DNA of 64,000 bases from Paenibacillus sp. Soil750. Its GTDB lineage: Bacteria; Bacillota; Bacilli; Paenibacillales; NBRC-103111. The position numbers were made by a program, and so were the translations under genes. Shown here in pieces: positions 1 through 64,000 of the stretch. The DNA lies in contig NZ_LMSD01000023.1 in assembly GCF_001428045.1 (NCBI RefSeq), positions 372,001 through 436,000 of the forward strand. Reading direction: 5' to 3'. The notes beneath the pieces are model-generated. The model was not told the origin of the DNA, did no database searches, and worked only from the letters and a program-made list of their open reading frames with translations. The number at the start of each line of letters is the position of its first letter. Position 1 is the stretch's first letter.

Positions 1-24
1 ATTTGTTTTGAGGAGAGAGACGCG

Positions 25-123
25 ATGGGTCTTCTTTACCAGGTGATACAAGTTGAGAGAAGCCTTATAAAGTGGAAGGTAGAGTGCATTTGGTTTATTA
101 ATGTGGGCGTTAACGTTAAATGA
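25..123 (+). CDS. Possible small ORF, 32 aa, unknown
   Basis: A GAGGAG Shine-Dalgarno (about 10-15) sits nine bases before ATG 25, and the frame runs to TGA 121-123. The predicted peptide (MGLLYQVIQV at its start) has no motif I recognise. The same frame is open to the window edge, so this could also be the 3' tail of a gene beginning outside. Bases 124-248 hold only the leader of the next gene, with a TATAAT-like element near 161-166. Confidence 0.2.
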   Translation: MGLLYQVIQVERSLIKWKVECIWFINVGVNVK

Positions 124-248
124 AGTTAAGATAGCTATACGGATGATTAATAGTGTAGTTATAATGTTTAATAGGGACATTTAATGGCTCCAATTCATCA
201 GGAGTTACTAATGACCTGTGTCGAAATATTCGAAAAGGGGCAAGTTGT

Positions 249-629
249 ATGAACGAAACTGAAAAAAATTACAACACTGGAGTAGAGGCAACATTAGAGG
301 TAATTGGTGGGAAATGGAAACCTGTTATTCTCTTTCATTTGACATTCGGTAAGAAACGTAATAATGAATTTAAGAGCTTGATTCCCGCAATTACCCAAAA
401 GATGTTAACGCAGCACCTTCGGGAGCTTGAAGAAGAGGGTGTCATCTTACGTATTTCCTATAATCAGGTACCACCTAGAGTTGAGTATGAGTTGACAGAC
501 TACGGCTGGAGTTTAAAGGAAATCCTACATCTGATGTGTCGTTGGGGAGACTCGCATATAGAGAGAAAGTACGAGGGAAAGGCTACTGTTCTGGCTAATC
601 CAATACTTACTGACGTTAATAACAGTTAA
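249..629 (+). CDS. HxlR-family winged-helix transcriptional regulator
   Basis: A 126-aa single-domain DNA-binding protein. The HxlR signature runs through the whole chain: IGGKWKPVILFHL near residues 18-31, then the recognition-helix region ITQKMLTQHLRELEEEGV around 48-65, then the wing (RISYNQVPPRVEYELTDYG). HxlR proteins are small dimers, often sensing reactive electrophiles or redox stress, and they usually control a neighbouring enzyme. The start is ATG 249, eight bases after a GGGG run. The gene is convergent with the reductase at 676-1746, whose promoter carries a tandem palindrome that is the likely target. The only cysteine visible is in HLMCRWGD near residue 97; whether it senses anything is unknown. 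Family call is firm, ligand unknown. Confidence 0.9.
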   Translation: MNETEKNYNTGVEATLEVIGGKWKPVILFHLTFGKKRNNEFKSLIPAITQKMLTQHLRELEEEGVILRISYNQVPPRVEYELTDYGWSLKEILHLMCRWGDSHIERKYEGKATVLANPILTDVNNS

Positions 630-665
630 GAAACCGACCCAATACAAGGTCGGCTTTCTTATTTT
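630..665. terminator. Bidirectional Rho-independent terminator
   Basis: AAGAAACCGACC pairs with GGTCGGCTTTCTT around a short loop, with T-rich ends on both strands. It lies between the convergent HxlR and reductase genes and can serve both. Confidence 0.8.
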
Positions 666-675
666 ATACGGTAGT

Positions 676-1746
676 TTACGGGATGACTTTACGTTTGCGG
701 AAGTCGTTGAAGATGTTCATAAACATTGCTTCGGTATCGACGAATTCGTAAAAGCCTAAACGACGAGCCTTAGTTCCGTCGGCAAAAAAATCGTAATCCC
801 ATGCAAACACGAAATCGCCGAATAACCAAGAAGATACGTCTTTATAGGAATTTCGATCAAGCCCATGCTTCTCAACCATTTTGTTCCAAAGCTGCTCCTT
901 GTCCGCCATGACAACGTCCAGAGACATCTGCAACGGAGGCGCTGTTTCCATACCAAAGTATTGAGCTATCTTCGGCCATAACTCATTCCAACGGAACAGA
1001 TCACCGTTCGTAATGTTGAATGCCTGATTCGCACAGCGCTCGTCGGTCGCCGCCCATACTGTTGCCTTCGCGAGAAGCCCAGCATCCGTCATCTCCAAGA
1101 GGCTGTTGTAAGCTCCCGACTTACCTGGAAACCGCAAAGGTATTCCAAGTTCCTTCGAAATTGATGCGTAAATCGCTATGACCATTGCGAGGTTCATCGG
1201 ATTTCCAAGCGAGAAGCCGCAGACTACAGAAGGACGGAGTGCAGACCAAGTCCAAGCCTTACCTTTTTGCCGTTGTTCTAAGAAATCTTGCTGATCAATA
1301 TTGAACTCAGGAGGCATGTGGTTAGCGTCTGTCTCACGAGCAGGAGTTTTGAACGGGCCGAGATGTGCGCCGTATACCTTGTATCCCTGCATCAGACTGA
1401 CATGTTTCAAGCCCGATGCGATTGGTTCGATCACTTCTACGATGTTCACTAACATGGCGAGGTTCGGTGGAACAAGTTCAGCCCAAGTTGGACGGTCTTG
1501 GTAAGCAGCATAAAAAATGTGCGTTACCCCAGTTAAATCGCTTAGCTTCTCGTGAAGATCGTCTATATTGAGTAGATCCGCAGCCACATATCGAACATGG
1601 TTGTTAGATTCTCCACCGCGACGCGATACGCCGATCACATCCCAATCAGGAAGAGTGATGAGGTGATCAATGAGGTTGCGACCGATAACACCATTCGCAC
1701 CCACGACCAAGGCAACTTTGCGTGTTGTTGTAGATTCATTATTCAT
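676..1746 (-). CDS. NAD(P)-dependent SDR reductase of the PRISE (progesterone 5-beta-reductase-like) group
   Basis: A 356-aa atypical short-chain dehydrogenase. The N-terminal Rossmann glycine motif GANGVIGRNL is at residues ~17-26. The segment MQGYKVYGAHLGPF (~119-132) matches the active-site region of PRISE enzymes (progesterone 5-beta-reductase/iridoid synthase-like), which reduce enones with NAD(P)H; the usual SDR YxxxK is replaced there by a shifted tyrosine. Length fits that group. ATG 1746 follows an AAGGAG Shine-Dalgarno on the minus strand. Its promoter contains two ACTTTAAAGT palindromes, suggesting induction through the adjacent HxlR regulator, as expected for a detoxifying reductase of electrophilic carbonyls. 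The substrate cannot be read from sequence. Confidence 0.85.
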   Translation of the reverse strand: MNNESTTTRKVALVVGANGVIGRNLIDHLITLPDWDVIGVSRRGGESNNHVRYVAADLLNIDDLHEKLSDLTGVTHIFYAAYQDRPTWAELVPPNLAMLVNIVEVIEPIASGLKHVSLMQGYKVYGAHLGPFKTPARETDANHMPPEFNIDQQDFLEQRQKGKAWTWSALRPSVVCGFSLGNPMNLAMVIAIYASISKELGIPLRFPGKSGAYNSLLEMTDAGLLAKATVWAATDERCANQAFNITNGDLFRWNELWPKIAQYFGMETAPPLQMSLDVVMADKEQLWNKMVEKHGLDRNSYKDVSSWLFGDFVFAWDYDFFADGTKARRLGFYEFVDTEAMFMNIFNDFRKRKVIP

Positions 1747-1821
1747 AGGGTTTCAGCTCCTTCTGTACTATTCTTTGTATAACATTATTTTGCATCAACT
1801 AACCATACATAGGAAGTACGC

Positions 1822-1850
1822 ACTTTAAAGTGACATAAGTACTTTAAAGT
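1822..1850. promoter_or_regulatory. Tandem palindromic operator, candidate HxlR site
   Basis: Two perfect 10-bp palindromes, ACTTTAAAGT at 1822-1831 and again at 1841-1850, repeat with 19-bp spacing upstream of the reductase gene. A partial AAGTAC/GTACTT inverted pair overlaps them. Position and symmetry suit a dimeric winged-helix repressor or activator; assignment to the local HxlR protein is inference. Confidence 0.55.
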
Positions 1851-2146
1851 AATCGAGGTATATTCAGACGAAAAGAAGTCGGTCAACTCGCTCTTTGCTT
1901 TCTTAATCATCATGGTAGATGGGTATACTCGGCGATAGCTTTCAAATGTAGTTTAGTTAACGGGGTTGAATTCTCAGCCGAGCTAAAAACAGGGGATCCC
2001 GCCAGTGTGATTTATCATCTAGCTGATGTCCAGTCATGATCATCAAATAAGTGAATAGTAAAGCAAGAAGCCGTATATCACGAGATATACGGCTTTTTAT
2101 CAGAAAAATGTTATAATATGGATAGTGAAATTTGAGGAGGTTTAAA
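1851..2146. other. Non-coding/decayed stretch with promoter and terminator
   Basis: No intact gene is visible. One plus-strand frame stays open from about 1845 to a TGA near 2036 without a plausible start, so it may be an eroded gene or chance. A strong hairpin (AAGCCGTATATC/GATATACGGCTT, 2068-2095, followed by T residues) looks like a plus-strand terminator. TATAAT at 2112-2117 is the likely -10 of the next small reading frame. Confidence 0.4.
2068..2100 (+). terminator. Rho-independent terminator
   Basis: A 12-bp perfect stem with a four-base loop (ACGA) followed by TTTT. No intact gene lies directly upstream on this strand, which supports the idea that an eroded gene once ended here. Confidence 0.65.
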
Positions 2147-2203
2147 ATGAAAAATACTTCCTATAATCCGTTTGATGACGAGTCGCTTCACCTTATTAAA
2201 TAA
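2147..2203 (+). pseudogene. Short reading frame, possible 5' remnant of an MbtH-like gene
   Basis: ATG 2147 has excellent signals: TATAAT at 2112-2117 and GAGGAGG at 2134-2140. The frame ends after 18 residues (MKNTSYNPFDDESLHLIK). NPFDDE near the N-terminus is typical of MbtH-like proteins (normally 60-75 aa), partners of NRPS adenylation domains. If the TAA is ignored, a few further codons continue in a loosely MbtH-like way before another stop. No NRPS genes are nearby. It may equally be a meaningless short ORF. Confidence 0.3.
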
Positions 2204-2235
2204 CAGCAAGAGGGGTATTCCAATTTAGGGAATTT

Positions 2236-2460
2236 GTGAGAACAAGAGTGAAGTACCTTCTAGCAGTATTGGTATGCATAATGCTTGGGATCGGTTCGAG
2301 GATGAATACTTCCTCGCTCCCCGATTTTGTGGTGAAAGTGAAACATTTCGGTGATGTTCTCTGGGCGGCTATGATTTATTTCGGCGTTCGTGCTTTACGC
2401 ATTGGACCGTCTGCTAGAAGAGACAGAACAGGCCTAAGGGGTACGGTGAGTAAACTCTAA
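2236..2460 (+). pseudogene. Truncated DUF2809-family membrane protein
   Basis: The first ~52 of 74 residues match the N-terminus of DUF2809 proteins: a basic start (MRTRVKYLL), one hydrophobic helix, an LPDF element and a second hydrophobic stretch (GDVLWAAMIYFGVRALRI). DUF2809 proteins are normally about 120-140 aa with four membrane helices. Here the sequence switches after residue ~52 to an unrelated Arg-rich tail and stops. GTG 2236 has only a weak Shine-Dalgarno. I read it as a 3'-truncated relic, in line with the damaged genes on both sides. Confidence 0.55.
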
Positions 2461-2512
2461 TGCTTGAAGAAGTACCGTCTGCCGCTTATCCTTCATAAGG
2501 AGTGTGAAAAGT

Positions 2513-2998
2513 ATGTTTCATGTAAAAGATATTTTATCTAATCAGTTGTTAGCAAATGCTAATGACCCTAGTTGGTACCTACCATTTTCCGATGCAGTTG
2601 ATAATTTGTCAGAGGAAGTTGCGTTATGGAAACCTAGTGAAGATAGTAATAGTATCGCTGAAATTGTGCAGCATTTACTGTATTGGAATGAAACTTGGCA
2701 AACCAGGTACCAAAAATCTCATGTCAATGCTGTGCCTTCCATAGGAAATAATAATAGAAGTTTTATTTTTCCCGAAGATCAAAAATTCACTGAAATAAAA
2801 GAACGACTATTAGAGGTGCTTTTAAAATGGCAAGATCTACTTACTGAAGAAAAAGTCGAAAGTGATGTATTAGGTTTCCCAGAGGCTGCCTAGTGGTGGG
2901 AAATAATCGGTAACGTCTCAACTCATAATGCCTATCACATTGGTCAAATCTGTTATATTCGTAAGCTACAAAAGAGTTGGAAAGCAGATGCGAACTAA
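2513..2998 (+). pseudogene. DinB-family protein interrupted by an in-frame TAG
   Basis: The N-terminal part (from ATG 2513; AAGGAG at 2497-2502) is a DinB/YfiT-type four-helix bundle with the first metal-ligand region EIVQHLLYWNETW. After GFPEAA an amber codon (2891-2893) interrupts the frame. The same frame then continues without a break through WWEIIGNVSTHNAYHIGQI to a TAA at 2996-2998. That tail contains the conserved HNAYHIGQ motif with the remaining metal-binding histidines and the last helix. The intact protein would be ~161 aa, normal for DinB. The truncated product would lack essential ligands, so the gene is probably inactive unless the stop is read through or is a sequencing error. 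Confidence 0.8.
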
Positions 2999-3019
2999 GA
3001 AAATTATCTAGAAGATTAA

Positions 3020-3060
3020 ATAGTAGAGGAGCTTGCATCGCGGCAGCTCCTCTATTTGTT
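3020..3060 (+). terminator. Terminator after the DinB relic
   Basis: AGAGGAGCT (3025-3033) pairs with AGCTCCTCT (3045-3053), followed by ATTTGTT. It lies 27 bp after the distal DinB stop codon, which supports the longer original gene. Confidence 0.65.
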
Positions 3061-3183
3061 CATTCAAGTAAAGGGAGATTAGTGGAGTGAAATTGAAAAG
3101 TAGCTTTCCAATTTTGGCATATAGAAATAAGGACCGCTTCCACGCGACAGTAGCTCTTTGGCATTCGTATATTTATGTTATAT

Positions 3184-4905
3184 TTAGAGGTGTTCATAGG
3201 GCTCAAGCTGAATAAAATTCAAATGTTTCATTCGGTTTATGACAGATAATACTTCATTAATTCTTGGTAATTCAAGCCATCTTTCGAACCCAGGAAAAAA
3301 GGAAGAAAATACGATATCTACGCCTTCTCTCTCCATATCTTCGAGGGCTTTTTCGAACTTTTCTTGAAGAAAAATGAGGCGGTCCTGATTACTTATAGCC
3401 ATTTTTCGAATTAAAAAGGCAATAGCTGCAAGCTGGGCTTGTGATGTGATATTATAAAGCCCTCTGATATCAATTTGTTCATCGCCTATCATCATGTATC
3501 CCATGGTTGAAACCATCAGCTTTTCTGTACCACTGCCCTGGGGATAGCTCGAAAATTGATCGGAGGTTATTTTTCTTTCTATCTCCCATTTTGTAAGGGG
3601 GATACGTTCGCGTGGTTTGTCGTGTTCACATAATTTTTTTGCTTCCTGAGTTACGTTTATTGGCACAAAATTGTCCATCAGGATGATTTGATCGGCAACG
3701 GATAAAAACTCACCGCTACCTCCAATAACAAGAACGGAAGATACGTGGGCAGCCTCATAAAGCTCCCTGACACGCTCCGTAAAAGGTGTAATGGGTTCAT
3801 GCTTGATTAAGGAACGCATTTTGATATCTTGAATCATAAAATTCGTTGCACTTCTGTCTTCATCAATAAGAAGAAGCTTACACCCGACGTTGATTGCCTC
3901 CATAATATTTGCGGCTTGAGATGTGGAACCTGAGGCGTAGTGAGTCGAAAACTGTTCAGCGGAACCATTGGGAATCCATTTGATGAAAGGTGTAATATTG
4001 ATATTTGTTATGGAACGACCTTCCTCTGCAGAAATTTCCATTGCACTTTGATCAGTAATCACAAATTCACGCCCGTCGCCAATGCTGTGATTGTAAATTC
4101 CCGAATTTAGTGCGTCCAGCAATGTGCTTTTACCCGAATAACCACCGCCGGTGATGACCGTCACACCATGTTTTATTCCCATTCCTCGCAAACCATAAAT
4201 GTCAATTTCAACATCTTCCGGGGATGTAAAAGGTAACGCACCCTCCAGTGGTCCGCTGTTGTCATTATTTCTTGGCAATATGCTGCCATTCGCAATAAAC
4301 GCACAATATCTACTAGATTTCAGCCATTCGCGAATCCTATTTTGTTTTATTACCAATTCATAGGCAGCATTTAATTGGATGAGATCCCACTTGGCAATTA
4401 AATCCTCCACTTCTTTGGGAAGCATTTTGCATAGCATGCGCATAGCTTTATCATTATTCTTGAATGGAAGTTGAACGGTAATCATTAAGCATAGATACCA
4501 TTTTTCGGAGATGACTTCGACAAAGGATGCATTCCGTTGCAACACCACATTGGTTGGACGAAAGCAATAAAAAGCACCATTTTCTTTATCAGAACGAGAC
4601 CGGTTATAAATCAATTTATTTAATGCCTCAATATGATCAACCCATTCTCGTAATGCAAAATCTGAGAGAACAACTTGATCGATATTTTCATCTAAGCCGA
4701 GACGATCAAAAGGTATTTTTATGGTGATACATGGCTTATCCAGTGTGAGTTTATGTGTCCGTTCAATGTAATAGGCAACATCATTATTCCAATAGGTTGG
4801 GTCAGATATCGTCCCTCCATCTTCATAGTATGAACCTTCATAAATCATACTGTAAGATGACTGTCCGGATTGTAATGAGCGAAAATATTGAGCGAGTCTT
4901 TTAAT
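3184..4905 (-). CDS. Predicted ATPase of the ABC class (COG3044 family)
   Basis: A large cytoplasmic P-loop ATPase of unknown cellular role. Walker A is GGGYSGKST (~residue 236 counted from ATG 4848) and Walker B is KLLLIDEDRSA (~330). A degenerate signature and a long C-terminal region match the COG3044 'ABC-class predicted ATPase' family. From the first in-frame ATG (4848) the product is 554 aa. However, the frame stays open upstream and reads IKRLAQYFRSLQSGQSSY, which resembles the family's usual N-terminus. The only in-frame codon suitably placed behind a Shine-Dalgarno (AAAGGA, 4920-4915) is ATT 4905-4903, nine bases away. Two ATGs at 4915 and 4912 are one base out of frame. So translation starts at ATT, or a 1-nt frameshift has damaged the start, or the shorter ATG form is used. 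It stands alone between convergent and divergent neighbours. Confidence 0.8.
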   Translation of the reverse strand: MKRLAQYFRSLQSGQSSYSMIYEGSYYEDGGTISDPTYWNNDVAYYIERTHKLTLDKPCITIKIPFDRLGLDENIDQVVLSDFALREWVDHIEALNKLIYNRSRSDKENGAFYCFRPTNVVLQRNASFVEVISEKWYLCLMITVQLPFKNNDKAMRMLCKMLPKEVEDLIAKWDLIQLNAAYELVIKQNRIREWLKSSRYCAFIANGSILPRNNDNSGPLEGALPFTSPEDVEIDIYGLRGMGIKHGVTVITGGGYSGKSTLLDALNSGIYNHSIGDGREFVITDQSAMEISAEEGRSITNINITPFIKWIPNGSAEQFSTHYASGSTSQAANIMEAINVGCKLLLIDEDRSATNFMIQDIKMRSLIKHEPITPFTERVRELYEAAHVSSVLVIGGSGEFLSVADQIILMDNFVPINVTQEAKKLCEHDKPRERIPLTKWEIERKITSDQFSSYPQGSGTEKLMVSTMGYMMIGDEQIDIRGLYNITSQAQLAAIAFLIRKMAISNQDRLIFLQEKFEKALEDMEREGVDIVFSSFFPGFERWLELPRINEVLSVINRMKHLNFIQLEPYEHL

Positions 4906-4967
4906 AAAGCATCATCCTTTCATATTTGGAAAGCGGTGAATAACGGGAAACGATGCCTAAAAAAATA

Positions 4968-4991
4968 ACAGCCACTTCGTAAGTGGCTGTC
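4968..4991 (-). terminator. Minus-strand terminator hairpin
   Basis: ACAGCCACTT/AAGTGGCTGT forms a perfect 10-bp stem with a CGT loop. On the minus strand it is followed by TATTTTTTT. It would end a short minus-strand transcript from the 5.1 kb region. Confidence 0.65.
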
Positions 4992-5089
4992 ATAGACGGC
5001 AAGAAAGCTTAAACGTTTCTTCTGTCTAAATATAAAAGCCCTGTGAGTGAATTCTACCCTCAGGGACTAATGTATTCGTAAAAGAATAA

Positions 5090-5134
5090 CTAAAAAGCAA
5101 CATGAGGATAAGACGTATATTTTTTTGTTATCAT
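5090..5134 (-). CDS. 14-codon ORF with strong RBS, possible relic of a holin-like type I toxin unit
   Basis: ATG 5134 is preceded by GAGGTGAGGACA, a strong Shine-Dalgarno, and ends after MITKKYTSYPHVAF. Downstream on the same strand lie an imperfect hairpin (about 5040-5066) and a strong terminator (4968-4991). A tiny ORF with strong RBS and two hairpins is the layout of Bacillus-type holin-like type I toxin loci, but the hydrophobic helix that defines such toxins is absent. It may be a deleted toxin gene, a leader peptide or nothing. The rest of 4906-5346 shows no other gene. Confidence 0.25.
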   Translation of the reverse strand: MITKKYTSYPHVAF

Positions 5135-5280
5135 TGTCCTCACCTCGTTACGATTTATTTTTGCGGCAACAGTATCGTAACATTAAGATCATCCACAATA
5201 TAGGGAAAGATTAATTATAATTAACTCAAGCCCTGAAATAGAGGAGGGAGGATTGGTGTTTTGGATCGATGTGGTGGTTA

Positions 5281-5330
5281 TTGTATTATAGAAAATAGAA
5301 CGAGAGCTTCAACGGTTTTTTATAATACAA
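5281..5330 (+). promoter_or_regulatory. 10-bp inverted repeat upstream of the SF0329-family gene
   Basis: TTGTATTATA (5281-5290) and TATAATACAA (5321-5330) are perfect inverted repeats 30 bp apart, the second ending five bases before the Shine-Dalgarno of the next gene. It could be a long-loop leader hairpin or paired regulator sites. The right arm also contains TATAAT. Confidence 0.35.
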
Positions 5331-5346
5331 AATACAGGAGGATGAA

Positions 5347-5910
5347 ATGGCCTGGAGCAAATTGAAACAACAACTGGAGAGTTTTCTCAGTCCTGCGCTA
5401 AATGGAAGGGTCGAATACCTTTCAACCAGCTACCGCTATTTACCAGATAAAGCAGGACTTTGCTATATTGCGGTTGATAAAAAGAAAGTACTCAATATGA
5501 GTGATACCTTAATCAGATGGTATCAGACGGAGTTGGAAATTAAGAATGATTCAGATATCCAGATTCCGATCAATAATGATGAAATTGAAGCGGTCAGAAA
5601 AGATACTAACGGGAGTGTTCCGGAGGATCGTTTAAAAGTAATAGCAAGAAGTAGAAAAATATCGGAATATGCAAAGGAGCTTTTGTCAGCACAATCAGCA
5701 TTAAGTAAATCAAATTTTATCGTTATAGCTAATAAGTTTTTATCCATTTCAATAGAGGAAAGCATAGAGAGCAATGATATCTTATTGAATATTCTAGCTT
5801 TGGTTGACAGACGAGTTGGAAAAAAACGAATTCTAAACATGACCGAGAAGATGAAGTTAAAGCATCCAATTGTACAGTATTTTTTTGAACTACGACTTCG
5901 TACATTATGA
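5347..5910 (+). CDS. SF0329-family protein, unknown function
   Basis: A 187-aa soluble protein. The opening (WSKLKQQLESFLSPALNGRV and the following YLSTSYRYLPDKAGLCYI) is characteristic of a Firmicute family labelled SF0329, for which no activity is known. The N-terminal ~60 residues look like a small alpha/beta domain. The remainder is helical and charged. No signal peptide or membrane segment is visible. ATG 5347 follows AGGAGG (5336-5341) at ideal spacing. It precedes the pentapeptide-repeat gene by 59 bp on the same strand and may share its transcript. Confidence 0.75.
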   Translation: MAWSKLKQQLESFLSPALNGRVEYLSTSYRYLPDKAGLCYIAVDKKKVLNMSDTLIRWYQTELEIKNDSDIQIPINNDEIEAVRKDTNGSVPEDRLKVIARSRKISEYAKELLSAQSALSKSNFIVIANKFLSISIEESIESNDILLNILALVDRRVGKKRILNMTEKMKLKHPIVQYFFELRLRTL

Positions 5911-5969
5911 AAATTTAAAAGTGAGCTGTCGAAGAATTGGTTTAATACTAATATTGGAGGTTTGTGAAG

Positions 5970-6440
5970 ATGGAATTAAAGGTAGAACGTTTAGATTTTG
6001 AAATGGCTGATCTCTCTGGGTCGAGGTTTCAAAAGGTTAAAGCTGAGGAATTATATTTTGACAATGTTAATTTGACAAAGACACAAATTAATAATGCAAA
6101 TATGAGAGGCATGGTATTAAATGATGTGAATATGTCTGATTTTAGAATTTCAAATGCTAATCTCACTGGCACAGAAATCAAAAATGCCAATTTTAGTCAT
6201 GCTGTTCTTGACCATGTTCATTTAATTGGCACTGAATTTCGTAATGTTGTTCTCCCTATGGAGGGGGATGGTAATTACAATCCAAATGGCGATTACAAAC
6301 CAACTAGCTTTGTAAATTGTGACTTATCTAATGGGCAACTAACAAACTGTAATTTAGCAAATCTGGATATTCGCGATTGTGATATATCTGGATTGAAGAT
6401 TAACGGGGTGTTAGTAGAAGAATTAATAAAAAATAAATAA
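5970..6440 (+). CDS. Pentapeptide-repeat protein
   Basis: About 156 aa built largely from A(D/N)LXX-type five-residue repeats (for example ADLSGSRF, VNLTKTQI, ANMRGMVL, ANLTGTEI, ANFSHAVL, CDLSNGQL, CNLANLDI). These fold as a right-handed quadrilateral beta-helix. A loop containing GDGNYNPNGDYKP interrupts the helix near residues 95-110. Family members act as protein-interaction scaffolds or, in the Qnr group, protect DNA gyrase; nothing here assigns a specific role. TTGGAGG at 5954-5960 is nine bases from ATG 5970 but only three from GTG 5964, so the ATG is preferred. Confidence 0.85.
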   Translation: MELKVERLDFEMADLSGSRFQKVKAEELYFDNVNLTKTQINNANMRGMVLNDVNMSDFRISNANLTGTEIKNANFSHAVLDHVHLIGTEFRNVVLPMEGDGNYNPNGDYKPTSFVNCDLSNGQLTNCNLANLDIRDCDISGLKINGVLVEELIKNK

Positions 6441-6502
6441 TAAATAATGCATCATCAGCAATTTTTCCGCTAACGATGAATGTTTGTTCAATAAACACCA
6501 AT

Positions 6503-6534
6503 GGGAGGCAGCCGGCATGATCGGCTGCCTCCAT
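6503..6534. terminator. Strong hairpin between convergent genes
   Basis: GGAGGCAGCCG pairs with CGGCTGCCTCC around GCATGAT. It sits directly after the L25 stop on the minus strand and 60 bp after the pentapeptide gene, so it may terminate both. The minus-strand T-tract is weak. Confidence 0.6.
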
Positions 6535-6540
6535 AAACTT

Positions 6541-7155
6541 CTACCTTGCGCTTTCCGCTTCCGCGGCATCTGAATCTGCTTGAGGTTCTAAGGCTGCAGG
6601 CTCAAGTGTTTCATCTAGCTTCTGAGCTGCCAGGATGGTTACAAGAATTGCTTCCGGATCTGTTAAGATTTCTACATCCTTGCCCGCTTCCAAGTCGGAA
6701 ACATGCAATTTGTCGCCTATGCTCAGCTTGCTGATATCCACATCCAATGAACTCGGCAGCTTATTTGGCATACAGCGAATCAGGACCTCATGCATCTCAA
6801 TCTGCAGCATACCGCCTTCTTTGGTGCCGAGGGGTTCTCCGCTGAAATGAACGGCCACAGCAGTATCAAGCTTCTCTTTCATATTGATTTGCAGAAAATC
6901 GATATGAATCAATTGTCCGCTTAAACAGTCCTTTTGAACTTGCTGAATCATCACGGGATGCTTTTTCTTGGAAGGCAGGGCGACTTCCAGAATCGCATGT
7001 GCATTGCTTTTAAGTGCGGCGCGGATTACTTTCTCCTCAACAGCTACATGCTCGCTTTTCATTCTGCTGCTGTATACGACTGCCGGAATTTTCCCTTGCT
7101 TTCTCATCTGTTTTAGTCTACAGGTACGGTCTAATAGTTGAATAGAATTACTCAT
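6541..7155 (-). CDS. Ribosomal protein L25/Ctc-family paralogue (TL5 type)
   Basis: A 204-aa two-domain L25 of the long bacterial TL5/Ctc type: an N-terminal 5S-rRNA-binding beta-barrel (KQGKIPAVVYSSRM, later HIDFLQINM) and a C-terminal TL5 domain (EGGMLQIEMHEVLIRCMPN, KLSIGDKLHVSDLEAG), ending in an acidic Ala-rich tail. AGGAGG is eight bases before ATG 7155, so the upstream in-frame GTG 7164 is not the start. In Bacillus, Ctc is a general-stress-induced 50S component. A second, divergent paralogue is at 35637-36281. Neither sits beside pth/spoVC, the usual ctc neighbour, so one or both may be accessory copies. Confidence 0.9.
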   Translation of the reverse strand: MSNSIQLLDRTCRLKQMRKQGKIPAVVYSSRMKSEHVAVEEKVIRAALKSNAHAILEVALPSKKKHPVMIQQVQKDCLSGQLIHIDFLQINMKEKLDTAVAVHFSGEPLGTKEGGMLQIEMHEVLIRCMPNKLPSSLDVDISKLSIGDKLHVSDLEAGKDVEILTDPEAILVTILAAQKLDETLEPAALEPQADSDAAEAESAR

Positions 7156-7200
7156 TACGAACACCTCCTGAACGATTGCAATAGCGGCTAAAAGCCCTAG

Positions 7201-7365
7201 TATTACATACCCGATTCAGAGAAAGCTCAAACATTACTCAATATTCTTAACCCACAAGATAGACAGAATAACTCTCCAACTGTTAATGAGATGCTTGGAT
7301 TTATGAGGAAATATCCTGCTGTGTTTGTTTATGGGTATGCAGTAACACCAAAACGTAGGGATTAG
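7201..7365 (+). pseudogene. 3' fragment of an unidentified gene
   Basis: A frame open from just after a TAG near 7198 to TAG 7363-7365 encodes ~54 residues of protein-like composition (includes KAQTLLNILNPQDRQN and MLGFMRKYPAVFVYGYAV). It has no usable start codon or Shine-Dalgarno. It looks like the C-terminal remnant of a lost gene. A terminator follows at 7429-7455. I do not recognise the family. Confidence 0.4.
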
Positions 7366-7428
7366 TAACATAAATTACATAAGCATTATATTAGCAAGCT
7401 TACACTATACCGGGTATTAAAAGAGCGA

Positions 7429-7456
7429 GAGGCGGCAACATATGCCGTCTTTTTAC
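7429..7456 (+). terminator. Rho-independent terminator
   Basis: AGGCGGCA pairs with TGCCGTCT (one G-U) around ACATA, followed by TTTTTA. It lies 64 bp after the gene fragment and upstream of the germination operon. In 7457-7698 I see nothing convincing beyond the leader of the next gene; a CATATAA at 7655-7661 could be a forespore-type -10. Confidence 0.65.
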
Positions 7457-7698
7457 GTTGATCAAGAACGCCGAGAATCGAGAGCCTTCTGCGGATTGAT
7501 TGCATAAGGTAAAGTTGTTACAACCCTGTCACTGACTTTAAGAACCATGTTCGCAATTATCCGGAGACTAGGGCTTGTTAGTTGTCCGATTAAAGAACAC
7601 CTGAAAATTCGCAGAGAATAAAATGAAAGGGATATTTTCCTGAAAATGGGTAAGCATATAAAAATCAAGCTCATTTCATCTCAGAGGGGGATTCACGC

Positions 7699-8781
7699 AT
7701 GATTCAAAAGAATTTGCCCTTTGCGCTCGTCATGATGACTTTAATGATGTCTGTCGGTCTAATGAATCACGTTCAAATGGTCCCTCTATTATTGGAAACG
7801 GTACAAAGGGACTCTTGGATCAGCATAGTAATATTGACTGCACCCATCTGCTTATTTATGATTCCGGTTTACTACATCTGTAAAAAAACGAGCGGACGTA
7901 ACATTCAAGACTGGATCAAGATCAACTATGGCTTTATACCGTCCCTTTTATTTCGGAGTTTATGGATCATATATTTTATTTTTTTCGTCTTCGTCGCGGT
8001 TAAAGATACGGTCATGTGGACGCATGTCTCCTATTTACCACATACCCCCGTGCTTGTCATTGCCTTATTCTTATGTGGTTTATCCACGATTGTCAGCGTT
8101 TTTGGTGTACGCATGATTATGATTGCATGTGGCATTTTTTTGCCGACCGTATCTTTGCTCGGTTTCTACATTTCCTTTGCGAACATTCCGAATAAGGATT
8201 ACTCCAGTATCTTTCCAGTCCTTGAAAACGGTTGGAGTCCTATTCTGAAAGGGCTGATTTATGTTGGAGGCGGATTGTCGGAGTTGGTCATCATCATATT
8301 TCTAAATCAGCAAGCTTCAAAAAAATCATTATTTTATTATATATTACTTGCTCTGCTGTTAGTCTTCCTGGCTTTTGGTCCGACTTTAGGCTCGATCAGT
8401 GAGTTTGGGCCTGTGGAGGCTGCCAAACAACGATATCCTTCTTTTGAAGAATGGCGACTTCTACGTATTGGACATTTTATTGAGCATATGGATTATTTGT
8501 CCATTTATCAGTGGGTCACCGGTGCATCCGTTCGAATTTCACTTGGCATCTGTCTAATTCTCGATCTTGCGAATTTGAATAAGCGGCGTACTCGAGCATT
8601 AGCTGCTTCATTGATTGGTGCAGGATTCATCCTGGCTAGCCTACTACATATCAGCGATTATGATTTTTTGTTTTTTTTACGGCATTGGTATTTTCCAGCG
8701 GTATTACTATTCCATTTGCTGATCGTCGTGATCCTGCTCGTTCTTATCGCTCTATGGAGGCAAAAGAATGTAACAAAGTAG
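7699..8781 (+). CDS. Spore germinant receptor B subunit (GerAB/GerKB family permease)
   Basis: A 360-aa inner-membrane protein of the GerB/spore-permease branch of the APC amino acid transporter superfamily. Ten hydrophobic segments can be traced, from FALVMMTLMMSVGLM at the N-terminus to FHLLIVVILLVLIALW at the end. In B. subtilis-type receptors the B subunit binds the germinant within the A-B-C complex of the spore inner membrane. ATG 7699 follows AGAGGGGG. It is first in a three-gene operon, 20 bp before gerA and ahead of gerC, an order (B-A-C) different from the classical A-B-C. The specific germinant cannot be inferred. Confidence 0.92.
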   Translation: MIQKNLPFALVMMTLMMSVGLMNHVQMVPLLLETVQRDSWISIVILTAPICLFMIPVYYICKKTSGRNIQDWIKINYGFIPSLLFRSLWIIYFIFFVFVAVKDTVMWTHVSYLPHTPVLVIALFLCGLSTIVSVFGVRMIMIACGIFLPTVSLLGFYISFANIPNKDYSSIFPVLENGWSPILKGLIYVGGGLSELVIIIFLNQQASKKSLFYYILLALLLVFLAFGPTLGSISEFGPVEAAKQRYPSFEEWRLLRIGHFIEHMDYLSIYQWVTGASVRISLGICLILDLANLNKRRTRALAASLIGAGFILASLLHISDYDFLFFLRHWYFPAVLLFHLLIVVILLVLIALWRQKNVTK

Positions 8782-8801
8782 TTTAAAAAGGTGGTACAAC
8801 T

Positions 8802-10280
8802 ATGCTGCAGTCAGACAAGATCACCATCGGTTCTTTAGAGGAGCACTCCATCAGGCGGCTGTTCAAAAACAGCCAAGATGTTCAAATCGATAACGTATTA
8901 ATGAATTTTCGTCATTCAACGCATAGCGTGATTTTAATCTACTGCATCGGCATAGCCGATTCCAAGCAAATCAATAATTATGTCCTGCTTCATTTGGAGG
9001 GCATGATAGAGCTTCATCCGGACGAACAATCTCTTGAGTGCTTCGGTCCTTTACGATTGAAAAAGCTGAATGGGAATGACAACGTTGATACGCTGACAGC
9101 TGATGTTTTTACTGGAACCTTAATTATATATTTAGAAAAATCAAAAACCTTTTATTCTCTGGAAATCGCCAATGCTCCGAAACGCAATCCTGAGGAATCC
9201 GCATCAGAGGTCTCAGTAAAAGGGCCGCGTGACGGTTTTACCGAAGACTTGACAACCAACGTCGCCTTGGTTCGACGCAGAATTAAATCAGCCACATTGT
9301 GTGTTGAATATTTCACTGTCGGTAGAAGAAGTCAAACCAAGGTAGCATTATTGTATGTAAATGATATTGCAAATTCTGATTTGATCGAAGAAGCCAAAGA
9401 ACGTCTTTGTAAAATTGATGTGGATGTGCTGCATAATAGCAGCCAATTGGAGGTCATGCTTGCTGATAGTCCGATTTCTTTATTTCCGTTAATCGATTAT
9501 ATCGGGCGTCCGGATTATGTGACTGAAAGCTTAATGGTCGGTCGGTTTGTTTTTTTAGCTGATGGCTCCCCTAACGCCATTATTGCTCCAGTCACGTTTA
9601 CCGAGATTCTCAAAACACCGGAGGATCTCTATTTACCTTTTCAATTTGTTACCCTTGAAAGACTCCTTAGAATACTTGGATTTATTATAGGTACACTATT
9701 GCCGGGCTTCTGGGTCGCATTATCCGCCTTCAATATCGACCAGCTCCCTTTCTCCCTGGTGGCTTCAGCAAAAGTAAACAGGGCTGGTCTTCCTATGCCG
9801 TCCACACTCGAAGCGTTTCTAGTGGTTAGTATTTTTGAAGTGTTTCGGGAAGCAGGCGTTCGTTTGCCCAAATCGGTCGGTCAGACGGTTGCCGTTGTCG
9901 GCGGGCTTATCATTGGTGACATGTCTGTAAAAGCCGGTCTTACCTCGCCAATCATGATCGTGGTCGTATCGATATCTACCGTTGCATCTTTTATGCTGAT
10001 CAACCAAAATTTAAATGGGACTGCGACCATTTTTAGATTTTATGTTCTTCTCATGTCCTGCTTTTTTGGCATATTTGGGTTCATCCTTTCCGTTATCTGC
10101 ATTGTCTTTTATATGTCCGGCTTGGAATCCTTCGGCATCCCTTACTTGACTCCAATGTCTCCACCGCTTTGGAAGGAATTGATACCTGCTTTAGTGAGAA
10201 AACCACTATCTCAAATGAAAAAGAGACCAGGTTCTCTGCACCCAAAAGATGCCACCCGTCAAGGAGATGACGCTTCTTGA
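8802..10280 (+). CDS. Spore germinant receptor A subunit (GerA family)
   Basis: A 492-aa GerA-family protein. The soluble N-terminal half includes the family segment TTNVALVRRRIKSATLCVEYF (~150-170) and the KTPEDLYLPF region (~270). The C-terminal half has 4-5 membrane segments (about 290-310, 335-350, 365-385, 390-450) with the conserved LRILGFIIGTLLPGFWVALS and GDMSVKAGLTSP motifs. GerA subunits form the membrane channel/scaffold of the receptor that triggers ion release in germination. AAGGTGG precedes ATG 8802. Its stop codon overlaps the TTG start of gerC, indicating translational coupling. Confidence 0.93.
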   Translation: MLQSDKITIGSLEEHSIRRLFKNSQDVQIDNVLMNFRHSTHSVILIYCIGIADSKQINNYVLLHLEGMIELHPDEQSLECFGPLRLKKLNGNDNVDTLTADVFTGTLIIYLEKSKTFYSLEIANAPKRNPEESASEVSVKGPRDGFTEDLTTNVALVRRRIKSATLCVEYFTVGRRSQTKVALLYVNDIANSDLIEEAKERLCKIDVDVLHNSSQLEVMLADSPISLFPLIDYIGRPDYVTESLMVGRFVFLADGSPNAIIAPVTFTEILKTPEDLYLPFQFVTLERLLRILGFIIGTLLPGFWVALSAFNIDQLPFSLVASAKVNRAGLPMPSTLEAFLVVSIFEVFREAGVRLPKSVGQTVAVVGGLIIGDMSVKAGLTSPIMIVVVSISTVASFMLINQNLNGTATIFRFYVLLMSCFFGIFGFILSVICIVFYMSGLESFGIPYLTPMSPPLWKELIPALVRKPLSQMKKRPGSLHPKDATRQGDDAS

Positions 10281-11398
10281 ACTTCGGACGTATCGTTGTA
10301 TTGATTCTAAGCTGCAGCCTGCTCCTCACCGGTTGTTGGGATCGAAGAGAGCTTCAAGATACCGTGTTCGTAGCTGCAATTGGCGTTGATTATAAAGACG
10401 GACAATATCTCGTATCTTCCCAACTTATTAATTTCAGTAACGTTGCCAAGCGTGGGACGGGAAAAAATGCTGGAGAGAGCACATGGATAGGTACAGCATC
10501 CGGTAGTAACCCGTTTGTCGCTTTTCAAAATTTAAATCAAATGACATCCCAGCAGCAGTTATATTTAGGACAGGTGACAGCTCTTGTCTTAACCAGCCGG
10601 GCGCTTGAGCAAGATGTAGGGGACATCCTAGAAGCGTTATACCGTTATCGGGAGCTTCGTTATACTGTCTGGTTATTTGGGACCGAAGAGCCCATCACGC
10701 CATTGTTTGGTTCAGATGCTCTACTTGGGCTCTCGCCTGAGCTGACGGTCATCCACAATCCTAGACCTGCTGCCGCCAAAGTAGCACGGACTCGGCCAGT
10801 TTCTGTGAGACAATTCCTTAAGGCCTATAGAGAGCCCGGGGAAACGGCGTTTATTCCCTCTCTATCGTTACATAACAATTGGGAGACTAAAGAAAAACCG
10901 ATGCCCGTAGCCTATATCGATGGACTCTATGCTTTTTATCAAAAAAAGTATAAAAAGAAATTTCTGCTTTCCGATGTCGAAGGAATTCGTTGGATGAACA
11001 AACCTTCAGATGAGGTCCTGCTGCAGGTAAATGGACAGCAATTTCAAGTGACGTGTATGGTGAGAAGTAGTCATCGGAGCGTAAAGTGGACTTATGCGAA
11101 AGGACAGCTTCAATATATTCTGGACTTAAAAATAAAAGCCAGTATGGAAATGGGGAATGGTCAGTTCTCCAAAGAAGAGCTGAGGGCGGCTGTGGACAAA
11201 ACGATACGCAATGAAATCATGGAAACCTTTCAACTGGGTCGAAAATCCAACACCGACTTGCTGAATTTGGGTAAGGAAATGTTTAAATATGATCTTCGCC
11301 AATGGCGAGAAATTTACCATTCACCTAATGTCAAACCTGCCTTGAAGGTGAATCTCCATTTGTTCCTAGAGAATTCGGGAACTTATAAGGCGGGATAA
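10277..11398 (+). CDS. Spore germinant receptor C subunit lipoprotein (Ger(x)C family)
   Basis: A 373-aa lipoprotein. A hydrophobic leader ends in the lipobox LLTGC (~Cys 20) followed by the GerC hallmark WDRRELQD. The rest is the three-domain Ger(x)C ectodomain, exposed on the outer face of the spore inner membrane. TTG 10277 overlaps the gerA stop (TTGA), and AAGGAG at 10261-10266 is ten bases upstream, so the TTG start is well supported. Together with the two preceding genes it makes a complete A/B/C receptor set. Confidence 0.92.
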   Translation: MNFGRIVVLILSCSLLLTGCWDRRELQDTVFVAAIGVDYKDGQYLVSSQLINFSNVAKRGTGKNAGESTWIGTASGSNPFVAFQNLNQMTSQQQLYLGQVTALVLTSRALEQDVGDILEALYRYRELRYTVWLFGTEEPITPLFGSDALLGLSPELTVIHNPRPAAAKVARTRPVSVRQFLKAYREPGETAFIPSLSLHNNWETKEKPMPVAYIDGLYAFYQKKYKKKFLLSDVEGIRWMNKPSDEVLLQVNGQQFQVTCMVRSSHRSVKWTYAKGQLQYILDLKIKASMEMGNGQFSKEELRAAVDKTIRNEIMETFQLGRKSNTDLLNLGKEMFKYDLRQWREIYHSPNVKPALKVNLHLFLENSGTYKAG

Positions 11399-11423
11399 TA
11401 AAGTAAATCTACTGAAAAACACA

Positions 11424-11467
11424 AAAAAGCATTCCAGTTTGACTACGTCAGCAGGGAATGCTTTTTA
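11424..11467. terminator. Bidirectional terminator after the ger operon
   Basis: AAAAAGCATTCC pairs with GGAATGCTTTTT across a 19-base loop, giving T-runs on both strands. It separates gerC from the convergent CPBP gene. Confidence 0.8.
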
Positions 11468-11480
11468 CAAATGAATAAGA

Positions 11481-12254
11481 TCAGGCAGATATTTGAATGT
11501 TCGTTTTGCGTCTGCGTGTTACTTTGACAACTAAATAAGTACCATAAAGCAAGTAGCAGATATTCAGTACAGCAACAACAAAAACTTCGTTATCAGTTGT
11601 TGTTGAGTTTGTCAGTTGGGCGAGTGCATCGAACATAAAATGAAAAATGATTAAGGGGAGAATGCGAGCTGTCATTTCAATCAGCAATGCTAAAATGAGT
11701 CCGATAAGAAACGCGTTTATTATCTGAAGTAAAATTGACAACCAGTCCCTGCCATTTAGGGCATTGGCCATGTGTAGGATACCAAAAAAGATGGAAGAAA
11801 ACAGGATGTAAAACAGGGGACCTTTTTCCCTCAACTTGACCCAAATTATCCCTCGGAAGATTGACTCTTCGGTATACCCGACTAAAAGTGAAAAAAGGAC
11901 AATTAAGACAACCTTACCTAAGGACAGTTCGCTATTTAATCCACCAATCACAGGCTGAACTAGGACAATGATACCGAGCGGAATATAGTACAGCGCTGCT
12001 TTAGTGTCCCTTCCTGTCAGCCGCTTGAAGCCATAGATGGACATCGTGCTGTCCTTCTTTAGCATATACATTGTAATAGCGATAGCCATGACGAAGAATG
12101 CACACCCTTGGGCGATCAACATGCCTGTATCACCCAAGCCTTGAACGGTTGCTACAGCTGATGCTACAGAAATCAATAAGGTTAGCACAATGCCGAGGAA
12201 GAGCGAGAATAGAACTGGCCGACCCTTGGAAGGTTGGTCAGATTTAAGGCGCAT
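11481..12254 (-). CDS. CPBP-family intramembrane glutamic protease (Abi/CAAX type)
   Basis: A ~257-aa multi-pass membrane protein with the three CPBP motifs: EESIFRG (EExxxR, catalytic Glu pair), FFGILH (FxxxH) and HFMFD (HxxxD). Homologues include Rce1-like prenyl proteases and bacteriocin-immunity or signalling proteases; a specific substrate is not evident. The frame extends to TTG 12347, but GAGAGGTG lies just before ATG 12254 (MRLKSDQPSK), which I take as the start; the 31 upstream residues show no ribosome site. Monocistronic, between two convergent/divergent neighbours. Confidence 0.85.
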   Translation of the reverse strand: MRLKSDQPSKGRPVLFSLFLGIVLTLLISVASAVATVQGLGDTGMLIAQGCAFFVMAIAITMYMLKKDSTMSIYGFKRLTGRDTKAALYYIPLGIIVLVQPVIGGLNSELSLGKVVLIVLFSLLVGYTEESIFRGIIWVKLREKGPLFYILFSSIFFGILHMANALNGRDWLSILLQIINAFLIGLILALLIEMTARILPLIIFHFMFDALAQLTNSTTTDNEVFVVAVLNICYLLYGTYLVVKVTRRRKTNIQISA

Positions 12255-12405
12255 GCCATACACCTCTCTTTCATCAAAATGTAAACAAATCTCATTATAT
12301 CGATATTTGGATAAAAAAGGAATATTTAATTTGAAGTGAGAGGACAATAAGGATGAAGAATAGTATAAACATATTTCTTAGCGATCTGTCTCGTTATGTG
12401 GAACT

Positions 12406-13926
12406 TCAAAAAGAGGAATTTTCAAGCCTGAATTGTCCAGGTGTAATGTTCTCGAATTTTTTAAATACTTTGAAAAATTGCCGTGGGTTTTCATAACCAG
12501 CTTGCTCTGCAATCGTGTTGATCGGCCATTCCGGATTCTCATGCATAATTTGTTTTGCTTTGTTAATTCGAAAGGTATGCAAGTAATGAAGGAAGGTCAG
12601 TCCCATCTCTTTCCGGAACAACATACTGATGTAATTAGGGTGCATTTGCACATGATCGGCAACCGCATCGAGCGATAAATCCAACTTGTAATTTTGTTCC
12701 ACGAAAGCGACGATTTTATCAATTGTATGAATGTTCGGTTGGTGGTGGTTGGAGATGCGAATATATTGAATAAGCTGCGCAATGATCTCCGAGATATGGA
12801 TATCTGTATGTAACGTGTTGTTCGATAAAAAAAGCTTGGATGCTGCATATTCACCCCAGATGGCTTCAGGCGTTAAGCCAACACTTTGCAAGTAAACACT
12901 AACACAGATAAGAAACTGCTCGCGAAGCTTGATATTACTTACAGTATTGCCCGGAAAATGAGGAAGTATGGATTGTACATCCTTCTCGATCTGCTCTATT
13001 GTAAGCTGTTCGTCAATTGAACGTTCAATGTATTGTACAAGTTTATCAAAGTTTTGATGTATGTATGCTGACTCCGGTTTATAGAGGGTTATGGTGCTGG
13101 AGGAAAAGTATCGATTGAATAACATCGCAGCCATAGCCTCAATATACAGATCACGTATATGCTCAATATCATTCTTCCGTATGCTAACCCCAATGCAAAA
13201 TCCGCTGCCTTGCTTTCTCTCGGTACCGAATAACTCGCCACATGCAAGCTGTAGATCTTCATTGGTGGGGAGGTGCACACTATTCGTAATTATGATACTT
13301 TGCTGCAAGAAGCGAGATTGGAATGTGTACAATTTCTGAAAAATACGTGCTAGATGGGTACCCTTACTTGAGAGGCTTTCGGTTGTCAAAAGCGGTATAT
13401 GATTGGTTGCTTGGATCACAATTATCGTAGTATAAGGATGGGGAAACAGAGATTGCAACTGTTCAGGTTTAAACGGCAAGTCATCAAATTGCGTATTGAA
13501 AAGGATATGTTCTTTGAGCAGAAGTAGGTCATACTCGATGATTTGCTTTTGTTCATCCTGAATGCTTCTCCCGATTCGCTCTAGTACGTTTATTAGTTCT
13601 TCCTTATTAATCGGTTTCAACAAATAGTCGATGACTTGATAGCGAAGCGCTTGTCTGGCATAAGCGAAATCTCCATAGCCAGTCAAGATAACGAACTTAT
13701 TGCAAAGGTTCAAAGATTGTATTTCCTTTATCAGAGTGAGTCCATCCATTTCAGGCATATGAATATCCGTAAGAATCAAGTCAGGTTGAAAAGTCGCTAG
13801 TTTATGCATGGCATCAACGCCGTCATTAGCACCGATGATCTCGATAAATGGAGTATGCGCTTTCTCAATCATACGGATAATACCATTTAAGATGATAGGT
13901 TCATCATCGACTACCATCAGCTTCAT
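12406..13926 (-). CDS. AraC-type response regulator (YesN-like)
   Basis: A 506-aa regulator: receiver domain at 1-~120 with acidic pocket D7-D8, phosphoacceptor D54 (LTDIHMPEMDG) and the usual Lys in LLKPINKEEL; a long middle linker; and a C-terminal AraC double helix-turn-helix (~400-500, from DKIVAFVEQNYKLDLSLDAV to the second helix pair ENPRQFFKVFKKF). The gene overlaps the sensor kinase stop/start by four bases, so they form one two-component unit. It is divergent from the ABC importer and fucosidase genes starting at 15834, its probable targets. YesN-type regulators commonly activate adjacent oligosaccharide-uptake operons. Confidence 0.93.
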   Translation of the reverse strand: MKLMVVDDEPIILNGIIRMIEKAHTPFIEIIGANDGVDAMHKLATFQPDLILTDIHMPEMDGLTLIKEIQSLNLCNKFVILTGYGDFAYARQALRYQVIDYLLKPINKEELINVLERIGRSIQDEQKQIIEYDLLLLKEHILFNTQFDDLPFKPEQLQSLFPHPYTTIIVIQATNHIPLLTTESLSSKGTHLARIFQKLYTFQSRFLQQSIIITNSVHLPTNEDLQLACGELFGTERKQGSGFCIGVSIRKNDIEHIRDLYIEAMAAMLFNRYFSSSTITLYKPESAYIHQNFDKLVQYIERSIDEQLTIEQIEKDVQSILPHFPGNTVSNIKLREQFLICVSVYLQSVGLTPEAIWGEYAASKLFLSNNTLHTDIHISEIIAQLIQYIRISNHHQPNIHTIDKIVAFVEQNYKLDLSLDAVADHVQMHPNYISMLFRKEMGLTFLHYLHTFRINKAKQIMHENPEWPINTIAEQAGYENPRQFFKVFKKFENITPGQFRLENSSF

Positions 13927-15701
13927 GATGTTACCCCCTTAGCTAACTTGAGTAAACATATCGTCCCTTCATGAAGCTTACTCTCTATTTGAATACCGGA
14001 ACGATCGCCAAAAAACATTTTCACACGTTCATTTACATTCATAATTCCGAGACCTCCGCCACTTTTCTGCAAACGATGGACATCCATGGTGCCGTTTAAC
14101 ACGCCTTGGAGGAGTATAAGGCGTTCTTCCTCAATCCCAATACCCGTATCAACAACGCTAATGAACATGAAAGCAGAATCCTCCCAAATCCGGATCGAAA
14201 GTGATCCTTGTTTTCTTACATTCGCAATCCCGTGAACAATACTATTTTCAATGATCGGCTGAAGCATATAGTGGGGACATTGAAAATTATCGATAGCTGC
14301 ATCGATCTCAAACGTTACTTTCAGGCGGTCAGCCAATCTAATTTGCTGAATTTTAATATAGTCTTTGACATTGTCCACTTCTTCTCGGAGCGAAGTCTCA
14401 TTTTTCGTTCCAGATAGACTGTAGCGGAATAGCTTGCCTAGCGTATAGGACATCTCAGCTGCTTCGGGGTCATCGTTGGCTTCTGCGATCATGCGAATCG
14501 ATTCGAGTGTATTGTATAGAAAATGAGGCTTGATTTGTGCTTGCATCATGAGATAGGCCGATTCTTTTCGCAGCATTTCCGAACGATGGACGGTATTAAC
14601 CAACTCATCCATGCGCTTGATCATCGCATTATAAGAGGAAGTCAGATGTCCGACTTCGTCTTTATTGATTTCCCCGCGATAGATAGGGAAATGGTTTTCG
14701 TCAACTTGCCGCATATGCTTGGAAAGCTTCAGAATGCGCTTCGTTATCGAACTGGCGATCAGATAGTAGATGCCGGAAAGAAGCAGTAATAGGAGAGCTA
14801 CAATCAATACGAGAATATACTTATTTTTTTTGATCCCAATAAAGACGGTGTCTACTTGCTCCATCATTACAAACTGCAGTTTCAAGCTGTCAGAATAAAA
14901 GGATTCAATCAGCATTTTATTTCCATTAAACGTGTGATACGCGTATTTAGCATTAGGTTGGAAGGCTTGGTCCAATAAGGCCATCTCTGAATCTTTGGAT
15001 AAGGGAATTTTTTCAATATGAGAAATAACCTGATTATCCTGATCGAGGACATAAAAATTACTTTTGCTGTTTAAATTAAGCGATTCCAATAAAGGTTTTA
15101 TGAAATTAGAAGTCACCTTGATATCGAGAAGTCCGATGTCTTGCTCAAAATTCCGATTTCCAATTTTATGAAAATAATGAAGATTGATGTCTTGATTGGA
15201 GCCACTCGTAAACGTTATCCATTTACCTATACCTAGCGGAAGCTTCTTAATGCTCTCATCCAACTTGAATTCGTCCATTCTTGCCATTTCGGGTCGGAAA
15301 ACCATACCGTTTTGCTGCTCCATGTAGATCGTCATCCCATCAATCATTTGATTAGATGACAAAATATAAGAAAACAAAGGTCTGATGTAAGTCAAAAAAT
15401 TGGAAACTTGTTCAAAATCGCTCCGGTAGTTCCCGCTTAAATAGGCAATCGTGTTCGAATTATTTTGGAATAACTGATACGCAGATTCGATCTGTACCGT
15501 ACTTACATTGACGTTATTAAGGACTTGATTCACAATTTTTTGTCTGCCTTGCGCGTATTCCTCGAGAAAGCTATTATAGTTCTGGTTATAAAGGAACAGA
15601 CCGAATGAAATAATCGGAATAAAGATGATGAAGATGTAGCCTATTGCCATTTTTTTTACAATCGACAAGTTCTGATAGCTGAAAGCAGGCTTCAATTTCA
15701 C
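13923..15701 (-). CDS. Sensor histidine kinase (YesM-like)
   Basis: A 592-aa membrane kinase: a membrane segment near 16-37, a ~250-aa extracytoplasmic sensor region, a second membrane segment (~290-315), HAMP (~315-370), the His_kinase motif QIKPHFLYNTLESIR (~385) with its phosphoaccepting His, and a HATPase domain with N-box QPIIENSIVHG (~484) and G-box SGGGLGIMNVNERV. This is the LytS/YesM class that pairs with AraC-type regulators. The extracellular loop probably senses a glycan directly or through the binding protein of the divergent operon. Translationally coupled to the downstream regulator. Confidence 0.93.
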   Translation of the reverse strand: MKLKPAFSYQNLSIVKKMAIGYIFIIFIPIISFGLFLYNQNYNSFLEEYAQGRQKIVNQVLNNVNVSTVQIESAYQLFQNNSNTIAYLSGNYRSDFEQVSNFLTYIRPLFSYILSSNQMIDGMTIYMEQQNGMVFRPEMARMDEFKLDESIKKLPLGIGKWITFTSGSNQDINLHYFHKIGNRNFEQDIGLLDIKVTSNFIKPLLESLNLNSKSNFYVLDQDNQVISHIEKIPLSKDSEMALLDQAFQPNAKYAYHTFNGNKMLIESFYSDSLKLQFVMMEQVDTVFIGIKKNKYILVLIVALLLLLLSGIYYLIASSITKRILKLSKHMRQVDENHFPIYRGEINKDEVGHLTSSYNAMIKRMDELVNTVHRSEMLRKESAYLMMQAQIKPHFLYNTLESIRMIAEANDDPEAAEMSYTLGKLFRYSLSGTKNETSLREEVDNVKDYIKIQQIRLADRLKVTFEIDAAIDNFQCPHYMLQPIIENSIVHGIANVRKQGSLSIRIWEDSAFMFISVVDTGIGIEEERLILLQGVLNGTMDVHRLQKSGGGLGIMNVNERVKMFFGDRSGIQIESKLHEGTICLLKLAKGVTS

Positions 15702-15784
15702 GGATCACACCACCTTATAAACGGACACTACCTGCTTAAAAATGATCACTATAATTATGAGACATATTTCGTTATTATTGGATT

Positions 15785-15798
15785 TGTAAGCGCTTAAT
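15785..15798 (+). promoter_or_regulatory. cre-like catabolite-response element
   Basis: TGTAAGCGCTTAAT matches 13 of 14 positions of the CcpA cre consensus TGWAARCGYTWNCW. It lies in the 132-bp divergent region, 36 bp before the first permease gene, consistent with glucose repression of locus 1. Confidence 0.65.
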
Positions 15799-15833
15799 AC
15801 AAGCGAATAGTCACTGCATCGAGGGGGAGTACC

Positions 15834-16739
15834 ATGAGTATAGCACTTAAAATGGTAAAGAAAAACTGGCAACTCTATCTGATTATTCTGCCGTCACTTG
15901 TTTATTTGATCATTTTTAAATACATACCGATGGTTGGCGTACAAATCGCGTTTAAAAACTTTATGGTCACGAAAGGAATATGGGGAAGTGATTGGATCGG
16001 TTTCAAGCATTTTGTGGACTTTTTCCATCTACCCATTTTTTGGAGGGTGATCAAAAATACGGCTCTCCTCAGCCTTTACTCACTTCTCGTTGGCTTTCCG
16101 GCACCAATCATACTTGCACTTGCATTGAATGAACTAAAAAACGGGATTTTTAAAAGGACTGTACAGTTAGTCACATTCGCTCCTTATTTTATTTCTACGG
16201 TTATCATGGTTTCGATCATTATGCTGTTCCTTTCTCCTCAGTTAGGCTTCGTTCATCTATTAGCAGATAAGTTCGGATTTCCAGCGGAGAATATCATGTC
16301 AAAGCCGGCGTATTTCAAAACCGTTTATGTCCTTTCCGACGTCTGGCAGTTTACAGGATATGCCTCGGTCATTTACATTGCCGCTCTGGCAGGGGTAGAC
16401 CCGCATTTGTATGAGGCGGCAAAAGTAGACGGTGCATCACGGTTTCAACGGATGATAAATATCGACTTACCCAGCCTCATGCCAACGGCGGTTATCTTAC
16501 TTATTCTGAATGCTGGTCAAATCATGAACGTTGGATTCGAAAAGGTGTACTTGATGCAAAATGCAATTAATGTTGGAGCGTCCGAGGTCATATCTACGTA
16601 TGTTTACAAAATGGGCTTGGTCGGAGCGAACTTCAGTTTCTCTGCAGCTGTCGGACTTTTTAATTCGGTTGTCAATTTATTACTGCTCATTGTGGTCAAC
16701 TATGTGGCAAGGAAAAATTCAGAGACAAGCTTGTGGTAG
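15834..16739 (+). CDS. ABC transporter permease, LplB type (locus 1)
   Basis: A 301-aa membrane protein with six hydrophobic segments and the importer EAA loop EAAKVDGASRFQRMINIDLP (~199-218). The opening (LPSLVYLIIFKYIPMVGVQIAFKNF) is typical of LplB-type CUT1-like permeases for oligosaccharides in Paenibacillus/Bacillus. GGGGGAG precedes ATG 15834. It is the first gene of an operon with a partner permease, a lipoprotein and catabolic enzymes. No ATP-binding subunit is present, so a shared MsmX-like ATPase encoded elsewhere is expected. Confidence 0.92.
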   Translation: MSIALKMVKKNWQLYLIILPSLVYLIIFKYIPMVGVQIAFKNFMVTKGIWGSDWIGFKHFVDFFHLPIFWRVIKNTALLSLYSLLVGFPAPIILALALNELKNGIFKRTVQLVTFAPYFISTVIMVSIIMLFLSPQLGFVHLLADKFGFPAENIMSKPAYFKTVYVLSDVWQFTGYASVIYIAALAGVDPHLYEAAKVDGASRFQRMINIDLPSLMPTAVILLILNAGQIMNVGFEKVYLMQNAINVGASEVISTYVYKMGLVGANFSFSAAVGLFNSVVNLLLLIVVNYVARKNSETSLW

Positions 16740-16751
16740 GAGGTAAATGAG

Positions 16752-17687
16752 ATGGTGAATTCCGAGCAAACCGTGCTGCTCAAGGCGAGAAAGGCACCTA
16801 CACGCATTCTTGAAAATAGTGTCGACAGAATGTATTTGTTCTTTGTCTATATATTTCTGATTATTTGCTTAATCATTGTGGCATACCCGCTCATTTATAT
16901 CGTTAGTTCATCGTTCAGCTCCTCGTCAGCTGTGATCTCAGGCAAGGTGTGGTTGTTCCCAGTTGAGCCAACCCTTCGAGGGTACAAAGCCGTATTTCAG
17001 AATCCGCAAATCCTGACGGGCTACGGGAATTCTTTGTTCTATCTATTCTTCGGGACACTGCTTAGCGTGATGTTGACGATAACAGCGGCATACCCGCTTT
17101 CGCGCAAAAATTTTTATGGACGCAACGTCATCACCGCACTGTTTATTTTTACAATGCTGTTCAACGGAGGATTAATTCCCTACTATTTAACTGTTAAAGG
17201 AATGGGGTTGCTCGACACGAGATGGGCAATGATTATTCCAGGCGCCATTTCGGTATGGCAGGTCATTCTTGCAAGGACGTTTTTTCAAACCTCAATTCCT
17301 TCGGAATTAACGGAGGCAGCACATTTAGATGGATGCAGCGATTTTAAGTTTCTACTCCGCATTGTCATCCCGTTGTCTAAACCGATCATTGCCGTTCTCG
17401 TGCTTATGTATGCGATTGGTTATTGGAACTCTTATTTTGAAGCATTAATTTTCTTGAAATCGGCTAAATTGTATCCGTTGCAGCTTATTTTACGAAATAT
17501 TCTGATCTTGAACTCCATTGATCCAACGATGATTAAGGATGTCAAAGAACTTGCGGATCGGCAAGGGTTAAAAGAACTTCTTAAATATTCACTGATCGTC
17601 GTGGCGAGCGCGCCTGTTCTCATGTTATATCCGTTTGTACAAAAGCATTTTGTAAAAGGACTTTTGATTGGTTCACTGAAAGGTTGA
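16752..17687 (+). CDS. ABC transporter permease, LplC/YtcP type (locus 1)
   Basis: A 311-aa partner permease with six membrane segments and the EAA loop EAAHLDGCSDFKFLLRIVIP. The family motif NGGLIPYYLTVKGMGLLDTRW is present, as is the usual C-terminal KHFVKGLLIGSLKG. It starts 12 bp after the first permease with a GGAGG site. It forms the transmembrane heterodimer with the preceding product and receives substrate from the lipoprotein encoded next. Confidence 0.92.
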   Translation: MVNSEQTVLLKARKAPTRILENSVDRMYLFFVYIFLIICLIIVAYPLIYIVSSSFSSSSAVISGKVWLFPVEPTLRGYKAVFQNPQILTGYGNSLFYLFFGTLLSVMLTITAAYPLSRKNFYGRNVITALFIFTMLFNGGLIPYYLTVKGMGLLDTRWAMIIPGAISVWQVILARTFFQTSIPSELTEAAHLDGCSDFKFLLRIVIPLSKPIIAVLVLMYAIGYWNSYFEALIFLKSAKLYPLQLILRNILILNSIDPTMIKDVKELADRQGLKELLKYSLIVVASAPVLMLYPFVQKHFVKGLLIGSLKG

Positions 17688-17783
17688 CATCAGGTACACA
17701 ATGAGGGGAGGGATGCCGGGAAATTGTTAAGGTTGTGTCCACATGGAAATTGAATAGCTATGAAAAACAAGGAGGGTTTACGC

Positions 17784-19487
17784 ATGGTAAATAAAGGAAC
17801 CAGAAAAACTTGGTTATCGGCGGTCCTGATTTTATTTATAACATTGCCTGTAGTGGGCTGCACGTCCAATGATGATCCACAAGGTAGTGCTAGTCCAACA
17901 GGGGCTGCAAGCTCTGATGGCGGAAAAGACGTTAGTACAACTGGCTTTCCGATTGCAAAAAATAAAATTACAATGAGTGCCTTCGCGCCTCAATCTGCGA
18001 ATATTGCCGATTTGAATACGAATTGGTTCACCAAATATTTGGAAGGTAAGACGAATATTCATTTGAACTGGCAGCTAGTGCCTGGAGAAACAGCGGCATT
18101 GAATGAGAAAAAGCAGTTGTTGCTAGCAAGTGGTGACTATCCCGATATTTTCATGCAAGGTAATCTAACGAAAGAGGAGCAGCTGTTATACGGTCAACAA
18201 GGCGTCCTTCTCCCTTTAAACAAGTTGATTGATCAATACGCGCCGAATATTAAGAAAGCGTTCACAGATATTCCGTACTTACAGAAGGCGATTACAGCAC
18301 CTGACGGCAACATTTATGCGATACCATCCGTGAATGAGTGCTACCACTGTCAGTTTTCTGCCAAAATGTGGGTGAATACGAAATGGCTGCAAAAACTGGG
18401 CCTTAACGCACCGAAGACGACCGACGATTTCTATAACATGTTAAAAGCGTTTAAGGAAAAGGATCCGAATGGGAATGGCAAAGCAGACGAAATTGCGTTC
18501 ACGGGCTCACCAACGGGTTGGCATACGGATATTGAGACATTCGTCATGAATGCGTTCGTATATTTCAATGCGGACAACAATTATTTCATGATGAACGGAG
18601 GCAAGCTGGCAACCTCGGTCGACCAACCAGGCTTCAAAAAAGGTTTGCAATTCTTAAACAAACTGTATGCGGAAGGTTTGATTGATAAGGAAGCCTTTAC
18701 GCAGAAATCGGATGCGCTTTCCCAAAAAGGGAATAGTCCTGGTGTTGCGATAGCTGGTGCGATTCCTGCAGGCTGGTTCGGCGAATTCACAGATGCCTCA
18801 CCAACGGCAACGCGCCACAAAGACTATGATCCAATTGCGCCACTTACGGGTCCAGATGGTGCGTCGTTCGCAGCTCACTACATTGGCATTGGAAACTCGG
18901 TGTTTGCCGTGACGAATAAAAATAAAAATCCGGAAGCCGCAATTCGTCTAGCCGATTATCTCTATTCGGATGAGGGCACGACATTGTCCAACTTCGGGGA
19001 AGAAGGCCGAAACTGGGTGAAAGCGGATGCGAATGATAAGAACACACGCGGAACCGCTGCTAAGTTCAAGGTGAAAGAAACGACTTATGGTGTAGGTCAG
19101 GTGCAGAACGACCATTGGAATCAAATGGGACCAGGACTTCGTTCCTCCGAATATCGAGAAACTGCCTATGCAGCAAGCCAAGACATCTATACGATGGATG
19201 GTTTGGAAACCCGTCTTTACAAGGCTACCAAAGAATTGTATGAGGGACACCAACCGAAAGAAGAGTTCCCGACGGATATTTTCTTAACGAACGATCAGGC
19301 TAATCAAGTGAAGCAATTGAAGCCGATTATTACGGATTACGTCAAGCAGTCTATGCTGCAGTTCATCATGGGAGCCAAAAGCATTGACAAAGATTGGGAT
19401 GCTTATGTGAAGGGTCTTAAAGATTCCGGCATGGATCAATTCATCAAAATCTATCAGGATGCTTACGATAAAGTGTATAAAAAGTGA
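17784..19487 (+). CDS. Extracellular solute-binding lipoprotein (LplA/YtcQ type, locus 1)
   Basis: A ~567-aa lipoprotein. ATG 17784 (MVNKGTRKTWL) follows AAGGAGGG; the in-frame ATG 17760 lies ahead of that site and is rejected. The leader ends in the lipobox VVGC, with a Ser/Gly/Ala-rich linker after the lipidated Cys. The mature part is a family-1-type sugar-binding fold with the typical DPNGNGKADEIAFTG turn, which often binds calcium in large LplA-type proteins. It captures an oligosaccharide for the two upstream permeases; the adjacent GH29 gene suggests a fucose-containing ligand. Confidence 0.92.
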   Translation: MVNKGTRKTWLSAVLILFITLPVVGCTSNDDPQGSASPTGAASSDGGKDVSTTGFPIAKNKITMSAFAPQSANIADLNTNWFTKYLEGKTNIHLNWQLVPGETAALNEKKQLLLASGDYPDIFMQGNLTKEEQLLYGQQGVLLPLNKLIDQYAPNIKKAFTDIPYLQKAITAPDGNIYAIPSVNECYHCQFSAKMWVNTKWLQKLGLNAPKTTDDFYNMLKAFKEKDPNGNGKADEIAFTGSPTGWHTDIETFVMNAFVYFNADNNYFMMNGGKLATSVDQPGFKKGLQFLNKLYAEGLIDKEAFTQKSDALSQKGNSPGVAIAGAIPAGWFGEFTDASPTATRHKDYDPIAPLTGPDGASFAAHYIGIGNSVFAVTNKNKNPEAAIRLADYLYSDEGTTLSNFGEEGRNWVKADANDKNTRGTAAKFKVKETTYGVGQVQNDHWNQMGPGLRSSEYRETAYAASQDIYTMDGLETRLYKATKELYEGHQPKEEFPTDIFLTNDQANQVKQLKPIITDYVKQSMLQFIMGAKSIDKDWDAYVKGLKDSGMDQFIKIYQDAYDKVYKK

Positions 19488-19522
19488 TGTCAGATAACGA
19501 TTCGCCAAAATGGAGGGAAAAC

Positions 19523-20797
19523 ATGAACAAGCGTTGGGAACGAACAGATTGGTTCCGAGAAGCAAGGTTCGGCATGTTTATTCACTGGGGATTGTATGCA
19601 ATCCCCGCTAGGGGGGAGTGGGTCCGAAGTGTCGAGAAACTGAGTAATGAGGCGTACGAACCGTACTTCCGAGAGTTTCGACCGGACCGCTATGACCCGC
19701 GAGCTTGGGCAAGGGCAGCGAAAGCGGCGGGGCAGCAATATGCTGTCTTAACGACGAAGCATCATGATGGCTTCTGTTTATTTGACAGCGAATTTACGGA
19801 CTACAAAGCGACGAACACACCTGCGCAGCGAGATTTGATCAAGGAATATGTAGAAGCCTTTCGCGATGAAGGATTGAAGGTCGGCTTTTATTATTCACTG
19901 ATTGATTGGCATCACGATGATTATCCGGCGTATGGGGATCGCATTCATCCGATGAGAGACAATGAAGCTTATGCAAACCGGTCCATCCAATTCGAGCGTT
20001 ATGTGGATTTTTTGCATGCACAAGTGAAAGAGTTACTTACAAATTATGGTAAAATAGATATCATGTGGTTCGATTTCTCCTACGATGATATGACAGGTGA
20101 GAAGTGGAGGGCAACGGAGCTGGTTAACCTGATTCGCTCGCTGCAACCAGACATTATTATTGACAATCGGCTCGGTGGAGATATTAAAAAGTCAGAACCG
20201 GAAGTATACGCCGGCGACTTTTATTCTCCTGAGCAAATCGTTCCTCCCGGCGGGATTGTTGACGAAAACGGATTAAATGTACCCTGGGAGGCCTGTATTA
20301 CACTCAACGACAATTGGGGCTATCATGCGAAGGATTTTGCCTACAAATCACCGAAACAGGTCGTTCGAGCTTTAGTCGAATGCATCAGTAAGAACGGCAA
20401 TATGCTTCTAAATGTCGGACCAGATGCAAGAGGAGAAATTCCAACGGAATCCACTCGAATTTTGACCTCGGTTGGTGAATGGATGCGGCGTAATGGGGAA
20501 AGTATTTATGGCTGCGGAGCTTCTTCACTACCGAAGCCTGAATGGGGACGCTATACACAGAACGGGAATATGCTATATGCCCACGTATTTGATCGAGGTA
20601 TCGGACCGATTTATTTCCAGGGGCTTAAGGGGAAAATCAAGAAGGCGAGGCTCCTCGCAGACGGTTCAGAACTAAAGGTTTCTATACCATGGATGGCAGA
20701 ACATTATTCGGATACTGAAAGCGGGGCATTCATTCATTTGACCGGCGCCGAACTACCAGACGATATGGATACGGTGATCGCGCTGGAAATCGAATAA
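19523..20797 (+). CDS. Alpha-L-fucosidase, glycoside hydrolase family 29
   Basis: A ~424-aa GH29 enzyme. The N-terminal barrel start RFGMFIHWGLYAIPARGEW and the motif LTTKHHDGFCLFDSE are diagnostic. The likely nucleophile Asp is in IDIMWFDFSYDD (~residue 190). The C-terminal part is a beta-sandwich. There is no signal peptide, so hydrolysis of alpha-L-fucosides would occur in the cytoplasm after import by the upstream transporter. ATG 19523 has GGAGGG just before it; an earlier in-frame ATG at 19484 overlaps the lipoprotein stop and lacks a site. Linkage specificity (alpha-1,6, 1,3 or 1,4) cannot be read directly. Confidence 0.93.
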   Translation: MNKRWERTDWFREARFGMFIHWGLYAIPARGEWVRSVEKLSNEAYEPYFREFRPDRYDPRAWARAAKAAGQQYAVLTTKHHDGFCLFDSEFTDYKATNTPAQRDLIKEYVEAFRDEGLKVGFYYSLIDWHHDDYPAYGDRIHPMRDNEAYANRSIQFERYVDFLHAQVKELLTNYGKIDIMWFDFSYDDMTGEKWRATELVNLIRSLQPDIIIDNRLGGDIKKSEPEVYAGDFYSPEQIVPPGGIVDENGLNVPWEACITLNDNWGYHAKDFAYKSPKQVVRALVECISKNGNMLLNVGPDARGEIPTESTRILTSVGEWMRRNGESIYGCGASSLPKPEWGRYTQNGNMLYAHVFDRGIGPIYFQGLKGKIKKARLLADGSELKVSIPWMAEHYSDTESGAFIHLTGAELPDDMDTVIALEIE

Positions 20798-20817
20798 GAG
20801 GCAGAGGTGAATAAGCG

Positions 20818-21690
20818 TTGAAAATCGGTCTTAGCACATATAGCTTACTGGGTGCATTAAAAACAGGGGAAATGACAGTCCTAGACGTCATACAGTGGAT
20901 TTCAGATCATGGCGGCGAACATATGGAAATCGTCCCCTACGGTTTTACACTGATTGACCAGCCCGAGCTAACAGCCGCAGTCCGATCTAAAGCTAAGGAA
21001 GTTGGCATTGAACTATCCAATTATTCGATGCCGGCTAACTTTGTCCAGGAGTCGGAAGAGGCATTCGAAGCAGAGATAGTAAGAGTCAAGCAGCATGTTG
21101 ATTTGGTGAATAGGCTAGGTATGACACATATGCGGCATGATGTAACAGCTTTTACCTTACCGACTGACAAGATGACGATTCAATGGTTCGAAGCGAATTT
21201 ACACGCGATGGTAAGAGGAAGTCGTCTCATTGCCGATTATGCGGCGCAGTACGGGATCACCACGACCATTGAAAACCACGGCTTCAGCGTACAGGCAAGT
21301 GATCGTGTACAACGCGTTCTAACGGAGGTTAATCGCCCTAACTTTAAGACGACACTGGATATCGGCAATTTCATGTGTGTAGATGAGCAGCCGCTTATCG
21401 GTGTGCGTAAAAATTTGCCCTATGCTTCACTGATCCATGTAAAGGATTTTTACTTCAGACCGTACGATGAGCATCCCGGCGAAGGTGCTTGGTTTACAAC
21501 CGCGAATGGCAACTATTTAAGAGGCGCGATCGTCGGTCAAGGAGATATCGACATGCGTCGAATCATGAAGCTCATTAAGGATTCAGGATACAACGGTTAT
21601 CTTACCATTGAATTTGAAGGTATGGAGGAATGCAGGGCAGCTTCGAAGATCGCGATGGACAATGCAAGGCGGTTGTGGCATGAGGTATAG
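20818..21690 (+). CDS. Sugar phosphate isomerase/epimerase (xylose isomerase-like TIM barrel)
   Basis: A 290-aa AP-endonuclease-2/xylose-isomerase-like barrel. Putative metal ligands lie in TTIENHG (Glu), TTLDIGNFM (Asp), LIHVKDFYFRP (His) and YLTIEFEGMEE (Glu near the C-terminus), the usual order for this superfamily. TTG 20818 follows GAGGTGA. In the operon it probably handles a sugar released after defucosylation, but members act on many ketoses and inositols, so the substrate is open. Confidence 0.85.
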   Translation: MKIGLSTYSLLGALKTGEMTVLDVIQWISDHGGEHMEIVPYGFTLIDQPELTAAVRSKAKEVGIELSNYSMPANFVQESEEAFEAEIVRVKQHVDLVNRLGMTHMRHDVTAFTLPTDKMTIQWFEANLHAMVRGSRLIADYAAQYGITTTIENHGFSVQASDRVQRVLTEVNRPNFKTTLDIGNFMCVDEQPLIGVRKNLPYASLIHVKDFYFRPYDEHPGEGAWFTTANGNYLRGAIVGQGDIDMRRIMKLIKDSGYNGYLTIEFEGMEECRAASKIAMDNARRLWHEV

Positions 21691-21708
21691 AGAGGTACGA
21701 AACTACAT

Positions 21709-22737
21709 ATGACGAATGCAGCATTGCTAGTGGAAGAATGGCGTGGACAATTAGTGGAATGCGAATTTTGGGGACATGTGGTTGGGATCGACCTGCAGGG
21801 TAATATCCGATATCAGGTAGGCGATCCCCATCATGTTACGTATTTACGATCGGCGGCAAAGCCTTTCCAAGCGATTCCCTTTTTTCGCAGACAGCTTCAT
21901 ACGAAATATGATCTAACCTTGGAGGAACAGGCTATTCTAACAGCCTCGCATCGAGGTCAGTCGTTTCATGTGAATACTTTAGAAAGGTTGCTCATTAAGC
22001 TTGGTTTGCATGAAAAGCTATTGGTTTGCGGGGCATCCTTTCCTCTGCATACGGCAAGCCATTATCGAATGCTTCATGATGGTCATCTGGAAAGGAAGCT
22101 CTATCATAACTGTTCAGGGAAGCACATAGGCATGCTTGCCGTATGTCAGGCAGAAGAATACGCGCTTCATGGATATGAAAAGGATGACCATCCGCTGCAG
22201 CAGGAGATTCGAGCGATCATAGGCGAAATGGCAGGCCTTCAGGGCGATCGCATACAGCTTGGTATAGACGGCTGCGGACTTCCTGTCTATGCGATGCCCT
22301 TGTACCATGCGGCGCAAGCGTTTCTTAAGCTCGCACATCCCGAACTGATTGAGGATTCAGCCACTTCCGCTGCTGTGCGCGACTTGACCGCAGCCATGAA
22401 TGGCTGTCCGGATTGGGTATCTGGAACAGGGCTCATCTGTCCAGCGTTGTTGTATGATGCTAATATTGTTGCGAAAGGTGGAGCAAAAGGCATCTACTGT
22501 TTTGCTCTGAAGCGAGAGAGATTGGCTTTTGCTTTAAAGGTTGCAGATGGAAGTGAAGAAAAGTGGGCGTATGTCGTGGCTGCCATTCTTACTCAAATTG
22601 GATATCAGGATGAGACTACAATTGCGCGTCTCCGTATGTTGTGTCCAGATGAAATACGCAATAGCTTAGGGTCTGTAGTTGGTCAGTATCGAATCGGATT
22701 TCAACTGGAGAGAACAGCCTCATGTCCCCCTATTTAG
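21709..22737 (+). CDS. Asparaginase (asparaginase II family)
   Basis: A 342-aa protein of the L-asparaginase II family (the Rhizobium etli-type group, unlike AnsA/AnsB). Visible motifs are RSAAKPFQAIPFF (~45-57), ILTASHRGQSFHVNTL, HNCSGKHIGMLAVC and QLGIDGCGLPVYAMPL. It would hydrolyse L-Asn to Asp and ammonia in the cytoplasm. It is the last gene of the fucosidase operon, starting 18 bp after the isomerase, and is followed by a terminator. An asparaginase in a fucosidase operon suggests use of N-glycan-derived fucosyl-GlcNAc-Asn, with Asn recovered at the end; this is inference. Confidence 0.85.
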   Translation: MTNAALLVEEWRGQLVECEFWGHVVGIDLQGNIRYQVGDPHHVTYLRSAAKPFQAIPFFRRQLHTKYDLTLEEQAILTASHRGQSFHVNTLERLLIKLGLHEKLLVCGASFPLHTASHYRMLHDGHLERKLYHNCSGKHIGMLAVCQAEEYALHGYEKDDHPLQQEIRAIIGEMAGLQGDRIQLGIDGCGLPVYAMPLYHAAQAFLKLAHPELIEDSATSAAVRDLTAAMNGCPDWVSGTGLICPALLYDANIVAKGGAKGIYCFALKRERLAFALKVADGSEEKWAYVVAAILTQIGYQDETTIARLRMLCPDEIRNSLGSVVGQYRIGFQLERTASCPPI

Positions 22738-22770
22738 TTCTTCGCAACATTTTCTGATTGGATAAACCTT

Positions 22771-22806
22771 AGACCCTCAGCCCATTGCTGCGGGTCTCTT
22801 TTTTTA
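22771..22806 (+). terminator. Terminator of the locus 1 operon
   Basis: AGACCC pairs with GGGTCT with an inner CAGC/GCTG stem, followed by CTTTTTTT. It is 33 bp after the asparaginase stop. Confidence 0.8.
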
Positions 22807-22906
22807 CTGCTCAACTAAAGGGCAGAATAGTCCCAATATATGGTATATTTTATTTAATAACATTTTTTCTACAATAGACCTGTGCGAAGAAAATTTAGAT
22901 TTCCAC

Positions 22907-22937
22907 TTGATCCTTACGTAACGTAATGATTTATAGT
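22907..22937 (+). promoter_or_regulatory. MerR-type promoter: palindromic operator in a 19-bp spacer
   Basis: TTGATC (22907-22912) and TATAGT (22932-22937) are separated by exactly 19 bp. The spacer contains the perfect inverted repeat TTACGT-A-ACGTAA (22914-22926). An over-long spacer filled by a palindrome is the hallmark of promoters activated by MerR-family regulators, which twist the DNA to realign the two boxes. It drives the reductase gene at 23017. No merR gene is present in the window. Confidence 0.75.
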
Positions 22938-23016
22938 GAACGTAAGAGCAGGACGAACCACGAGCCTACTGCCAAAAAAACGAACAACTAAATTCGAAAT
23001 CGGAGGAGAAGCAAAC

Positions 23017-23586
23017 ATGAGAAAACTTGTATTGTTCATGCATGTGTCGATGGACGGGTATGCGTCAGATTCGAACGGAGGACTAGATTGGATTCCGTAC
23101 AACGAGGAATTAGAGAAATACGCCGAGGAGGTCGTAGCTGAAGTCGGCTCTCCCGTATACGGACGCACGACGTATCGGATGATGGAGAGCTACTGGCCCA
23201 CGGTGCTGGACGATCCGAATGCGTCGAGGCACGGGATGGAGCATGCCAAATGGCTGCAGGATGTTAAGAAGATCGTCATTTCCGGCTCAATGGACATTGT
23301 GGAATGGAACAATACGATGTTGATCAAGGACAATATCGCAGAGGAAATCAAGGCGCTCAAGGAGCAGCCTGGCAAAAATCTCGTTATCTTCGGTAGTCCG
23401 GGGGCGGCGAAGACGTTGCTTGAGCTCGGCCTGATCGACGAATTCCTACTGACGATTTGTCCGGTCATCTTGGGCGGCGGAAAATCGGCATTCCACCGCG
23501 ACGGTGAGAAAATCAGGCTCAAGCTGCTGTCCAGCCGAACGCTCAAGTCGGGCATTATCGCGGCCCGCTATGAGTTGGAGAAATAG
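23017..23586 (+). CDS. Dihydrofolate reductase-like protein (RibD C-terminal domain family)
   Basis: A 189-aa single-domain protein of the DHFR/RibD-C fold. The start RKLVLFMHVSMDGYASDSNG, the YGRTTYRMM segment (~53-61), KIVISGSMD, and the C-terminal LVIFGSPGAAKTLLELGLID and LTICPVILGGGKS motifs are typical of YyaP/YwjB-like stand-alone members. These bind NADPH-like cofactors and their substrates are unknown. ATG 23017 sits behind GGAGGAG; an in-frame ATG at 22936 lies in the -10 box and cannot be the start. The MerR-type promoter suggests drug or stress induction. Confidence 0.88.
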   Translation: MRKLVLFMHVSMDGYASDSNGGLDWIPYNEELEKYAEEVVAEVGSPVYGRTTYRMMESYWPTVLDDPNASRHGMEHAKWLQDVKKIVISGSMDIVEWNNTMLIKDNIAEEIKALKEQPGKNLVIFGSPGAAKTLLELGLIDEFLLTICPVILGGGKSAFHRDGEKIRLKLLSSRTLKSGIIAARYELEK

Positions 23587-23806
23587 TCGTGCCGTACAAG
23601 GTGTTCTACTAACGGATAATTATAGCTGATTAGATATTAGGAGAAGGCAGTCGGCAGTAATAGTCACTTATTTTTTGATTTCATAGCAATGATAGAGTTG
23701 GGTAATAATGGGCTGAATCCTTAGTCATTCTGCTAAAGGAAAAAATTAGTTAAATAGCGGACATGGGGTGTAGATACCGCTGTTCTTCTCATTCTCTAGC
23801 TACTTA

Positions 23807-23865
23807 CCTGAAAACGAACAAAAAAGACGCTCTTGTTACCAGCGCCTTTTTTGTTCGTTTTCAGG
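23807..23865. terminator. Long near-perfect inverted repeat, probable bidirectional terminator
   Basis: Arms of about 24 bp (CCTGAAAACGAACAAAAAAG on the left, its complement on the right, one mismatch inside) flank a 12-base loop. A/T runs on both sides would give U-tracts in either direction. It ends eight bases before the stop of the small membrane protein on the minus strand. The stretch 23587-23806 shows no gene. Confidence 0.6.
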
Positions 23866-23872
23866 CAGGAAT

Positions 23873-24118
23873 TTATAATTTCGACAAGAGAATTGAAACA
23901 AGTATTCCTAAAATTGAAATCCATACGAAAACTGATTTAAATATACTTTTGACAATCGAGTCCTGACTTTTTAAATCATTACCATGGTTTTCATGCATGG
24001 CTAAATCGATATTTCCAATTGAATTAGAAGAACCTTTAGAACCTACGCCTTTAAAAAGTAAAGTTAATATAAGCAGAATTATAGAACTCATAAAAAGATA
24101 ATCAGAGATTTGTTTCAC
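23873..24118 (-). CDS. Small two-helix membrane protein, unknown
   Basis: About 81 aa from GTG 24118, which follows AAGGCGGTGG at eight bases; the longer frame to ATG 24163 has no ribosome site. The protein has a hydrophobic helix (SSIILLILTLLF), a polar middle rich in Ser/Asn/Asp (~40 residues), and a second helix (FVWISILGILVSILL) ending at the C-terminus. I do not recognise a family. Composition and start signals favour a real gene, and the long inverted repeat just downstream fits as its terminator. Confidence 0.5.
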   Translation of the reverse strand: MKQISDYLFMSSIILLILTLLFKGVGSKGSSNSIGNIDLAMHENHGNDLKSQDSIVKSIFKSVFVWISILGILVSILLSKL

Positions 24119-24297
24119 TTTATTAACCACCGCCTTATTAACAATATTAGCATATTTTAACATAGGTGTTAAGTAATTTGTAACTTTATCGTATATCCAT
24201 TGTAAAATCCCGATAGCCCAGGGGTTGCCTTGAAGCAGCTCCTTTCTGGCTTATTTAAGTTATGGGCAGATAAACTGAGTAAAGAATTAGTAAAGGA

Positions 24298-24873
24298 GTG
24301 AAAGCGACTCCTGGAATAGTTCAAGCGGTTGCAAGCTCCATTTTCAACATTAAGACTCAAATTTATGGATGGTTCAAGATTCAATTACAAGATGGAACTT
24401 ATAAATGGGTTAAATCGTATCCTCTATTTGAATCTGAGAGTGGTCCATTAATGCAATCTGACTTAGATAACGAAAAGATCACACTGCGAACCGCCACCCG
24501 TTATTTCGACATCGACGGTGACGCAAGCATTAGTCTACAAAATTGGCTACAGCCGGGAACATATGTAGCTGACAAAATAAATGAAGGCTGGGCACGTATC
24601 CAAACCCCATTCGGTTGGAAAGTGGTCAACCTTGATAGAGCACCATTTGAAAGACCTCAGGGTATTACATTAACACAAGAAAAAGTAAAATTAACCTCAG
24701 AAACAAAAACCTACTATTTCCCACTGACAGGAGAAGTTTTCCATAAAGCAGGAACCTTCAATGATCAGGAAGTCCTATCTTTTGAAAAGTGGATTTCACC
24801 AGAGGGGGTCAATTGGTATCATATTTCAACTTACAGTGGGATCGTTTGGGTACCAGATAAACCGTTTTCCTAA
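24298..24873 (+). CDS. SH3-like repeat protein, probably N-terminally truncated
   Basis: 191 aa without a signal peptide, composed of beta-rich repeats with Trp/Gly-Trp motifs (GWFKIQLQDGTYKWV, GWARIQTPFGWKVV, NWYHISTYSGIVWVP) separated by segments of the LRTATRYFDIDGD and LTSETKTYYFPLTGE type. These resemble bacterial SH3/GW-like wall-binding repeats of secreted Bacilli proteins. The GTG at 24298 directly abuts AAAGGAG with no spacing, and no leader is present, so this is likely the C-terminal part of a formerly larger exported protein. Upstream, a different frame (about 24208-24301) reads as protein-like and stops exactly here, consistent with decay. Confidence 0.5.
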   Translation: MKATPGIVQAVASSIFNIKTQIYGWFKIQLQDGTYKWVKSYPLFESESGPLMQSDLDNEKITLRTATRYFDIDGDASISLQNWLQPGTYVADKINEGWARIQTPFGWKVVNLDRAPFERPQGITLTQEKVKLTSETKTYYFPLTGEVFHKAGTFNDQEVLSFEKWISPEGVNWYHISTYSGIVWVPDKPFS

Positions 24874-24945
24874 ATGAATTCATTTCACGCGGAATGTTTC
24901 TAGCATTGCATTTTTACGATTTTCTACTCCTTTAGCATTATCTAC

Positions 24946-24989
24946 ATGCTGAGAATCCTTGATCTGACAAGGTTTCTCGGCATTTTTTA
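24946..24989 (+). terminator. Rho-independent terminator
   Basis: ATGCTGAGAATCCTTG pairs with CAAGGTTTCTCGGCAT (one mismatch and G-U pairs), followed by TTTTT. It closes the SH3-like gene and insulates the locus 2 operon. Confidence 0.75.
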
Positions 24990-25041
24990 CGTGCGGAAGT
25001 GAAAAAAACAAGTGTATGGAAATCATGTTATTTACGGATGT

Positions 25042-25055
25042 AGAAAGCGCTTTTA
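25042..25055 (+). promoter_or_regulatory. cre-like catabolite-response element
   Basis: AGAAAGCGCTTTTA matches 12 of 14 positions of the cre consensus with an intact AAGCGCTT core. It lies 41 bp before the locus 2 binding-protein start. Confidence 0.5.
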
Positions 25056-25096
25056 TTATAAAATGGAACACGCAAGCTATAAAGGGAGGAACGAAA

Positions 25097-26710
25097 ATGA
25101 CAAAGAAGCTGATTAGCGCAGTAGCGGGAATCGCCATGATGACTTCCGTTCTGGCTGCCTGCAGCGGGAATGCAGGCGTCAAGAATGAGACAAGTCCAAC
25201 CCAGACATCAAGCACACCAGCAGGCACACCAGCTGCGGCAACCAAGCAGTATGGCGATACGGGAGGTTTGAAGCTACCCCTCGTCAATGAACCAACTACG
25301 GTAACCTGGATGCTGCCGAGTAATTCCACCAATATTAAAGAAGATAAGTTGGTTGTCCAGGAAATTTTAAAGCGAACAGGCATCAAAGTAGAATTTCAGA
25401 CATATTCACCTCAAACGTATCAGGATAAGCTGAAAGTCATCGTTGCGTCAGGGAAGCTGCCGGACATTTTCGACGGGTTGAAGCCGGCAGAGTTAAAGAA
25501 GATCGGGAAGCAAAAAGGGGTAGTCGCGATTAACGACTATGCAGATATGCTGCCGAATTTCAAAAAGCTGTACCTGGAAGAAAACAGCTGGGTTGTGAAA
25601 TCCTACGGCGATGAAAACGGAAAGCTCTACACATGGCCCATCTATAATTTGAACCGGGACGTCAATCATGGCTTTATGTATCGAAAGGATATTTTCGACA
25701 AGCTCGGTGTTAAAGAGTGGACGAATACAGACGAGTTTTATCAAGCGCTCAAAAAACTGAAGGAAGCGTATCCGAACTCGTACCCTTACGCGTCTAAAGG
25801 ACTTGTCAATATTTTTAAAGACTGGTCCTATGGTTGGGGGCTCGGCAGCGAGAGCTATCCGGCTTACTACGATGAGAAGGATAAAACCTGGAAGTACGCC
25901 AGCATTCAGCCAGAACATAAAGAAATGCTCGACTTCATGAAGAAGCTTTACAATGAAGGGCTGATCGATCCTGAATTTTTGACGGATACGCAGGATTCTT
26001 GGACAACGAAGATGACAACGGACAAATCCTTCGTGACATGGGATTGGATCGGCAGATTGGATTTGTTCTATAACCAAATTAAATCGAAGAATGCTGACTA
26101 CAATCTGCGGTATGCGAATCCGATTGGACCGACGGGTAACGTCAGAACGCTGCCGAAGGTATCCGATTTCAGCGTGACGGTGGCGAATAACAAGAACAAA
26201 GAAACGGCTTTGAAGCTGCTGGATTATTTGACCAGCCCTTCAGGCAGTGAATTGATGACGGTGGGTGTGGAAGGGGTTAACTTCGAATGGGGTAAAGACG
26301 GCATTCCTGTGTACCCGGAATTAAAGGATCTGCCGCTCGTGGATATCAGTGTGCTGGAGGACCGCTACGCGATGTGGCTTGAAAGCGCGTATCTCCGGCC
26401 GGACCGCCGCAGCGTGTACTACAAATTCTCAGAGAAAGAACAAGAGGCTCAGGATAAAATTCTCAAAGGAAATAAACGGGAAGCGGCTGATCCGATTCTG
26501 AATTTCACCGATGCCGAGATTTCCACGCTGGCTGAGCTGCAAACGACGCTGCAGAAAGCAGCCGAAGAGTTTAACGCCAAGTATGTTTTGGATAAAAAGT
26601 ACGGCAGCGAGCAATGGGAAGAATGGAAGAAAAACATTGTCAAAAAAGGTCTGGATGCCTATATGAAAGTCTATAACGATGCGCAGAAGCGGTATGACGC
26701 AGCTAAATAA
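25097..26710 (+). CDS. Extracellular solute-binding lipoprotein (LplA type, locus 2)
   Basis: A ~537-aa lipoprotein. ATG 25097 (MTKKLISAVAG) follows GGGAGG; an in-frame ATG at 25016 is upstream of the cre site and rejected. The lipobox is VLAAC (~Cys 21), followed by a Thr/Ser/Pro linker. The mature part is a large CUT1-like sugar-binding fold with segments typical of LplA/YtcQ-type proteins (MYRKDIFDKLGVKEW; TSPSGSELMTVGVEGVNFEW). It should deliver an oligosaccharide to the two downstream permeases. The ligand is unknown. Confidence 0.92.
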   Translation: MTKKLISAVAGIAMMTSVLAACSGNAGVKNETSPTQTSSTPAGTPAAATKQYGDTGGLKLPLVNEPTTVTWMLPSNSTNIKEDKLVVQEILKRTGIKVEFQTYSPQTYQDKLKVIVASGKLPDIFDGLKPAELKKIGKQKGVVAINDYADMLPNFKKLYLEENSWVVKSYGDENGKLYTWPIYNLNRDVNHGFMYRKDIFDKLGVKEWTNTDEFYQALKKLKEAYPNSYPYASKGLVNIFKDWSYGWGLGSESYPAYYDEKDKTWKYASIQPEHKEMLDFMKKLYNEGLIDPEFLTDTQDSWTTKMTTDKSFVTWDWIGRLDLFYNQIKSKNADYNLRYANPIGPTGNVRTLPKVSDFSVTVANNKNKETALKLLDYLTSPSGSELMTVGVEGVNFEWGKDGIPVYPELKDLPLVDISVLEDRYAMWLESAYLRPDRRSVYYKFSEKEQEAQDKILKGNKREAADPILNFTDAEISTLAELQTTLQKAAEEFNAKYVLDKKYGSEQWEEWKKNIVKKGLDAYMKVYNDAQKRYDAAK

Positions 26711-26720
26711 GACGAAACAC

Positions 26721-26781
26721 GGATAACCGGGAAGGCGCCCTCGAAAGATAACGCCGCAAGGCCGAAGGGCGCTACTTATCC
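26721..26781 (+). promoter_or_regulatory. Intercistronic hairpin between binding-protein and permease genes
   Basis: An outer stem GGATAA/TTATCC encloses an inner GGCGCCCTCG/CGAAGGGCGC stem. No U-tract follows. Such hairpins after a binding-protein gene commonly stabilise or partly terminate the message so that the lipoprotein is made in excess of the permeases. A hairpin in the same position occurs in locus 3. Confidence 0.55.
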
Positions 26782-26800
26782 GGATTGGAGGGAAGTTATT

Positions 26801-27769
26801 GTGCAACAACCAATCGTAGGGGCGGGAGCTCCGGCACGCTCCAAGAAGCCGCTGAAGGCAAGGTTTGCCGATGTCTTTCGGCACATGAAGCGGGACAGAC
26901 AACTGCTGATCCTTTTTGCGCCATGTTTGCTGTTCTATATTCTGTTCCGATACGGTCCGCTGTACGGTTTAATTATTGCATTCAAGGACTATAGCGTGTT
27001 CACTGGAATATGGGGCAGCGATTGGGTGGGAATCAAGTATTTCATTCAATTTTTCACGAATCAAGATTTCTGGATGTTGTTTAGAAACACGTTTCTGCTA
27101 GGGATTTATACACTTGTTTTCGGATTTCCGTTTCCCATCCTGCTGGCTATTTTGCTAAACGAAGTAAGAGTGAAGTGGTTCAAGAAATCTGTTCAAACGT
27201 TGAGTTACCTGCCGGCCTTTCTGTCCGTTGTCATCATCTCTTCCATGATTATTGATTTTTTGTCTCCGAATAACGGGCTGTTTAATCAATTTCTGGCGGT
27301 TCTTGGATTTCCAAAGAAATATTTTCTGATTGATCCGGGTTGGTTTCGCCCGATCTATGTCATCTCGGATATTTGGGAGAAGATCGGATATGAAGCGATC
27401 ATCTACTTGGCGGCAATAGCCGGTATTAACCCGACACTGTATGAGGCGGCGAAAGTCGATGGAGCAACCAGATTTGGCATGATGCGCCATATCACGCTTC
27501 CAGGGCTGCTGCCTACCCTGCTGGTCATGTTTATTTTGAAAACAGGTTCCATGATTCGGATCGGCTATGAAAAAGTATTGCTGCTGTACAACCCGATGAC
27601 TTACGAGGTAGGGGACGTCTTCTCCACCTATGTGTACAGGAAGGGCTTGCTGGAATCGAACTACAGCTACGCATCTGCGGTTGGGATGTTCGAAGCCTTG
27701 GTTGCGATGATTATGCTGCTGGGAGCCAACTATTTAAGCAAAAGGATTGGAGGGAACGGGTTATGGTAG
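26801..27769 (+). CDS. ABC transporter permease, LplB type (locus 2)
   Basis: 322 aa, six membrane helices, preceded by a basic N-terminal tail. The EAA loop is EAAKVDGATRFGMMRHITLP (~217-236), and the FRYGPLYGLIIAFKDYSVF segment marks the LplB group. GTG 26801 follows GGAGGGAAG at correct spacing. It overlaps the next permease by seven bases. It is clearly paralogous to the locus 1 permease at 15834. No ATPase subunit is encoded nearby. Confidence 0.92.
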   Translation: MQQPIVGAGAPARSKKPLKARFADVFRHMKRDRQLLILFAPCLLFYILFRYGPLYGLIIAFKDYSVFTGIWGSDWVGIKYFIQFFTNQDFWMLFRNTFLLGIYTLVFGFPFPILLAILLNEVRVKWFKKSVQTLSYLPAFLSVVIISSMIIDFLSPNNGLFNQFLAVLGFPKKYFLIDPGWFRPIYVISDIWEKIGYEAIIYLAAIAGINPTLYEAAKVDGATRFGMMRHITLPGLLPTLLVMFILKTGSMIRIGYEKVLLLYNPMTYEVGDVFSTYVYRKGLLESNYSYASAVGMFEALVAMIMLLGANYLSKRIGGNGLW

Positions 27770-28626
27770 GAAACCGCAAAATAACTTGGTTCACCATTCT
27801 GAATGCGCTTCTCCTTTCTGGTGTAGCCGTGGCGACGCTCTATCCGGTGCTGTATATGTTGGCCGTCTCCTTAAGTGATACATCGGCTGTCGTACAGGGC
27901 AAAGTGTTCTTGTTTCCGAAGGGGTTCAATTTCGATGCCTATAAGGAAGTACTGAAGAACGATAAAATCCCGAGAGCTTATCTCAATTCCGTGTACTATA
28001 CAGCGCTCGGTACGTTTATTAATTTACTTTTCACTGCGGTTGCGGCTTATCCGCTTTCCCAGCGCACGTTTTTCGGCAGGAAGTGGTTTATGCTGATGAT
28101 CATCATTACGATGTTCTTTAATGCGGGGATCATACCGACGTATATGGTCGTGCAGCAGCTTGGGCTTCTAGATACGGTGTGGGCGCTTGTGATTCCGAAC
28201 GCGATATGGACCATGGAGCTTATTATTTTGAAAAGCTTCTATGAGAACATGTCCAGTCAAATTCGCGAAGCTGCACTCATCGACGGGGCATCCGATTATC
28301 GCATTTTGTTCTCCATTGTCATTCCGCTCTCCAAGCCGGCGCTTGCCTCGATTGGGCTGTTTTATTTCATGGGACATTGGAACAGCTTCTTCATCCCGAT
28401 GATTTATTTGAGCGACAAGGAGATGTATCCGCTGCAGGTTGTTCTGAGAGATATGCTCATCTACAACGCTGAGAATGATGCTGGGCTTGTCGATCGGGCT
28501 GCGCTGGCTCCGCAAGCGATGAAAAATGCGACGATTGTACTCTCTATGATTCCTGTGCTGCTTATCTATCCGTTTGCCCAAAAATATTTTGCTAAAGGGG
28601 TGATGCTCGGTTCGGAAAAGGGTTGA
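27763..28626 (+). CDS. ABC transporter permease, LplC/YtcP type (locus 2)
   Basis: 287 aa with six membrane helices. The EAA loop is EAALIDGASDYRILFSIVIP and the family motif is NAGIIPTYMVVQQLGLLDTVW; the C-terminus KYFAKGVMLGSEKG is conserved. ATG 27763 overlaps the end of the first permease, implying coupled translation. It pairs with that product as the transmembrane channel. Confidence 0.92.
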   Translation: MVGNRKITWFTILNALLLSGVAVATLYPVLYMLAVSLSDTSAVVQGKVFLFPKGFNFDAYKEVLKNDKIPRAYLNSVYYTALGTFINLLFTAVAAYPLSQRTFFGRKWFMLMIIITMFFNAGIIPTYMVVQQLGLLDTVWALVIPNAIWTMELIILKSFYENMSSQIREAALIDGASDYRILFSIVIPLSKPALASIGLFYFMGHWNSFFIPMIYLSDKEMYPLQVVLRDMLIYNAENDAGLVDRAALAPQAMKNATIVLSMIPVLLIYPFAQKYFAKGVMLGSEKG

Positions 28627-28675
28627 AGGGACGAATGTGGAATATTAGTTGGATAACATCGTAAGAGGTGATAAG

Positions 28676-30928
28676 GTGACGCCTATCCATCGTTTAATGG
28701 CGAGCAGGGGACTTCTGCAAATTTTTTTCGCATTGCTGTTAGTCATCGTAATCATGTTTGTATCCAACTATATCGTCTATAAAAACTCCATTTCCGGCAT
28801 TTATGATAAAGTGACCCAGAACAACCGGCTTGTTATTAAAAATATTATTCAGTCGTTTGACAGCTCCTTCGCTGCAGTCAACAATCTGATCTTTACCGTA
28901 CACGGGCTGCCGTACGATCTAGAGTCGGAAGATAAGAGCATGGATATGTCCAAGGCCTACACGCTGCAGGAACATATTTCCAGGCTTGCCTCATCGATTG
29001 ATTATGTTGAAGATGTGATTGTATTTTACGATAGCCTTGACTTGGCCGTTACTTCCAAGGGAACGAGCGATTTCAGCGTCCTTTTTGATAAAAAGTATAA
29101 GCATGACACCTATAGTGCTAATTATTGGAGAATGTTTTCCGATTCCAAGCATGCTCTGACGGTGTTCCCCATTGCGGATTTCGCAGTCTCGACCGATGGC
29201 TTAACCCGCAGAACCCAGCAGCTGATGACGGTGATGGACGGCAACAAAGTCCGATTGTCCAATAAGAATGTGATGGTCCTGCTCAATGCGGAGAGGTTGC
29301 TTAAACAAATCGATCTCAAATCAATGATCCCCGGCGCATCCCTTGTCGTGCTCGATGCCAATCGAAATGTTGTACTCAGCACCGATCAAACGCAAGATCC
29401 TAGTGACATCTTGGATGAGGTTTATTTTAATCCTGCCAAAGAAGCGACCCTGACCCGCAAAGATTTCGAGTATAACTTCTATAAGTCGGATTATAACGAT
29501 TTCATTTATATCAACAAAGTTCCTTATCAGTTTCAAAATATCGGCTCCGTGGAAACAGCCAATCATATGATTATGATTTCAGCGATCATCAGTGCGGTTC
29601 TGCTGTCCGCGCTGCTCAGCGTCTACTTGTACCGACCGGTGAAAGATATTTTGAAACTACTCGGCGGAGGCCATGTGAAGGGGAACGATTTCCGTAAAAT
29701 TTACAGCGGTATCGTCAAGGTGCAAGCGGAGAATGAATCGCTGAGAACGCAGATGGATTTTGCGGATAAGGAGCTTCGCAGAGGTATTTTTCTGCAGATG
29801 CTGGATGGTTATGCGTATTCCCGCGAGCTAGAGATGCAGCTGCAGAAGAACTATGCTTTCTTTTTTCCTGAAAGACAATTTGTGATGACTGCGCTGCAAT
29901 TCAAGATTCCATCAGACGGCGATTCGCAGCTAGGTATGCCTGTAGCTGATATTGCGGGTATGCTGGAAGATCATCTCCGTGCAGCTGGTCCTGCCATAGT
30001 CTTCTACACGGGACATTTACAATTTGTGGCACTCGTAGCGATTCGTCAGCCTTCCGCCCGCAAAGCGGTCATCGAATGCCTAGAAGACTTGACGAGGCGG
30101 GCGGCCAAGGAAGAGCTGCAGGGGCTCGCGCTCTGGGCTAGCGTCAGCAAGCTGTATGATTCCAAGATGACCAATTGCCAGGAGGCTTATCAAGATATTC
30201 AGAACGCCAGGATATACCGGAACATCAATTCGGAGCGAGCTGTCGTCGATTTGGAGTCAATCCGGTACGTATCCCATATTCACTTTCCATTTGAGAAGAT
30301 TGAGAAGCTGTCGAATACGCTGCTGAGCGGTAAAAAGGAGGAAGCCAAGCACATTTTGCAGGACATTGTTCACGAAAATACAGAGCGTGGCATTCACCAT
30401 CACCAGTTTGCGCATATTGCGAAAAGCATTTTTTACTACTTAATGAAACATGCAGAGACTTCGCCTGTCGGCAGCAAGGAAAGTTTCCAACTGGAAATGG
30501 AGTTTTGCCTGCAGGTAGATAACGCTTATAGCTACAGGGATATCACGGGCGCTCTGCAAGCAGTCGTTGAATGGATCGGCAGCAAACGGCTTCAAGAAGG
30601 AAAAAGCAAGCTGAATCTGGAGTTTATTACCCAGTACATTGAGCTGCACTACATGGAAAACTTGTATCTCGATCATATGGCAGAAGTGCTGAATACGAGT
30701 CCGAAGTATTTTTCTAACTATTTCAAGAAAGCTTTCGGTGTCGGTTATGTGGATTATCTGAACAAGGTAAGGTTGTCGCATGCCAGAGAGTTTCTCAAGC
30801 ATAGCGAGTTGAGTGTGGCGGAAATCGGGGAGAAGACAGGGTACCTGAATGCCTCCACATTCACCACCACCTTTAAGAAATATTATGGCATCTCGCCAAG
30901 CGAATTTCGCAAGAAGCCGGTTGATTAA
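28676..30928 (+). CDS. Membrane-bound AraC-family regulator with extracytoplasmic sensor (YesS-like)
   Basis: About 750 aa. A membrane segment near the N-terminus (LLQIFFALLLVIVIMFVSNYIVY), a ~250-aa extracellular Cache-like region, a second membrane segment (MIMISAIISAVLLSALLSVYL, ~300 residues in), a cytoplasmic linker, and a C-terminal AraC double helix-turn-helix (~650-750: EFITQYIELHYMENLYLDHM then LNASTFTTTFKKYYGISPSEF). It is a one-component sensor that binds DNA directly, common next to Paenibacillus glycan transporters. The frame opens at TTG 28649, but GAGGTG five bases before GTG 28676 favours the later start. It lies 49 bp after the permease and probably activates this operon. Confidence 0.88.
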   Translation: MTPIHRLMASRGLLQIFFALLLVIVIMFVSNYIVYKNSISGIYDKVTQNNRLVIKNIIQSFDSSFAAVNNLIFTVHGLPYDLESEDKSMDMSKAYTLQEHISRLASSIDYVEDVIVFYDSLDLAVTSKGTSDFSVLFDKKYKHDTYSANYWRMFSDSKHALTVFPIADFAVSTDGLTRRTQQLMTVMDGNKVRLSNKNVMVLLNAERLLKQIDLKSMIPGASLVVLDANRNVVLSTDQTQDPSDILDEVYFNPAKEATLTRKDFEYNFYKSDYNDFIYINKVPYQFQNIGSVETANHMIMISAIISAVLLSALLSVYLYRPVKDILKLLGGGHVKGNDFRKIYSGIVKVQAENESLRTQMDFADKELRRGIFLQMLDGYAYSRELEMQLQKNYAFFFPERQFVMTALQFKIPSDGDSQLGMPVADIAGMLEDHLRAAGPAIVFYTGHLQFVALVAIRQPSARKAVIECLEDLTRRAAKEELQGLALWASVSKLYDSKMTNCQEAYQDIQNARIYRNINSERAVVDLESIRYVSHIHFPFEKIEKLSNTLLSGKKEEAKHILQDIVHENTERGIHHHQFAHIAKSIFYYLMKHAETSPVGSKESFQLEMEFCLQVDNAYSYRDITGALQAVVEWIGSKRLQEGKSKLNLEFITQYIELHYMENLYLDHMAEVLNTSPKYFSNYFKKAFGVGYVDYLNKVRLSHAREFLKHSELSVAEIGEKTGYLNASTFTTTFKKYYGISPSEFRKKPVD

Positions 30929-30955
30929 ATGCTGAAGGAAATGAGGAGAAGCAAG

Positions 30956-31957
30956 GTGAAAGCAGTTGCGGCTTTAAAAGGGAACATTCTTATTACAGAG
31001 CTGGAGGCTGGTCCACTTCCCGCAGGGCATGTGAAGATACGTACGGAATATTCCGCCATTAGTCCAGGAACGGAAATGACCTTCATTCGCCGTGCGTCCG
31101 AACAGATGGGATTGTTAGGGTATAGCGCTGTTGGTGTGATTGAGGAGCTGGGCGAATATGTACACCACCTGCAGGTTGGCCAGCGTGTAGCCTGCTACGG
31201 GGCGCCGTATGTCCGGCATGCGGAATGGCTGACGGTTCCGACGAACCTGACGGCAGCAGTCCCTCCAGATGTCCAGCCGGAGGAAGCTGCCTTTGCAGGG
31301 TTAGGCGCCATCGCCATTCATGCGCTCCGCACGGCTGATCTGCGGTTTGGAGAATCCACCGTCGTTGTGGGGCTGGGCATTCTGGGGCAGCTGATCGCCC
31401 AGATCGCATCGGCGGCAGCTATCCGCGTTGCGGGCTTCGATATCCTTGCTCACCGGGCAGAGCTGCTACGGCAGCGTGGAGTTGAAGACGCTTATGACAA
31501 TCAGGAAAAGCTGGAGGAGCAGTTAGCTGCGTTGACGGACGGGTATGGCGCCGACAGCATCATTTTATGTGCGGGAGGGCCTGGAGAGGAACTAATCAAC
31601 AGCTCTCTTCGTTTGATACGGGATAAAGGGAAAATTGTTATCGTCGGGGACTTATCAACTGAATTTTCAAGAGGACTTATGTTCGGCAAGGAAGCTCAGG
31701 TGCTGATATCTAGAGCAGGCGGCCCAGGCAGATACGATGTCCAGTATGAATTGGAAAATAAAGACTACCCGATCGGCTTCGTCCGCTGGACGGAAGGCCG
31801 GAACATTGGCGAATATATGAGATTACTTGCGGAGAAGAGGATTTCGCTCCAAGGACTTATCTCAGACAAGTACCCGATAGAGCGGGCAGCGGAAGCCTAT
31901 CAGGGATATGCACAACACTCTGACAGGATGGGGACAATTTTGACTTACGGCAAATAA
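30956..31957 (+). CDS. Medium-chain dehydrogenase/reductase (zinc-type alcohol dehydrogenase-like)
   Basis: ~333 aa with an MDR layout: an N-terminal GroES-like domain (EYSAISPGTEMTFIRR, VGVIEELGEYVHHLQVGQRV) and a Rossmann domain with VVVGLGILGQLIAQIA (~135-150). The usual catalytic Cys and structural four-Cys zinc cluster are not evident, so it may be zinc-free or use other ligands. GAGGAG seven bases before GTG 30956 fixes the start; the ATG at 30929 directly follows the previous stop and lacks a site. Within a sugar locus it likely oxidises or reduces a sugar or polyol; substrate unknown. Confidence 0.85.
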   Translation: MKAVAALKGNILITELEAGPLPAGHVKIRTEYSAISPGTEMTFIRRASEQMGLLGYSAVGVIEELGEYVHHLQVGQRVACYGAPYVRHAEWLTVPTNLTAAVPPDVQPEEAAFAGLGAIAIHALRTADLRFGESTVVVGLGILGQLIAQIASAAAIRVAGFDILAHRAELLRQRGVEDAYDNQEKLEEQLAALTDGYGADSIILCAGGPGEELINSSLRLIRDKGKIVIVGDLSTEFSRGLMFGKEAQVLISRAGGPGRYDVQYELENKDYPIGFVRWTEGRNIGEYMRLLAEKRISLQGLISDKYPIERAAEAYQGYAQHSDRMGTILTYGK

Positions 31958-32018
31958 TCGTGTGAATCTGATTACGGTGAACGACAGGGAAGGAAAACGG
32001 ATTTATGCTTGTTCGGAT

Positions 32019-32032
32019 TGGAAGCGCTTTCA
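32019..32032 (+). promoter_or_regulatory. cre-like catabolite-response element
   Basis: TGGAAGCGCTTTCA fits 13 of 14 cre positions and forms a near-perfect palindrome with flanking bases. It lies 49 bp before the secreted propeller gene, suggesting that this gene has its own catabolite-controlled promoter. Confidence 0.65.
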
Positions 32033-32080
32033 ATTCCATGCGTGTTTAAAAAAATGTAAAGAATTTAAGGAGGCCATGTC

Positions 32081-35000
32081 ATGATAAACGCAAGGTTTCG
32101 AGTTCTTATCCTTATGATGTGCTGGCTCATCGCATTGGCGAGCTGGGGAGCAGGAGCTGCTTCGGCGGAAGGCAGCCGCTTGTCGCAAAAAACGTACGGG
32201 AGCCCAGAGGAGCTGCTCATCCCGAACAATTATACAGTGGCTGTTTTTAACGGAACAGTCGGGAAGGAAGAGGGGCGTTATGTGCTGTATGCCACGAGCA
32301 AAGGAAAACCGGGTCATCTCAACGTCATTGATCTCGAGGATTATAAGCTGCTTAGAAGCATTCCGCTCGCACCTTCGGAAAGCTCATGGGCGCACACTGT
32401 CGCTCCTGACGGCACCCTGTTTCTTGCCGCTGATGGCGGTGGAGCCCGATTGTGGAGCTACTCGCCAGTGACCCATACGCCTGTACAGGTGGCCCAGTTC
32501 GATGGGCAGTCCGTGCCCAACAGCATCACCACGGATGAGCAAGGCCGTGTCTATGTAGGTACTTTTCCCGGAGGCAAGGTGTATCAGTATGATCCTGGTA
32601 CGAAGCTGACGAAAGATTATGGCAGAGTCATCGGTGCAACCGATCAGGAGTACGTGCGCTCCATCGCCTATCAAGGTGGCAATGTTTATGCCGGAACGGC
32701 CCATAAGCAGATTGTTCGTGTGAACTTGGCGACCGGGGAAAAGACGGATATTGCCGCATCCCTCACGGTGAAGAACGATACCGTGTATGATTTGGATACG
32801 ATCGACGACCGCTATTTGTTTGCAAGGTATACGGACGGCAGCGGCATACCAGGAGAAGCGTATATCTACGATACGCAAACCTCCTCCTGGCTGGATCTGG
32901 AGCTGGAGAATGTGACAGGGCTGCATGCCACGGATTCGGTAGGCGGTAAGCTTTACTATATGTCCGACAAAAAGCTGAAAACATTCGATCTCGCCACCCA
33001 CGAAGTGGAGCTGTCAGGAATGGAGTACACAACCGGCTTGCGCGGCGCGGATTGGGCTGAATTCCCGAACCCTGAGCTGCCAGGCAAAACATTGGTCACC
33101 GTACGGTACGACGGCGGTGTCACGTTTATGAATATCGAGACGAAGCAAGTCATTCTGAAGCCTCCGGTAATTCCAGGTCTCCCGGGTGTCGTAAACCGTA
33201 TAGCGGCGGTTTCCCCGACACAGCTGATAACGACAGGCTCTCAGGCACGTTCTTCGCTTGTGAATTTGACGAATAACACTGCGAAGCCCTTCAGCATCGG
33301 CCAGGCGGACAGTGTTTACCCCATAGGAAATAAAGTGTATATGGGGGTTTACCCGGAGGGAGGGTTATATGAGTATGATTTGACCGCCGAACCGAGTGAA
33401 AAGAATCCCAAGCGCTTAGCCGTGCTGGGGAACGATCAGGAACGTCTGGTAAATATGACGGGCGCAGAGGGTAAGCTGTTCATATCCACGATTTCAGGTT
33501 ACGGAACGCTGGGTGGTTCTCTGACGATCTATGACCCGGCTACCGGGGAAACCGATGTACACCGCCATGTTGTTGAGAATCAAAGTTTACTCAGCACAGC
33601 GTACTTGAACGGCAAAATATTCGGCTCCACGACCATTCGCGGAGGTCTTGGTTCAGAGCCTACGGCGGAGGAAGCGAAGATTTTCGTGTGGGATGTTGCC
33701 TCCGAACAAAGAATCGCCGAGTTTCCACTGCGAGTTCCCGGTTTAACGAAGCCGATTTTTATTGGAGATCTCTCGGCAGGACCTGATGGCCTCATATGGG
33801 GAGCCTCCTATGAGTATATATTTGCGATTGATCCGGTGACGTACAACGTTGTGAAGAGCAAGAAAATTTATCCAAGCCTCAATTTCAGCCAATGGGCTCA
33901 TCATCCGCTTCGCTGGTCTGAAGACGGTCTGCTCTATGTCCTGTTTAATAATAAGCTGACGGTGATCGACCCGGAGACACTGGAATTTCGTACACTTGCA
34001 GACACATCTAGGTTCGATTTGGGTATGGACGGCAACTTGTACTTCACGGATCAAGCGACGAATACGATTCTGTACCGGATGGAGGTAGACGGTGAATATG
34101 TGGAGCCGCCGCCAGGCCTTCCTATTGCTGTTCGCAATGCTGGATTTGAGGAGCAAGTGAGCGGCAGCACAATTCCCGGATGGACCTCGCTGTTCGCAAC
34201 CGCTGCCGATTACCGCTATGAAATTAGTGATGCTCAGCGCTTCTCCGGCACGAAGAGCTTGAAAATTACCGACAATTTAAGAACGGCATCCGTTGCCTTG
34301 CAGAGCGCGAAGATTCCAGTAAACCAGGGCGAGGAATACAAAGCGAGCATGAACCTTTACATTGAATCGGGCCAACCAGGCTTCATGTTCCGCTTCTTTG
34401 ACAAAAACAACGCAATAATCTCAACCCTTGAGATCCATCTCGACGAATCCCGGTTAGCGCAATGGCAGAAGGTGACGCTTCAAGGCAAAGCGCCGGTGGG
34501 TGCGGTCAGCGCAAGTCTCATCGCCGTGACGAGTCGTTATAACATTTCGTCGGCCTACTACGATGACTTCGCTGTGAGTGTGAAAGATAAATACATGCCG
34601 GTTTCAACCGTCAGCATGAATCCTCAGCCGAATGAATACGGTTGGGTTAACCAGGATGCTGAGGTAATGGTTCAGGCAAGCGGCGCGTATAACATCACGT
34701 ATGCTGCCGAGGGCGCGCAGCCAATCGTCAAAACGACCGTACAGGGAAATACGGTTCATTTCCCTATCACGACAGAGGGGGTCACTTCAGTTACGTATGC
34801 CGCCTCTAACTTTTCAGGTTTATCGGAAGCAACCAGGACCTTTGACGTTAGGGTCGACAAGACGGCACCCGTTGTTCAATTCTCCGGCCAACCTGTGTAT
34901 ACCGTCCAGCAAGCGGTTTATATCAGCTGCATGGCTTCGGATGTTTTATCCGGATTGACTGTGAATCCATGCTCGGAACCGCTCTTAGGGGTACCTGCCT

Positions 35001-35326
35001 ACACGTTGGAGCCAGGCAATCATGAAATCGTTGCTGCAGCTGCGGACCGGGCTGGCAATACATCTGCGGCGGTCTTTACGTACCGGATCGATGTCACCTA
35101 TGAAGGCATGTGCGCACTCATCCGTCAATTCCTGGGCTCTGACCGGCTGATAGCGGAAGGTCTCTGCAAGCAATTGATGCTGGCGCAAGAAGCGGAGAAG
35201 CGTGGCAAAATGAAAATAAAGGAAGGCATTCTTCATGCTTTCGCTATTGAGATAAACGTTCTGAGCGGCAGGAAGTTGACGGTCGAGCAGGCGCAAATCC
35301 TGAAAAAACTGACAGGGTATTTGTAA
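32081..35326 (+). CDS. Secreted multidomain protein: beta-propeller, jelly-roll CBM-like, OmpL47-like and FIMAH domains
   Basis: A 1081-aa exported protein. Signal peptide 1-~29 ends at GAASA. Residues ~40-670 form repeated beta-propeller blades of the SMP-30/PQQ-like type (recurring patterns such as DEQGRVYVGTFPGGKVYQYDP and SPTQLITTG). A jelly-roll, carbohydrate-binding-like domain follows (~682-838: GFEEQVSGSTIPGWTSLF to YYDDFAV). Then come OmpL47-type beta-sandwiches (~840-1000, with DKTAPVVQF) and a C-terminal helical FIMAH domain (~1005-1081). Propellers of this kind occur in polysaccharide lyases and binding proteins, but no catalytic residues can be assigned. AAGGAGG precedes ATG 32081. 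The locus and cre site suggest a role in binding or cutting the glycan imported by locus 2. Confidence 0.8.
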   Translation: MINARFRVLILMMCWLIALASWGAGAASAEGSRLSQKTYGSPEELLIPNNYTVAVFNGTVGKEEGRYVLYATSKGKPGHLNVIDLEDYKLLRSIPLAPSESSWAHTVAPDGTLFLAADGGGARLWSYSPVTHTPVQVAQFDGQSVPNSITTDEQGRVYVGTFPGGKVYQYDPGTKLTKDYGRVIGATDQEYVRSIAYQGGNVYAGTAHKQIVRVNLATGEKTDIAASLTVKNDTVYDLDTIDDRYLFARYTDGSGIPGEAYIYDTQTSSWLDLELENVTGLHATDSVGGKLYYMSDKKLKTFDLATHEVELSGMEYTTGLRGADWAEFPNPELPGKTLVTVRYDGGVTFMNIETKQVILKPPVIPGLPGVVNRIAAVSPTQLITTGSQARSSLVNLTNNTAKPFSIGQADSVYPIGNKVYMGVYPEGGLYEYDLTAEPSEKNPKRLAVLGNDQERLVNMTGAEGKLFISTISGYGTLGGSLTIYDPATGETDVHRHVVENQSLLSTAYLNGKIFGSTTIRGGLGSEPTAEEAKIFVWDVASEQRIAEFPLRVPGLTKPIFIGDLSAGPDGLIWGASYEYIFAIDPVTYNVVKSKKIYPSLNFSQWAHHPLRWSEDGLLYVLFNNKLTVIDPETLEFRTLADTSRFDLGMDGNLYFTDQATNTILYRMEVDGEYVEPPPGLPIAVRNAGFEEQVSGSTIPGWTSLFATAADYRYEISDAQRFSGTKSLKITDNLRTASVALQSAKIPVNQGEEYKASMNLYIESGQPGFMFRFFDKNNAIISTLEIHLDESRLAQWQKVTLQGKAPVGAVSASLIAVTSRYNISSAYYDDFAVSVKDKYMPVSTVSMNPQPNEYGWVNQDAEVMVQASGAYNITYAAEGAQPIVKTTVQGNTVHFPITTEGVTSVTYAASNFSGLSEATRTFDVRVDKTAPVVQFSGQPVYTVQQAVYISCMASDVLSGLTVNPCSEPLLGVPAYTLEPGNHEIVAAAADRAGNTSAAVFTYRIDVTYEGMCALIRQFLGSDRLIAEGLCKQLMLAQEAEKRGKMKIKEGILHAFAIEINVLSGRKLTVEQAQILKKLTGYL

Positions 35327-35416
35327 GAAGGTATTATCGTTCGAGCTTATAGAAAGCGGAACCTTAATTGGTTTTCGTTTAAATAAACGCAGAACAATAG
35401 CTCAATATCAACAAAA

Positions 35417-35451
35417 ATAGGCAGCCAACCCTAGTGGATCGGTTGCCTACT
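35417..35451. terminator. Imperfect hairpin after the propeller gene
   Basis: AGGCAGCCAACC can pair imperfectly with GGTTGCCT; the T-rich flank TTCATCTTTT follows on the plus strand. It is a plausible terminator for the propeller gene. The stretch 35327-35636 has no gene, only this and the next hairpin. Confidence 0.45.
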
Positions 35452-35575
35452 TCATCTTTTAGATATATTACGAACGTAAGTTCTTATATAATGCAGGAAT
35501 AAATTGAAGTCGAAAGGAAGCAGCTATCTTCTAAAAAGTATTGATGGTAAAATATTAACCGTTTACATATTTAGG

Positions 35576-35624
35576 CATAGCGAAAGAAGCCTTTACGGTT
35601 GGCGCAGGGCTTCTTTGCACTATG
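35576..35624. terminator. Hairpin terminator downstream of the L25 paralogue
   Basis: CATAG..AAAGAAGCC pairs with GGCTTCTTT..CTATG. It follows the L25 stop (minus strand) by 13 bp and is the likely minus-strand terminator. Confidence 0.6.
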
Positions 35625-35636
35625 ACTAACTTGGCT

Positions 35637-36281
35637 TTAGCTTGGCTGACCTACTGTTGCAGCCTCACTGGACGTCTCAGCTTCACCCACGCGCTCCTCA
35701 TGGTTCGCAGCCACTGGTGTCTCCGTTTCCTTCTGAGGCACCAGAATTGTCACGACGATATCATTCGGGTCGGATTTCATTTCAATGCCGGCGGGCACTA
35801 CAATTTGACTGACATGCAGGTTGTCACCTAGCCCCAAGCTAGATACTTCCACTTGAATGGAAGTCGGAACTTGGTTCGGCATGCAGCGAATCTCGATATT
35901 GTGCATCTGAATTTGAAAAATCCCGCCTTCATGCACACCCACTGCATCACCGATAAATTCCAGCGCTACGACCGTTTTGATCGGCTCATCCATATTAATT
36001 TGATGGAAGTCGATGTGGGACAACTCGCGGTTCAGCGGATTGCGCTGAATTTCATTAATCATGACCGGTTGAGTTTTTGTACTGCCAGAGATAGCCAAAT
36101 CAATAATGGCATGAGGATTTTGCCGAAGAACGACCTGCAATTCTTTCAAATCGATGCTTAGGACCGTATTCGCCATGTTCTTGCCATACACGACAGCGGG
36201 AATTTTCCCTTTGGAACGCAGTTGCTTAATTTCTGATTTTGTTGCTTCTTTGCGGACTTCTGCTTGTAAAGAGACAGCCAT
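35637..36281 (-). CDS. Ribosomal protein L25/Ctc family, second paralogue
   Basis: 214 aa, long TL5/Ctc type: N-terminal 5S-binding domain (RSKGKIPAVVYGKNM, HIDFHQINMDEPIKT) and TL5 domain (EGGIFQIQMHNIEIRCMPNQ, GLGDNLHVSQIVVP), then an acidic Thr/Glu-rich tail. It diverges widely from the copy at 6541-7155 but keeps the same architecture. This one has the more canonical N-terminus and central motifs. AGGGGG precedes ATG 36281. It is divergent from the TetR gene. As with the other copy, no pth gene is adjacent. Confidence 0.9.
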   Translation of the reverse strand: MAVSLQAEVRKEATKSEIKQLRSKGKIPAVVYGKNMANTVLSIDLKELQVVLRQNPHAIIDLAISGSTKTQPVMINEIQRNPLNRELSHIDFHQINMDEPIKTVVALEFIGDAVGVHEGGIFQIQMHNIEIRCMPNQVPTSIQVEVSSLGLGDNLHVSQIVVPAGIEMKSDPNDIVVTILVPQKETETPVAANHEERVGEAETSSEAATVGQPS

Positions 36282-36307
36282 ATGAAAAAGAACCCCCTAA
36301 AATTTAG

Positions 36308-36344
36308 CCCGGCATCCAATGGAGCCAAAGCTCGCACAGCCGGG
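36308..36344 (-). promoter_or_regulatory. GC-rich hairpin in the L25 leader
   Basis: CCCGGC (36308-36313) and GCCGGG (36339-36344) form a short stem in the 5' region of the L25 gene. On the minus strand it is followed by TAAATTTTAG, so an attenuator-like role is possible but unproven. Confidence 0.3.
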
Positions 36345-36486
36345 TGATTAACAGCTAGTTCATAACATACCCCAACTTTCGAGGTTCCATCCCCAAAATA
36401 AACAGCTGCGCTTTCTTGGAAGGTTGCATTGCCGCGGCAGCCTTTGTATAATTGATCAATCACTATCAGATAGGAGGAGAATAAAT

Positions 36487-37008
36487 ATGGCTAAATCCGA
36501 AGCAACATCGGTGAATCGCAAATCCGATATCATCTCCGCGGCGATCGAAGTGTTCGCGGAAGTTGGTTATTTTCGTGCTACGACGGCACAGGTGGCCGAA
36601 CGGGCAAAAATCTCCCAGCCCTACGTATTTCGATTCTTCGCGACCAAGGAAACTTTGCTTTTAGCCGCGCTGGAGGCATCTTGGAATCGGGTAATTGAAT
36701 CGTTCCGCCAGGTGGTGGAGACGACTTCTACGGAATTACTTGAGACGAAGCTTATTCAGGAGTATGTTAAAATTCAGTCGATGTACCAGAACGAGATGCT
36801 TTTGCAGATGCAGGCACAGACCATTCGGGAGGACGCCATCCAACAGACGATGTGCAACGCCTATAAGGATATCCGCAATATGATTTTGGTGGCGTTCCGT
36901 GATGCCGGTATGGAAAATGCTGAAGAGCGGGCAATGCTGTTCCTCGCACGCGGAGTGCTGTGCAATGTTGCCGTCGCGATTAATCTGCCCGAATTGATGG
37001 AAGGATAA
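36487..37008 (+). CDS. TetR/AcrR-family transcriptional repressor
   Basis: A 173-aa repressor with an N-terminal helix-turn-helix (IISAAIEVFAEVGYFRATTA and ISQPYVFRFFATKETLL, ~residues 15-58) and a helical ligand-binding domain. ATG 36487 follows AGGAGGAG. It heads a set of genes (MFS exporter, two epimerase-like proteins, multicopper oxidase) in which the same 20-bp palindrome recurs five times, the first copies lying just after this gene over the exporter promoter. That makes it the probable repressor of the whole group, induced by an unknown toxic ligand. Confidence 0.9.
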   Translation: MAKSEATSVNRKSDIISAAIEVFAEVGYFRATTAQVAERAKISQPYVFRFFATKETLLLAALEASWNRVIESFRQVVETTSTELLETKLIQEYVKIQSMYQNEMLLQMQAQTIREDAIQQTMCNAYKDIRNMILVAFRDAGMENAEERAMLFLARGVLCNVAVAINLPELMEG

Positions 37009-37033
37009 GGGGAGATTTTTTCTCTGAAAAATA

Positions 37034-37097
37034 GTTATTGACCAATCACTAACAATCTATTATAGTGAGTTCAAGAAGTTAGTGATTGATCAATTAC
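37034..37097 (+). promoter_or_regulatory. Exporter promoter with two TetR operators
   Basis: A sigma-A-type promoter is visible: TTGACC (37038-37043), a 17-bp spacer and TATAGT (37061-37066). Operator 1, GTTATTGACCAATCACTAAC (37034-37053), covers the -35 box. Operator 2, GTTAGTGATTGATCAATTAC (37078-37097), lies just past the start point. Both fit the inverted repeat GTTAnTGAnnnnTCAnTAAC (operator 2 with one change). This is classical repressor geometry. Confidence 0.75.
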
Positions 37098-37200
37098 AAT
37101 TATAAAATGGCGAGGAGATCAAGGCATGCTGTAATCGAAGTTGATGAATATAAATGTCCTACTTACAAACGGTTAGACTGTATAAAAATTTTAAAAGAAA

Positions 37201-37220
37201 TTAATTAATCAATCAATAAC
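37201..37220 (+). promoter_or_regulatory. TetR operator copy 3
   Basis: TTAATTAATCAATCAATAAC keeps one exact half (TCAnTAAC) of the palindrome, immediately before the Shine-Dalgarno of the MFS gene. The left half is degenerate. Confidence 0.5.
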
Positions 37221-37234
37221 AGGAGGAGATTGTT

Positions 37235-38680
37235 ATGAATTCCATGGTTCAGTTGGTAATCGCGAATCGTTCTGACACGTTGAAGTATCGGTGGTGGGCT
37301 CTGATCGCGCTGGCCCTCGCGCAATTCTTGGTAGTGCTGGATGCGTCCATCGTCAATATCGCGCTTCCCGCTCTCGGCTCGGAGCTTCATCTGAGCACTA
37401 GTACACTGAGCTGGGTCATTACGGCTTATGTATTGCCCTTCGGGGGCTTGCTGCTTCTCGGCGGAAGGCTGTCGGATCGCTTCGGGCATCGCAGGTTATT
37501 CATGATCGGGGTCTCTGGATTCGCACTTGCGTCGGCAACGGCTGGTCTGGCTACTTCGGGAATTTGGCTGCTTACCGCGAGAGCGGTTCAAGGCGCATCG
37601 GCTGCCCTACTTGCCCCAGCAGCTCTGGCTCTCGTTACGAAGCTATTCACGAATCCGCGTGATCGGGCCAAGGCACTCGGCATCTGGGGTGCGGTTGCGG
37701 GCATTGGTAGTGCGGCGGGTGTCTTGTTGGGCGGTGTACTGACAGATTCGCTTGGTTGGTCTTCAGTGTTCTTTGTGAATGTCCCTGTAGTAGCTTTGGT
37801 TCTGGTGGCGGTTCCTTATCTTATTCCCAAGGATGCGCAAGTCGAACGCGTAAGTCTGGATGCGTCAGGGTCTGCCATGGTAACGACTGGAATCGTAGCA
37901 CTAGTCGCTGCGCTCTCCGGTACGGATCGGGTTGGCTGGATGTCCCCGCAGACGCTGATTCTCGCAAGCTTGGCGGTTGTGTTGCTTGGATCGTTCATCT
38001 TCATCGAGAAGCGCGCTTCGAATCCGCTTATGCCGCTAGGCATCTTCCGCAACAAGTCCGTTACGGGCGGTAATCTGGCCATGTTCCTTATCGGAGGAGC
38101 AACGACAGGACTGTTCTTCGCACTCTCGGTTTACATGCAGCAAGTGCTTCATTATGATGCGTTAAAAGCAGGCCTTACCCAGCTCCCGCTGGCTGGCTCG
38201 CTAGTCGTGATTGCCGGAGTCGTTCCGGCTGTGGTCAAGGATATTGGAACGCGCAAGACGCTGGCGGCGTCATTGTTTCTACTGGGCGTAGGCCTGATTT
38301 GGCTCTCCTTTTCACCTAGCAACGCTTCGTTCGCTGTCAATCTGCTAGGCCCATCCATCTTGATGGGAATTGGATTGGGAGGAGCTTTCATCTCTGGAAC
38401 GGAGCTAGCAGTCCACGGCGTGGCGGACGATGAAGCGGGGCTAGCAAGCGGCTTAGTCAATACAAGTCAGCAGATCGGTGGAGCCATCGGACTCGCGGTA
38501 CTTACGACGGTAGCCTCGGCTCGCATTGATCGCTTGCTTGGCGGTGGGGTAGCCGAAGCGCAAGCGTTAACTGGCGGGTTCTCCTGGGTGTTCCTCGGAG
38601 CTGCAGCATTCGCGCTCATCGGGGCAATAGCGGTTCTCGTGGTTGTGCGACAATCACCCTCTTTCAAAGTTAGTGATTGA
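37235..38680 (+). CDS. MFS drug exporter, DHA2 family (14-TM, EmrB/QacA type)
   Basis: 481 aa with about 14 hydrophobic helices. Motif D1 is in LDASIVNIALPALG (~residues 32-45), motif A is GGRLSDRFGHRRLF (~76-89), and motif C-like glycines lie in GIGSAAGVLLGGVLTD. These mark a proton-driven drug:H+ antiporter of the DHA2 group. AGGAGGAG precedes ATG 37235. It is preceded by the two-operator promoter, so expression should rise when the TetR protein binds its ligand, which is probably also an exporter substrate. Confidence 0.92.
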   Translation: MNSMVQLVIANRSDTLKYRWWALIALALAQFLVVLDASIVNIALPALGSELHLSTSTLSWVITAYVLPFGGLLLLGGRLSDRFGHRRLFMIGVSGFALASATAGLATSGIWLLTARAVQGASAALLAPAALALVTKLFTNPRDRAKALGIWGAVAGIGSAAGVLLGGVLTDSLGWSSVFFVNVPVVALVLVAVPYLIPKDAQVERVSLDASGSAMVTTGIVALVAALSGTDRVGWMSPQTLILASLAVVLLGSFIFIEKRASNPLMPLGIFRNKSVTGGNLAMFLIGGATTGLFFALSVYMQQVLHYDALKAGLTQLPLAGSLVVIAGVVPAVVKDIGTRKTLAASLFLLGVGLIWLSFSPSNASFAVNLLGPSILMGIGLGGAFISGTELAVHGVADDEAGLASGLVNTSQQIGGAIGLAVLTTVASARIDRLLGGGVAEAQALTGGFSWVFLGAAAFALIGAIAVLVVVRQSPSFKVSD

Positions 38681-38688
38681 TCAATTGA
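38669..38688 (+). promoter_or_regulatory. TetR operator copy 4
   Basis: GTTAGTGATTGATCAATTGA overlaps the end of the MFS gene and precedes the first epimerase-like gene. It is identical to operator 2 over the first 18 bases. Confidence 0.65.
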
Positions 38689-38770
38689 TAAAATTCCAAC
38701 ACCGTATAGACTAGTAACCAAATATGGCAAAGGCAATAGAGCCTAAAAAATCATAATAGGAGTGATCAGA

Positions 38771-39652
38771 ATGTTAAAAGCAATGGTAGTAAGAGCAGGC
38801 AGTGGTTGGGAAAGGGTGCTTGTCAAACGATTGGTCGAAGAGAATGTCGAAGTCATCGCCTATTCCGGCTCGCAACGGAAGCTGGAAACCTTGCAGATGA
38901 ACATCTTTTCCCCTCTTCTGCGAATAGTGAGAGGAGATGTCGGTAACCCAGACGAACTGCTAGATGCTGCGAACGGTGTGAATGTTATTTTCTGCGGAGT
39001 CTACTTAACCTACGATGACAAGCCAGAGAAGGTGCACCAGATGCTCGAAGCCGCTCGAAGCGTCTCCGCAGCAATCGGAGCTAAATTGGTAATCGTAGAA
39101 GGGGTCTATCGATCTGTCGACATGAAGGAATCGGCGGACGTCCCCTGTCCAAATTCGATGCGAATCTTCAGTCCGGAGTTATATGGCGAGGCCGCTTCCA
39201 ACACGCTTATTCATTACGCGCTTCGCAAAATTGTTCAAGGGAAGCCCGTCAAGCTGCCCATTGATCCATCCATCAGACGAGATTATCTGTTCATAGATGA
39301 TGCCGCCAGGTATGTACATGAGCTGGCTATGACGGAATCCGCGTATGGGGGCAAATGGCATCTCTGTGGCAATGGCTCGATCTCGCAAGCGGAGCTCCTT
39401 GGCTTTGCGGGTTCAGTTATTCAGATAGCGCCGCGGTTCGAGACCATCGGAAAGTGGCAGCAGCGATTGCTGCAGTGGTATGAGCCGGAGATGAGGATCA
39501 AATTGGATAGCTATGAGCGATACGGCAAGAGTTATGGAACCTCTAGCAAGGCGTATGACGGAGTATCACCAACCTCGTATGAAGAGGGGATAGTCTTAAC
39601 GGTTAAGCACATGTTGGAAAAGTATATAGCAAAAGAGTCCACAGGTAGTTAA
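38771..39652 (+). CDS. NAD-dependent epimerase/dehydratase-like protein with degenerate cofactor motif
   Basis: ~293 aa, extended-SDR fold. It shares the C-terminal architecture of the paralogue at 41318 (DYLFIDDAARYVHELA here, EFIYLPDAAAMIVELA there). The N-terminal glycine motif is altered: RAGSGWERVLVKRL in place of GATGGTGTAITEEL, with the first glycine lost. The YxxxK catalytic pair is also not evident. It may bind cofactor weakly or act as a sensor or structural relative. AGGAG eight bases before ATG 38771 fixes the start; GTG 38762 falls inside that site. Confidence 0.7.
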   Translation: MLKAMVVRAGSGWERVLVKRLVEENVEVIAYSGSQRKLETLQMNIFSPLLRIVRGDVGNPDELLDAANGVNVIFCGVYLTYDDKPEKVHQMLEAARSVSAAIGAKLVIVEGVYRSVDMKESADVPCPNSMRIFSPELYGEAASNTLIHYALRKIVQGKPVKLPIDPSIRRDYLFIDDAARYVHELAMTESAYGGKWHLCGNGSISQAELLGFAGSVIQIAPRFETIGKWQQRLLQWYEPEMRIKLDSYERYGKSYGTSSKAYDGVSPTSYEEGIVLTVKHMLEKYIAKESTGS

Positions 39653-39680
39653 CAGTAATGCATGGGGTAACCAATTATAA

Positions 39681-39700
39681 GTTAGTGATTGCTTAATTAT
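39681..39700 (+). promoter_or_regulatory. TetR operator copy 5
   Basis: GTTAGTGATTGCTTAATTAT retains the left half GTTAGTGATTG exactly. It lies 18 bp before the multicopper oxidase start and just after a TATAAG-like -10. Confidence 0.55.
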
Positions 39701-39717
39701 TTGATGGGGGGATACTT

Positions 39718-41202
39718 TTGGCTAGAAGAAAAAGCGTAAAACGACTGATCAATATCGGCTTATCTTTGATCGTGGTTCTTATAGTCGTAGCGGCGGTGAC
39801 TACTTATTTTTGGCAGATGCGGCTTCAGAAGCCGGATGAGGTCAACATGGCGAATATGGCTGATATGGCGGGAATGACGCACATGGAGCATATGGCGAGC
39901 ATGGCGGTTTCTGATCCCGAAGAAGGCATGGTGTCCTGTGCCGCGATCATGGCGCCGGAATCATCGGGTCCAACACGCAAGTTCGATATGACAGCGGCAA
40001 GGACGACACTGAAGTTGGATAACGGAAAGACGGCCGACGCCTGGACCTTCAACGGCTCGTCCCCGGGTCCCGAGCTTCGCGTTACGGAGGGTGATCGAGT
40101 TGTCGTTACGCTCCATAACAAGGACATCGAGGATGGTGTTACGATTCATTGGCACGGGATCGCGGTTCCATGCTCACAGGATGGTATTGCGGGAGTCACG
40201 CAGGATGCCGTGGCACCGGGAGGACAGTTTACGTATACATTTATCGCAACGACACCAGGCACCTACTGGTACCATTCCCACCAGATGAGCTCAATTCAGG
40301 CTAGCAAAGGGCTTCTGGGCGCGCTGATCATGGAGCCTAAACAACAACCTGAATCTAATCCTTCGACATCAGAAGCGACAGCCTTCTACCAACAACTGGG
40401 CTCTACCATGCTGGTGAACGGAAGCACGAATGGGCTGTCGGTTCCGGGCAAACCGGGCGAACAAGTCAGACTTAGGTTGATCAATGCGGGTAATGAAACG
40501 ATGGAATTCGACGTCGATGGGGCCCCCTTTCGGGTCATGGCTATGGATGGACATGATTTGCACAACCCTGGGCAGCTGGACGGAACGATTGTTCCGGTAG
40601 GCGCAGGACAGCGTTATGATTTGCTCATCAAAGTTCCGGAGTCTGGCCAAGTCGTCGTTAATAGCCCTGAGAGTTCACCGATTACGATAGGTAATGGAAT
40701 CCAACCGCAGCATTCGGAAGGCGGGCAGTTATTCTTATTCGTCAATTACGGTACGCCATTACCTAACGATTCCGCCCTGCATATCGAGCCCGACCGGCGT
40801 TTCGAGCTCAAGCTAGGCCAAACCCTTTTCACCAAGTCCATTAACGGAAAGTCCTTCCACGAGATTCCTCCGATGGACGTAAAGAAAGGAGATCATATTC
40901 TCATCACAGTCTCCAACGAAGGCGGAGGAGATCATCCTTTCCACATTCATGGGCATGTGTTCCGTGTCCTAAGCAGGGATGGTGTTGCCTTGCAAGGTAG
41001 CCCGGTGTATCTGGATACACTCCTAACAAAAAAAGGTGAGACCTATGAGCTGATGTTAGAAGCCAATAATCCGGGCCTCTGGATGGCGCACTGCCACGAT
41101 CTCAAGCATGCCTCGATGGGCATGAGCATGATGATTAATTACCAAGGCATCACGACGCCGTACCGGGTGGGAACCAAGTCAGGTAATCTTCCTGACCTAT
41201 AG
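39718..41202 (+). CDS. Multicopper oxidase (laccase-like) with Met/His-rich N-terminus
   Basis: 494 aa with all four copper-binding signatures: IHWHG (~141), WYHSH (~184), HPFHIHGH (~406) and the C-terminal HCHDLKHASMGM (~461) supplying the type 1 Cys, His and Met. Residues ~10-30 form a signal anchor. It is followed by a repeat-like Met/His tract (MANMADMAGMTHMEHMASMA, ~41-60) resembling copper-handling sequences of CueO/CopA-type oxidases. Such enzymes oxidise phenolics or Cu(I) outside the membrane. TTG 39718 is the start. The operator just upstream places it under the TetR repressor. Confidence 0.9.
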   Translation: MARRKSVKRLINIGLSLIVVLIVVAAVTTYFWQMRLQKPDEVNMANMADMAGMTHMEHMASMAVSDPEEGMVSCAAIMAPESSGPTRKFDMTAARTTLKLDNGKTADAWTFNGSSPGPELRVTEGDRVVVTLHNKDIEDGVTIHWHGIAVPCSQDGIAGVTQDAVAPGGQFTYTFIATTPGTYWYHSHQMSSIQASKGLLGALIMEPKQQPESNPSTSEATAFYQQLGSTMLVNGSTNGLSVPGKPGEQVRLRLINAGNETMEFDVDGAPFRVMAMDGHDLHNPGQLDGTIVPVGAGQRYDLLIKVPESGQVVVNSPESSPITIGNGIQPQHSEGGQLFLFVNYGTPLPNDSALHIEPDRRFELKLGQTLFTKSINGKSFHEIPPMDVKKGDHILITVSNEGGGDHPFHIHGHVFRVLSRDGVALQGSPVYLDTLLTKKGETYELMLEANNPGLWMAHCHDLKHASMGMSMMINYQGITTPYRVGTKSGNLPDL

Positions 41203-41317
41203 AAATAGATCATAATGGAGCTCAAAATTGTGACGAAAGACCAGGTGCAGGCGATGACGATTCAAAAAGAAGCCATCCACTTGCCAGAGCTGAAAAAATT
41301 GAAGGAGGCATATTGTA

Positions 41318-42280
41318 ATGACGATGATGAAGGTAATGGTAATTGGAGCAACCGGCGGAACAGGAACCGCGATTACGGAAGAACTGGTGAAACGAGGGAT
41401 TGACACGATTGCATTTGGGCGTTCGCACCAGAAATTAGTTCAACTCGCCAATCGGCTAGGCAACCCCGCGAATCTAACACTTGGCGTAGGGGACGCTATG
41501 CGACCCGACGATATTGTTTCCCAAGCAAGTGGAGCGGACGTATGGTTCCATTGCGCGAATGTTCCTTACCACGAGATGGCGAGCAAGCTGATTCCGCTGG
41601 GCGAGTCGGTGATGGAGGCGGCGGAGCGTATGGCCGCCCGAGTCGTCGCAATTGATGGTATTTATCCTTACGGCAGGCGACGGGCCGACCTGGTGACCGA
41701 GGAGCATCCCAAGCAACCGCATACTCGTAAAGGAAAAGTTCGTTTGGACTATGAACGAATGCTGTTCAGCAAGCGGTGGAACAAGGCCAAGGTTCTGATT
41801 GCCCGGTTGCCCGATTATTATGGGCCTACGGCCAACGAGGCCTCGTATTTAGGCTCAACTCTGGAAGCCATTGCTGCCGGCAAGATGGCGTTCTATATCG
41901 GCAACATGCAAACTCCCCGGGAATTTATCTATTTACCAGACGCGGCGGCCATGATTGTTGAGCTGGCCAGCAGGGACTTCGCTTACCAGCAGAATTGGAA
42001 TATCCCAGGAGCCGGGGTGATTAGCGGACGAGATATTGTGAAGATTGCGCAAGCGTCAAGTGGCAGCGTCAAACCGGTTATTCCGTTGAAGAAAATAGGC
42101 TTATCTTTGCTTGGACTCGGCCTACCCGTCATGAAAGAAGTCGTGGAGATGCTTTACTTAACTGAAGAACCGCTGACGCTAAGCCGCAATAAGTACGAAC
42201 GTTATATAGGCCCGATTGTGGCAACATCGTTCCAAGAGGGTATTTCCTCAACGATAAAAGCACTTCAGTTGAAGAAATAA
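41318..42280 (+). CDS. NAD(P)-dependent epimerase/SDR
   Basis: 320 aa extended-SDR protein. The intact Rossmann motif IGATGGTGTAITEELVKRG is at ~8-26. A substrate-domain segment ARLPDYYGPTANEASYLG (~160) and the EFIYLPDAAA motif (~205) follow. The catalytic YxxxK is shifted or lacking, as in NmrA-like and atypical members. AAGGAGG lies nine bases before ATG 41318. It is 115 bp after the oxidase and probably cotranscribed; a second, degenerate paralogue is two genes upstream. Possibly reduces products of the oxidase; inference. Confidence 0.8.
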   Translation: MTMMKVMVIGATGGTGTAITEELVKRGIDTIAFGRSHQKLVQLANRLGNPANLTLGVGDAMRPDDIVSQASGADVWFHCANVPYHEMASKLIPLGESVMEAAERMAARVVAIDGIYPYGRRRADLVTEEHPKQPHTRKGKVRLDYERMLFSKRWNKAKVLIARLPDYYGPTANEASYLGSTLEAIAAGKMAFYIGNMQTPREFIYLPDAAAMIVELASRDFAYQQNWNIPGAGVISGRDIVKIAQASSGSVKPVIPLKKIGLSLLGLGLPVMKEVVEMLYLTEEPLTLSRNKYERYIGPIVATSFQEGISSTIKALQLKK

Positions 42281-42383
42281 ATATTTATCCCACAGCGGGA
42301 TCTGTGAGGTGTGGAGTTTGCTTAATTGTCCATATTGCAATATTTTCGATGGTAGATTCAACTAACGAAAAACTTTAGTTCAA

Positions 42384-42438
42384 TGAAACAGCGACAGCCT
42401 AGGACTTTATTTTCTCGTCCTTGGCTGTCGCTGTTTCA
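42384..42438. terminator. Very strong bidirectional hairpin
   Basis: TGAAACAGCGACAGCC plus AGGAC pair with GTCCT and GGCTGTCGCTGTTTCA, a stem of about 21 bp, between the convergent epimerase and katG genes. Confidence 0.75.
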
Positions 42439-42507
42439 AATTCTAAGATTAGTCTATTACTTTATTTTCTGCGGACACTCTCTGCTTTACATGGATAAAA
42501 TAAGTTA

Positions 42508-44721
<2,214 letters not shown>

Positions 44722-44733
44722 TTAATTTCTAAA

Positions 44734-44748
44734 TAATAATTATTATAA
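44734..44748 (-). promoter_or_regulatory. PerR box upstream of katG
   Basis: On the minus strand TTATAATAATTATTA matches 14 of 15 positions of the PerR consensus TTATAATNATTATAA. It sits ~40 bp before the katG start in an AT-rich promoter region. Confidence 0.75.
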
Positions 44749-45002
44749 TTAATATACAATGAACTTTGGGAAAAAATCAACGATTTTTTGTACAAACCAA
44801 AGCCATTTATGTATTAATAATGGTTGTCTTACTTAATTATATTGCTCTAGTTGAAAATGAATTCCTTATTATTAAACTATTCGAATTTCGAACTCCAGTT
44901 GTAGAGAGGAGGTACGAGAATGTGGAGTCGTGTCCATTCAAGCGTCGCCGCGTCGCCCATTATACACACATGATAGTTTTACTCTTAGGCGGACTTCCCG
45001 CC

Positions 45003-45131
45003 GGCCAAATCAGCGACGCTGATTTGGGATTTGTGTCATATCATTTTGGAACAACTTCGACAAACGCCAGCTGGGCAGAGGTAAGTAAAGCGGATATCGA
45101 TAAGAATGGCGTTATTGATTGTACGATCTAA
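45003..45131 (+). pseudogene. Dockerin-domain fragment
   Basis: The frame ending at TAA 45129-45131 reads ISDADLGFVSYHFG and then WAEVSKADIDKNGVID, the two halves of a type I dockerin: first helix region and second calcium loop. It stops before the last helix. The 5' part of the same frame (44766-45002) is not dockerin-like and shows no convincing coding. Nearby, AGAGGAGG with ATG 44920 starts a frame that stops after 17 codons. I read this as the relic of a dockerin-bearing gene, next to the SLH-cohesin gene. Confidence 0.55.
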
Positions 45132-45205
45132 CCTTTGTGGCAAGAAGATTCGTGTAATCGGGCACTGGTGCACCGGCTAACTTATTAAGGCGTTATACAA
45201 CAGTG

Positions 45206-45245
45206 AGGACAGTCGACTTATAATCGGCATGTCCTTTCTTTTCAT
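45206..45245 (+). terminator. Terminator after the dockerin relic
   Basis: AGGACA pairs with TGTCCT, with an inner TCGA/TCG pairing, followed by TTTCTTTTC. It lies 75 bp beyond the relic's stop. The remaining part of 45132-45460 carries only regulatory elements. Confidence 0.6.
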
Positions 45246-45322
45246 TTGTAAACTTAAAAACGGGTGCGAGGATTATGGATGATCTATGTTGTTCGTAGAT
45301 CGTTTGAATGTCGAATGATCCG

Positions 45323-45354
45323 AAATAATCATGTTTAGGACAAAAAAGATCATG
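45323..45354 (+). promoter_or_regulatory. Direct-repeat pair, candidate AraC response-regulator site
   Basis: AAATAATCATG (45323-45333) and AAAAGATCATG (45344-45354) repeat with 21-bp spacing, two helical turns, as expected for an AraC-type protein. The same element recurs before the binding-protein gene at 48477. Confidence 0.5.
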
Positions 45355-45418
45355 AAAGTGTGCCATAACAGAAGCTATAATTTTCTGAGTAACCGGTGCT
45401 ATTTGGTGATCATATACT

Positions 45419-45432
45419 TGTAAACGCTTGCA
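45419..45432 (+). promoter_or_regulatory. cre site, exact consensus
   Basis: TGTAAACGCTTGCA matches all 14 positions of the cre consensus and lies 29 bp before the SLH-cohesin start, indicating CcpA control. Confidence 0.75.
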
Positions 45433-45460
45433 AATATTGTCGTTTTATAGGAGAGGATGA

Positions 45461-46480
45461 GTGAGGATGAAACGGAAAAAAATCCTAGCTACCGCAATCT
45501 GTCATCTTTGTGTGGCATTGGTTTGGACAGCTTCTGCTTATGCGGAGAATACTTCCCAATTTTCTATGATCACATCAGATACCGAATCGACAGGTGAATT
45601 TACAATTAGTTTGAAAGGAAATAATATCCAGGATTTATATGCGTATGAGGCCAAATTCAGTTTCGATGCAAATAAGCTCGAAGTGGTTAAATCAGATACG
45701 AAAATAGATGGATTCTCCGTCTCGCCAGTTATTCGAAATAATGAAGTTACCATTGCACATACCAAAGTTGGCAAGGTTGATGGGGAGAAAGGGAATCTGG
45801 ATATCGGGACAATCACCTTCCGGGCCAAGAAAGCGGGGGTATCGAACATCAAATGGACCACTCTGAAAATCGTAGATCACAATTTGAAAAGTCAATCGTT
45901 TACTCGGGATGATGCTGCGGATTTCAGTAAAATATTCAGTGATCTTGTAGGACACTGGGCCAAGACAGACGTGATGCAGATGGTGAATAAAGGTATCGTA
46001 GAGGGAATGGATGATGATCATTTTGCGCCGGATAAGAAAGTTACTAGGGCACAATTCGCGACCCTGCTAGCTAAAGCATTAAATTTGAAAGATAATGTTG
46101 GCGGACAGTTGCCATTCAACGATGTAGCAGCAGGCAGTTGGTATCAAGGGGAAGTGAAGAAGGCGTACTCGGCTGGACTCATTAATGGGGTTTCTGCAAC
46201 AGAATTTGCTCCTGAGAGAAACATAACACGTGAAGAAATGGCAGCGATGTTGATAAGAGCTAAGGGTTATGCGGATGGAATTAAAGTGGAGGATTTGAAA
46301 ATGGACGAAACGATCCATTTTGAAGATGAAGATACAGTAAGTGACTGGGCAGGAGCCTTCGTAAAGCTTGCAGTTGGAGTTAAACTCATGGAGGGGAGAA
46401 CCGCTACAGACTTTGCGCCATTGGCATCTGCAAGCCGAGCCGAAGCAGTTGTTGTTCTAAAACGACTTACATACAATTAA
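45461..46480 (+). CDS. SLH-anchored cohesin-domain protein (scaffoldin-like)
   Basis: 339 aa. Signal peptide 1-~28 (…TASAYA). Residues ~30-150 form a cohesin-type beta-sandwich (GEFTISLKGNNIQDLYAYEA, LDIGTITFRAKKAG). Three S-layer-homology repeats follow: DLVGHWAKTDVMQMVNKGIV (~162), FNDVAAGSWYQGEVKKAYSA (~221) and DTVSDWAGAFVKLAVGVKLM (~290). SLH domains bind pyruvylated secondary wall polymer, so the cohesin is displayed on the cell surface, where it could capture a dockerin protein such as the GH95 enzyme at 53479. GTG 45461 lies behind AGGAG; ATG 45467 is an alternative. An exact cre site and paired repeats precede it. Confidence 0.85.
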   Translation: MRMKRKKILATAICHLCVALVWTASAYAENTSQFSMITSDTESTGEFTISLKGNNIQDLYAYEAKFSFDANKLEVVKSDTKIDGFSVSPVIRNNEVTIAHTKVGKVDGEKGNLDIGTITFRAKKAGVSNIKWTTLKIVDHNLKSQSFTRDDAADFSKIFSDLVGHWAKTDVMQMVNKGIVEGMDDDHFAPDKKVTRAQFATLLAKALNLKDNVGGQLPFNDVAAGSWYQGEVKKAYSAGLINGVSATEFAPERNITREEMAAMLIRAKGYADGIKVEDLKMDETIHFEDEDTVSDWAGAFVKLAVGVKLMEGRTATDFAPLASASRAEAVVVLKRLTYN

Positions 46481-46546
46481 AGGACATCACCCTGTTTAGA
46501 CCGAATCTATGTCAACGAAGTCATATTTCGTATTTGAAATTACGGG

Positions 46547-48349
46547 GTGAAGGTATTGAAGCTATTTGCTAAACCATGGTCATTTTCAGTGACTCTCCAT
46601 ATCTTGTTAGTCGTCATGGTTGTCTTTCCGATTGTGACGATCAGTACTATGATTCTTCAAGTATACAAACGCGATTTGCTACAACAAACAACGGAGCGAA
46701 CTCTGCAAACACTCCATGCGGTCACCTATTCAGCCCAGCAGGAGATCAGTAAAATCGAATACGCTGCAGCAGCCGTCGGTGTCGATCGCGATGTGCTATC
46801 AACGGTAACATCCTTGAATCAAGCGGATGAAAGCAACAGATTTAAGTATATCAACGACCTAACTCTTGCGCTGAGCAGATACACGTACTCAATGTCCAGC
46901 CAGCTTCTGGCGATCCATTTTTTTTATAAAGATGGCGGCGTGTATTCGTTTAAGCAGAACTTGATCAAAGATGAGCAGGAGCTGCGTTCAGCGTCATGGT
47001 ATCAGAACATGCTTCAGCACAAAGATAGTGTACAGTTTCTTAGCCTTCAAGAAACGCTTTTATACGGTGTGAGGGAGCCGTTAGCCGTGACAGCTGCGAT
47101 TGCACCCAGTGACTACCATACGCTAAGTAATGTCGAAATGATTTATTTTTCATTGAATGAAGAAGCGTTTGATAAAATCTTGCGACAACAGCCCAACGAT
47201 GATTCCTCCTATGTCATTGTCAGCAAGGATGGTCAAGTTGTCACAGCCAGCTACAATTGGGATCAATCGAGCTTAACACCGGCCAAACTTGAGCAGATCA
47301 GAGGTACGCGCGAGGGCCATTTTATCGATCAGGTGAGTGGTCGTCAGATGATGGTTACCTATGCAAGTGTTGGAGATACAGGCTGGAAAGCTATACAAGA
47401 GATACCTTACAGTAAGGTAACGGCCAATTATGAACGTATTTTTAAGTTCGTCCTATTCGCAACCATCGCGGTTATCGTTGTATTTTTGCTGATCTCCTTT
47501 TATTTAGTTCACAGTTTAACTAGACCTATTCACGTATTAGTCCGGAAAATGTCCCTTGTGATGGAAGGGGAGCTGAACGCAAAGATTGGGACTTCTAAAA
47601 TTGCGGAAATGGCAGCGCTGGGTAGAACGTTCAATCATATGCTTGATCAAATTAAGCTGCTTCTACGGCAGCGAGAGGAACAAGAGCAAGCGAAGCGGAA
47701 AGCAGAGTTTGCTGCCTTGCAGTCGCAAATTAATCCGCACTTTCTTATAAATACATTAAATGCCATCAAGTTAATGGCACTGATCAGTAGGACGGACAAC
47801 ATCCGTAACATGACCAATGCTCTGATGCGTCTTGTATCCTCCTCATTTAACCGAGGTGGCGTACTTATCCGTTTCTCCGATGAAATCGCTAATTTAAAGC
47901 ATTACTTATACATCATGGAAATTCGTTACGGAAACAAATTTGAAGTTGAATGGCATATTGATCCACAGGCAGAATCGAAGTATTTGCTCAAGCTGTTGCT
48001 TCAACCGATTTTGGAAAATAGCATCGTACACGGTATGGCTGGCAAAGAAACAAGTGGGAAAATCGTCATTCAAGCACGCATTTATGAAGGAAGTCTACAT
48101 ATTGTAATCTCTGATAATGGCGAGGGGATGACAGAAGAGCAACTCGAGGAGTTCCGTACTAGGCGCAGTCCGCATACGTTTACAGGCATGGGCGTTGCGA
48201 ATGTCCATCACCGGATTCAGCTGCACCATGGCGAGGATTACGGTATTATTTTGACTGTGAATGAGCCCAAAGGAACGAAGGTGTCGATGAAAATTCCGAT
48301 TATTCATCGTGATCAGGAAGAAGAGCGACCACTTCGGTTGGAAGCTTAA
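46547..48349 (+). CDS. Sensor histidine kinase (YesM-like, locus 3)
   Basis: ~600 aa. Membrane segment ~13-35, an extracellular dCache-like region of ~250 aa, a second membrane segment (~302-325), HAMP, His_kinase motif QSQINPHFLINTLNAIKLM (~395, phosphoaccepting His) and HATPase with QPILENSIVHGMAG and GMGVANVHHRI. The partner response regulator is at 51680, separated by the transporter genes. The frame opens with GTG 46547; TTG 46556, seven bases after GGGGTG, is an equally good start. It probably senses a glycan product for locus 3. Confidence 0.92.
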   Translation: MKVLKLFAKPWSFSVTLHILLVVMVVFPIVTISTMILQVYKRDLLQQTTERTLQTLHAVTYSAQQEISKIEYAAAAVGVDRDVLSTVTSLNQADESNRFKYINDLTLALSRYTYSMSSQLLAIHFFYKDGGVYSFKQNLIKDEQELRSASWYQNMLQHKDSVQFLSLQETLLYGVREPLAVTAAIAPSDYHTLSNVEMIYFSLNEEAFDKILRQQPNDDSSYVIVSKDGQVVTASYNWDQSSLTPAKLEQIRGTREGHFIDQVSGRQMMVTYASVGDTGWKAIQEIPYSKVTANYERIFKFVLFATIAVIVVFLLISFYLVHSLTRPIHVLVRKMSLVMEGELNAKIGTSKIAEMAALGRTFNHMLDQIKLLLRQREEQEQAKRKAEFAALQSQINPHFLINTLNAIKLMALISRTDNIRNMTNALMRLVSSSFNRGGVLIRFSDEIANLKHYLYIMEIRYGNKFEVEWHIDPQAESKYLLKLLLQPILENSIVHGMAGKETSGKIVIQARIYEGSLHIVISDNGEGMTEEQLEEFRTRRSPHTFTGMGVANVHHRIQLHHGEDYGIILTVNEPKGTKVSMKIPIIHRDQEEERPLRLEA

Positions 48350-48359
48350 AGCAGTTCAT

Positions 48360-48389
48360 AAAAGATCAACTTCATAGCCGAAAAGATCA
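48360..48389 (+). promoter_or_regulatory. Direct-repeat pair, candidate AraC response-regulator site
   Basis: AAAAGATCA occurs at 48360-48368 and again at 48381-48389, spacing 21 bp, directly upstream of a cre-like site. It matches the arrangement before the SLH-cohesin gene. Confidence 0.55.
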
Positions 48390-48391
48390 TT

Positions 48392-48405
48392 TGGATGCGT
48401 TTTCA
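48392..48405 (-). promoter_or_regulatory. cre-like catabolite-response element
   Basis: Read on the minus strand, TGAAAACGCATCCA fits 13 of 14 cre positions. It lies between the repeat pair and the locus 3 binding-protein gene. Confidence 0.55.
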
Positions 48406-48476
48406 CCCCGTGTATGATAAAGACAGGTTAAACAATCAACCGAATTAAAGAAACATTCATTGGAGGGGTTTCAAGA

Positions 48477-49793
48477 ATGGGAAAAAGTAAACTCGTAAGC
48501 ACAGTGCTAGTGGGGGGACTTGTTATGCTGAGTGCATTGACAGGATGCTCCAAGGATACGGCAGCACCTGCAGCAGCTTCCGTCAAACCAGCCGAAAGCA
48601 AAGCAGCAGCAGCGACGCCAAAACCAGCGGATCCCGTTAAGTTAAAACTTGCGATGTGGGATGCCAAAGGGGATCTTAAATTCTGGACAGACAAAGTGAA
48701 GGAATACACGAAGCTTAAGCCGAACGTGACCGTAGATATTGAGATGGTGCCGGATAATGGCGGTCAATACTTAAAGGTACGATTAGCTGCCAATGATTTG
48801 CCTGATCTGTTCTACCTCAAGCCTGCACATATGCAAATTTACAAACAATCTCTCCTTCCACTCGATGACTTGGCAGGAGCCAAGAATAATAAGTTTCCAG
48901 CCAAAATAGATGGGAAAATACTAGGCGCACCGCTCGTTTCTTTCTCGGAATTTGTCTACTTCCACCCAAGTATCTTCAAAGAGTTGAACTTGGACGTGCC
49001 GAAAACGATGCCTGAGTTCTTGTCCACGATGGAGAAAATTAAAACGAATGGTAAATATACACCAATCGCAATCGGCGGTAAGGAAGACTGGACGTTCTAT
49101 CCATTCATGGAGTTCGGCCCTCACATTCTGTCTGGGGATGAGAATTACTTAGCGAATTTGGCCAAGACGCCAGAGCCTTTCGGAGAGGGAAGTACATTTG
49201 ATAAAGCTGGGAAAATCATCAAAGAAATGTCAACGAAGAAGTTGGCAGGACCGGATGCCCTATCCATATCCTTTGATCAATCCACACAGTTATTTGAATC
49301 TAAAAAAGCGGCAATGATCGCAGCGGGTCAATGGTACTACGGGGACTACGCGACGAAAGTAAAAACGGATGAAGATCTTGGCGTATTCCCTCTTCCTTTC
49401 CGCAGCACAGAAAGCGAGCCGTTAACATCCATGACTGTATCCGATATGAATATCGGGATTAACAAAAACAGTAAAAATGTAGAAGAGGCGAAAGCATTCT
49501 TCGACTGGATGTTCAGTAAAGATGTGTACCAATCCTTCATTAATATGGCGCAACAGTTCTCAACAATTAATGGTGTGAGTACAGACCTTCCTTTCTTTAA
49601 CAAATGGACAGAAAAATATCCGTTTAAACCATTTATCTACTCAGCAACGGATGAAGGCTTTGCTAAAGTGAGTGGTGCGGCACAATTTGATTTCAAAAAA
49701 GCTGCACAGGAAATATACTCTGGTAAACCAATCGACACCTTGGAGAAAGAACTGAACAATAAGTGGAAGAAAGCGGTTGAATCGAACAAATAG
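48477..49793 (+). CDS. ABC sugar-binding lipoprotein (locus 3)
   Basis: 438 aa. Leader with lipobox ALTGC (~Cys 23) and an Ala/Pro/Lys-rich linker. The mature part is a CUT1 family-1 sugar-binding fold (VKLKLAMWDAKGDLKFWTDK; a KPNVTVDIEMVP strand; PIAIGGKEDWTFYPFMEF) of normal ~420-aa size, shorter than the LplA-type proteins of loci 1 and 2. GGAGGGG precedes ATG 48477. Paired with the two downstream permeases, it should import oligosaccharides released by the GH95 and GH101 enzymes. Confidence 0.92.
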   Translation: MGKSKLVSTVLVGGLVMLSALTGCSKDTAAPAAASVKPAESKAAAATPKPADPVKLKLAMWDAKGDLKFWTDKVKEYTKLKPNVTVDIEMVPDNGGQYLKVRLAANDLPDLFYLKPAHMQIYKQSLLPLDDLAGAKNNKFPAKIDGKILGAPLVSFSEFVYFHPSIFKELNLDVPKTMPEFLSTMEKIKTNGKYTPIAIGGKEDWTFYPFMEFGPHILSGDENYLANLAKTPEPFGEGSTFDKAGKIIKEMSTKKLAGPDALSISFDQSTQLFESKKAAMIAAGQWYYGDYATKVKTDEDLGVFPLPFRSTESEPLTSMTVSDMNIGINKNSKNVEEAKAFFDWMFSKDVYQSFINMAQQFSTINGVSTDLPFFNKWTEKYPFKPFIYSATDEGFAKVSGAAQFDFKKAAQEIYSGKPIDTLEKELNNKWKKAVESNK

Positions 49794-49803
49794 GTAATTA
49801 AAT

Positions 49804-49840
49804 AGAGGGTGCTATCTGAGCGATTAGAATAGTGCCCTCT
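49804..49840 (+). promoter_or_regulatory. Intercistronic hairpin/attenuator between binding protein and permease
   Basis: AGAGGGTGCTAT pairs with ATAGTGCCCTCT (two G-U pairs). The following CTTGT gives only a weak U-tract, so partial termination or 3'-end stabilisation favouring the lipoprotein is likely. Confidence 0.55.
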
Positions 49841-49861
49841 CTTGTATACAGGAGTGATTAC

Positions 49862-50743
49862 ATGAATTATCGCATGCAGCAGAAAGTCATCATCGTTTCA
49901 TTTCTATTCGTACCCGTTGCGCTCTTACTTTTGTTTTTGATCTATCCGACTTTGCAGTTGTTTCGCTACAGCTTTACGAGCTGGGATGGGTATAGCCCAA
50001 GTTTTAAATACATTGGCTTGAACAATTATAAGCAAATGCTGTTTGATTTCCCAGAAGCTTGGCATGCCATTCGAAACAATGTCATCTATTTTGTTTTACA
50101 TGCGATTGCCATACCACTTGAAATCGTCATGGCTGTACTCTTAACAAGAGCACTGCGAGGGAGCGCGTTTTTCCGCTTCTCGGTGTTGATGCCTTACATT
50201 ATTAATGGTATCGCGGTGGCTTATATGTTCAGCTACATTTATAACCCGATCAATGGTCCATTGAATGAGCTATTGAAAGCAATAGGACTTGAATCATGGA
50301 TTCAAAGCTGGCTAAGCGATGCGAAGATTGTGAATTATTCCTTGGTCGTTGTTTCTTTATGGCGTTACAGCGGCGTGCATATCGTGTTGTTTCTAGCTGG
50401 ACTGCAATCCATTCCGAAAGACCTGTATGAAGCGGCAGAAATTGATGGAGCGAACTTTTGGCAGCAACAAAGGTATGTAACGCTTCCAGGTATTCGACGT
50501 GTAATCGAAATTATTTTGTTCATGAATGTATCTGGAGCCCTTCTGCAGTATGACATTCCGCTTGTTATGACGAATGGCGGTCCAGGCAGTGCAAGCAGTA
50601 CATTTGGACTCTTTTCACTCCAAACGGCATTTACTTACAACAATTACGGTCTGGCCTCAGCGATGGCAGTTATTCTCTTACTTATGATTATTATTTTCTC
50701 ATCGTTGCAAGCATGGATCGTGAAAGACAGGAGTGAGGCTTAG
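49862..50743 (+). CDS. ABC sugar transporter permease, MalF/UgpA-like (locus 3)
   Basis: ~293 aa with six membrane helices. EAA loop EAAEIDGANFWQQQRYVTLP (~190-210) and the CUT1 pattern MTNGGPGSASSTFGLFSLQTAF. ATG 49862 follows AGGAG; an in-frame ATG at 49832 lies in the preceding hairpin and is rejected. Its stop is two bases before the next permease start. Confidence 0.92.
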   Translation: MNYRMQQKVIIVSFLFVPVALLLLFLIYPTLQLFRYSFTSWDGYSPSFKYIGLNNYKQMLFDFPEAWHAIRNNVIYFVLHAIAIPLEIVMAVLLTRALRGSAFFRFSVLMPYIINGIAVAYMFSYIYNPINGPLNELLKAIGLESWIQSWLSDAKIVNYSLVVVSLWRYSGVHIVLFLAGLQSIPKDLYEAAEIDGANFWQQQRYVTLPGIRRVIEIILFMNVSGALLQYDIPLVMTNGGPGSASSTFGLFSLQTAFTYNNYGLASAMAVILLLMIIIFSSLQAWIVKDRSEA

Positions 50744-50744
50744 C

Positions 50745-51641
50745 ATGGAACGTGCACTATCACTTGAACAAATGAGAAAGCAGCCGCTCCCGAGCCGTAC
50801 GCGATCGATGAGCAAACAGCGTGCAGCTGCTAATATTGTGTACTATGTGCTTTTTACGCTCATGGCTATCCTGATTTTCGTCCCTATTTTGCTTGTTGTA
50901 TTTGGTTCATTTAAAACGAATTTGGAACTTGCCGAAACGTCGCCGTTTTCGCTTCCGAAGAGCTTTCTTCATATCGATAATTACGTGAGTGCTTTGAAAG
51001 AAGGCAATATGATACGCGGGCTTGGTAACTCGATCCTGCTTGTCGTGTTGAGTATGCTCGGCAATATGCTGCTCGGGACGATGACCGCGTTTGTGCTCAA
51101 TCGTTTTCAGTTCCGAATGAAAAAGTGGATTCTCCTTCTTTTTATGATGGCGATGATCATTCCGGCTTACACGACAGAAATTGCTCGCTTTCAACTCCTG
51201 CATACACTCGGCGTTTATAATACGCTCGGGGCACCGCTACTTATTTATATTGGAACGGATATTATGCAGATTTACATTTACATGCAATTTCTCGAAAAGA
51301 TTTCGATACAGCTTGATGAGAGTGCTATGCTGGATGGCGCTTCTTATGTTCGTATCTTCCGTTCGATCATTTTCCCGCTGCTGTTACCTGCAACGGCAAC
51401 ACTGGCGATCTTAAAAAGTGTCACGATCATGAATGATATCTTTGTTCAGCAGTTATATATGCCGGACAAGAAATTGGCCACACTGGCTACTTCCTTAACT
51501 TCATTCGTGAGTACGCGCAGTTCAGACTTGTCTATGCTCTGTGCAGGTATTATTATCGTTTTATTGCCAAGTGCCATCTTCTATATCGTATTTCAAAGGT
51601 ATATTTTTAAAGGACTTATGGATGGAGCGGTGAAAGGATAA
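50745..51641 (+). CDS. ABC sugar transporter permease, MalG/UgpE-like (locus 3)
   Basis: ~298 aa with six membrane helices and EAA-like loop ESAMLDGASYVRIFRSIIFP, in which the first Ala of EAA is Ser. ATG 50745 follows the previous stop by one base with an AGGAG upstream; the in-frame GTG 50733 overlaps that site. It forms the channel with the MalF-like partner. As in loci 1 and 2, no ATPase gene is present. Confidence 0.92.
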   Translation: MERALSLEQMRKQPLPSRTRSMSKQRAAANIVYYVLFTLMAILIFVPILLVVFGSFKTNLELAETSPFSLPKSFLHIDNYVSALKEGNMIRGLGNSILLVVLSMLGNMLLGTMTAFVLNRFQFRMKKWILLLFMMAMIIPAYTTEIARFQLLHTLGVYNTLGAPLLIYIGTDIMQIYIYMQFLEKISIQLDESAMLDGASYVRIFRSIIFPLLLPATATLAILKSVTIMNDIFVQQLYMPDKKLATLATSLTSFVSTRSSDLSMLCAGIIIVLLPSAIFYIVFQRYIFKGLMDGAVKG

Positions 51642-51679
51642 ATAGAAGCAATCAACTTCACAGATGGGAGATGGACAGG

Positions 51680-53350
51680 TTGTTTAAAATGATGATTGTC
51701 GACGATGAACCGCTCGTTCGTCTAGCGCTTCAACATATGATCGACTGGGATAGTATGGGCATCCAGGTGGTTATTGAAGCTGGCGATGGCATGGAAGCCC
51801 TTGCTATTCTGGAGCAGCAAGGCGATATCGATCTGATGCTGCTAGATATTGAGATGCCCAGACTGGGCGGCATTGAGCTGCTGCGAGCGCATACGGCAAT
51901 TGTACAGAAGCGAAGACCTGTCGCCATCATGCTGAGTGCCTATAGCGAGTATAGTTATGTCAGAGAAGCCTTTGTGCTTGGCGCAATTGATTTCATAGTG
52001 AAGTCAGATATGGATGAGGAACACTTAGTTCCAGTTGTTTTGAAGGCACTCAATGAACTTCGAACGCAGGAGACGTTAACGTCTGTTGTCGAACGGACGG
52101 ATGAAGAGATCGATCGGAAAAGTGAAACCATTCGACAGCTCATATCCATCAATCCACAGCAGGATGAATCAGCCTATGCTGCTGCAGGGGCTGGTATCAC
52201 GGAGTGGCTTGAAGAATCGAATCAGTTGGTTGCCGTGATTACCATCTCGCAAGGCTCATCTGAGGGCGCAAGTACGGGGAGAAGCTTAAAAGATAGTCAG
52301 ACGCAGCGCTTTATCATGCAGTCCGTGCAAACCGTTCTGGACGCCACGTCAATAAAGCATCTCTTATATGGGAAGAGCCAGTCCGAATATGTTCTATTCT
52401 GTTCGTTCGCAGCGTTACGAAGTGAAAGTATGATTCGAGAAAAAGTGCAGGCTGCCTTCTCTATGATTCAAACGCGACTTAATCAATATGTCAATGTGTC
52501 CGTCTCGATTGGGATTAGCGATCTAGCAAGCGGTATGAAGGTATGGTACCGGTTGTATCAGCAAGCAGCCCATTTGGCCTCCATGAGTTATTTTGCCGGA
52601 TTTAATAAGGTTTTCTATCCTGAAAGTTGTATGGAGCTGGGGAAGTACGGTGCTGATAGCGGAATTGAGCATGCCCGTAAGCTGCAGGTTACTTTGAAAT
52701 CAACGGGAGCAGGGATTGCACAGCTGCTAGAGCAAAGTAACGCCCAGTTATGGTCTAAGGAATTTGAGCAGATGGAGCTGCTGCTTGGGCAAACATGGGG
52801 CTGGAGACCGCAAGATGTCCACACCGCGTTTGAGGATTTGCTTTGGGAGCTTGGCGGGCTGCTGTATCGCAAAGGAATTCGTTGGGATGACCTCGACGAA
52901 GAACTCCAGCATCCTTTTGAATATATGAAGAGTTTGGAGACATTGGATGAAACGAAAACCTGGCTGCATCGCATGTGTAGCCAGTTATTTCAACACATTC
53001 ACGGAATGACGACAAAGGCTAATTATAGCGGTGTCGTTACACTAGCGAAGCAATTCCTGGATCTCCATTATACGGAGGACGTCAACCTCACGTTGATCAG
53101 CGAAATGGTTGGCGTTAGCGAAGGGTATTTAAGTAAGCAGTTTACTAAAGAGGTCGGTTGTAACTTTATCCAATATTTAACGAATTTACGTATTGAGGAA
53201 TCGAAAAGGTTAATGAAAAAGAAGGGCAATAAAATTACGGATATTGCTGAAACGGTCGGGTATCTGAATGTCGAGCATTTCAGCAGAATGTTCAAGAAAA
53301 CAACGGGATACAGCCCGAAGCTGTATCGGGAAAGTTTGATGAACGGGTAG
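51680..53350 (+). CDS. AraC-type response regulator (YesN-like, locus 3)
   Basis: ~556 aa. Receiver domain 1-~125 with D8-D9, phosphoacceptor D56 (LLDIEMPRLGG) and a Lys in FIVKSDMDEEHL. A long middle region, then AraC double helix-turn-helix (~460-555: FLDLHYTEDVNLTLISEMVG to LNVEHFSRMFKKTTGYSPK). TTG 51680 is nine bases after GGGAG; ATG 51671 abuts the site. It is the probable partner of the kinase at 46547 and the candidate binder of the 21-bp-spaced repeats at 45323 and 48360. Confidence 0.9.
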   Translation: MFKMMIVDDEPLVRLALQHMIDWDSMGIQVVIEAGDGMEALAILEQQGDIDLMLLDIEMPRLGGIELLRAHTAIVQKRRPVAIMLSAYSEYSYVREAFVLGAIDFIVKSDMDEEHLVPVVLKALNELRTQETLTSVVERTDEEIDRKSETIRQLISINPQQDESAYAAAGAGITEWLEESNQLVAVITISQGSSEGASTGRSLKDSQTQRFIMQSVQTVLDATSIKHLLYGKSQSEYVLFCSFAALRSESMIREKVQAAFSMIQTRLNQYVNVSVSIGISDLASGMKVWYRLYQQAAHLASMSYFAGFNKVFYPESCMELGKYGADSGIEHARKLQVTLKSTGAGIAQLLEQSNAQLWSKEFEQMELLLGQTWGWRPQDVHTAFEDLLWELGGLLYRKGIRWDDLDEELQHPFEYMKSLETLDETKTWLHRMCSQLFQHIHGMTTKANYSGVVTLAKQFLDLHYTEDVNLTLISEMVGVSEGYLSKQFTKEVGCNFIQYLTNLRIEESKRLMKKKGNKITDIAETVGYLNVEHFSRMFKKTTGYSPKLYRESLMNG

Positions 53351-53366
53351 TGATATTGGATGAAAA

Positions 53367-53393
53367 AAGTGTATTTTCGCTGAAGATACACTT
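53367..53393. terminator. Hairpin after the response regulator
   Basis: AAGTGTAT pairs with ATACACTT. The plus-strand downstream sequence is not U-rich, while the minus strand has a T-run, so its function as a plus-strand terminator is uncertain. Confidence 0.4.
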
Positions 53394-53410
53394 GATTCGT
53401 TATGTCTTCA

Positions 53411-53448
53411 ATGATACATGTCGTATCATGTCGAGTGTTGTCGCAACA
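53411..53448. promoter_or_regulatory. Inverted repeats before the GH95 gene
   Basis: ATGATAC (53411-53417) and GTATCAT (53423-53429) form a perfect inverted repeat with a five-base centre. A second small one, TGTTG-TCG-CAACA, follows at 53436-53448. They may be operators or leader structures of the fucosidase gene. Confidence 0.4.
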
Positions 53449-53478
53449 TGCAAGACCATTTTTGGATAGCCAGAAAGG

Positions 53479-56400
53479 GTGATTGTTTTGCGCAAGCTGC
53501 TGAAATTAACCTTTAAGAAGAAATCGATTGTAAGTCTCCTGGTAGCCGCCTGTATATCTACGGGATTTACTGTTGTTGTTCCTATTGAAAACGCACATGC
53601 GGCATCTACCATTACTTACACAGGAACTGCGGCGCCTCCAGCGCACAATCTTGCGCTATGGTATCGCCAACCGGCAACAGATTGGGAAACACAGGCGCTG
53701 CCGATTGGTAACGGTTTCATGGGTGGCATGGTGTTTGGCGGTGTCGATCAGGAGCATATCCAGTTCAATGAGAAGACACTCTGGACAGGAGGCCCGAGAT
53801 CTATAGCTGGAGGGGGAAGAGACGGTAACCGAGATGGGGCTGCGGACCACTTAGCGGATGTACGTCAGAAGCTGGCGAGTGGCGATGTAGCCGGTGCAAG
53901 CTCCATTGCCGAGCAATATTTGACAGGCACATTAAACGATTATCCGCAATTTGGAAATTATCAAAATTTCGGCGATATATACTTCGATTTCGCACTCCCA
54001 GCTGCGGTGACCGTCACTGACTATCGGCGCGAGCTTGATCTGGAGGATGGCATTGCGAGAGTGACCTACAAGCAGAATGGTGTCACGTATACACGCGAAT
54101 ATTTCATGAGCTACCCGGATAATGTGATGGCTATGCGACTTACGAGCAGTCAACCGAATCAAATGAATTTGGATATCAGGGTCACAAGCCCGCAGACAAC
54201 GCCTTCCATCGTGGCTAGTGGTAATATGCTGACCTTGAGGGGTAAGCTGGCTGACAATAACATGGCGTACGAGTCACAGTTCCGTGTCCAAACCGAGGAT
54301 GGAACGGTAACGGCTGGTAATGGAAAACTGACGGTAGCTGGAGCCAGCTCAGTTACGATTCTGATGTCGGCAGCTACGGATTATGCTAATCATTATCCGG
54401 ACTACGTGGGAACGGATCCACATGTAACCGTGAATGACAGACTGGCAGCAGCTTCTGCCAAGTCGTATGAGACGCTGCGTGCACGCCATCTAGCGGACTA
54501 TCAAGAACTCTTTCAGCGAGTATCGCTTAATTTGAATGATCAGATTGCCACGATACCGACAGACCAACTGCTGACTAGTTATAAAAGTACACGCAACAGT
54601 GCATTGGAATCTCTCTTTTTCCAATATGGTCGGTATATGCTCATTGCTTCTTCGCGAGAAGGTTCACTCCCCGCCAATTTACAAGGGGTTTGGAATAACT
54701 CAACGACACCGCCATGGGGAGCCGACTACCATACCAACATTAATCTAGAAATGAATTATTGGCCTTCTGAAGTGACGAATTTGAGTGAAACCGCCATTCC
54801 GTATGTTGATTTTATTGATTCATTGCGGGCGCCAGGACGAGTCACAGCCCAGAAACATCATGGTGTAACGGGTTCTGGTTGGACGATCCATACGTTTACT
54901 AGTATTTTTGGCTATACGGCACCGGGTTGGGACATTAGTAATTGGGGTTGGCAACCAGCCGCTGGCGCATTCCTTTCCCAGCAGCTTTGGGAGAAGTATT
55001 TATTTACAGGTGATACTGCCTATTTGCGAACGAAGCTGTATCCGATCATGAAAGAAGCCGCTGAATTTTGGACGGAAACACTTGTAACGGATACAGACGG
55101 GACTTTAGTCTCGACGCCGGGTGTCTCGCCTGAACATGGCTCCTTAAGTATCGGTGACTCTTATGACCAAGAGTTAGTTTGGCAATTGTTCACGAATTGC
55201 ATCGACGCGAGTACTGTACTTGGCATCGATGAAGCTTTCCGTAATGAGTTGATAGATAAACGCAGCAAGCTCTCTATGCCGAAAATTGGGAAGTTCGGGC
55301 AAGTGCAGGAGTGGAAACAGGATATAGATGATCCCAATGATCAACATCGCCACATTTCTCATTTAGTTGGTTTATATCCTGGCAACTTAATCAATAAAGT
55401 AACAACGCCCGACCTGTTCAATGCGGCGAGAGTAACCCTTACACAGCGTGGTGATGAAGCAGAGGGGTGGAGCAGAGCGAACAAACTGAATATGTGGGCT
55501 CGCATGCTCGATGGCGACCATGCCGAGAAGATTCTCCAAGGACAGCTTGACGTGAGTACTTATTCGAATTTATTCAATTCAGGTCCACCATTTCAGATTG
55601 ACGGCAACTTCGGCGGCACATCCGGGATTGCAGAGATGCTTTTGCAAAGTCATACAGGAAGTATCGACTTGTTACCAGCGCTTCCTTCGACATGGCCTAA
55701 AGGTGATGTAAAAGGTTTGAAGGCAAGAGGCGATTTTGAAGTGGATATGAGTTGGAATGGCACGATACTGACGAATGCGGAAATTACTTCTTTGCAAGGC
55801 AATGTGGCGAAAGTCAAGGAGAAGACGTTCACGCATGCTGGCCAATTCCAAGTGGTGAAGACGGCTGACGAATCTCCAGTGAGCTACACGCGAAGTGGTG
55901 ACACGATTACTTTTGCTACCGAGGCGGGCCAATCCTATACGATTACCTCCAGTGTGACACCACCACCACTTCCGCCGACCCAAGTGCAGTCACCTACACA
56001 TACAGCGACAACGGTGGATTTGCAGTGGACAGCTCCTACAAGCGGTGCAACGGTTGCAGGCTATGTGTTGGACGTTCACCAAGGATCAACGAAAATCCGA
56101 AGTATCGATGTGCCGGCTGCAAGCACAAGCCTCAAGGTAACAGGTCTAAACGAAAAGCAGTTGTACCGCTTCGTGGTCTGGTCCAAGGATGCCGAAGGCA
56201 CGCTCTCTACGACCAGCAATGAAACAACCGCATTTACGTTTGTAGGAAATGCGTATCAGCAAAATTTTAACAATGGTGTAGCCGGTGGCTGGAAAAAGAC
56301 TTCAACAACGGGAAGCGCAGCATTCAGTGTGGAGAATAATGCCTTGAAAGTCGTTGCCAATCCAGTAGCCATCATGGTTGACGATAGTTCACCTGCGTAC

Positions 56401-58233
56401 AAAGATGCTGACGTGGCGATGAAACTTAAAATTCAAACAGGAACGGGGAGAGTTGGGCTGCTCTTCCGCTATACAGACGTGAACAACTATGCCGGTGTCA
56501 TTTATGACTATGGGAAATGGCTATGGTACTACGTGAAGGACGGTACTGAACACTATGGTGATCTAACGTCCATGATGCTTACAAATGGTCAAACCTATGA
56601 TGTGAAAGCGAGTTTCGTTGACTCGAATATTCAGTTGTGGATTGATGGTCAGTTGGTCGGTTCCACGACAGTGGCAGATTTCCTGAATGCACCTGGAAAA
56701 ATAGGGCTGAGAACCTGGTTTGATAACAAAGTATTGGTGATCGACGATGTGAATTATATCAATACAAGACCCAATGCTGTTCCAGCCGTACAGAAAATCA
56801 AGGTTGACGACCGTGATCCTTCCGTTGTGTACACGGGGACATGGAGTACTTATAACGATGGCGGAGATTATAACGGTACGGAGAAGTATAGCGGTACGGC
56901 TGGTGCTTCTGCTGAGTTTACTTTTACGGGCACCTCGATTGACTTCATCAGTATGAAGCAAACGAATCTGGGTAAAATCGATGTGTATCTCGACGGCGTA
57001 TTGGCACAGGCAGATATGGATTGCTATGCTACATCGACGAACAAACAAGTCGTCCTGTTTAGTCGCAGCGGATTAGAGAGCGGAACGCATACGATCAAGG
57101 TTGTTGTGAAAGGAACGAAAAATGCCGCCTCCAGCAATACGTATGGAGAAATCGATGCTTTCGCGTATACACCAGCCATTGCAGCGCCGAATGTAACGGC
57201 GGACGACACGAACAATATAATCGTTGGCGCGAATTCGGACATGGAATACTCGGTGGATGGTGGGGTCACCTATACAACCTATCATGAAACGCCCATCCCT
57301 GTATTCAAAGGAGATCAAACTGTTCTCGTACGCCTAGCTGCAACGGATGTGAACGCAGCAAGTTTGACTACAACGGTGACGTTCACGGCAAATCCGTTCC
57401 AATCGATCGCTTTGGCGAATATTCCGGCAGCGATGAATGTCGGAGATACCGTTAGTGCAGTCGTTTATGCGACATACGGTGTGAACGATCTTTCACTTGT
57501 TACAGAGGGCGTAATATATGTAAGTAGTCATCCAGAGGTTCTTTCCATCGACAGCACGGGCACCCTCCACGCTTTAAGCCCAGGTCAAGCAACCATTACT
57601 GCGACATGCGGAGGCAAGCAGGCAGCACAAGATGTCACTGTAGCGGTTGTAGTCCCAATTGAACCGACAGCATCGCTGACTGGACCAGCATTCGTTACAA
57701 CGGGGACTAATTTTACCGTGCAGTATGCGTTGACGCCAATGCAGAGTGTGTATGCACAAGATATAACCATTACCTATAACCCAGATCAATTGGCCTTCTT
57801 TTCGGTGCAGTCTCTCTATCCAAATTTGATTATCGTTAATAAAACAGAGCAACTGGGCCGTATGCGACTTCTTCTAGCCAGTACGACCGCAGATGCCGCT
57901 AACGTGAATGGCGCTTTGCTAGCCTTACAGTGGCAGGCCAAAACCATCACGCAATCCGCTGCGCTCACATTAGCCGACGTAAAGATAGCGAATGGTAACG
58001 GGGTAGAAACACACGTCGTTGGAAGCCCGCTCAGCGTTCAAATCAGATCGATCTCAGGAGATTTAAATGTAGACGGCAAATTTACCATTGGCGACTTAGC
58101 GATTGTGGCATCGGCTTATGGCAAAACATCCGCTGATTTGGACTGGAATCAATATAAAAAGGCTGATATCGACAATGACAATGATGTAGACATTGATGAC
58201 CTTGCATGGGTAGCATCCAAGATTTTGGAATAA
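53479..58233 (+). CDS. Secreted GH95 alpha-L-fucosidase with FN3, LamG-like, CBM-like, Ig-like, cohesin and dockerin domains
   Basis: 1584 aa. Signal peptide ends near residue 40 (ENAHA). GH95 catalytic region ~54-810: opening [19 protein letters not shown], Asn residues in [12 protein letters not shown] (~420), general-acid Glu in GVSPEHG (~551), Asp in [14 protein letters not shown] (~708). GH95 enzymes invert alpha-1,2-linked L-fucose (or L-galactose). Then FN3 (~833-920), a LamG/DUF1080-like module (~923-1094), a CBM-like beta-sandwich (~1100-1230), two Ig-like domains (~1236-1393, the second Big_2-like), a cohesin (~1395-1523: [16 protein letters not shown]) and a C-terminal dockerin with two calcium loops ([14 protein letters not shown] and [14 protein letters not shown]). 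Carrying both cohesin and dockerin is unusual. The start may be GTG 53479 or TTG 53488 behind AAAGGGTG. Confidence 0.9.
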
Positions 58234-58254
58234 CACGTATTTTTTAAAAAAGAT

Positions 58255-58298
58255 GACCCGAAAGATACGCGAATGACATATAACTTTCGGGTCTTTTC
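58255..58298 (+). terminator. Terminator between GH95 and GH101 genes
   Basis: GACCCGAAAG pairs with CTTTCGGGTC, followed by TTTTC. It ends 25 bp before the next start with no room for a promoter after it, so the GH101 gene probably depends on read-through, making this an attenuator. Confidence 0.7.
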
Positions 58299-58322
58299 AA
58301 AAAATTAGCAGGAGGTTATTAG

Positions 58323-61300
58323 ATGAGGGCAACTGGACGTAAATTAAGCGTTATTCTTTCAACTACACTCATAGCTACAAGTGTATTACCATTACCAGGT
58401 GCGTTACAGATGTTTGGCAATGCTACAGCATTGGCAGCGAGTGGTCAGAGTGTGACCTACACGAACAATTTTGAAGATGGAACAGAAGGAAATCTCTCGG
58501 ATAAAGGGACAGTAACGTCCGACACAGCGGTAAGCGCAAGGGCTACATACTCGGAAATGAATGGACAATTTCTAGCTGCGAAAAATCCGAATGGCGGCAA
58601 TGAAATCTTTTATTTTAACGATATGCCTGATGTGGCTAATGGGACGTTTGAAGCGAAGCTGAACATTGATGGAGGGGCTTCCGAGCAGTTCGGATTCATC
58701 GCTAGATATAAAGATCCAACGCATTATGCCATGGTTTCCCGTGATGGGAACGGTTGGTTATGGGATGGGTATAATGGGGGCAGTGAAGTGTGGGGTTCCT
58801 ATCTGAACAAGACCATTAAACTGGATCCAGGCAAAACGTATGCCTTCAAAATGACATTCAGCGGGGATATGTACGAGGTCTATATCGATGGTGCGCTTGT
58901 GTACACGTCAACCTCAGGGGGCAAGCTGCCCACAGCAGGTGGTAAAGTTGGCTTTCGCTCTTACTTCGCTGCAAAGACATTGAATATCGATGATGTGAAA
59001 GTGACGGATAGCGATAAGGGTAATGCGGTCGTTTATACAAGGAATTTTACAGATGACGCCACACCAGGCTTACAAATGGCAGCTGCAAGTGCAGTAGTTC
59101 CTACGTATTCTTTTAAAACGCCATTACAAGGCTTCACTGGAAAAGTTGCACAGATAACGACAACGAATGGCACAAGTCAGGTTGTTGATAGTAAATCGCC
59201 ATTAGCGATTAACGGAACCTACAGTACCAAGCTGCAACTGGGCGGAACTTATAGCTCTGCAGGACTGTTGTTCCGATATGTCGATGAGAGCAACTGGAGT
59301 TCAGTTAGAACGGATAGCGCTGGGAATTGGACGTTGACGGGTAAAAAAGACGGTGCAGATGTCTCGTATAATTTAACGAGTACGCCTCAACCTCTAAGTC
59401 CTGGTGCGGTACACAATGTGGGTGTGGGTTATGAAGGGGATACCTATACACTCACCGTAGATGGCACGGAGATTTATACGGGTACACAAGTGGGGATGGC
59501 TGTTGTGAATGGCAGTCAGGGTTACACCGCAAGCTCCACGGGAACATTAACGACCTATATGGATGATATGCAAGTTACGTATAAAGAAGGTGACGTCTAC
59601 ACGCCGCCGAAACCAACGACGTACATTAGGAATTATAACGATGGCTTAACGGGTACTTGGAATAAAATAGATGGAACGACCTATTCGCCGACGCCAGCTA
59701 TCGTGAATAATCAACTGAACATTACCAATCTGTTTGGGGAAATCTATGATAACGATTCGCTGCCGATTCAAGATGGTACGTACACCATCAAGTTCAGAAC
59801 GAATATCGATACGGGGCGTATCGGATTTATTTTCAGATATATCTCACCATCACAGCCTTACGCGATGATTTATTATAATACAAACGGAAATTGGGGCTGG
59901 CAAACGGATGCATCGCATTACGGCGATTTGACAACCAGCGGGCCTAATCTAGCAGCCAATACGGACTATACGCTGAAAATTAAATATATTGGCAAAAACA
60001 TTAAAGTCTGGTTGAATGATGCTTTGGTTGTCAGTGGAAGTGCAGATTTCCCGGTTGCCGAAGGAAAAGTAGGCTTAAGAAGCTGGTTTACATCGAAAAA
60101 TATAACAGTAAGTCAAATCTCACAAGAAGCTTATATCCCACCAACACCTCCGCAACCAACGGAGTTGCACCCGATTACGATTTCATCAGATCAATTAAGT
60201 GTGACGATGGATAACCGCTTCCCGACCGTACGCAATTATACGTGGCTGAGCAACGAGGCTTCGAATGCAACCCTGCAAGGTCAAAGTGATTTTCTATACA
60301 ATGTGAAAATAAATGGCAATGACGGCTTTGCAACGGTACGAAGTGCAACGAAAACGGCAGGGGATACGGTTGTTTATCAACTAGACGTTCCCGTCGTAGA
60401 TGATAACTCAGAAGCTGCAGTCGGCACTGTGAATATGACCGTCACGTATAAAGTCACAGGCAATATCGTTAATATGGGAACGCATATCAATAGTGAGCCT
60501 TCCGGTTATAAAGTACGAACCGTGGAATTCCCTAATCATAAGTTAGTTACGGTGTCGAGCAGCAATCCCGAAGCACAAGGGGCGTCCTCTTGGGTAACTG
60601 GGGAATGGAATCAGATGAATGATGAGTTCTATACAAATGACATCACTTATGGAACGAAATTAAAAGATCAAACCGTAGACAGTAAGCTAAGAACGTATGG
60701 TTTTGTTAGTGATGGTAAATTGGCGGCAGCGATTATGAATGACGTTGTAGATACGCCAGCCAAAATTGTCATGAACTTTGCAGCGGAACAGGATGGTACC
60801 AATAAGCAGCTTTCGATGTGGAACGGGGTTTGGAAGGCAAGAGGAGATATTATCGACGATAGCAAATTCCCGCCAAAATTTGATTTTTCATCGAAAATCA
60901 TCATTTCTCCGGATAGGAACGATGATCACACCGCGGATTGGAAAGATGCAGCGATTGATTTCCGCAGTATATGGTCGGAAAATCTTCACCCAGGCGCTAG
61001 CGAAATCAATAATTATGTCTCCTATATCGCCATGAACTTCAACAGCTTAGCGCAAAACCCATTCTTACGTACATTGGATAACGCCAAGAAGCTTTACAAT
61101 TTGTACGATGGCTTCGGACAGCTCATTTTGGAAAAAGGATATCAAGCAGAAGGGCATGACGACAGTCATCCAGACCTCGCTGGTCACTTCGGCATTCGTG
61201 AAGGTGGGCTGAAAGATTTTAACACGCTTGTCGATGAAGGGTTAAAATACAATGTGAAAGTCGGCGTTCATACCAACATTGACGGTCAAGATCCTGATGC

Positions 61301-64000
61301 TTATTATGCAAAACCAGAAAATTGGGGCAGCACAAGCTCGAACTATGACTGGGTTGACCCTACATATCCGTCTGATCGTGCTAAAGATTTAGCAGGCGGA
61401 GATTTGGAGAAAAGGTATACTCAGCTAAAACAAGAAGTGCCCAATCTTGCGATGATTTACGATGATGTATATAGCGGAGCAGGTTGGCACGCCAATCAAT
61501 TTGCGAATGTGATTCAGAACAAATTAGGCTTCTGGTTTGCCACAGAGTTCTCTGGGCCATTAGAGGAAAATGTGATTTGGACCCACTGGGGAACCGATCC
61601 TTATTATCCAAGTAAAACGCCGGGCAGTCAGATTATCCGTTTTATTAAAAACCAATATCAAGACACATTCCAGGCACCAAGCCCGTATACCAGTGTTTTA
61701 TTGAGAGGTATGCTGCAGGCTGGAGTTGGTACTTGGCAAGGCAGAACGGATATTCAGAACGGGATTGATTTATTTTACAATAACAATTTGTTAACGAAAT
61801 ATATGCAGCATTTCCCTATTCTCAATATGACGCATGATGCTTCTGGTATGGATAAAACGGTCGTTTTCGGGGGCGGAGTCGTCGCTTCCTTGGATGAATA
61901 CCATGCAGATAGCGCAGATTCCAACTATATCATTGGTACAGCTTCGCTCAAGAAAGAAGGCAAAACAATTGCCAAATATGATGTGCTGAACCATAAAGAC
62001 TGGGGAGATACCGGCGTTGGTCAATTAGATGTGAGTAATCAGAAGAGCCAATTGTTCCTACCGTGGGATCCACAAAATGAATCTAAAATCTACTACTGGA
62101 ATCCAAAAGGTGGTTCAACAACGTGGGAATTGCCTAACAGCTGGAGCGGTTTATCGTCAATTGAAATGTATAAGCTTACGGATACAGGACGTGTTTGGGA
62201 GCGTACGCTGCCAGTTACGGGCGGTTCCGTAACGATCAGTAATACGACAATCGGTGTTCCGTATGTGATCTACAAATCCAAAGCTGATGAGCAAGGTGCA
62301 GATACGCAGCAAGCGGGCGATTTCGGATTCGGCGGACCTGTGAAGGATCCAGGTTTTGATAGCGGAGCATTTGCATCCTGGGAGAAAACCTCTACTGCGA
62401 ATGCGACAGCTGCGAATGTAACCGTTGAGCATGATTCTCTGAAAAATAACTTCCTAAAAATAGCAGGGAAAGACGATGCTACGATTACACAGAACGTCTA
62501 TGGACTTGAAGCGGGGAAAACGTACACGGCTTCGGTTTGGGTAGACATTAATAATGCTTCTACATCAACTGGTAACGAAAATAAGTCGCGCAGTACTTCC
62601 GACAGAACCGTTACGATTGGTGTGAAAAACTACGGCGGACCGGAAGTAACGAATTTCATCACTTCATCAAAGATTAAGAATCTTGAAGAGCCTAGCAAAT
62701 TTAAAAATACGTACTATCAACGAATGAAGGTTGATTTTACGGCAGATGCCACGGGGAAAGCAACGATTTATTTGAAGGCTGATGCCACGAGCGTTGCCAA
62801 TTCCAACGTGTGGTGGGATGATGTGAAGCTGTGGGAGAATCCAGGCAAGACTGATTTTGGCAGTCATTACTTCTACGAAGACTTCGAAAATGTTTCGGAA
62901 GGCTATGGACCCTTTATGTTCCAAGCGGCATCAAGCGGAGGTCAAACGCATTTGGCTGAGAAGGTGAGCGATGCACAGAAAGCAGCTGATCCTTACATTT
63001 CGCAGCCGATGACCTATGTCATTGATGGCAATTACTCTTTGAAATCCAATGAACAGGATTTTATTTCAAATGCAAATACACCGTTAGTGGCAGAGCTGCT
63101 AGCAACCGTCCCATCAACGCTGAAACTATTGCCGAATACCCATTATAAAGTCAGCATGAATTATGAGGCGAATAAAGCCGGGCTGTATCAGCTCTCGGCT
63201 AAATCAAGATCGAATGGTCAGACTTATAGCGTGCCGTTGTCTTCTGCAACTGGTACAGGTAAGTCCCTAATTCCTGGTTTTACGCTGCCAATTATCAAAT
63301 CTACAGGTACTGCGAACGCGGTATTAGATTTTGAAACAGGTGCTAAGGACGATTATTACATTGCTATTGAGTCTGTTAAACAAACGGCACAGCCCCAATT
63401 ATCAGCGATTGATGTTGTCTTGATTGTGGATGATTTAGTTGTCGATGATTTAACAAATCCGCAAGCGCCCACAGCTGCACAAATTGCTGCTGGAATTACG
63501 AGTATCACAGCTCCTGCACAGGATGCTGGCAGCTTGACACTGCCTAATGTGCCAGCTGGTTACAGCGTTGCAATTAAAAGTACGGATCAACCTGCTGTCA
63601 TTCAACTGGATGGAACTATCGTACCATCTGGTGTTGTGCGCACAGTGAATCTCGTTTTGGAAGTGACGCGGACATCCGATGGTACGAAAGCGGTGACTGT
63701 GAGCTTGCCTGTTGTCGTACCAGCGAAGTCGGAACAACCTAATAAAGTTCTTCTCGATGGTGTGAACACGGTCATGACGGGAGGCACATTTGATTTGACC
63801 TACGGATTGGCCAATACAGCGGATAACATCCTAGCTCAGGATTTGACGTTCACCTATGATCCAGCAAAAGTAGAATTCCTTGGTGTGGAATCTGTCAGTG
63901 ATGGTTTGACTATTGTAGACAAGAAACTAACAGAAGGTCAGGTTCGAATTCTTGTTGTCAAAATTGGAGGCCATGCAGAAGCGGTTGCTAACAACGATCT
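58323..64000 (+). CDS. Secreted GH101-type endo-alpha-N-acetylgalactosaminidase with LamG-like and cohesin modules (3' end outside window)
   Basis: The frame from ATG 58323 (AGGAGG seven bases before) is open to the window end, 1892 codons. Signal peptide 1-~38. Three LamG/DUF1080-like modules (~42-229, 235-420, 431-599), each opening with a TYTNNFEDG/YTRNFTDD/YIRNYNDG-type strand. A galactose-mutarotase-like sandwich (~613-870). Then the GH101 barrel (~876-1150): AEGHDDSHPDLAGHFGIREG, probable nucleophile D1048 in IYDDVYSG, acid/base E1075 in FATEFSGP. GH101 enzymes release core-1 Gal-GalNAc from Ser/Thr of mucin-type glycoproteins. Galactose-binding-like modules (~1337-1710), an atrophied-Ig domain (~1713-1802), and a cohesin starting ~1806 (GGTFDLTYGLANTADNILAQ) follow. 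By analogy with GH95 a dockerin may follow beyond the window. Confidence 0.85.
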   Translation, partial: MRATGRKLSVILSTTLIATSVLPLPGALQMFGNATALAASGQSVTYTNNFEDGTEGNLSDKGTVTSDTAVSARATYSEMNGQFLAAKNPNGGNEIFYFNDMPDVANGTFEAKLNIDGGASEQFGFIARYKDPTHYAMVSRDGNGWLWDGYNGGSEVWGSYLNKTIKLDPGKTYAFKMTFSGDMYEVYIDGALVYTSTSGGKLPTAGGKVGFRSYFAAKTLNIDDVKVTDSDKGNAVVYTRNFTDDATPGLQMAAASAVVPTYSFKTPLQGFTGKVAQITTTNGTSQVVDSKSPLAINGTYSTKLQLGGTYSSAGLLFRYVDESNWSSVRTDSAGNWTLTGKKDGADVSYNLTSTPQPLSPGAVHNVGVGYEGDTYTLTVDGTEIYTGTQVGMAVVNGSQGYTASSTGTLTTYMDDMQVTYKEGDVYTPPKPTTYIRNYNDGLTGTWNKIDGTTYSPTPAIVNNQLNITNLFGEIYDNDSLPIQDGTYTIKFRTNIDTGRIGFIFRYISPSQPYAMIYYNTNGNWGWQTDASHYGDLTTSGPNLAANTDYTLKIKYIGKNIKVWLNDALVVSGSADFPVAEGKVGLRSWFTSKNITVSQISQEAYIPPTPPQPTELHPITISSDQLSVTMDNRFPTVRNYTWLSNEASNATLQGQSDFLYNVKINGNDGFATVRSATKTAGDTVVYQLDVPVVDDNSEAAVGTVNMTVTYKVTGNIVNMGTHINSEPSGYKVRTVEFPNHKLVTVSSSNPEAQGASSWVTGEWNQMNDEFYTNDITYGTKLKDQTVDSKLRTYGFVSDGKLAAAIMNDVVDTPAKIVMNFAAEQDGTNKQLSMWNGVWKARGDIIDDSKFPPKFDFSSKIIISPDRNDDHTADWKDAAIDFRSIWSENLHPGASEINNYVSYIAMNFNSLAQNPFLRTLDNAKKLYNLYDGFGQLILEKGYQAEGHDDSHPDLAGHFGIREGGLKDFNTLVDEGLKYNVKVGVHTNIDGQDPDAYYAKPENWGSTSSNYDWVDPTYPSDRAKDLAGGDLEKRYTQLKQEVPNLAMIYDDVYSGAGWHANQFANVIQNKLGFWFATEFSGPLEENVIWTHWGTDPYYPSKTPGSQIIRFIKNQYQDTFQAPSPYTSVLLRGMLQAGVGTWQGRTDIQNGIDLFYNNNLLTKYMQHFPILNMTHDASGMDKTVVFGGGVVASLDEYHADSADSNYIIGTASLKKEGKTIAKYDVLNHKDWGDTGVGQLDVSNQKSQLFLPWDPQNESKIYYWNPKGGSTTWELPNSWSGLSSIEMYKLTDTGRVWERTLPVTGGSVTISNTTIGVPYVIYKSKADEQGADTQQAGDFGFGGPVKDPGFDSGAFASWEKTSTANATAANVTVEHDSLKNNFLKIAGKDDATITQNVYGLEAGKTYTASVWVDINNASTSTGNENKSRSTSDRTVTIGVKNYGGPEVTNFITSSKIKNLEEPSKFKNTYYQRMKVDFTADATGKATIYLKADATSVANSNVWWDDVKLWENPGKTDFGSHYFYEDFENVSEGYGPFMFQAASSGGQTHLAEKVSDAQKAADPYISQPMTYVIDGNYSLKSNEQDFISNANTPLVAELLATVPSTLKLLPNTHYKVSMNYEANKAGLYQLSAKSRSNGQTYSVPLSSATGTGKSLIPGFTLPIIKSTGTANAVLDFETGAKDDYYIAIESVKQTAQPQLSAIDVVLIVDDLVVDDLTNPQAPTAAQIAAGITSITAPAQDAGSLTLPNVPAGYSVAIKSTDQPAVIQLDGTIVPSGVVRTVNLVLEVTRTSDGTKAVTVSLPVVVPAKSEQPNKVLLDGVNTVMTGGTFDLTYGLANTADNILAQDLTFTYDPAKVEFLGVESVSDGLTIVDKKLTEGQVRILVVKIGGHAEAVANND

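Follow-up and report, generated by a model that had tools for sequence, protein, structure and literature searches.

The genes that run from position 45461 to beyond position 64000 of the window, by which we mean the whole stretch of 64,000 nucleotides of Paenibacillus sp. Soil750 DNA that was analyzed (positions 372001-436000 of contig C23, in a genome of 8.3 Mb and 44 contigs), very probably form a wall-tethered cohesin-dockerin locus for O-glycans. The cluster is probably one for sensing, cutting and importing sugars from fucose-bearing O-linked glycans, and the cohesin-dockerin system to which it belongs is real and widespread. A preliminary description of the DNA had proposed such a tethered system, which the domains, folds, gene order and conservation support well. 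The complete explanation that we prefer, an inducible O-glycan locus whose enzymes would be held at the wall through cohesins and dockerins without a classical scaffoldin and would also be chained to each other, is one towards which the evidence leans slightly, and the head-to-tail chaining of the enzymes, taken by itself and judged from gene content, is a proposition on which we regard the balance as even.

The cluster consists of eight genes, all on the forward strand, in the order anchor, kinase, solute-binding protein, two permeases, regulator, GH95 and GH101. Its features are as follows, in window numbering.

45003..45122, + strand: dockerin remnant at the end of a small frame (44766-45131); 27.6 bits with the A1 profile, 36.7 bits with the dockerin profile
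45461..46480, + strand: SLH anchor with one cohesin (Pfam, AlphaFold2 model, fold comparison); N-terminus signal-peptide-like as judged by eye
45569-45880, + strand: cohesin of the anchor (Pfam, fold)
about 45932-46471, + strand: three SLH repeats of the anchor (Pfam, fold)
46547..48349, + strand: sensor histidine kinase (His_kinase, HATPase_c, HAMP; dCache below cut-off)
48477..49793, + strand: solute-binding protein of a sugar-type ABC importer (SBP_bac_1)
49832..50743, + strand: ABC importer permease
50733..51641, + strand: ABC importer permease
51671..53350, + strand: response regulator with an AraC-type DNA-binding domain
53479..58233, + strand: GH95 enzyme, catalytic domain at about 54463-55641; other domains fn3, CE2_N-like (below cut-off) and Big_2
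57697-58014, + strand: enzyme-type cohesin of the GH95 protein
58057-58227, + strand: dockerin of the GH95 protein
58323..64000, + strand: GH101 enzyme, its frame cut by the window edge; catalytic domain at about 60942-61757
63747-64076, + strand: cohesin of the GH101 protein (profile match)
between the GH101 cohesin and dockerin, + strand, outside the window: FIVAR-like stretch (alignment)
64380-64553, + strand: dockerin of the GH101 protein, just outside the window (profile match)

The anchor opens the cluster and adjoins the dockerin remnant, whose frame stops, as judged by eye, part-way into the second dockerin repeat. The two-component system and sugar importer that had been proposed were confirmed by domain matches, at 46547-53350.

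The claim that the SLH protein carries a cohesin holds at both levels at which it was evaluated. Its Pfam Cohesin match, at 25.3 bits, clears the cut-off of 24.1, and in an AlphaFold2 model (pLDDT 90.1, from a 23-row alignment) residues 29-160 match solved cohesins with Z scores of 12.6-14.3. The best of these matches is to 2vo8 (Z 14.3 over 127 residues, 2.6 A), and the domain is about equally close to several cohesin types across that range. As modelled, therefore, the cohesin fold of the anchor is a true one; the C-terminal half of the protein matches the SLH domain of B. anthracis Sap with a Z of 22.7.

The GH95 protein, which has a catalytic-domain match with an E-value of 1.8e-162, was said to end in a cohesin and then a dockerin, and this reading is supported by the genome-wide profile search, in which the two modules score 30.9 and 24.5 bits, both above cut-off, and by a model of the tail (pLDDT 93.0, pTM 0.74, for a 190-residue tail and a 111-row alignment). 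A Pfam scan of the whole protein gave the dockerin 17.2 bits, under the cut-off of 22.9, and did not list Cohesin. In the fold search, which took in the cohesin (residues 1-131) and barely covered the dockerin, the tail cohesin matched 2vo8, the C. perfringens GH33 cohesin, with a Z of 19.1 and 2jh2 with a Z of 18.4, and the profile of the enzyme cohesins matches 2jh2 at an E-value of 1.8e-13, so that by fold and by sequence this is a cohesin of the C. perfringens X82 type. A generic Ig-like fold, the alternative against which the cohesin calls were to be checked, is excluded for the GH95 tail and the anchor by these matches to solved cohesins.

Support for the GH95 dockerin comes from sequence comparison, which points to a putative calcium-binding module: the calcium-loop positions 1, 3, 5, 9 and 12 are kept, in both repeats, in most of the 111 sequences. 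The two halves of the tail profile match the two halves of one solved C. perfringens complex, 2ozn, the cohesin half finding the NagJ cohesin (E 2.6e-13) and the dockerin half finding the hyaluronidase dockerin as its top dockerin match (E 3.3e-7), followed by the Pseudobacteroides GH48 dockerin 2y3n (E 1.7e-6); this correspondence is counted in favour of chained docking. When the single GH95 sequence is the query, however, its nearest solved dockerin is 2y3n, ahead of the C. perfringens one, and this counts against our preferred explanation. The C. perfringens hyaluronidase presumably also has a FIVAR module beside its dockerin, as many of the tails described here do.

The GH101 protein does reach a cohesin at the window end, as had been noted from the cut frame (35.9 bits, from 63747), and the full frame, 2078 aa long, continues beyond position 64000 into the dockerin that was to be looked for there (43.7 bits). 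The preliminary description, which placed a cohesin and a dockerin together on the GH95 enzyme, was right about that protein and undercounted, since the GH101 enzyme bears both modules too.

The genome search for other dockerin proteins returned 17 matches to PF00404 (14 above cut-off) and, besides GH95 and GH101, ten further cohesin-dockerin proteins. Together they make 12 large proteins with a C-terminal cohesin-(FIVAR)-dockerin tail that aligns as one family, ten of them with a glycoside hydrolase match (GH43, GH30/GH43, GH27, GH2, GH127, GH43, GH10, GH10-like, GH95 and GH101) and two without a clear one; an S8 peptidase (L049) and a beta-helix protein (L051) were excluded from the 12 for weak cohesin or dockerin scores. 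The first of these, at L049:6476-10780, is a Subtilase (S8) frame in which the weak matches to both modules lie close to the C-terminus. PF00963 has 24 matches (21 above cut-off) in 24 separate frames, and hence no multi-cohesin scaffoldin was found among them, in a genome whose division into 44 contigs makes a missed gene possible. The dockerins mostly travel with a cohesin: 12 of the 17 matches in this genome share a protein with one, the others being dockerin-only or weak, and in three complete relatives the dockerin matches that share a frame with a cohesin number 43 of 50, 12 of 16 and 7 of 7. The genome also encodes eight distinct anchor-type cohesin-SLH proteins and two larger SLH proteins, in L052 (GH53) and L054, whose cohesin is of the enzyme type. 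The former (L052:7075-10677) combines a GH53 enzyme, an enzyme-type cohesin and three SLH repeats, and is followed after 23 bp by a dockerin-only protein (L052:10701-11696), the two genes forming a minimal pair. Elsewhere in the same genome, G000:C12:796516-797796 falls in a 2177-residue frame that resembles the FIVAR portion of the tail profile in about five places and lacks any match to a cohesin or a dockerin.

The enzyme and anchor cohesins are two subtypes. Labels were assigned with profiles from this genome and its relatives, first over 114 sources and then over 210, each set consisting of loci and the window; the enzyme type has VYAQD in strand 3, and the anchor type DLYAYE. In the 210 sources, enzyme-type cohesins occur with a dockerin in 306 proteins, with SLH in nine (two of which were entered twice) and alone in eight, while anchor-type cohesins occur with SLH in 53 and alone in five, and none of the 58 shares a protein with a dockerin. 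For these counts, and for those of gene neighbourhood below, only identical proteins were removed, so that a gene cut at a locus edge may count double. In a tree of the 114-source set, the 38 anchor cohesins fall in one clade that contains none of the 179 enzyme cohesins (support 0.85), a result which is partly circular because the labels were derived from profile scores; what stands independently is the agreement of the label with the partner domain.

The arrangement of the cluster is conserved among relatives. The closest named relative found, in a set from which very near genomes may be missing, is Paenibacillus qinlingensis, whose GH95 tail is 83% identical. P. qinlingensis and P. silvestris share the order of all eight genes, from the anchor to GH101, and have counterparts of the anchor at the same place that are 77% and 64% identical, respectively; the P. 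silvestris GH101 protein is only 35% identical. GH95 is followed by GH101 in all four of the best GH95-tail relatives (P. qinlingensis, P. aceris, P. silvestris and P. planticolens), an adjacency established through Pfam in two of them and through BLAST in all four; P. aceris and P. planticolens have the nearest relative of the anchor elsewhere. No dockerin remnant was scored in the sequence covered around the anchor in P. qinlingensis (L255, extending 1.6 kb past the anchor) or in P. silvestris (L257, extending 0.7 kb past it).

Anchors as a class stand beside dockerins. A dockerin frame lies within 1.5 kb of 50 of 53 anchors, on the same strand in 46 of the 50 and at a median gap of 87 bp, in loci which were mostly selected for holding a cohesin-dockerin cassette. 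A smaller count that is free of this selection comes from one complete genome, G016, in which eight of nine small dockerin-less cohesin frames (350-640 residues) bear SLH repeats and, by hand count, six of the eight resulting anchors have a dockerin match no more than 300 bp away (one of these dockerins being under the cut-off and one having an in-frame stop). In the locus studied here the anchor lies 7 kb from GH95 and is not its neighbour, which counts against our preferred explanation. As to spread within the family, the tail profile (E 1e-12) matches 75 of 104 genomes, belonging to 14 of the 22 genera; among 398 genomes drawn from the phylum, the genome studied here being counted, it matches seven. 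Some of all these matches span the cohesin only. Of 30 genomes of the genus, again with this genome included, 29 have Pfam cohesins.

The substrate of the locus is indicated by its two enzymes taken together. The GH95 domain scores closely against several kinds of solved GH95 enzyme, with 7kmq, which we take to be a xyloglucan fucosidase, first, and with FucOB, presumably of Akkermansia type, and fucosidases that we take to be of bifidobacterial type lower; because the scores are close, GH95 alone leaves the target undecided. GH101 is known for mucin-type O-glycans. The GH101 domain here matches 2zxq at an E-value of 1.2e-74, and the Asp of its IYDDV stretch and the Glu of its ATEF stretch align with what we take to be the catalytic residues of that structure. 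It is quite improbable that the GH95 enzyme targets fucosylated xyloglucan or another plant glycan and that the locus is one more plant-fibre locus; the first rank of 7kmq would fit that reading, as would the fact that eight of the other ten cohesin-dockerin proteins match GH43, GH30, GH27, GH2, GH127 or GH10, mostly families that are frequent in the degradation of plant polysaccharides, but GH101, a family which we associate with mucin-type O-glycans, is the next gene here and in all four relatives, and the retention of the GH95-GH101 pair speaks for O-glycans. The earlier suggestion that the target would be O-glycans rather than plant fibre can thus stand for this locus at most, since most of the other cohesin-dockerin enzymes of the genome look plant-directed. 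Paenibacillus is listed among the Firmicutes with mucin-degrading glycoside hydrolases, GH95 included (PMC9120202), and GH101 is not named for the genus in the portion of that listing used here. A search for a GH112 phosphorylase, which would serve the use of galacto-N-biose, gave no match in this genome, a point against our preferred explanation, although the same search gave none in the control genomes either.

The mechanism that we propose would begin with the kinase, which would sense glycan products and, through the AraC-type regulator, turn the locus on. The anchor would be attached to the wall through its SLH repeats and would receive, in its cohesin, the dockerin of either enzyme, GH95 or GH101; the enzyme's own cohesin would in turn accept the dockerin of the next enzyme, giving a head-to-tail row. 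GH95 would then strip terminal alpha-1,2-fucose, after which GH101 could release the core disaccharide, and the importer would take up the freed product. The gene content would be read most economically as chaining, given 12 proteins with both modules, no protein with several cohesins found in this genome, lone dockerins that are few in three complete relatives, and linkers between cohesin and dockerin that are short in most cassettes; and because most dockerins of the relatives share a frame with a cohesin, the sockets on the enzymes would be filled mostly by other cohesin-bearing proteins. The L052 gene pair, in which the SLH protein with its enzyme-type cohesin is followed by a dockerin-only protein, is also counted in favour of this explanation, which is burdened by the need for a single dockerin type to bind two cohesin subtypes.

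Partner specificity was evaluated by correlation analysis. For 30 of 33 adjacent dockerin-anchor pairs, those with all four domains, the mirror-tree correlation of the dockerin is 0.684 with the adjacent anchor cohesin and 0.679 with the SLH repeats, a presumed non-binding control, so that co-inheritance suffices to account for it; the partial correlations, as raw values, are small (0.28 with SLH removed and 0.17 with the enzyme cohesin removed). Residue coupling, computed over 296 of 299 cassettes, shows no enrichment between the expected cohesin face and the dockerin helices, the observed value being equalled or exceeded in 41 of 125 rotations and, when only variable columns are used, in 104 of 105. 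Strand 3 as a whole is weakly enriched (nine of 125 rotations match it), and four of the seven top inter-domain coupled pairs touch cohesin residues 30-34 in strand 3, three of these four involving low-entropy columns; in view of the rotations and the low-entropy columns, residue coupling was set aside as evidence for docking. Neither analysis gives clear support for chaining beyond co-inheritance, and both count against the preferred explanation. Symmetric binding by two faces of the dockerin was also considered and looks unlikely, because the repeats differ: position 11 of repeat 1 is Gly in 106 of 111 sequences, position 11 of repeat 2 is variable, and positions 18-22 differ.

The alternatives to chaining differ from it in what they assign to the enzyme cohesin. 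If each SLH anchor took one enzyme, and the enzyme cohesin were idle or had some other partner, no chain would form; the adjacency of anchors to dockerin proteins, in G016 as elsewhere, would be expected on this account, as would the separateness of the anchor-type cohesins and their absence from frames with a dockerin. We nevertheless think it unlikely, because the enzyme cohesins retain VYAQD in strand 3, most dockerins travel with such a cohesin, and the L052 pair joins a cohesin of this very type, on an SLH protein, to a dockerin-only neighbour. The two modules of one protein might instead bind each other, or two proteins might close back to back into a dimer, so that the tail is capped or its display regulated. 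Both modules do lie on one protein in 299 cassettes, and the model of the GH95 tail is confident for each of the two domains, yet its pTM of 0.74 is no argument for fixed packing, and the linker between cohesin and dockerin is shorter than 15 residues in 194 of the 299 cassettes, which, from the geometry we take these modules to have, should hinder self-docking. A closed dimer is conceivable, and so is self-binding in those tails with 70 to 160 residues between the modules; for closure in either form we see a low probability.

We judge it very unlikely, finally, that the enzymes form two-enzyme pairs in solution, as in C. perfringens, and that the SLH anchors serve other partners. The nearest solved relatives of the enzyme cohesin are indeed C. 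perfringens modules, and pairs of glycoside hydrolases are described for that organism in the relevant part of PMC12997984; against this, many loci have a cohesin-SLH anchor next to these enzymes, and a protein with two modules would be able to take a third partner unless sterically blocked. Chaining, if it does occur, could be part of something larger: family-wide scaffoldin-free surface arrays in which head-to-tail polymers would grow from a locus-encoded SLH anchor, one dockerin type would read two cohesin subtypes, cohesin-dockerin-cohesin-dockerin proteins would act as linkers or branch points, and each sugar locus would have its own self-extending chain. This extension we regard as doubtful and put forward tentatively. 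Small proteins with the composition cohesin-dockerin-cohesin-dockerin (or cohesin-dockerin-dockerin) were observed at L066:7884-9464, L071:7890-9062 and L236:9911-11515; a Pfam scan of the L066 protein found no catalytic domain, and it is possible that such proteins are linkers or branch points.

The architecture itself is already in print for P. guangzhouensis, and cohesin-dockerin mucin systems are likewise in print for C. perfringens and Limousia; the new instance is the O-glycan locus. As described in the relevant section of PMC11557425 (2024), P. guangzhouensis has 35 cohesin proteins, 28 of them with a single dockerin-cohesin pair and many with an N-terminal glycoside hydrolase domain (GH2, GH20, GH29, GH31, GH43), together with five SLH-anchoring scaffoldins as possible docks, and nearly all of its dockerins are on cohesin-bearing proteins. 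The set is there termed architecturally distinct from conventional cellulosomes, and the proposal made for it is missed dockerins or the scavenging of foreign ones, not chains. The genome studied here resembles it in having cohesin-plus-dockerin glycoside hydrolases, separate SLH-cohesin anchors and mostly cohesin-linked dockerins, and differs in that the largest P. guangzhouensis scaffoldin has two cohesins while none with two was found here. GH95, GH101, anchors specific to single loci and cohesin subtypes go unmentioned in that section.

In C. perfringens a GH31 protein bears both modules, with another such protein in A. muciniphila, and X82 cohesin-dockerin enzymes have been described (Adams et al. 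2008, via PMC12997984). Among solved structures, those from this organism come nearest to the enzyme cohesin in fold and sequence, and C. perfringens enzymes likewise bear the cohesin themselves; in contrast to the present system, its description, in the part of the source that concerns it, includes no SLH anchors, has mostly one module per enzyme and has pairwise complexes. The mucinolysome of Limousia, reported in 2026 (PMC12997984), is, like the system proposed here, a cohesin-dockerin assembly for mucin glycans with dockerin-bearing GH95 and GH101, but according to the same portion of that report it uses non-catalytic scaffoldins, some of them multi-cohesin, whereas here the cohesins are on enzymes and small anchors. 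Classical cellulosomes, as summarized in PMC11557425, share the SLH-bound cohesin, the dockerin-bearing enzymes and the two-module proteins, and differ in having a multi-cohesin primary scaffoldin, of which none was found here. Locus-specific anchors, Paenibacillus cohesin subtypes and the family-wide spread are not described in the portions of PMC11557425, PMC12997984, PMC6823336 and PMC9120202, and of the open-licence literature, that were drawn upon, and may exist elsewhere in print.

If the dockerins do bind both the anchor and the enzyme cohesins, then the Paenibacillaceae would build scaffoldin-free multi-enzyme surface complexes for many glycans, with an anchor gene standing beside many of the loci concerned. 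The set is large, with at least 93 cohesin matches in each of two of the 30 genus genomes (G001 and G014), yet in the literature drawn upon here its account amounts to one paragraph, in the relevant section of PMC11557425. The chain hypothesis is clear and testable, and a plug and a socket on every unit would offer a simple model in which to ask how the length and order of a chain are set. Outside the family, in two genomes of another family of the phylum (G114 and G394), loci L157, L158, L163, L164 and L166 encode an SLH protein, some 1350 residues long, that has two enzyme-type cohesins, and in the same loci a dockerin lies in a 324-residue frame about 2 kb from this two-cohesin protein.
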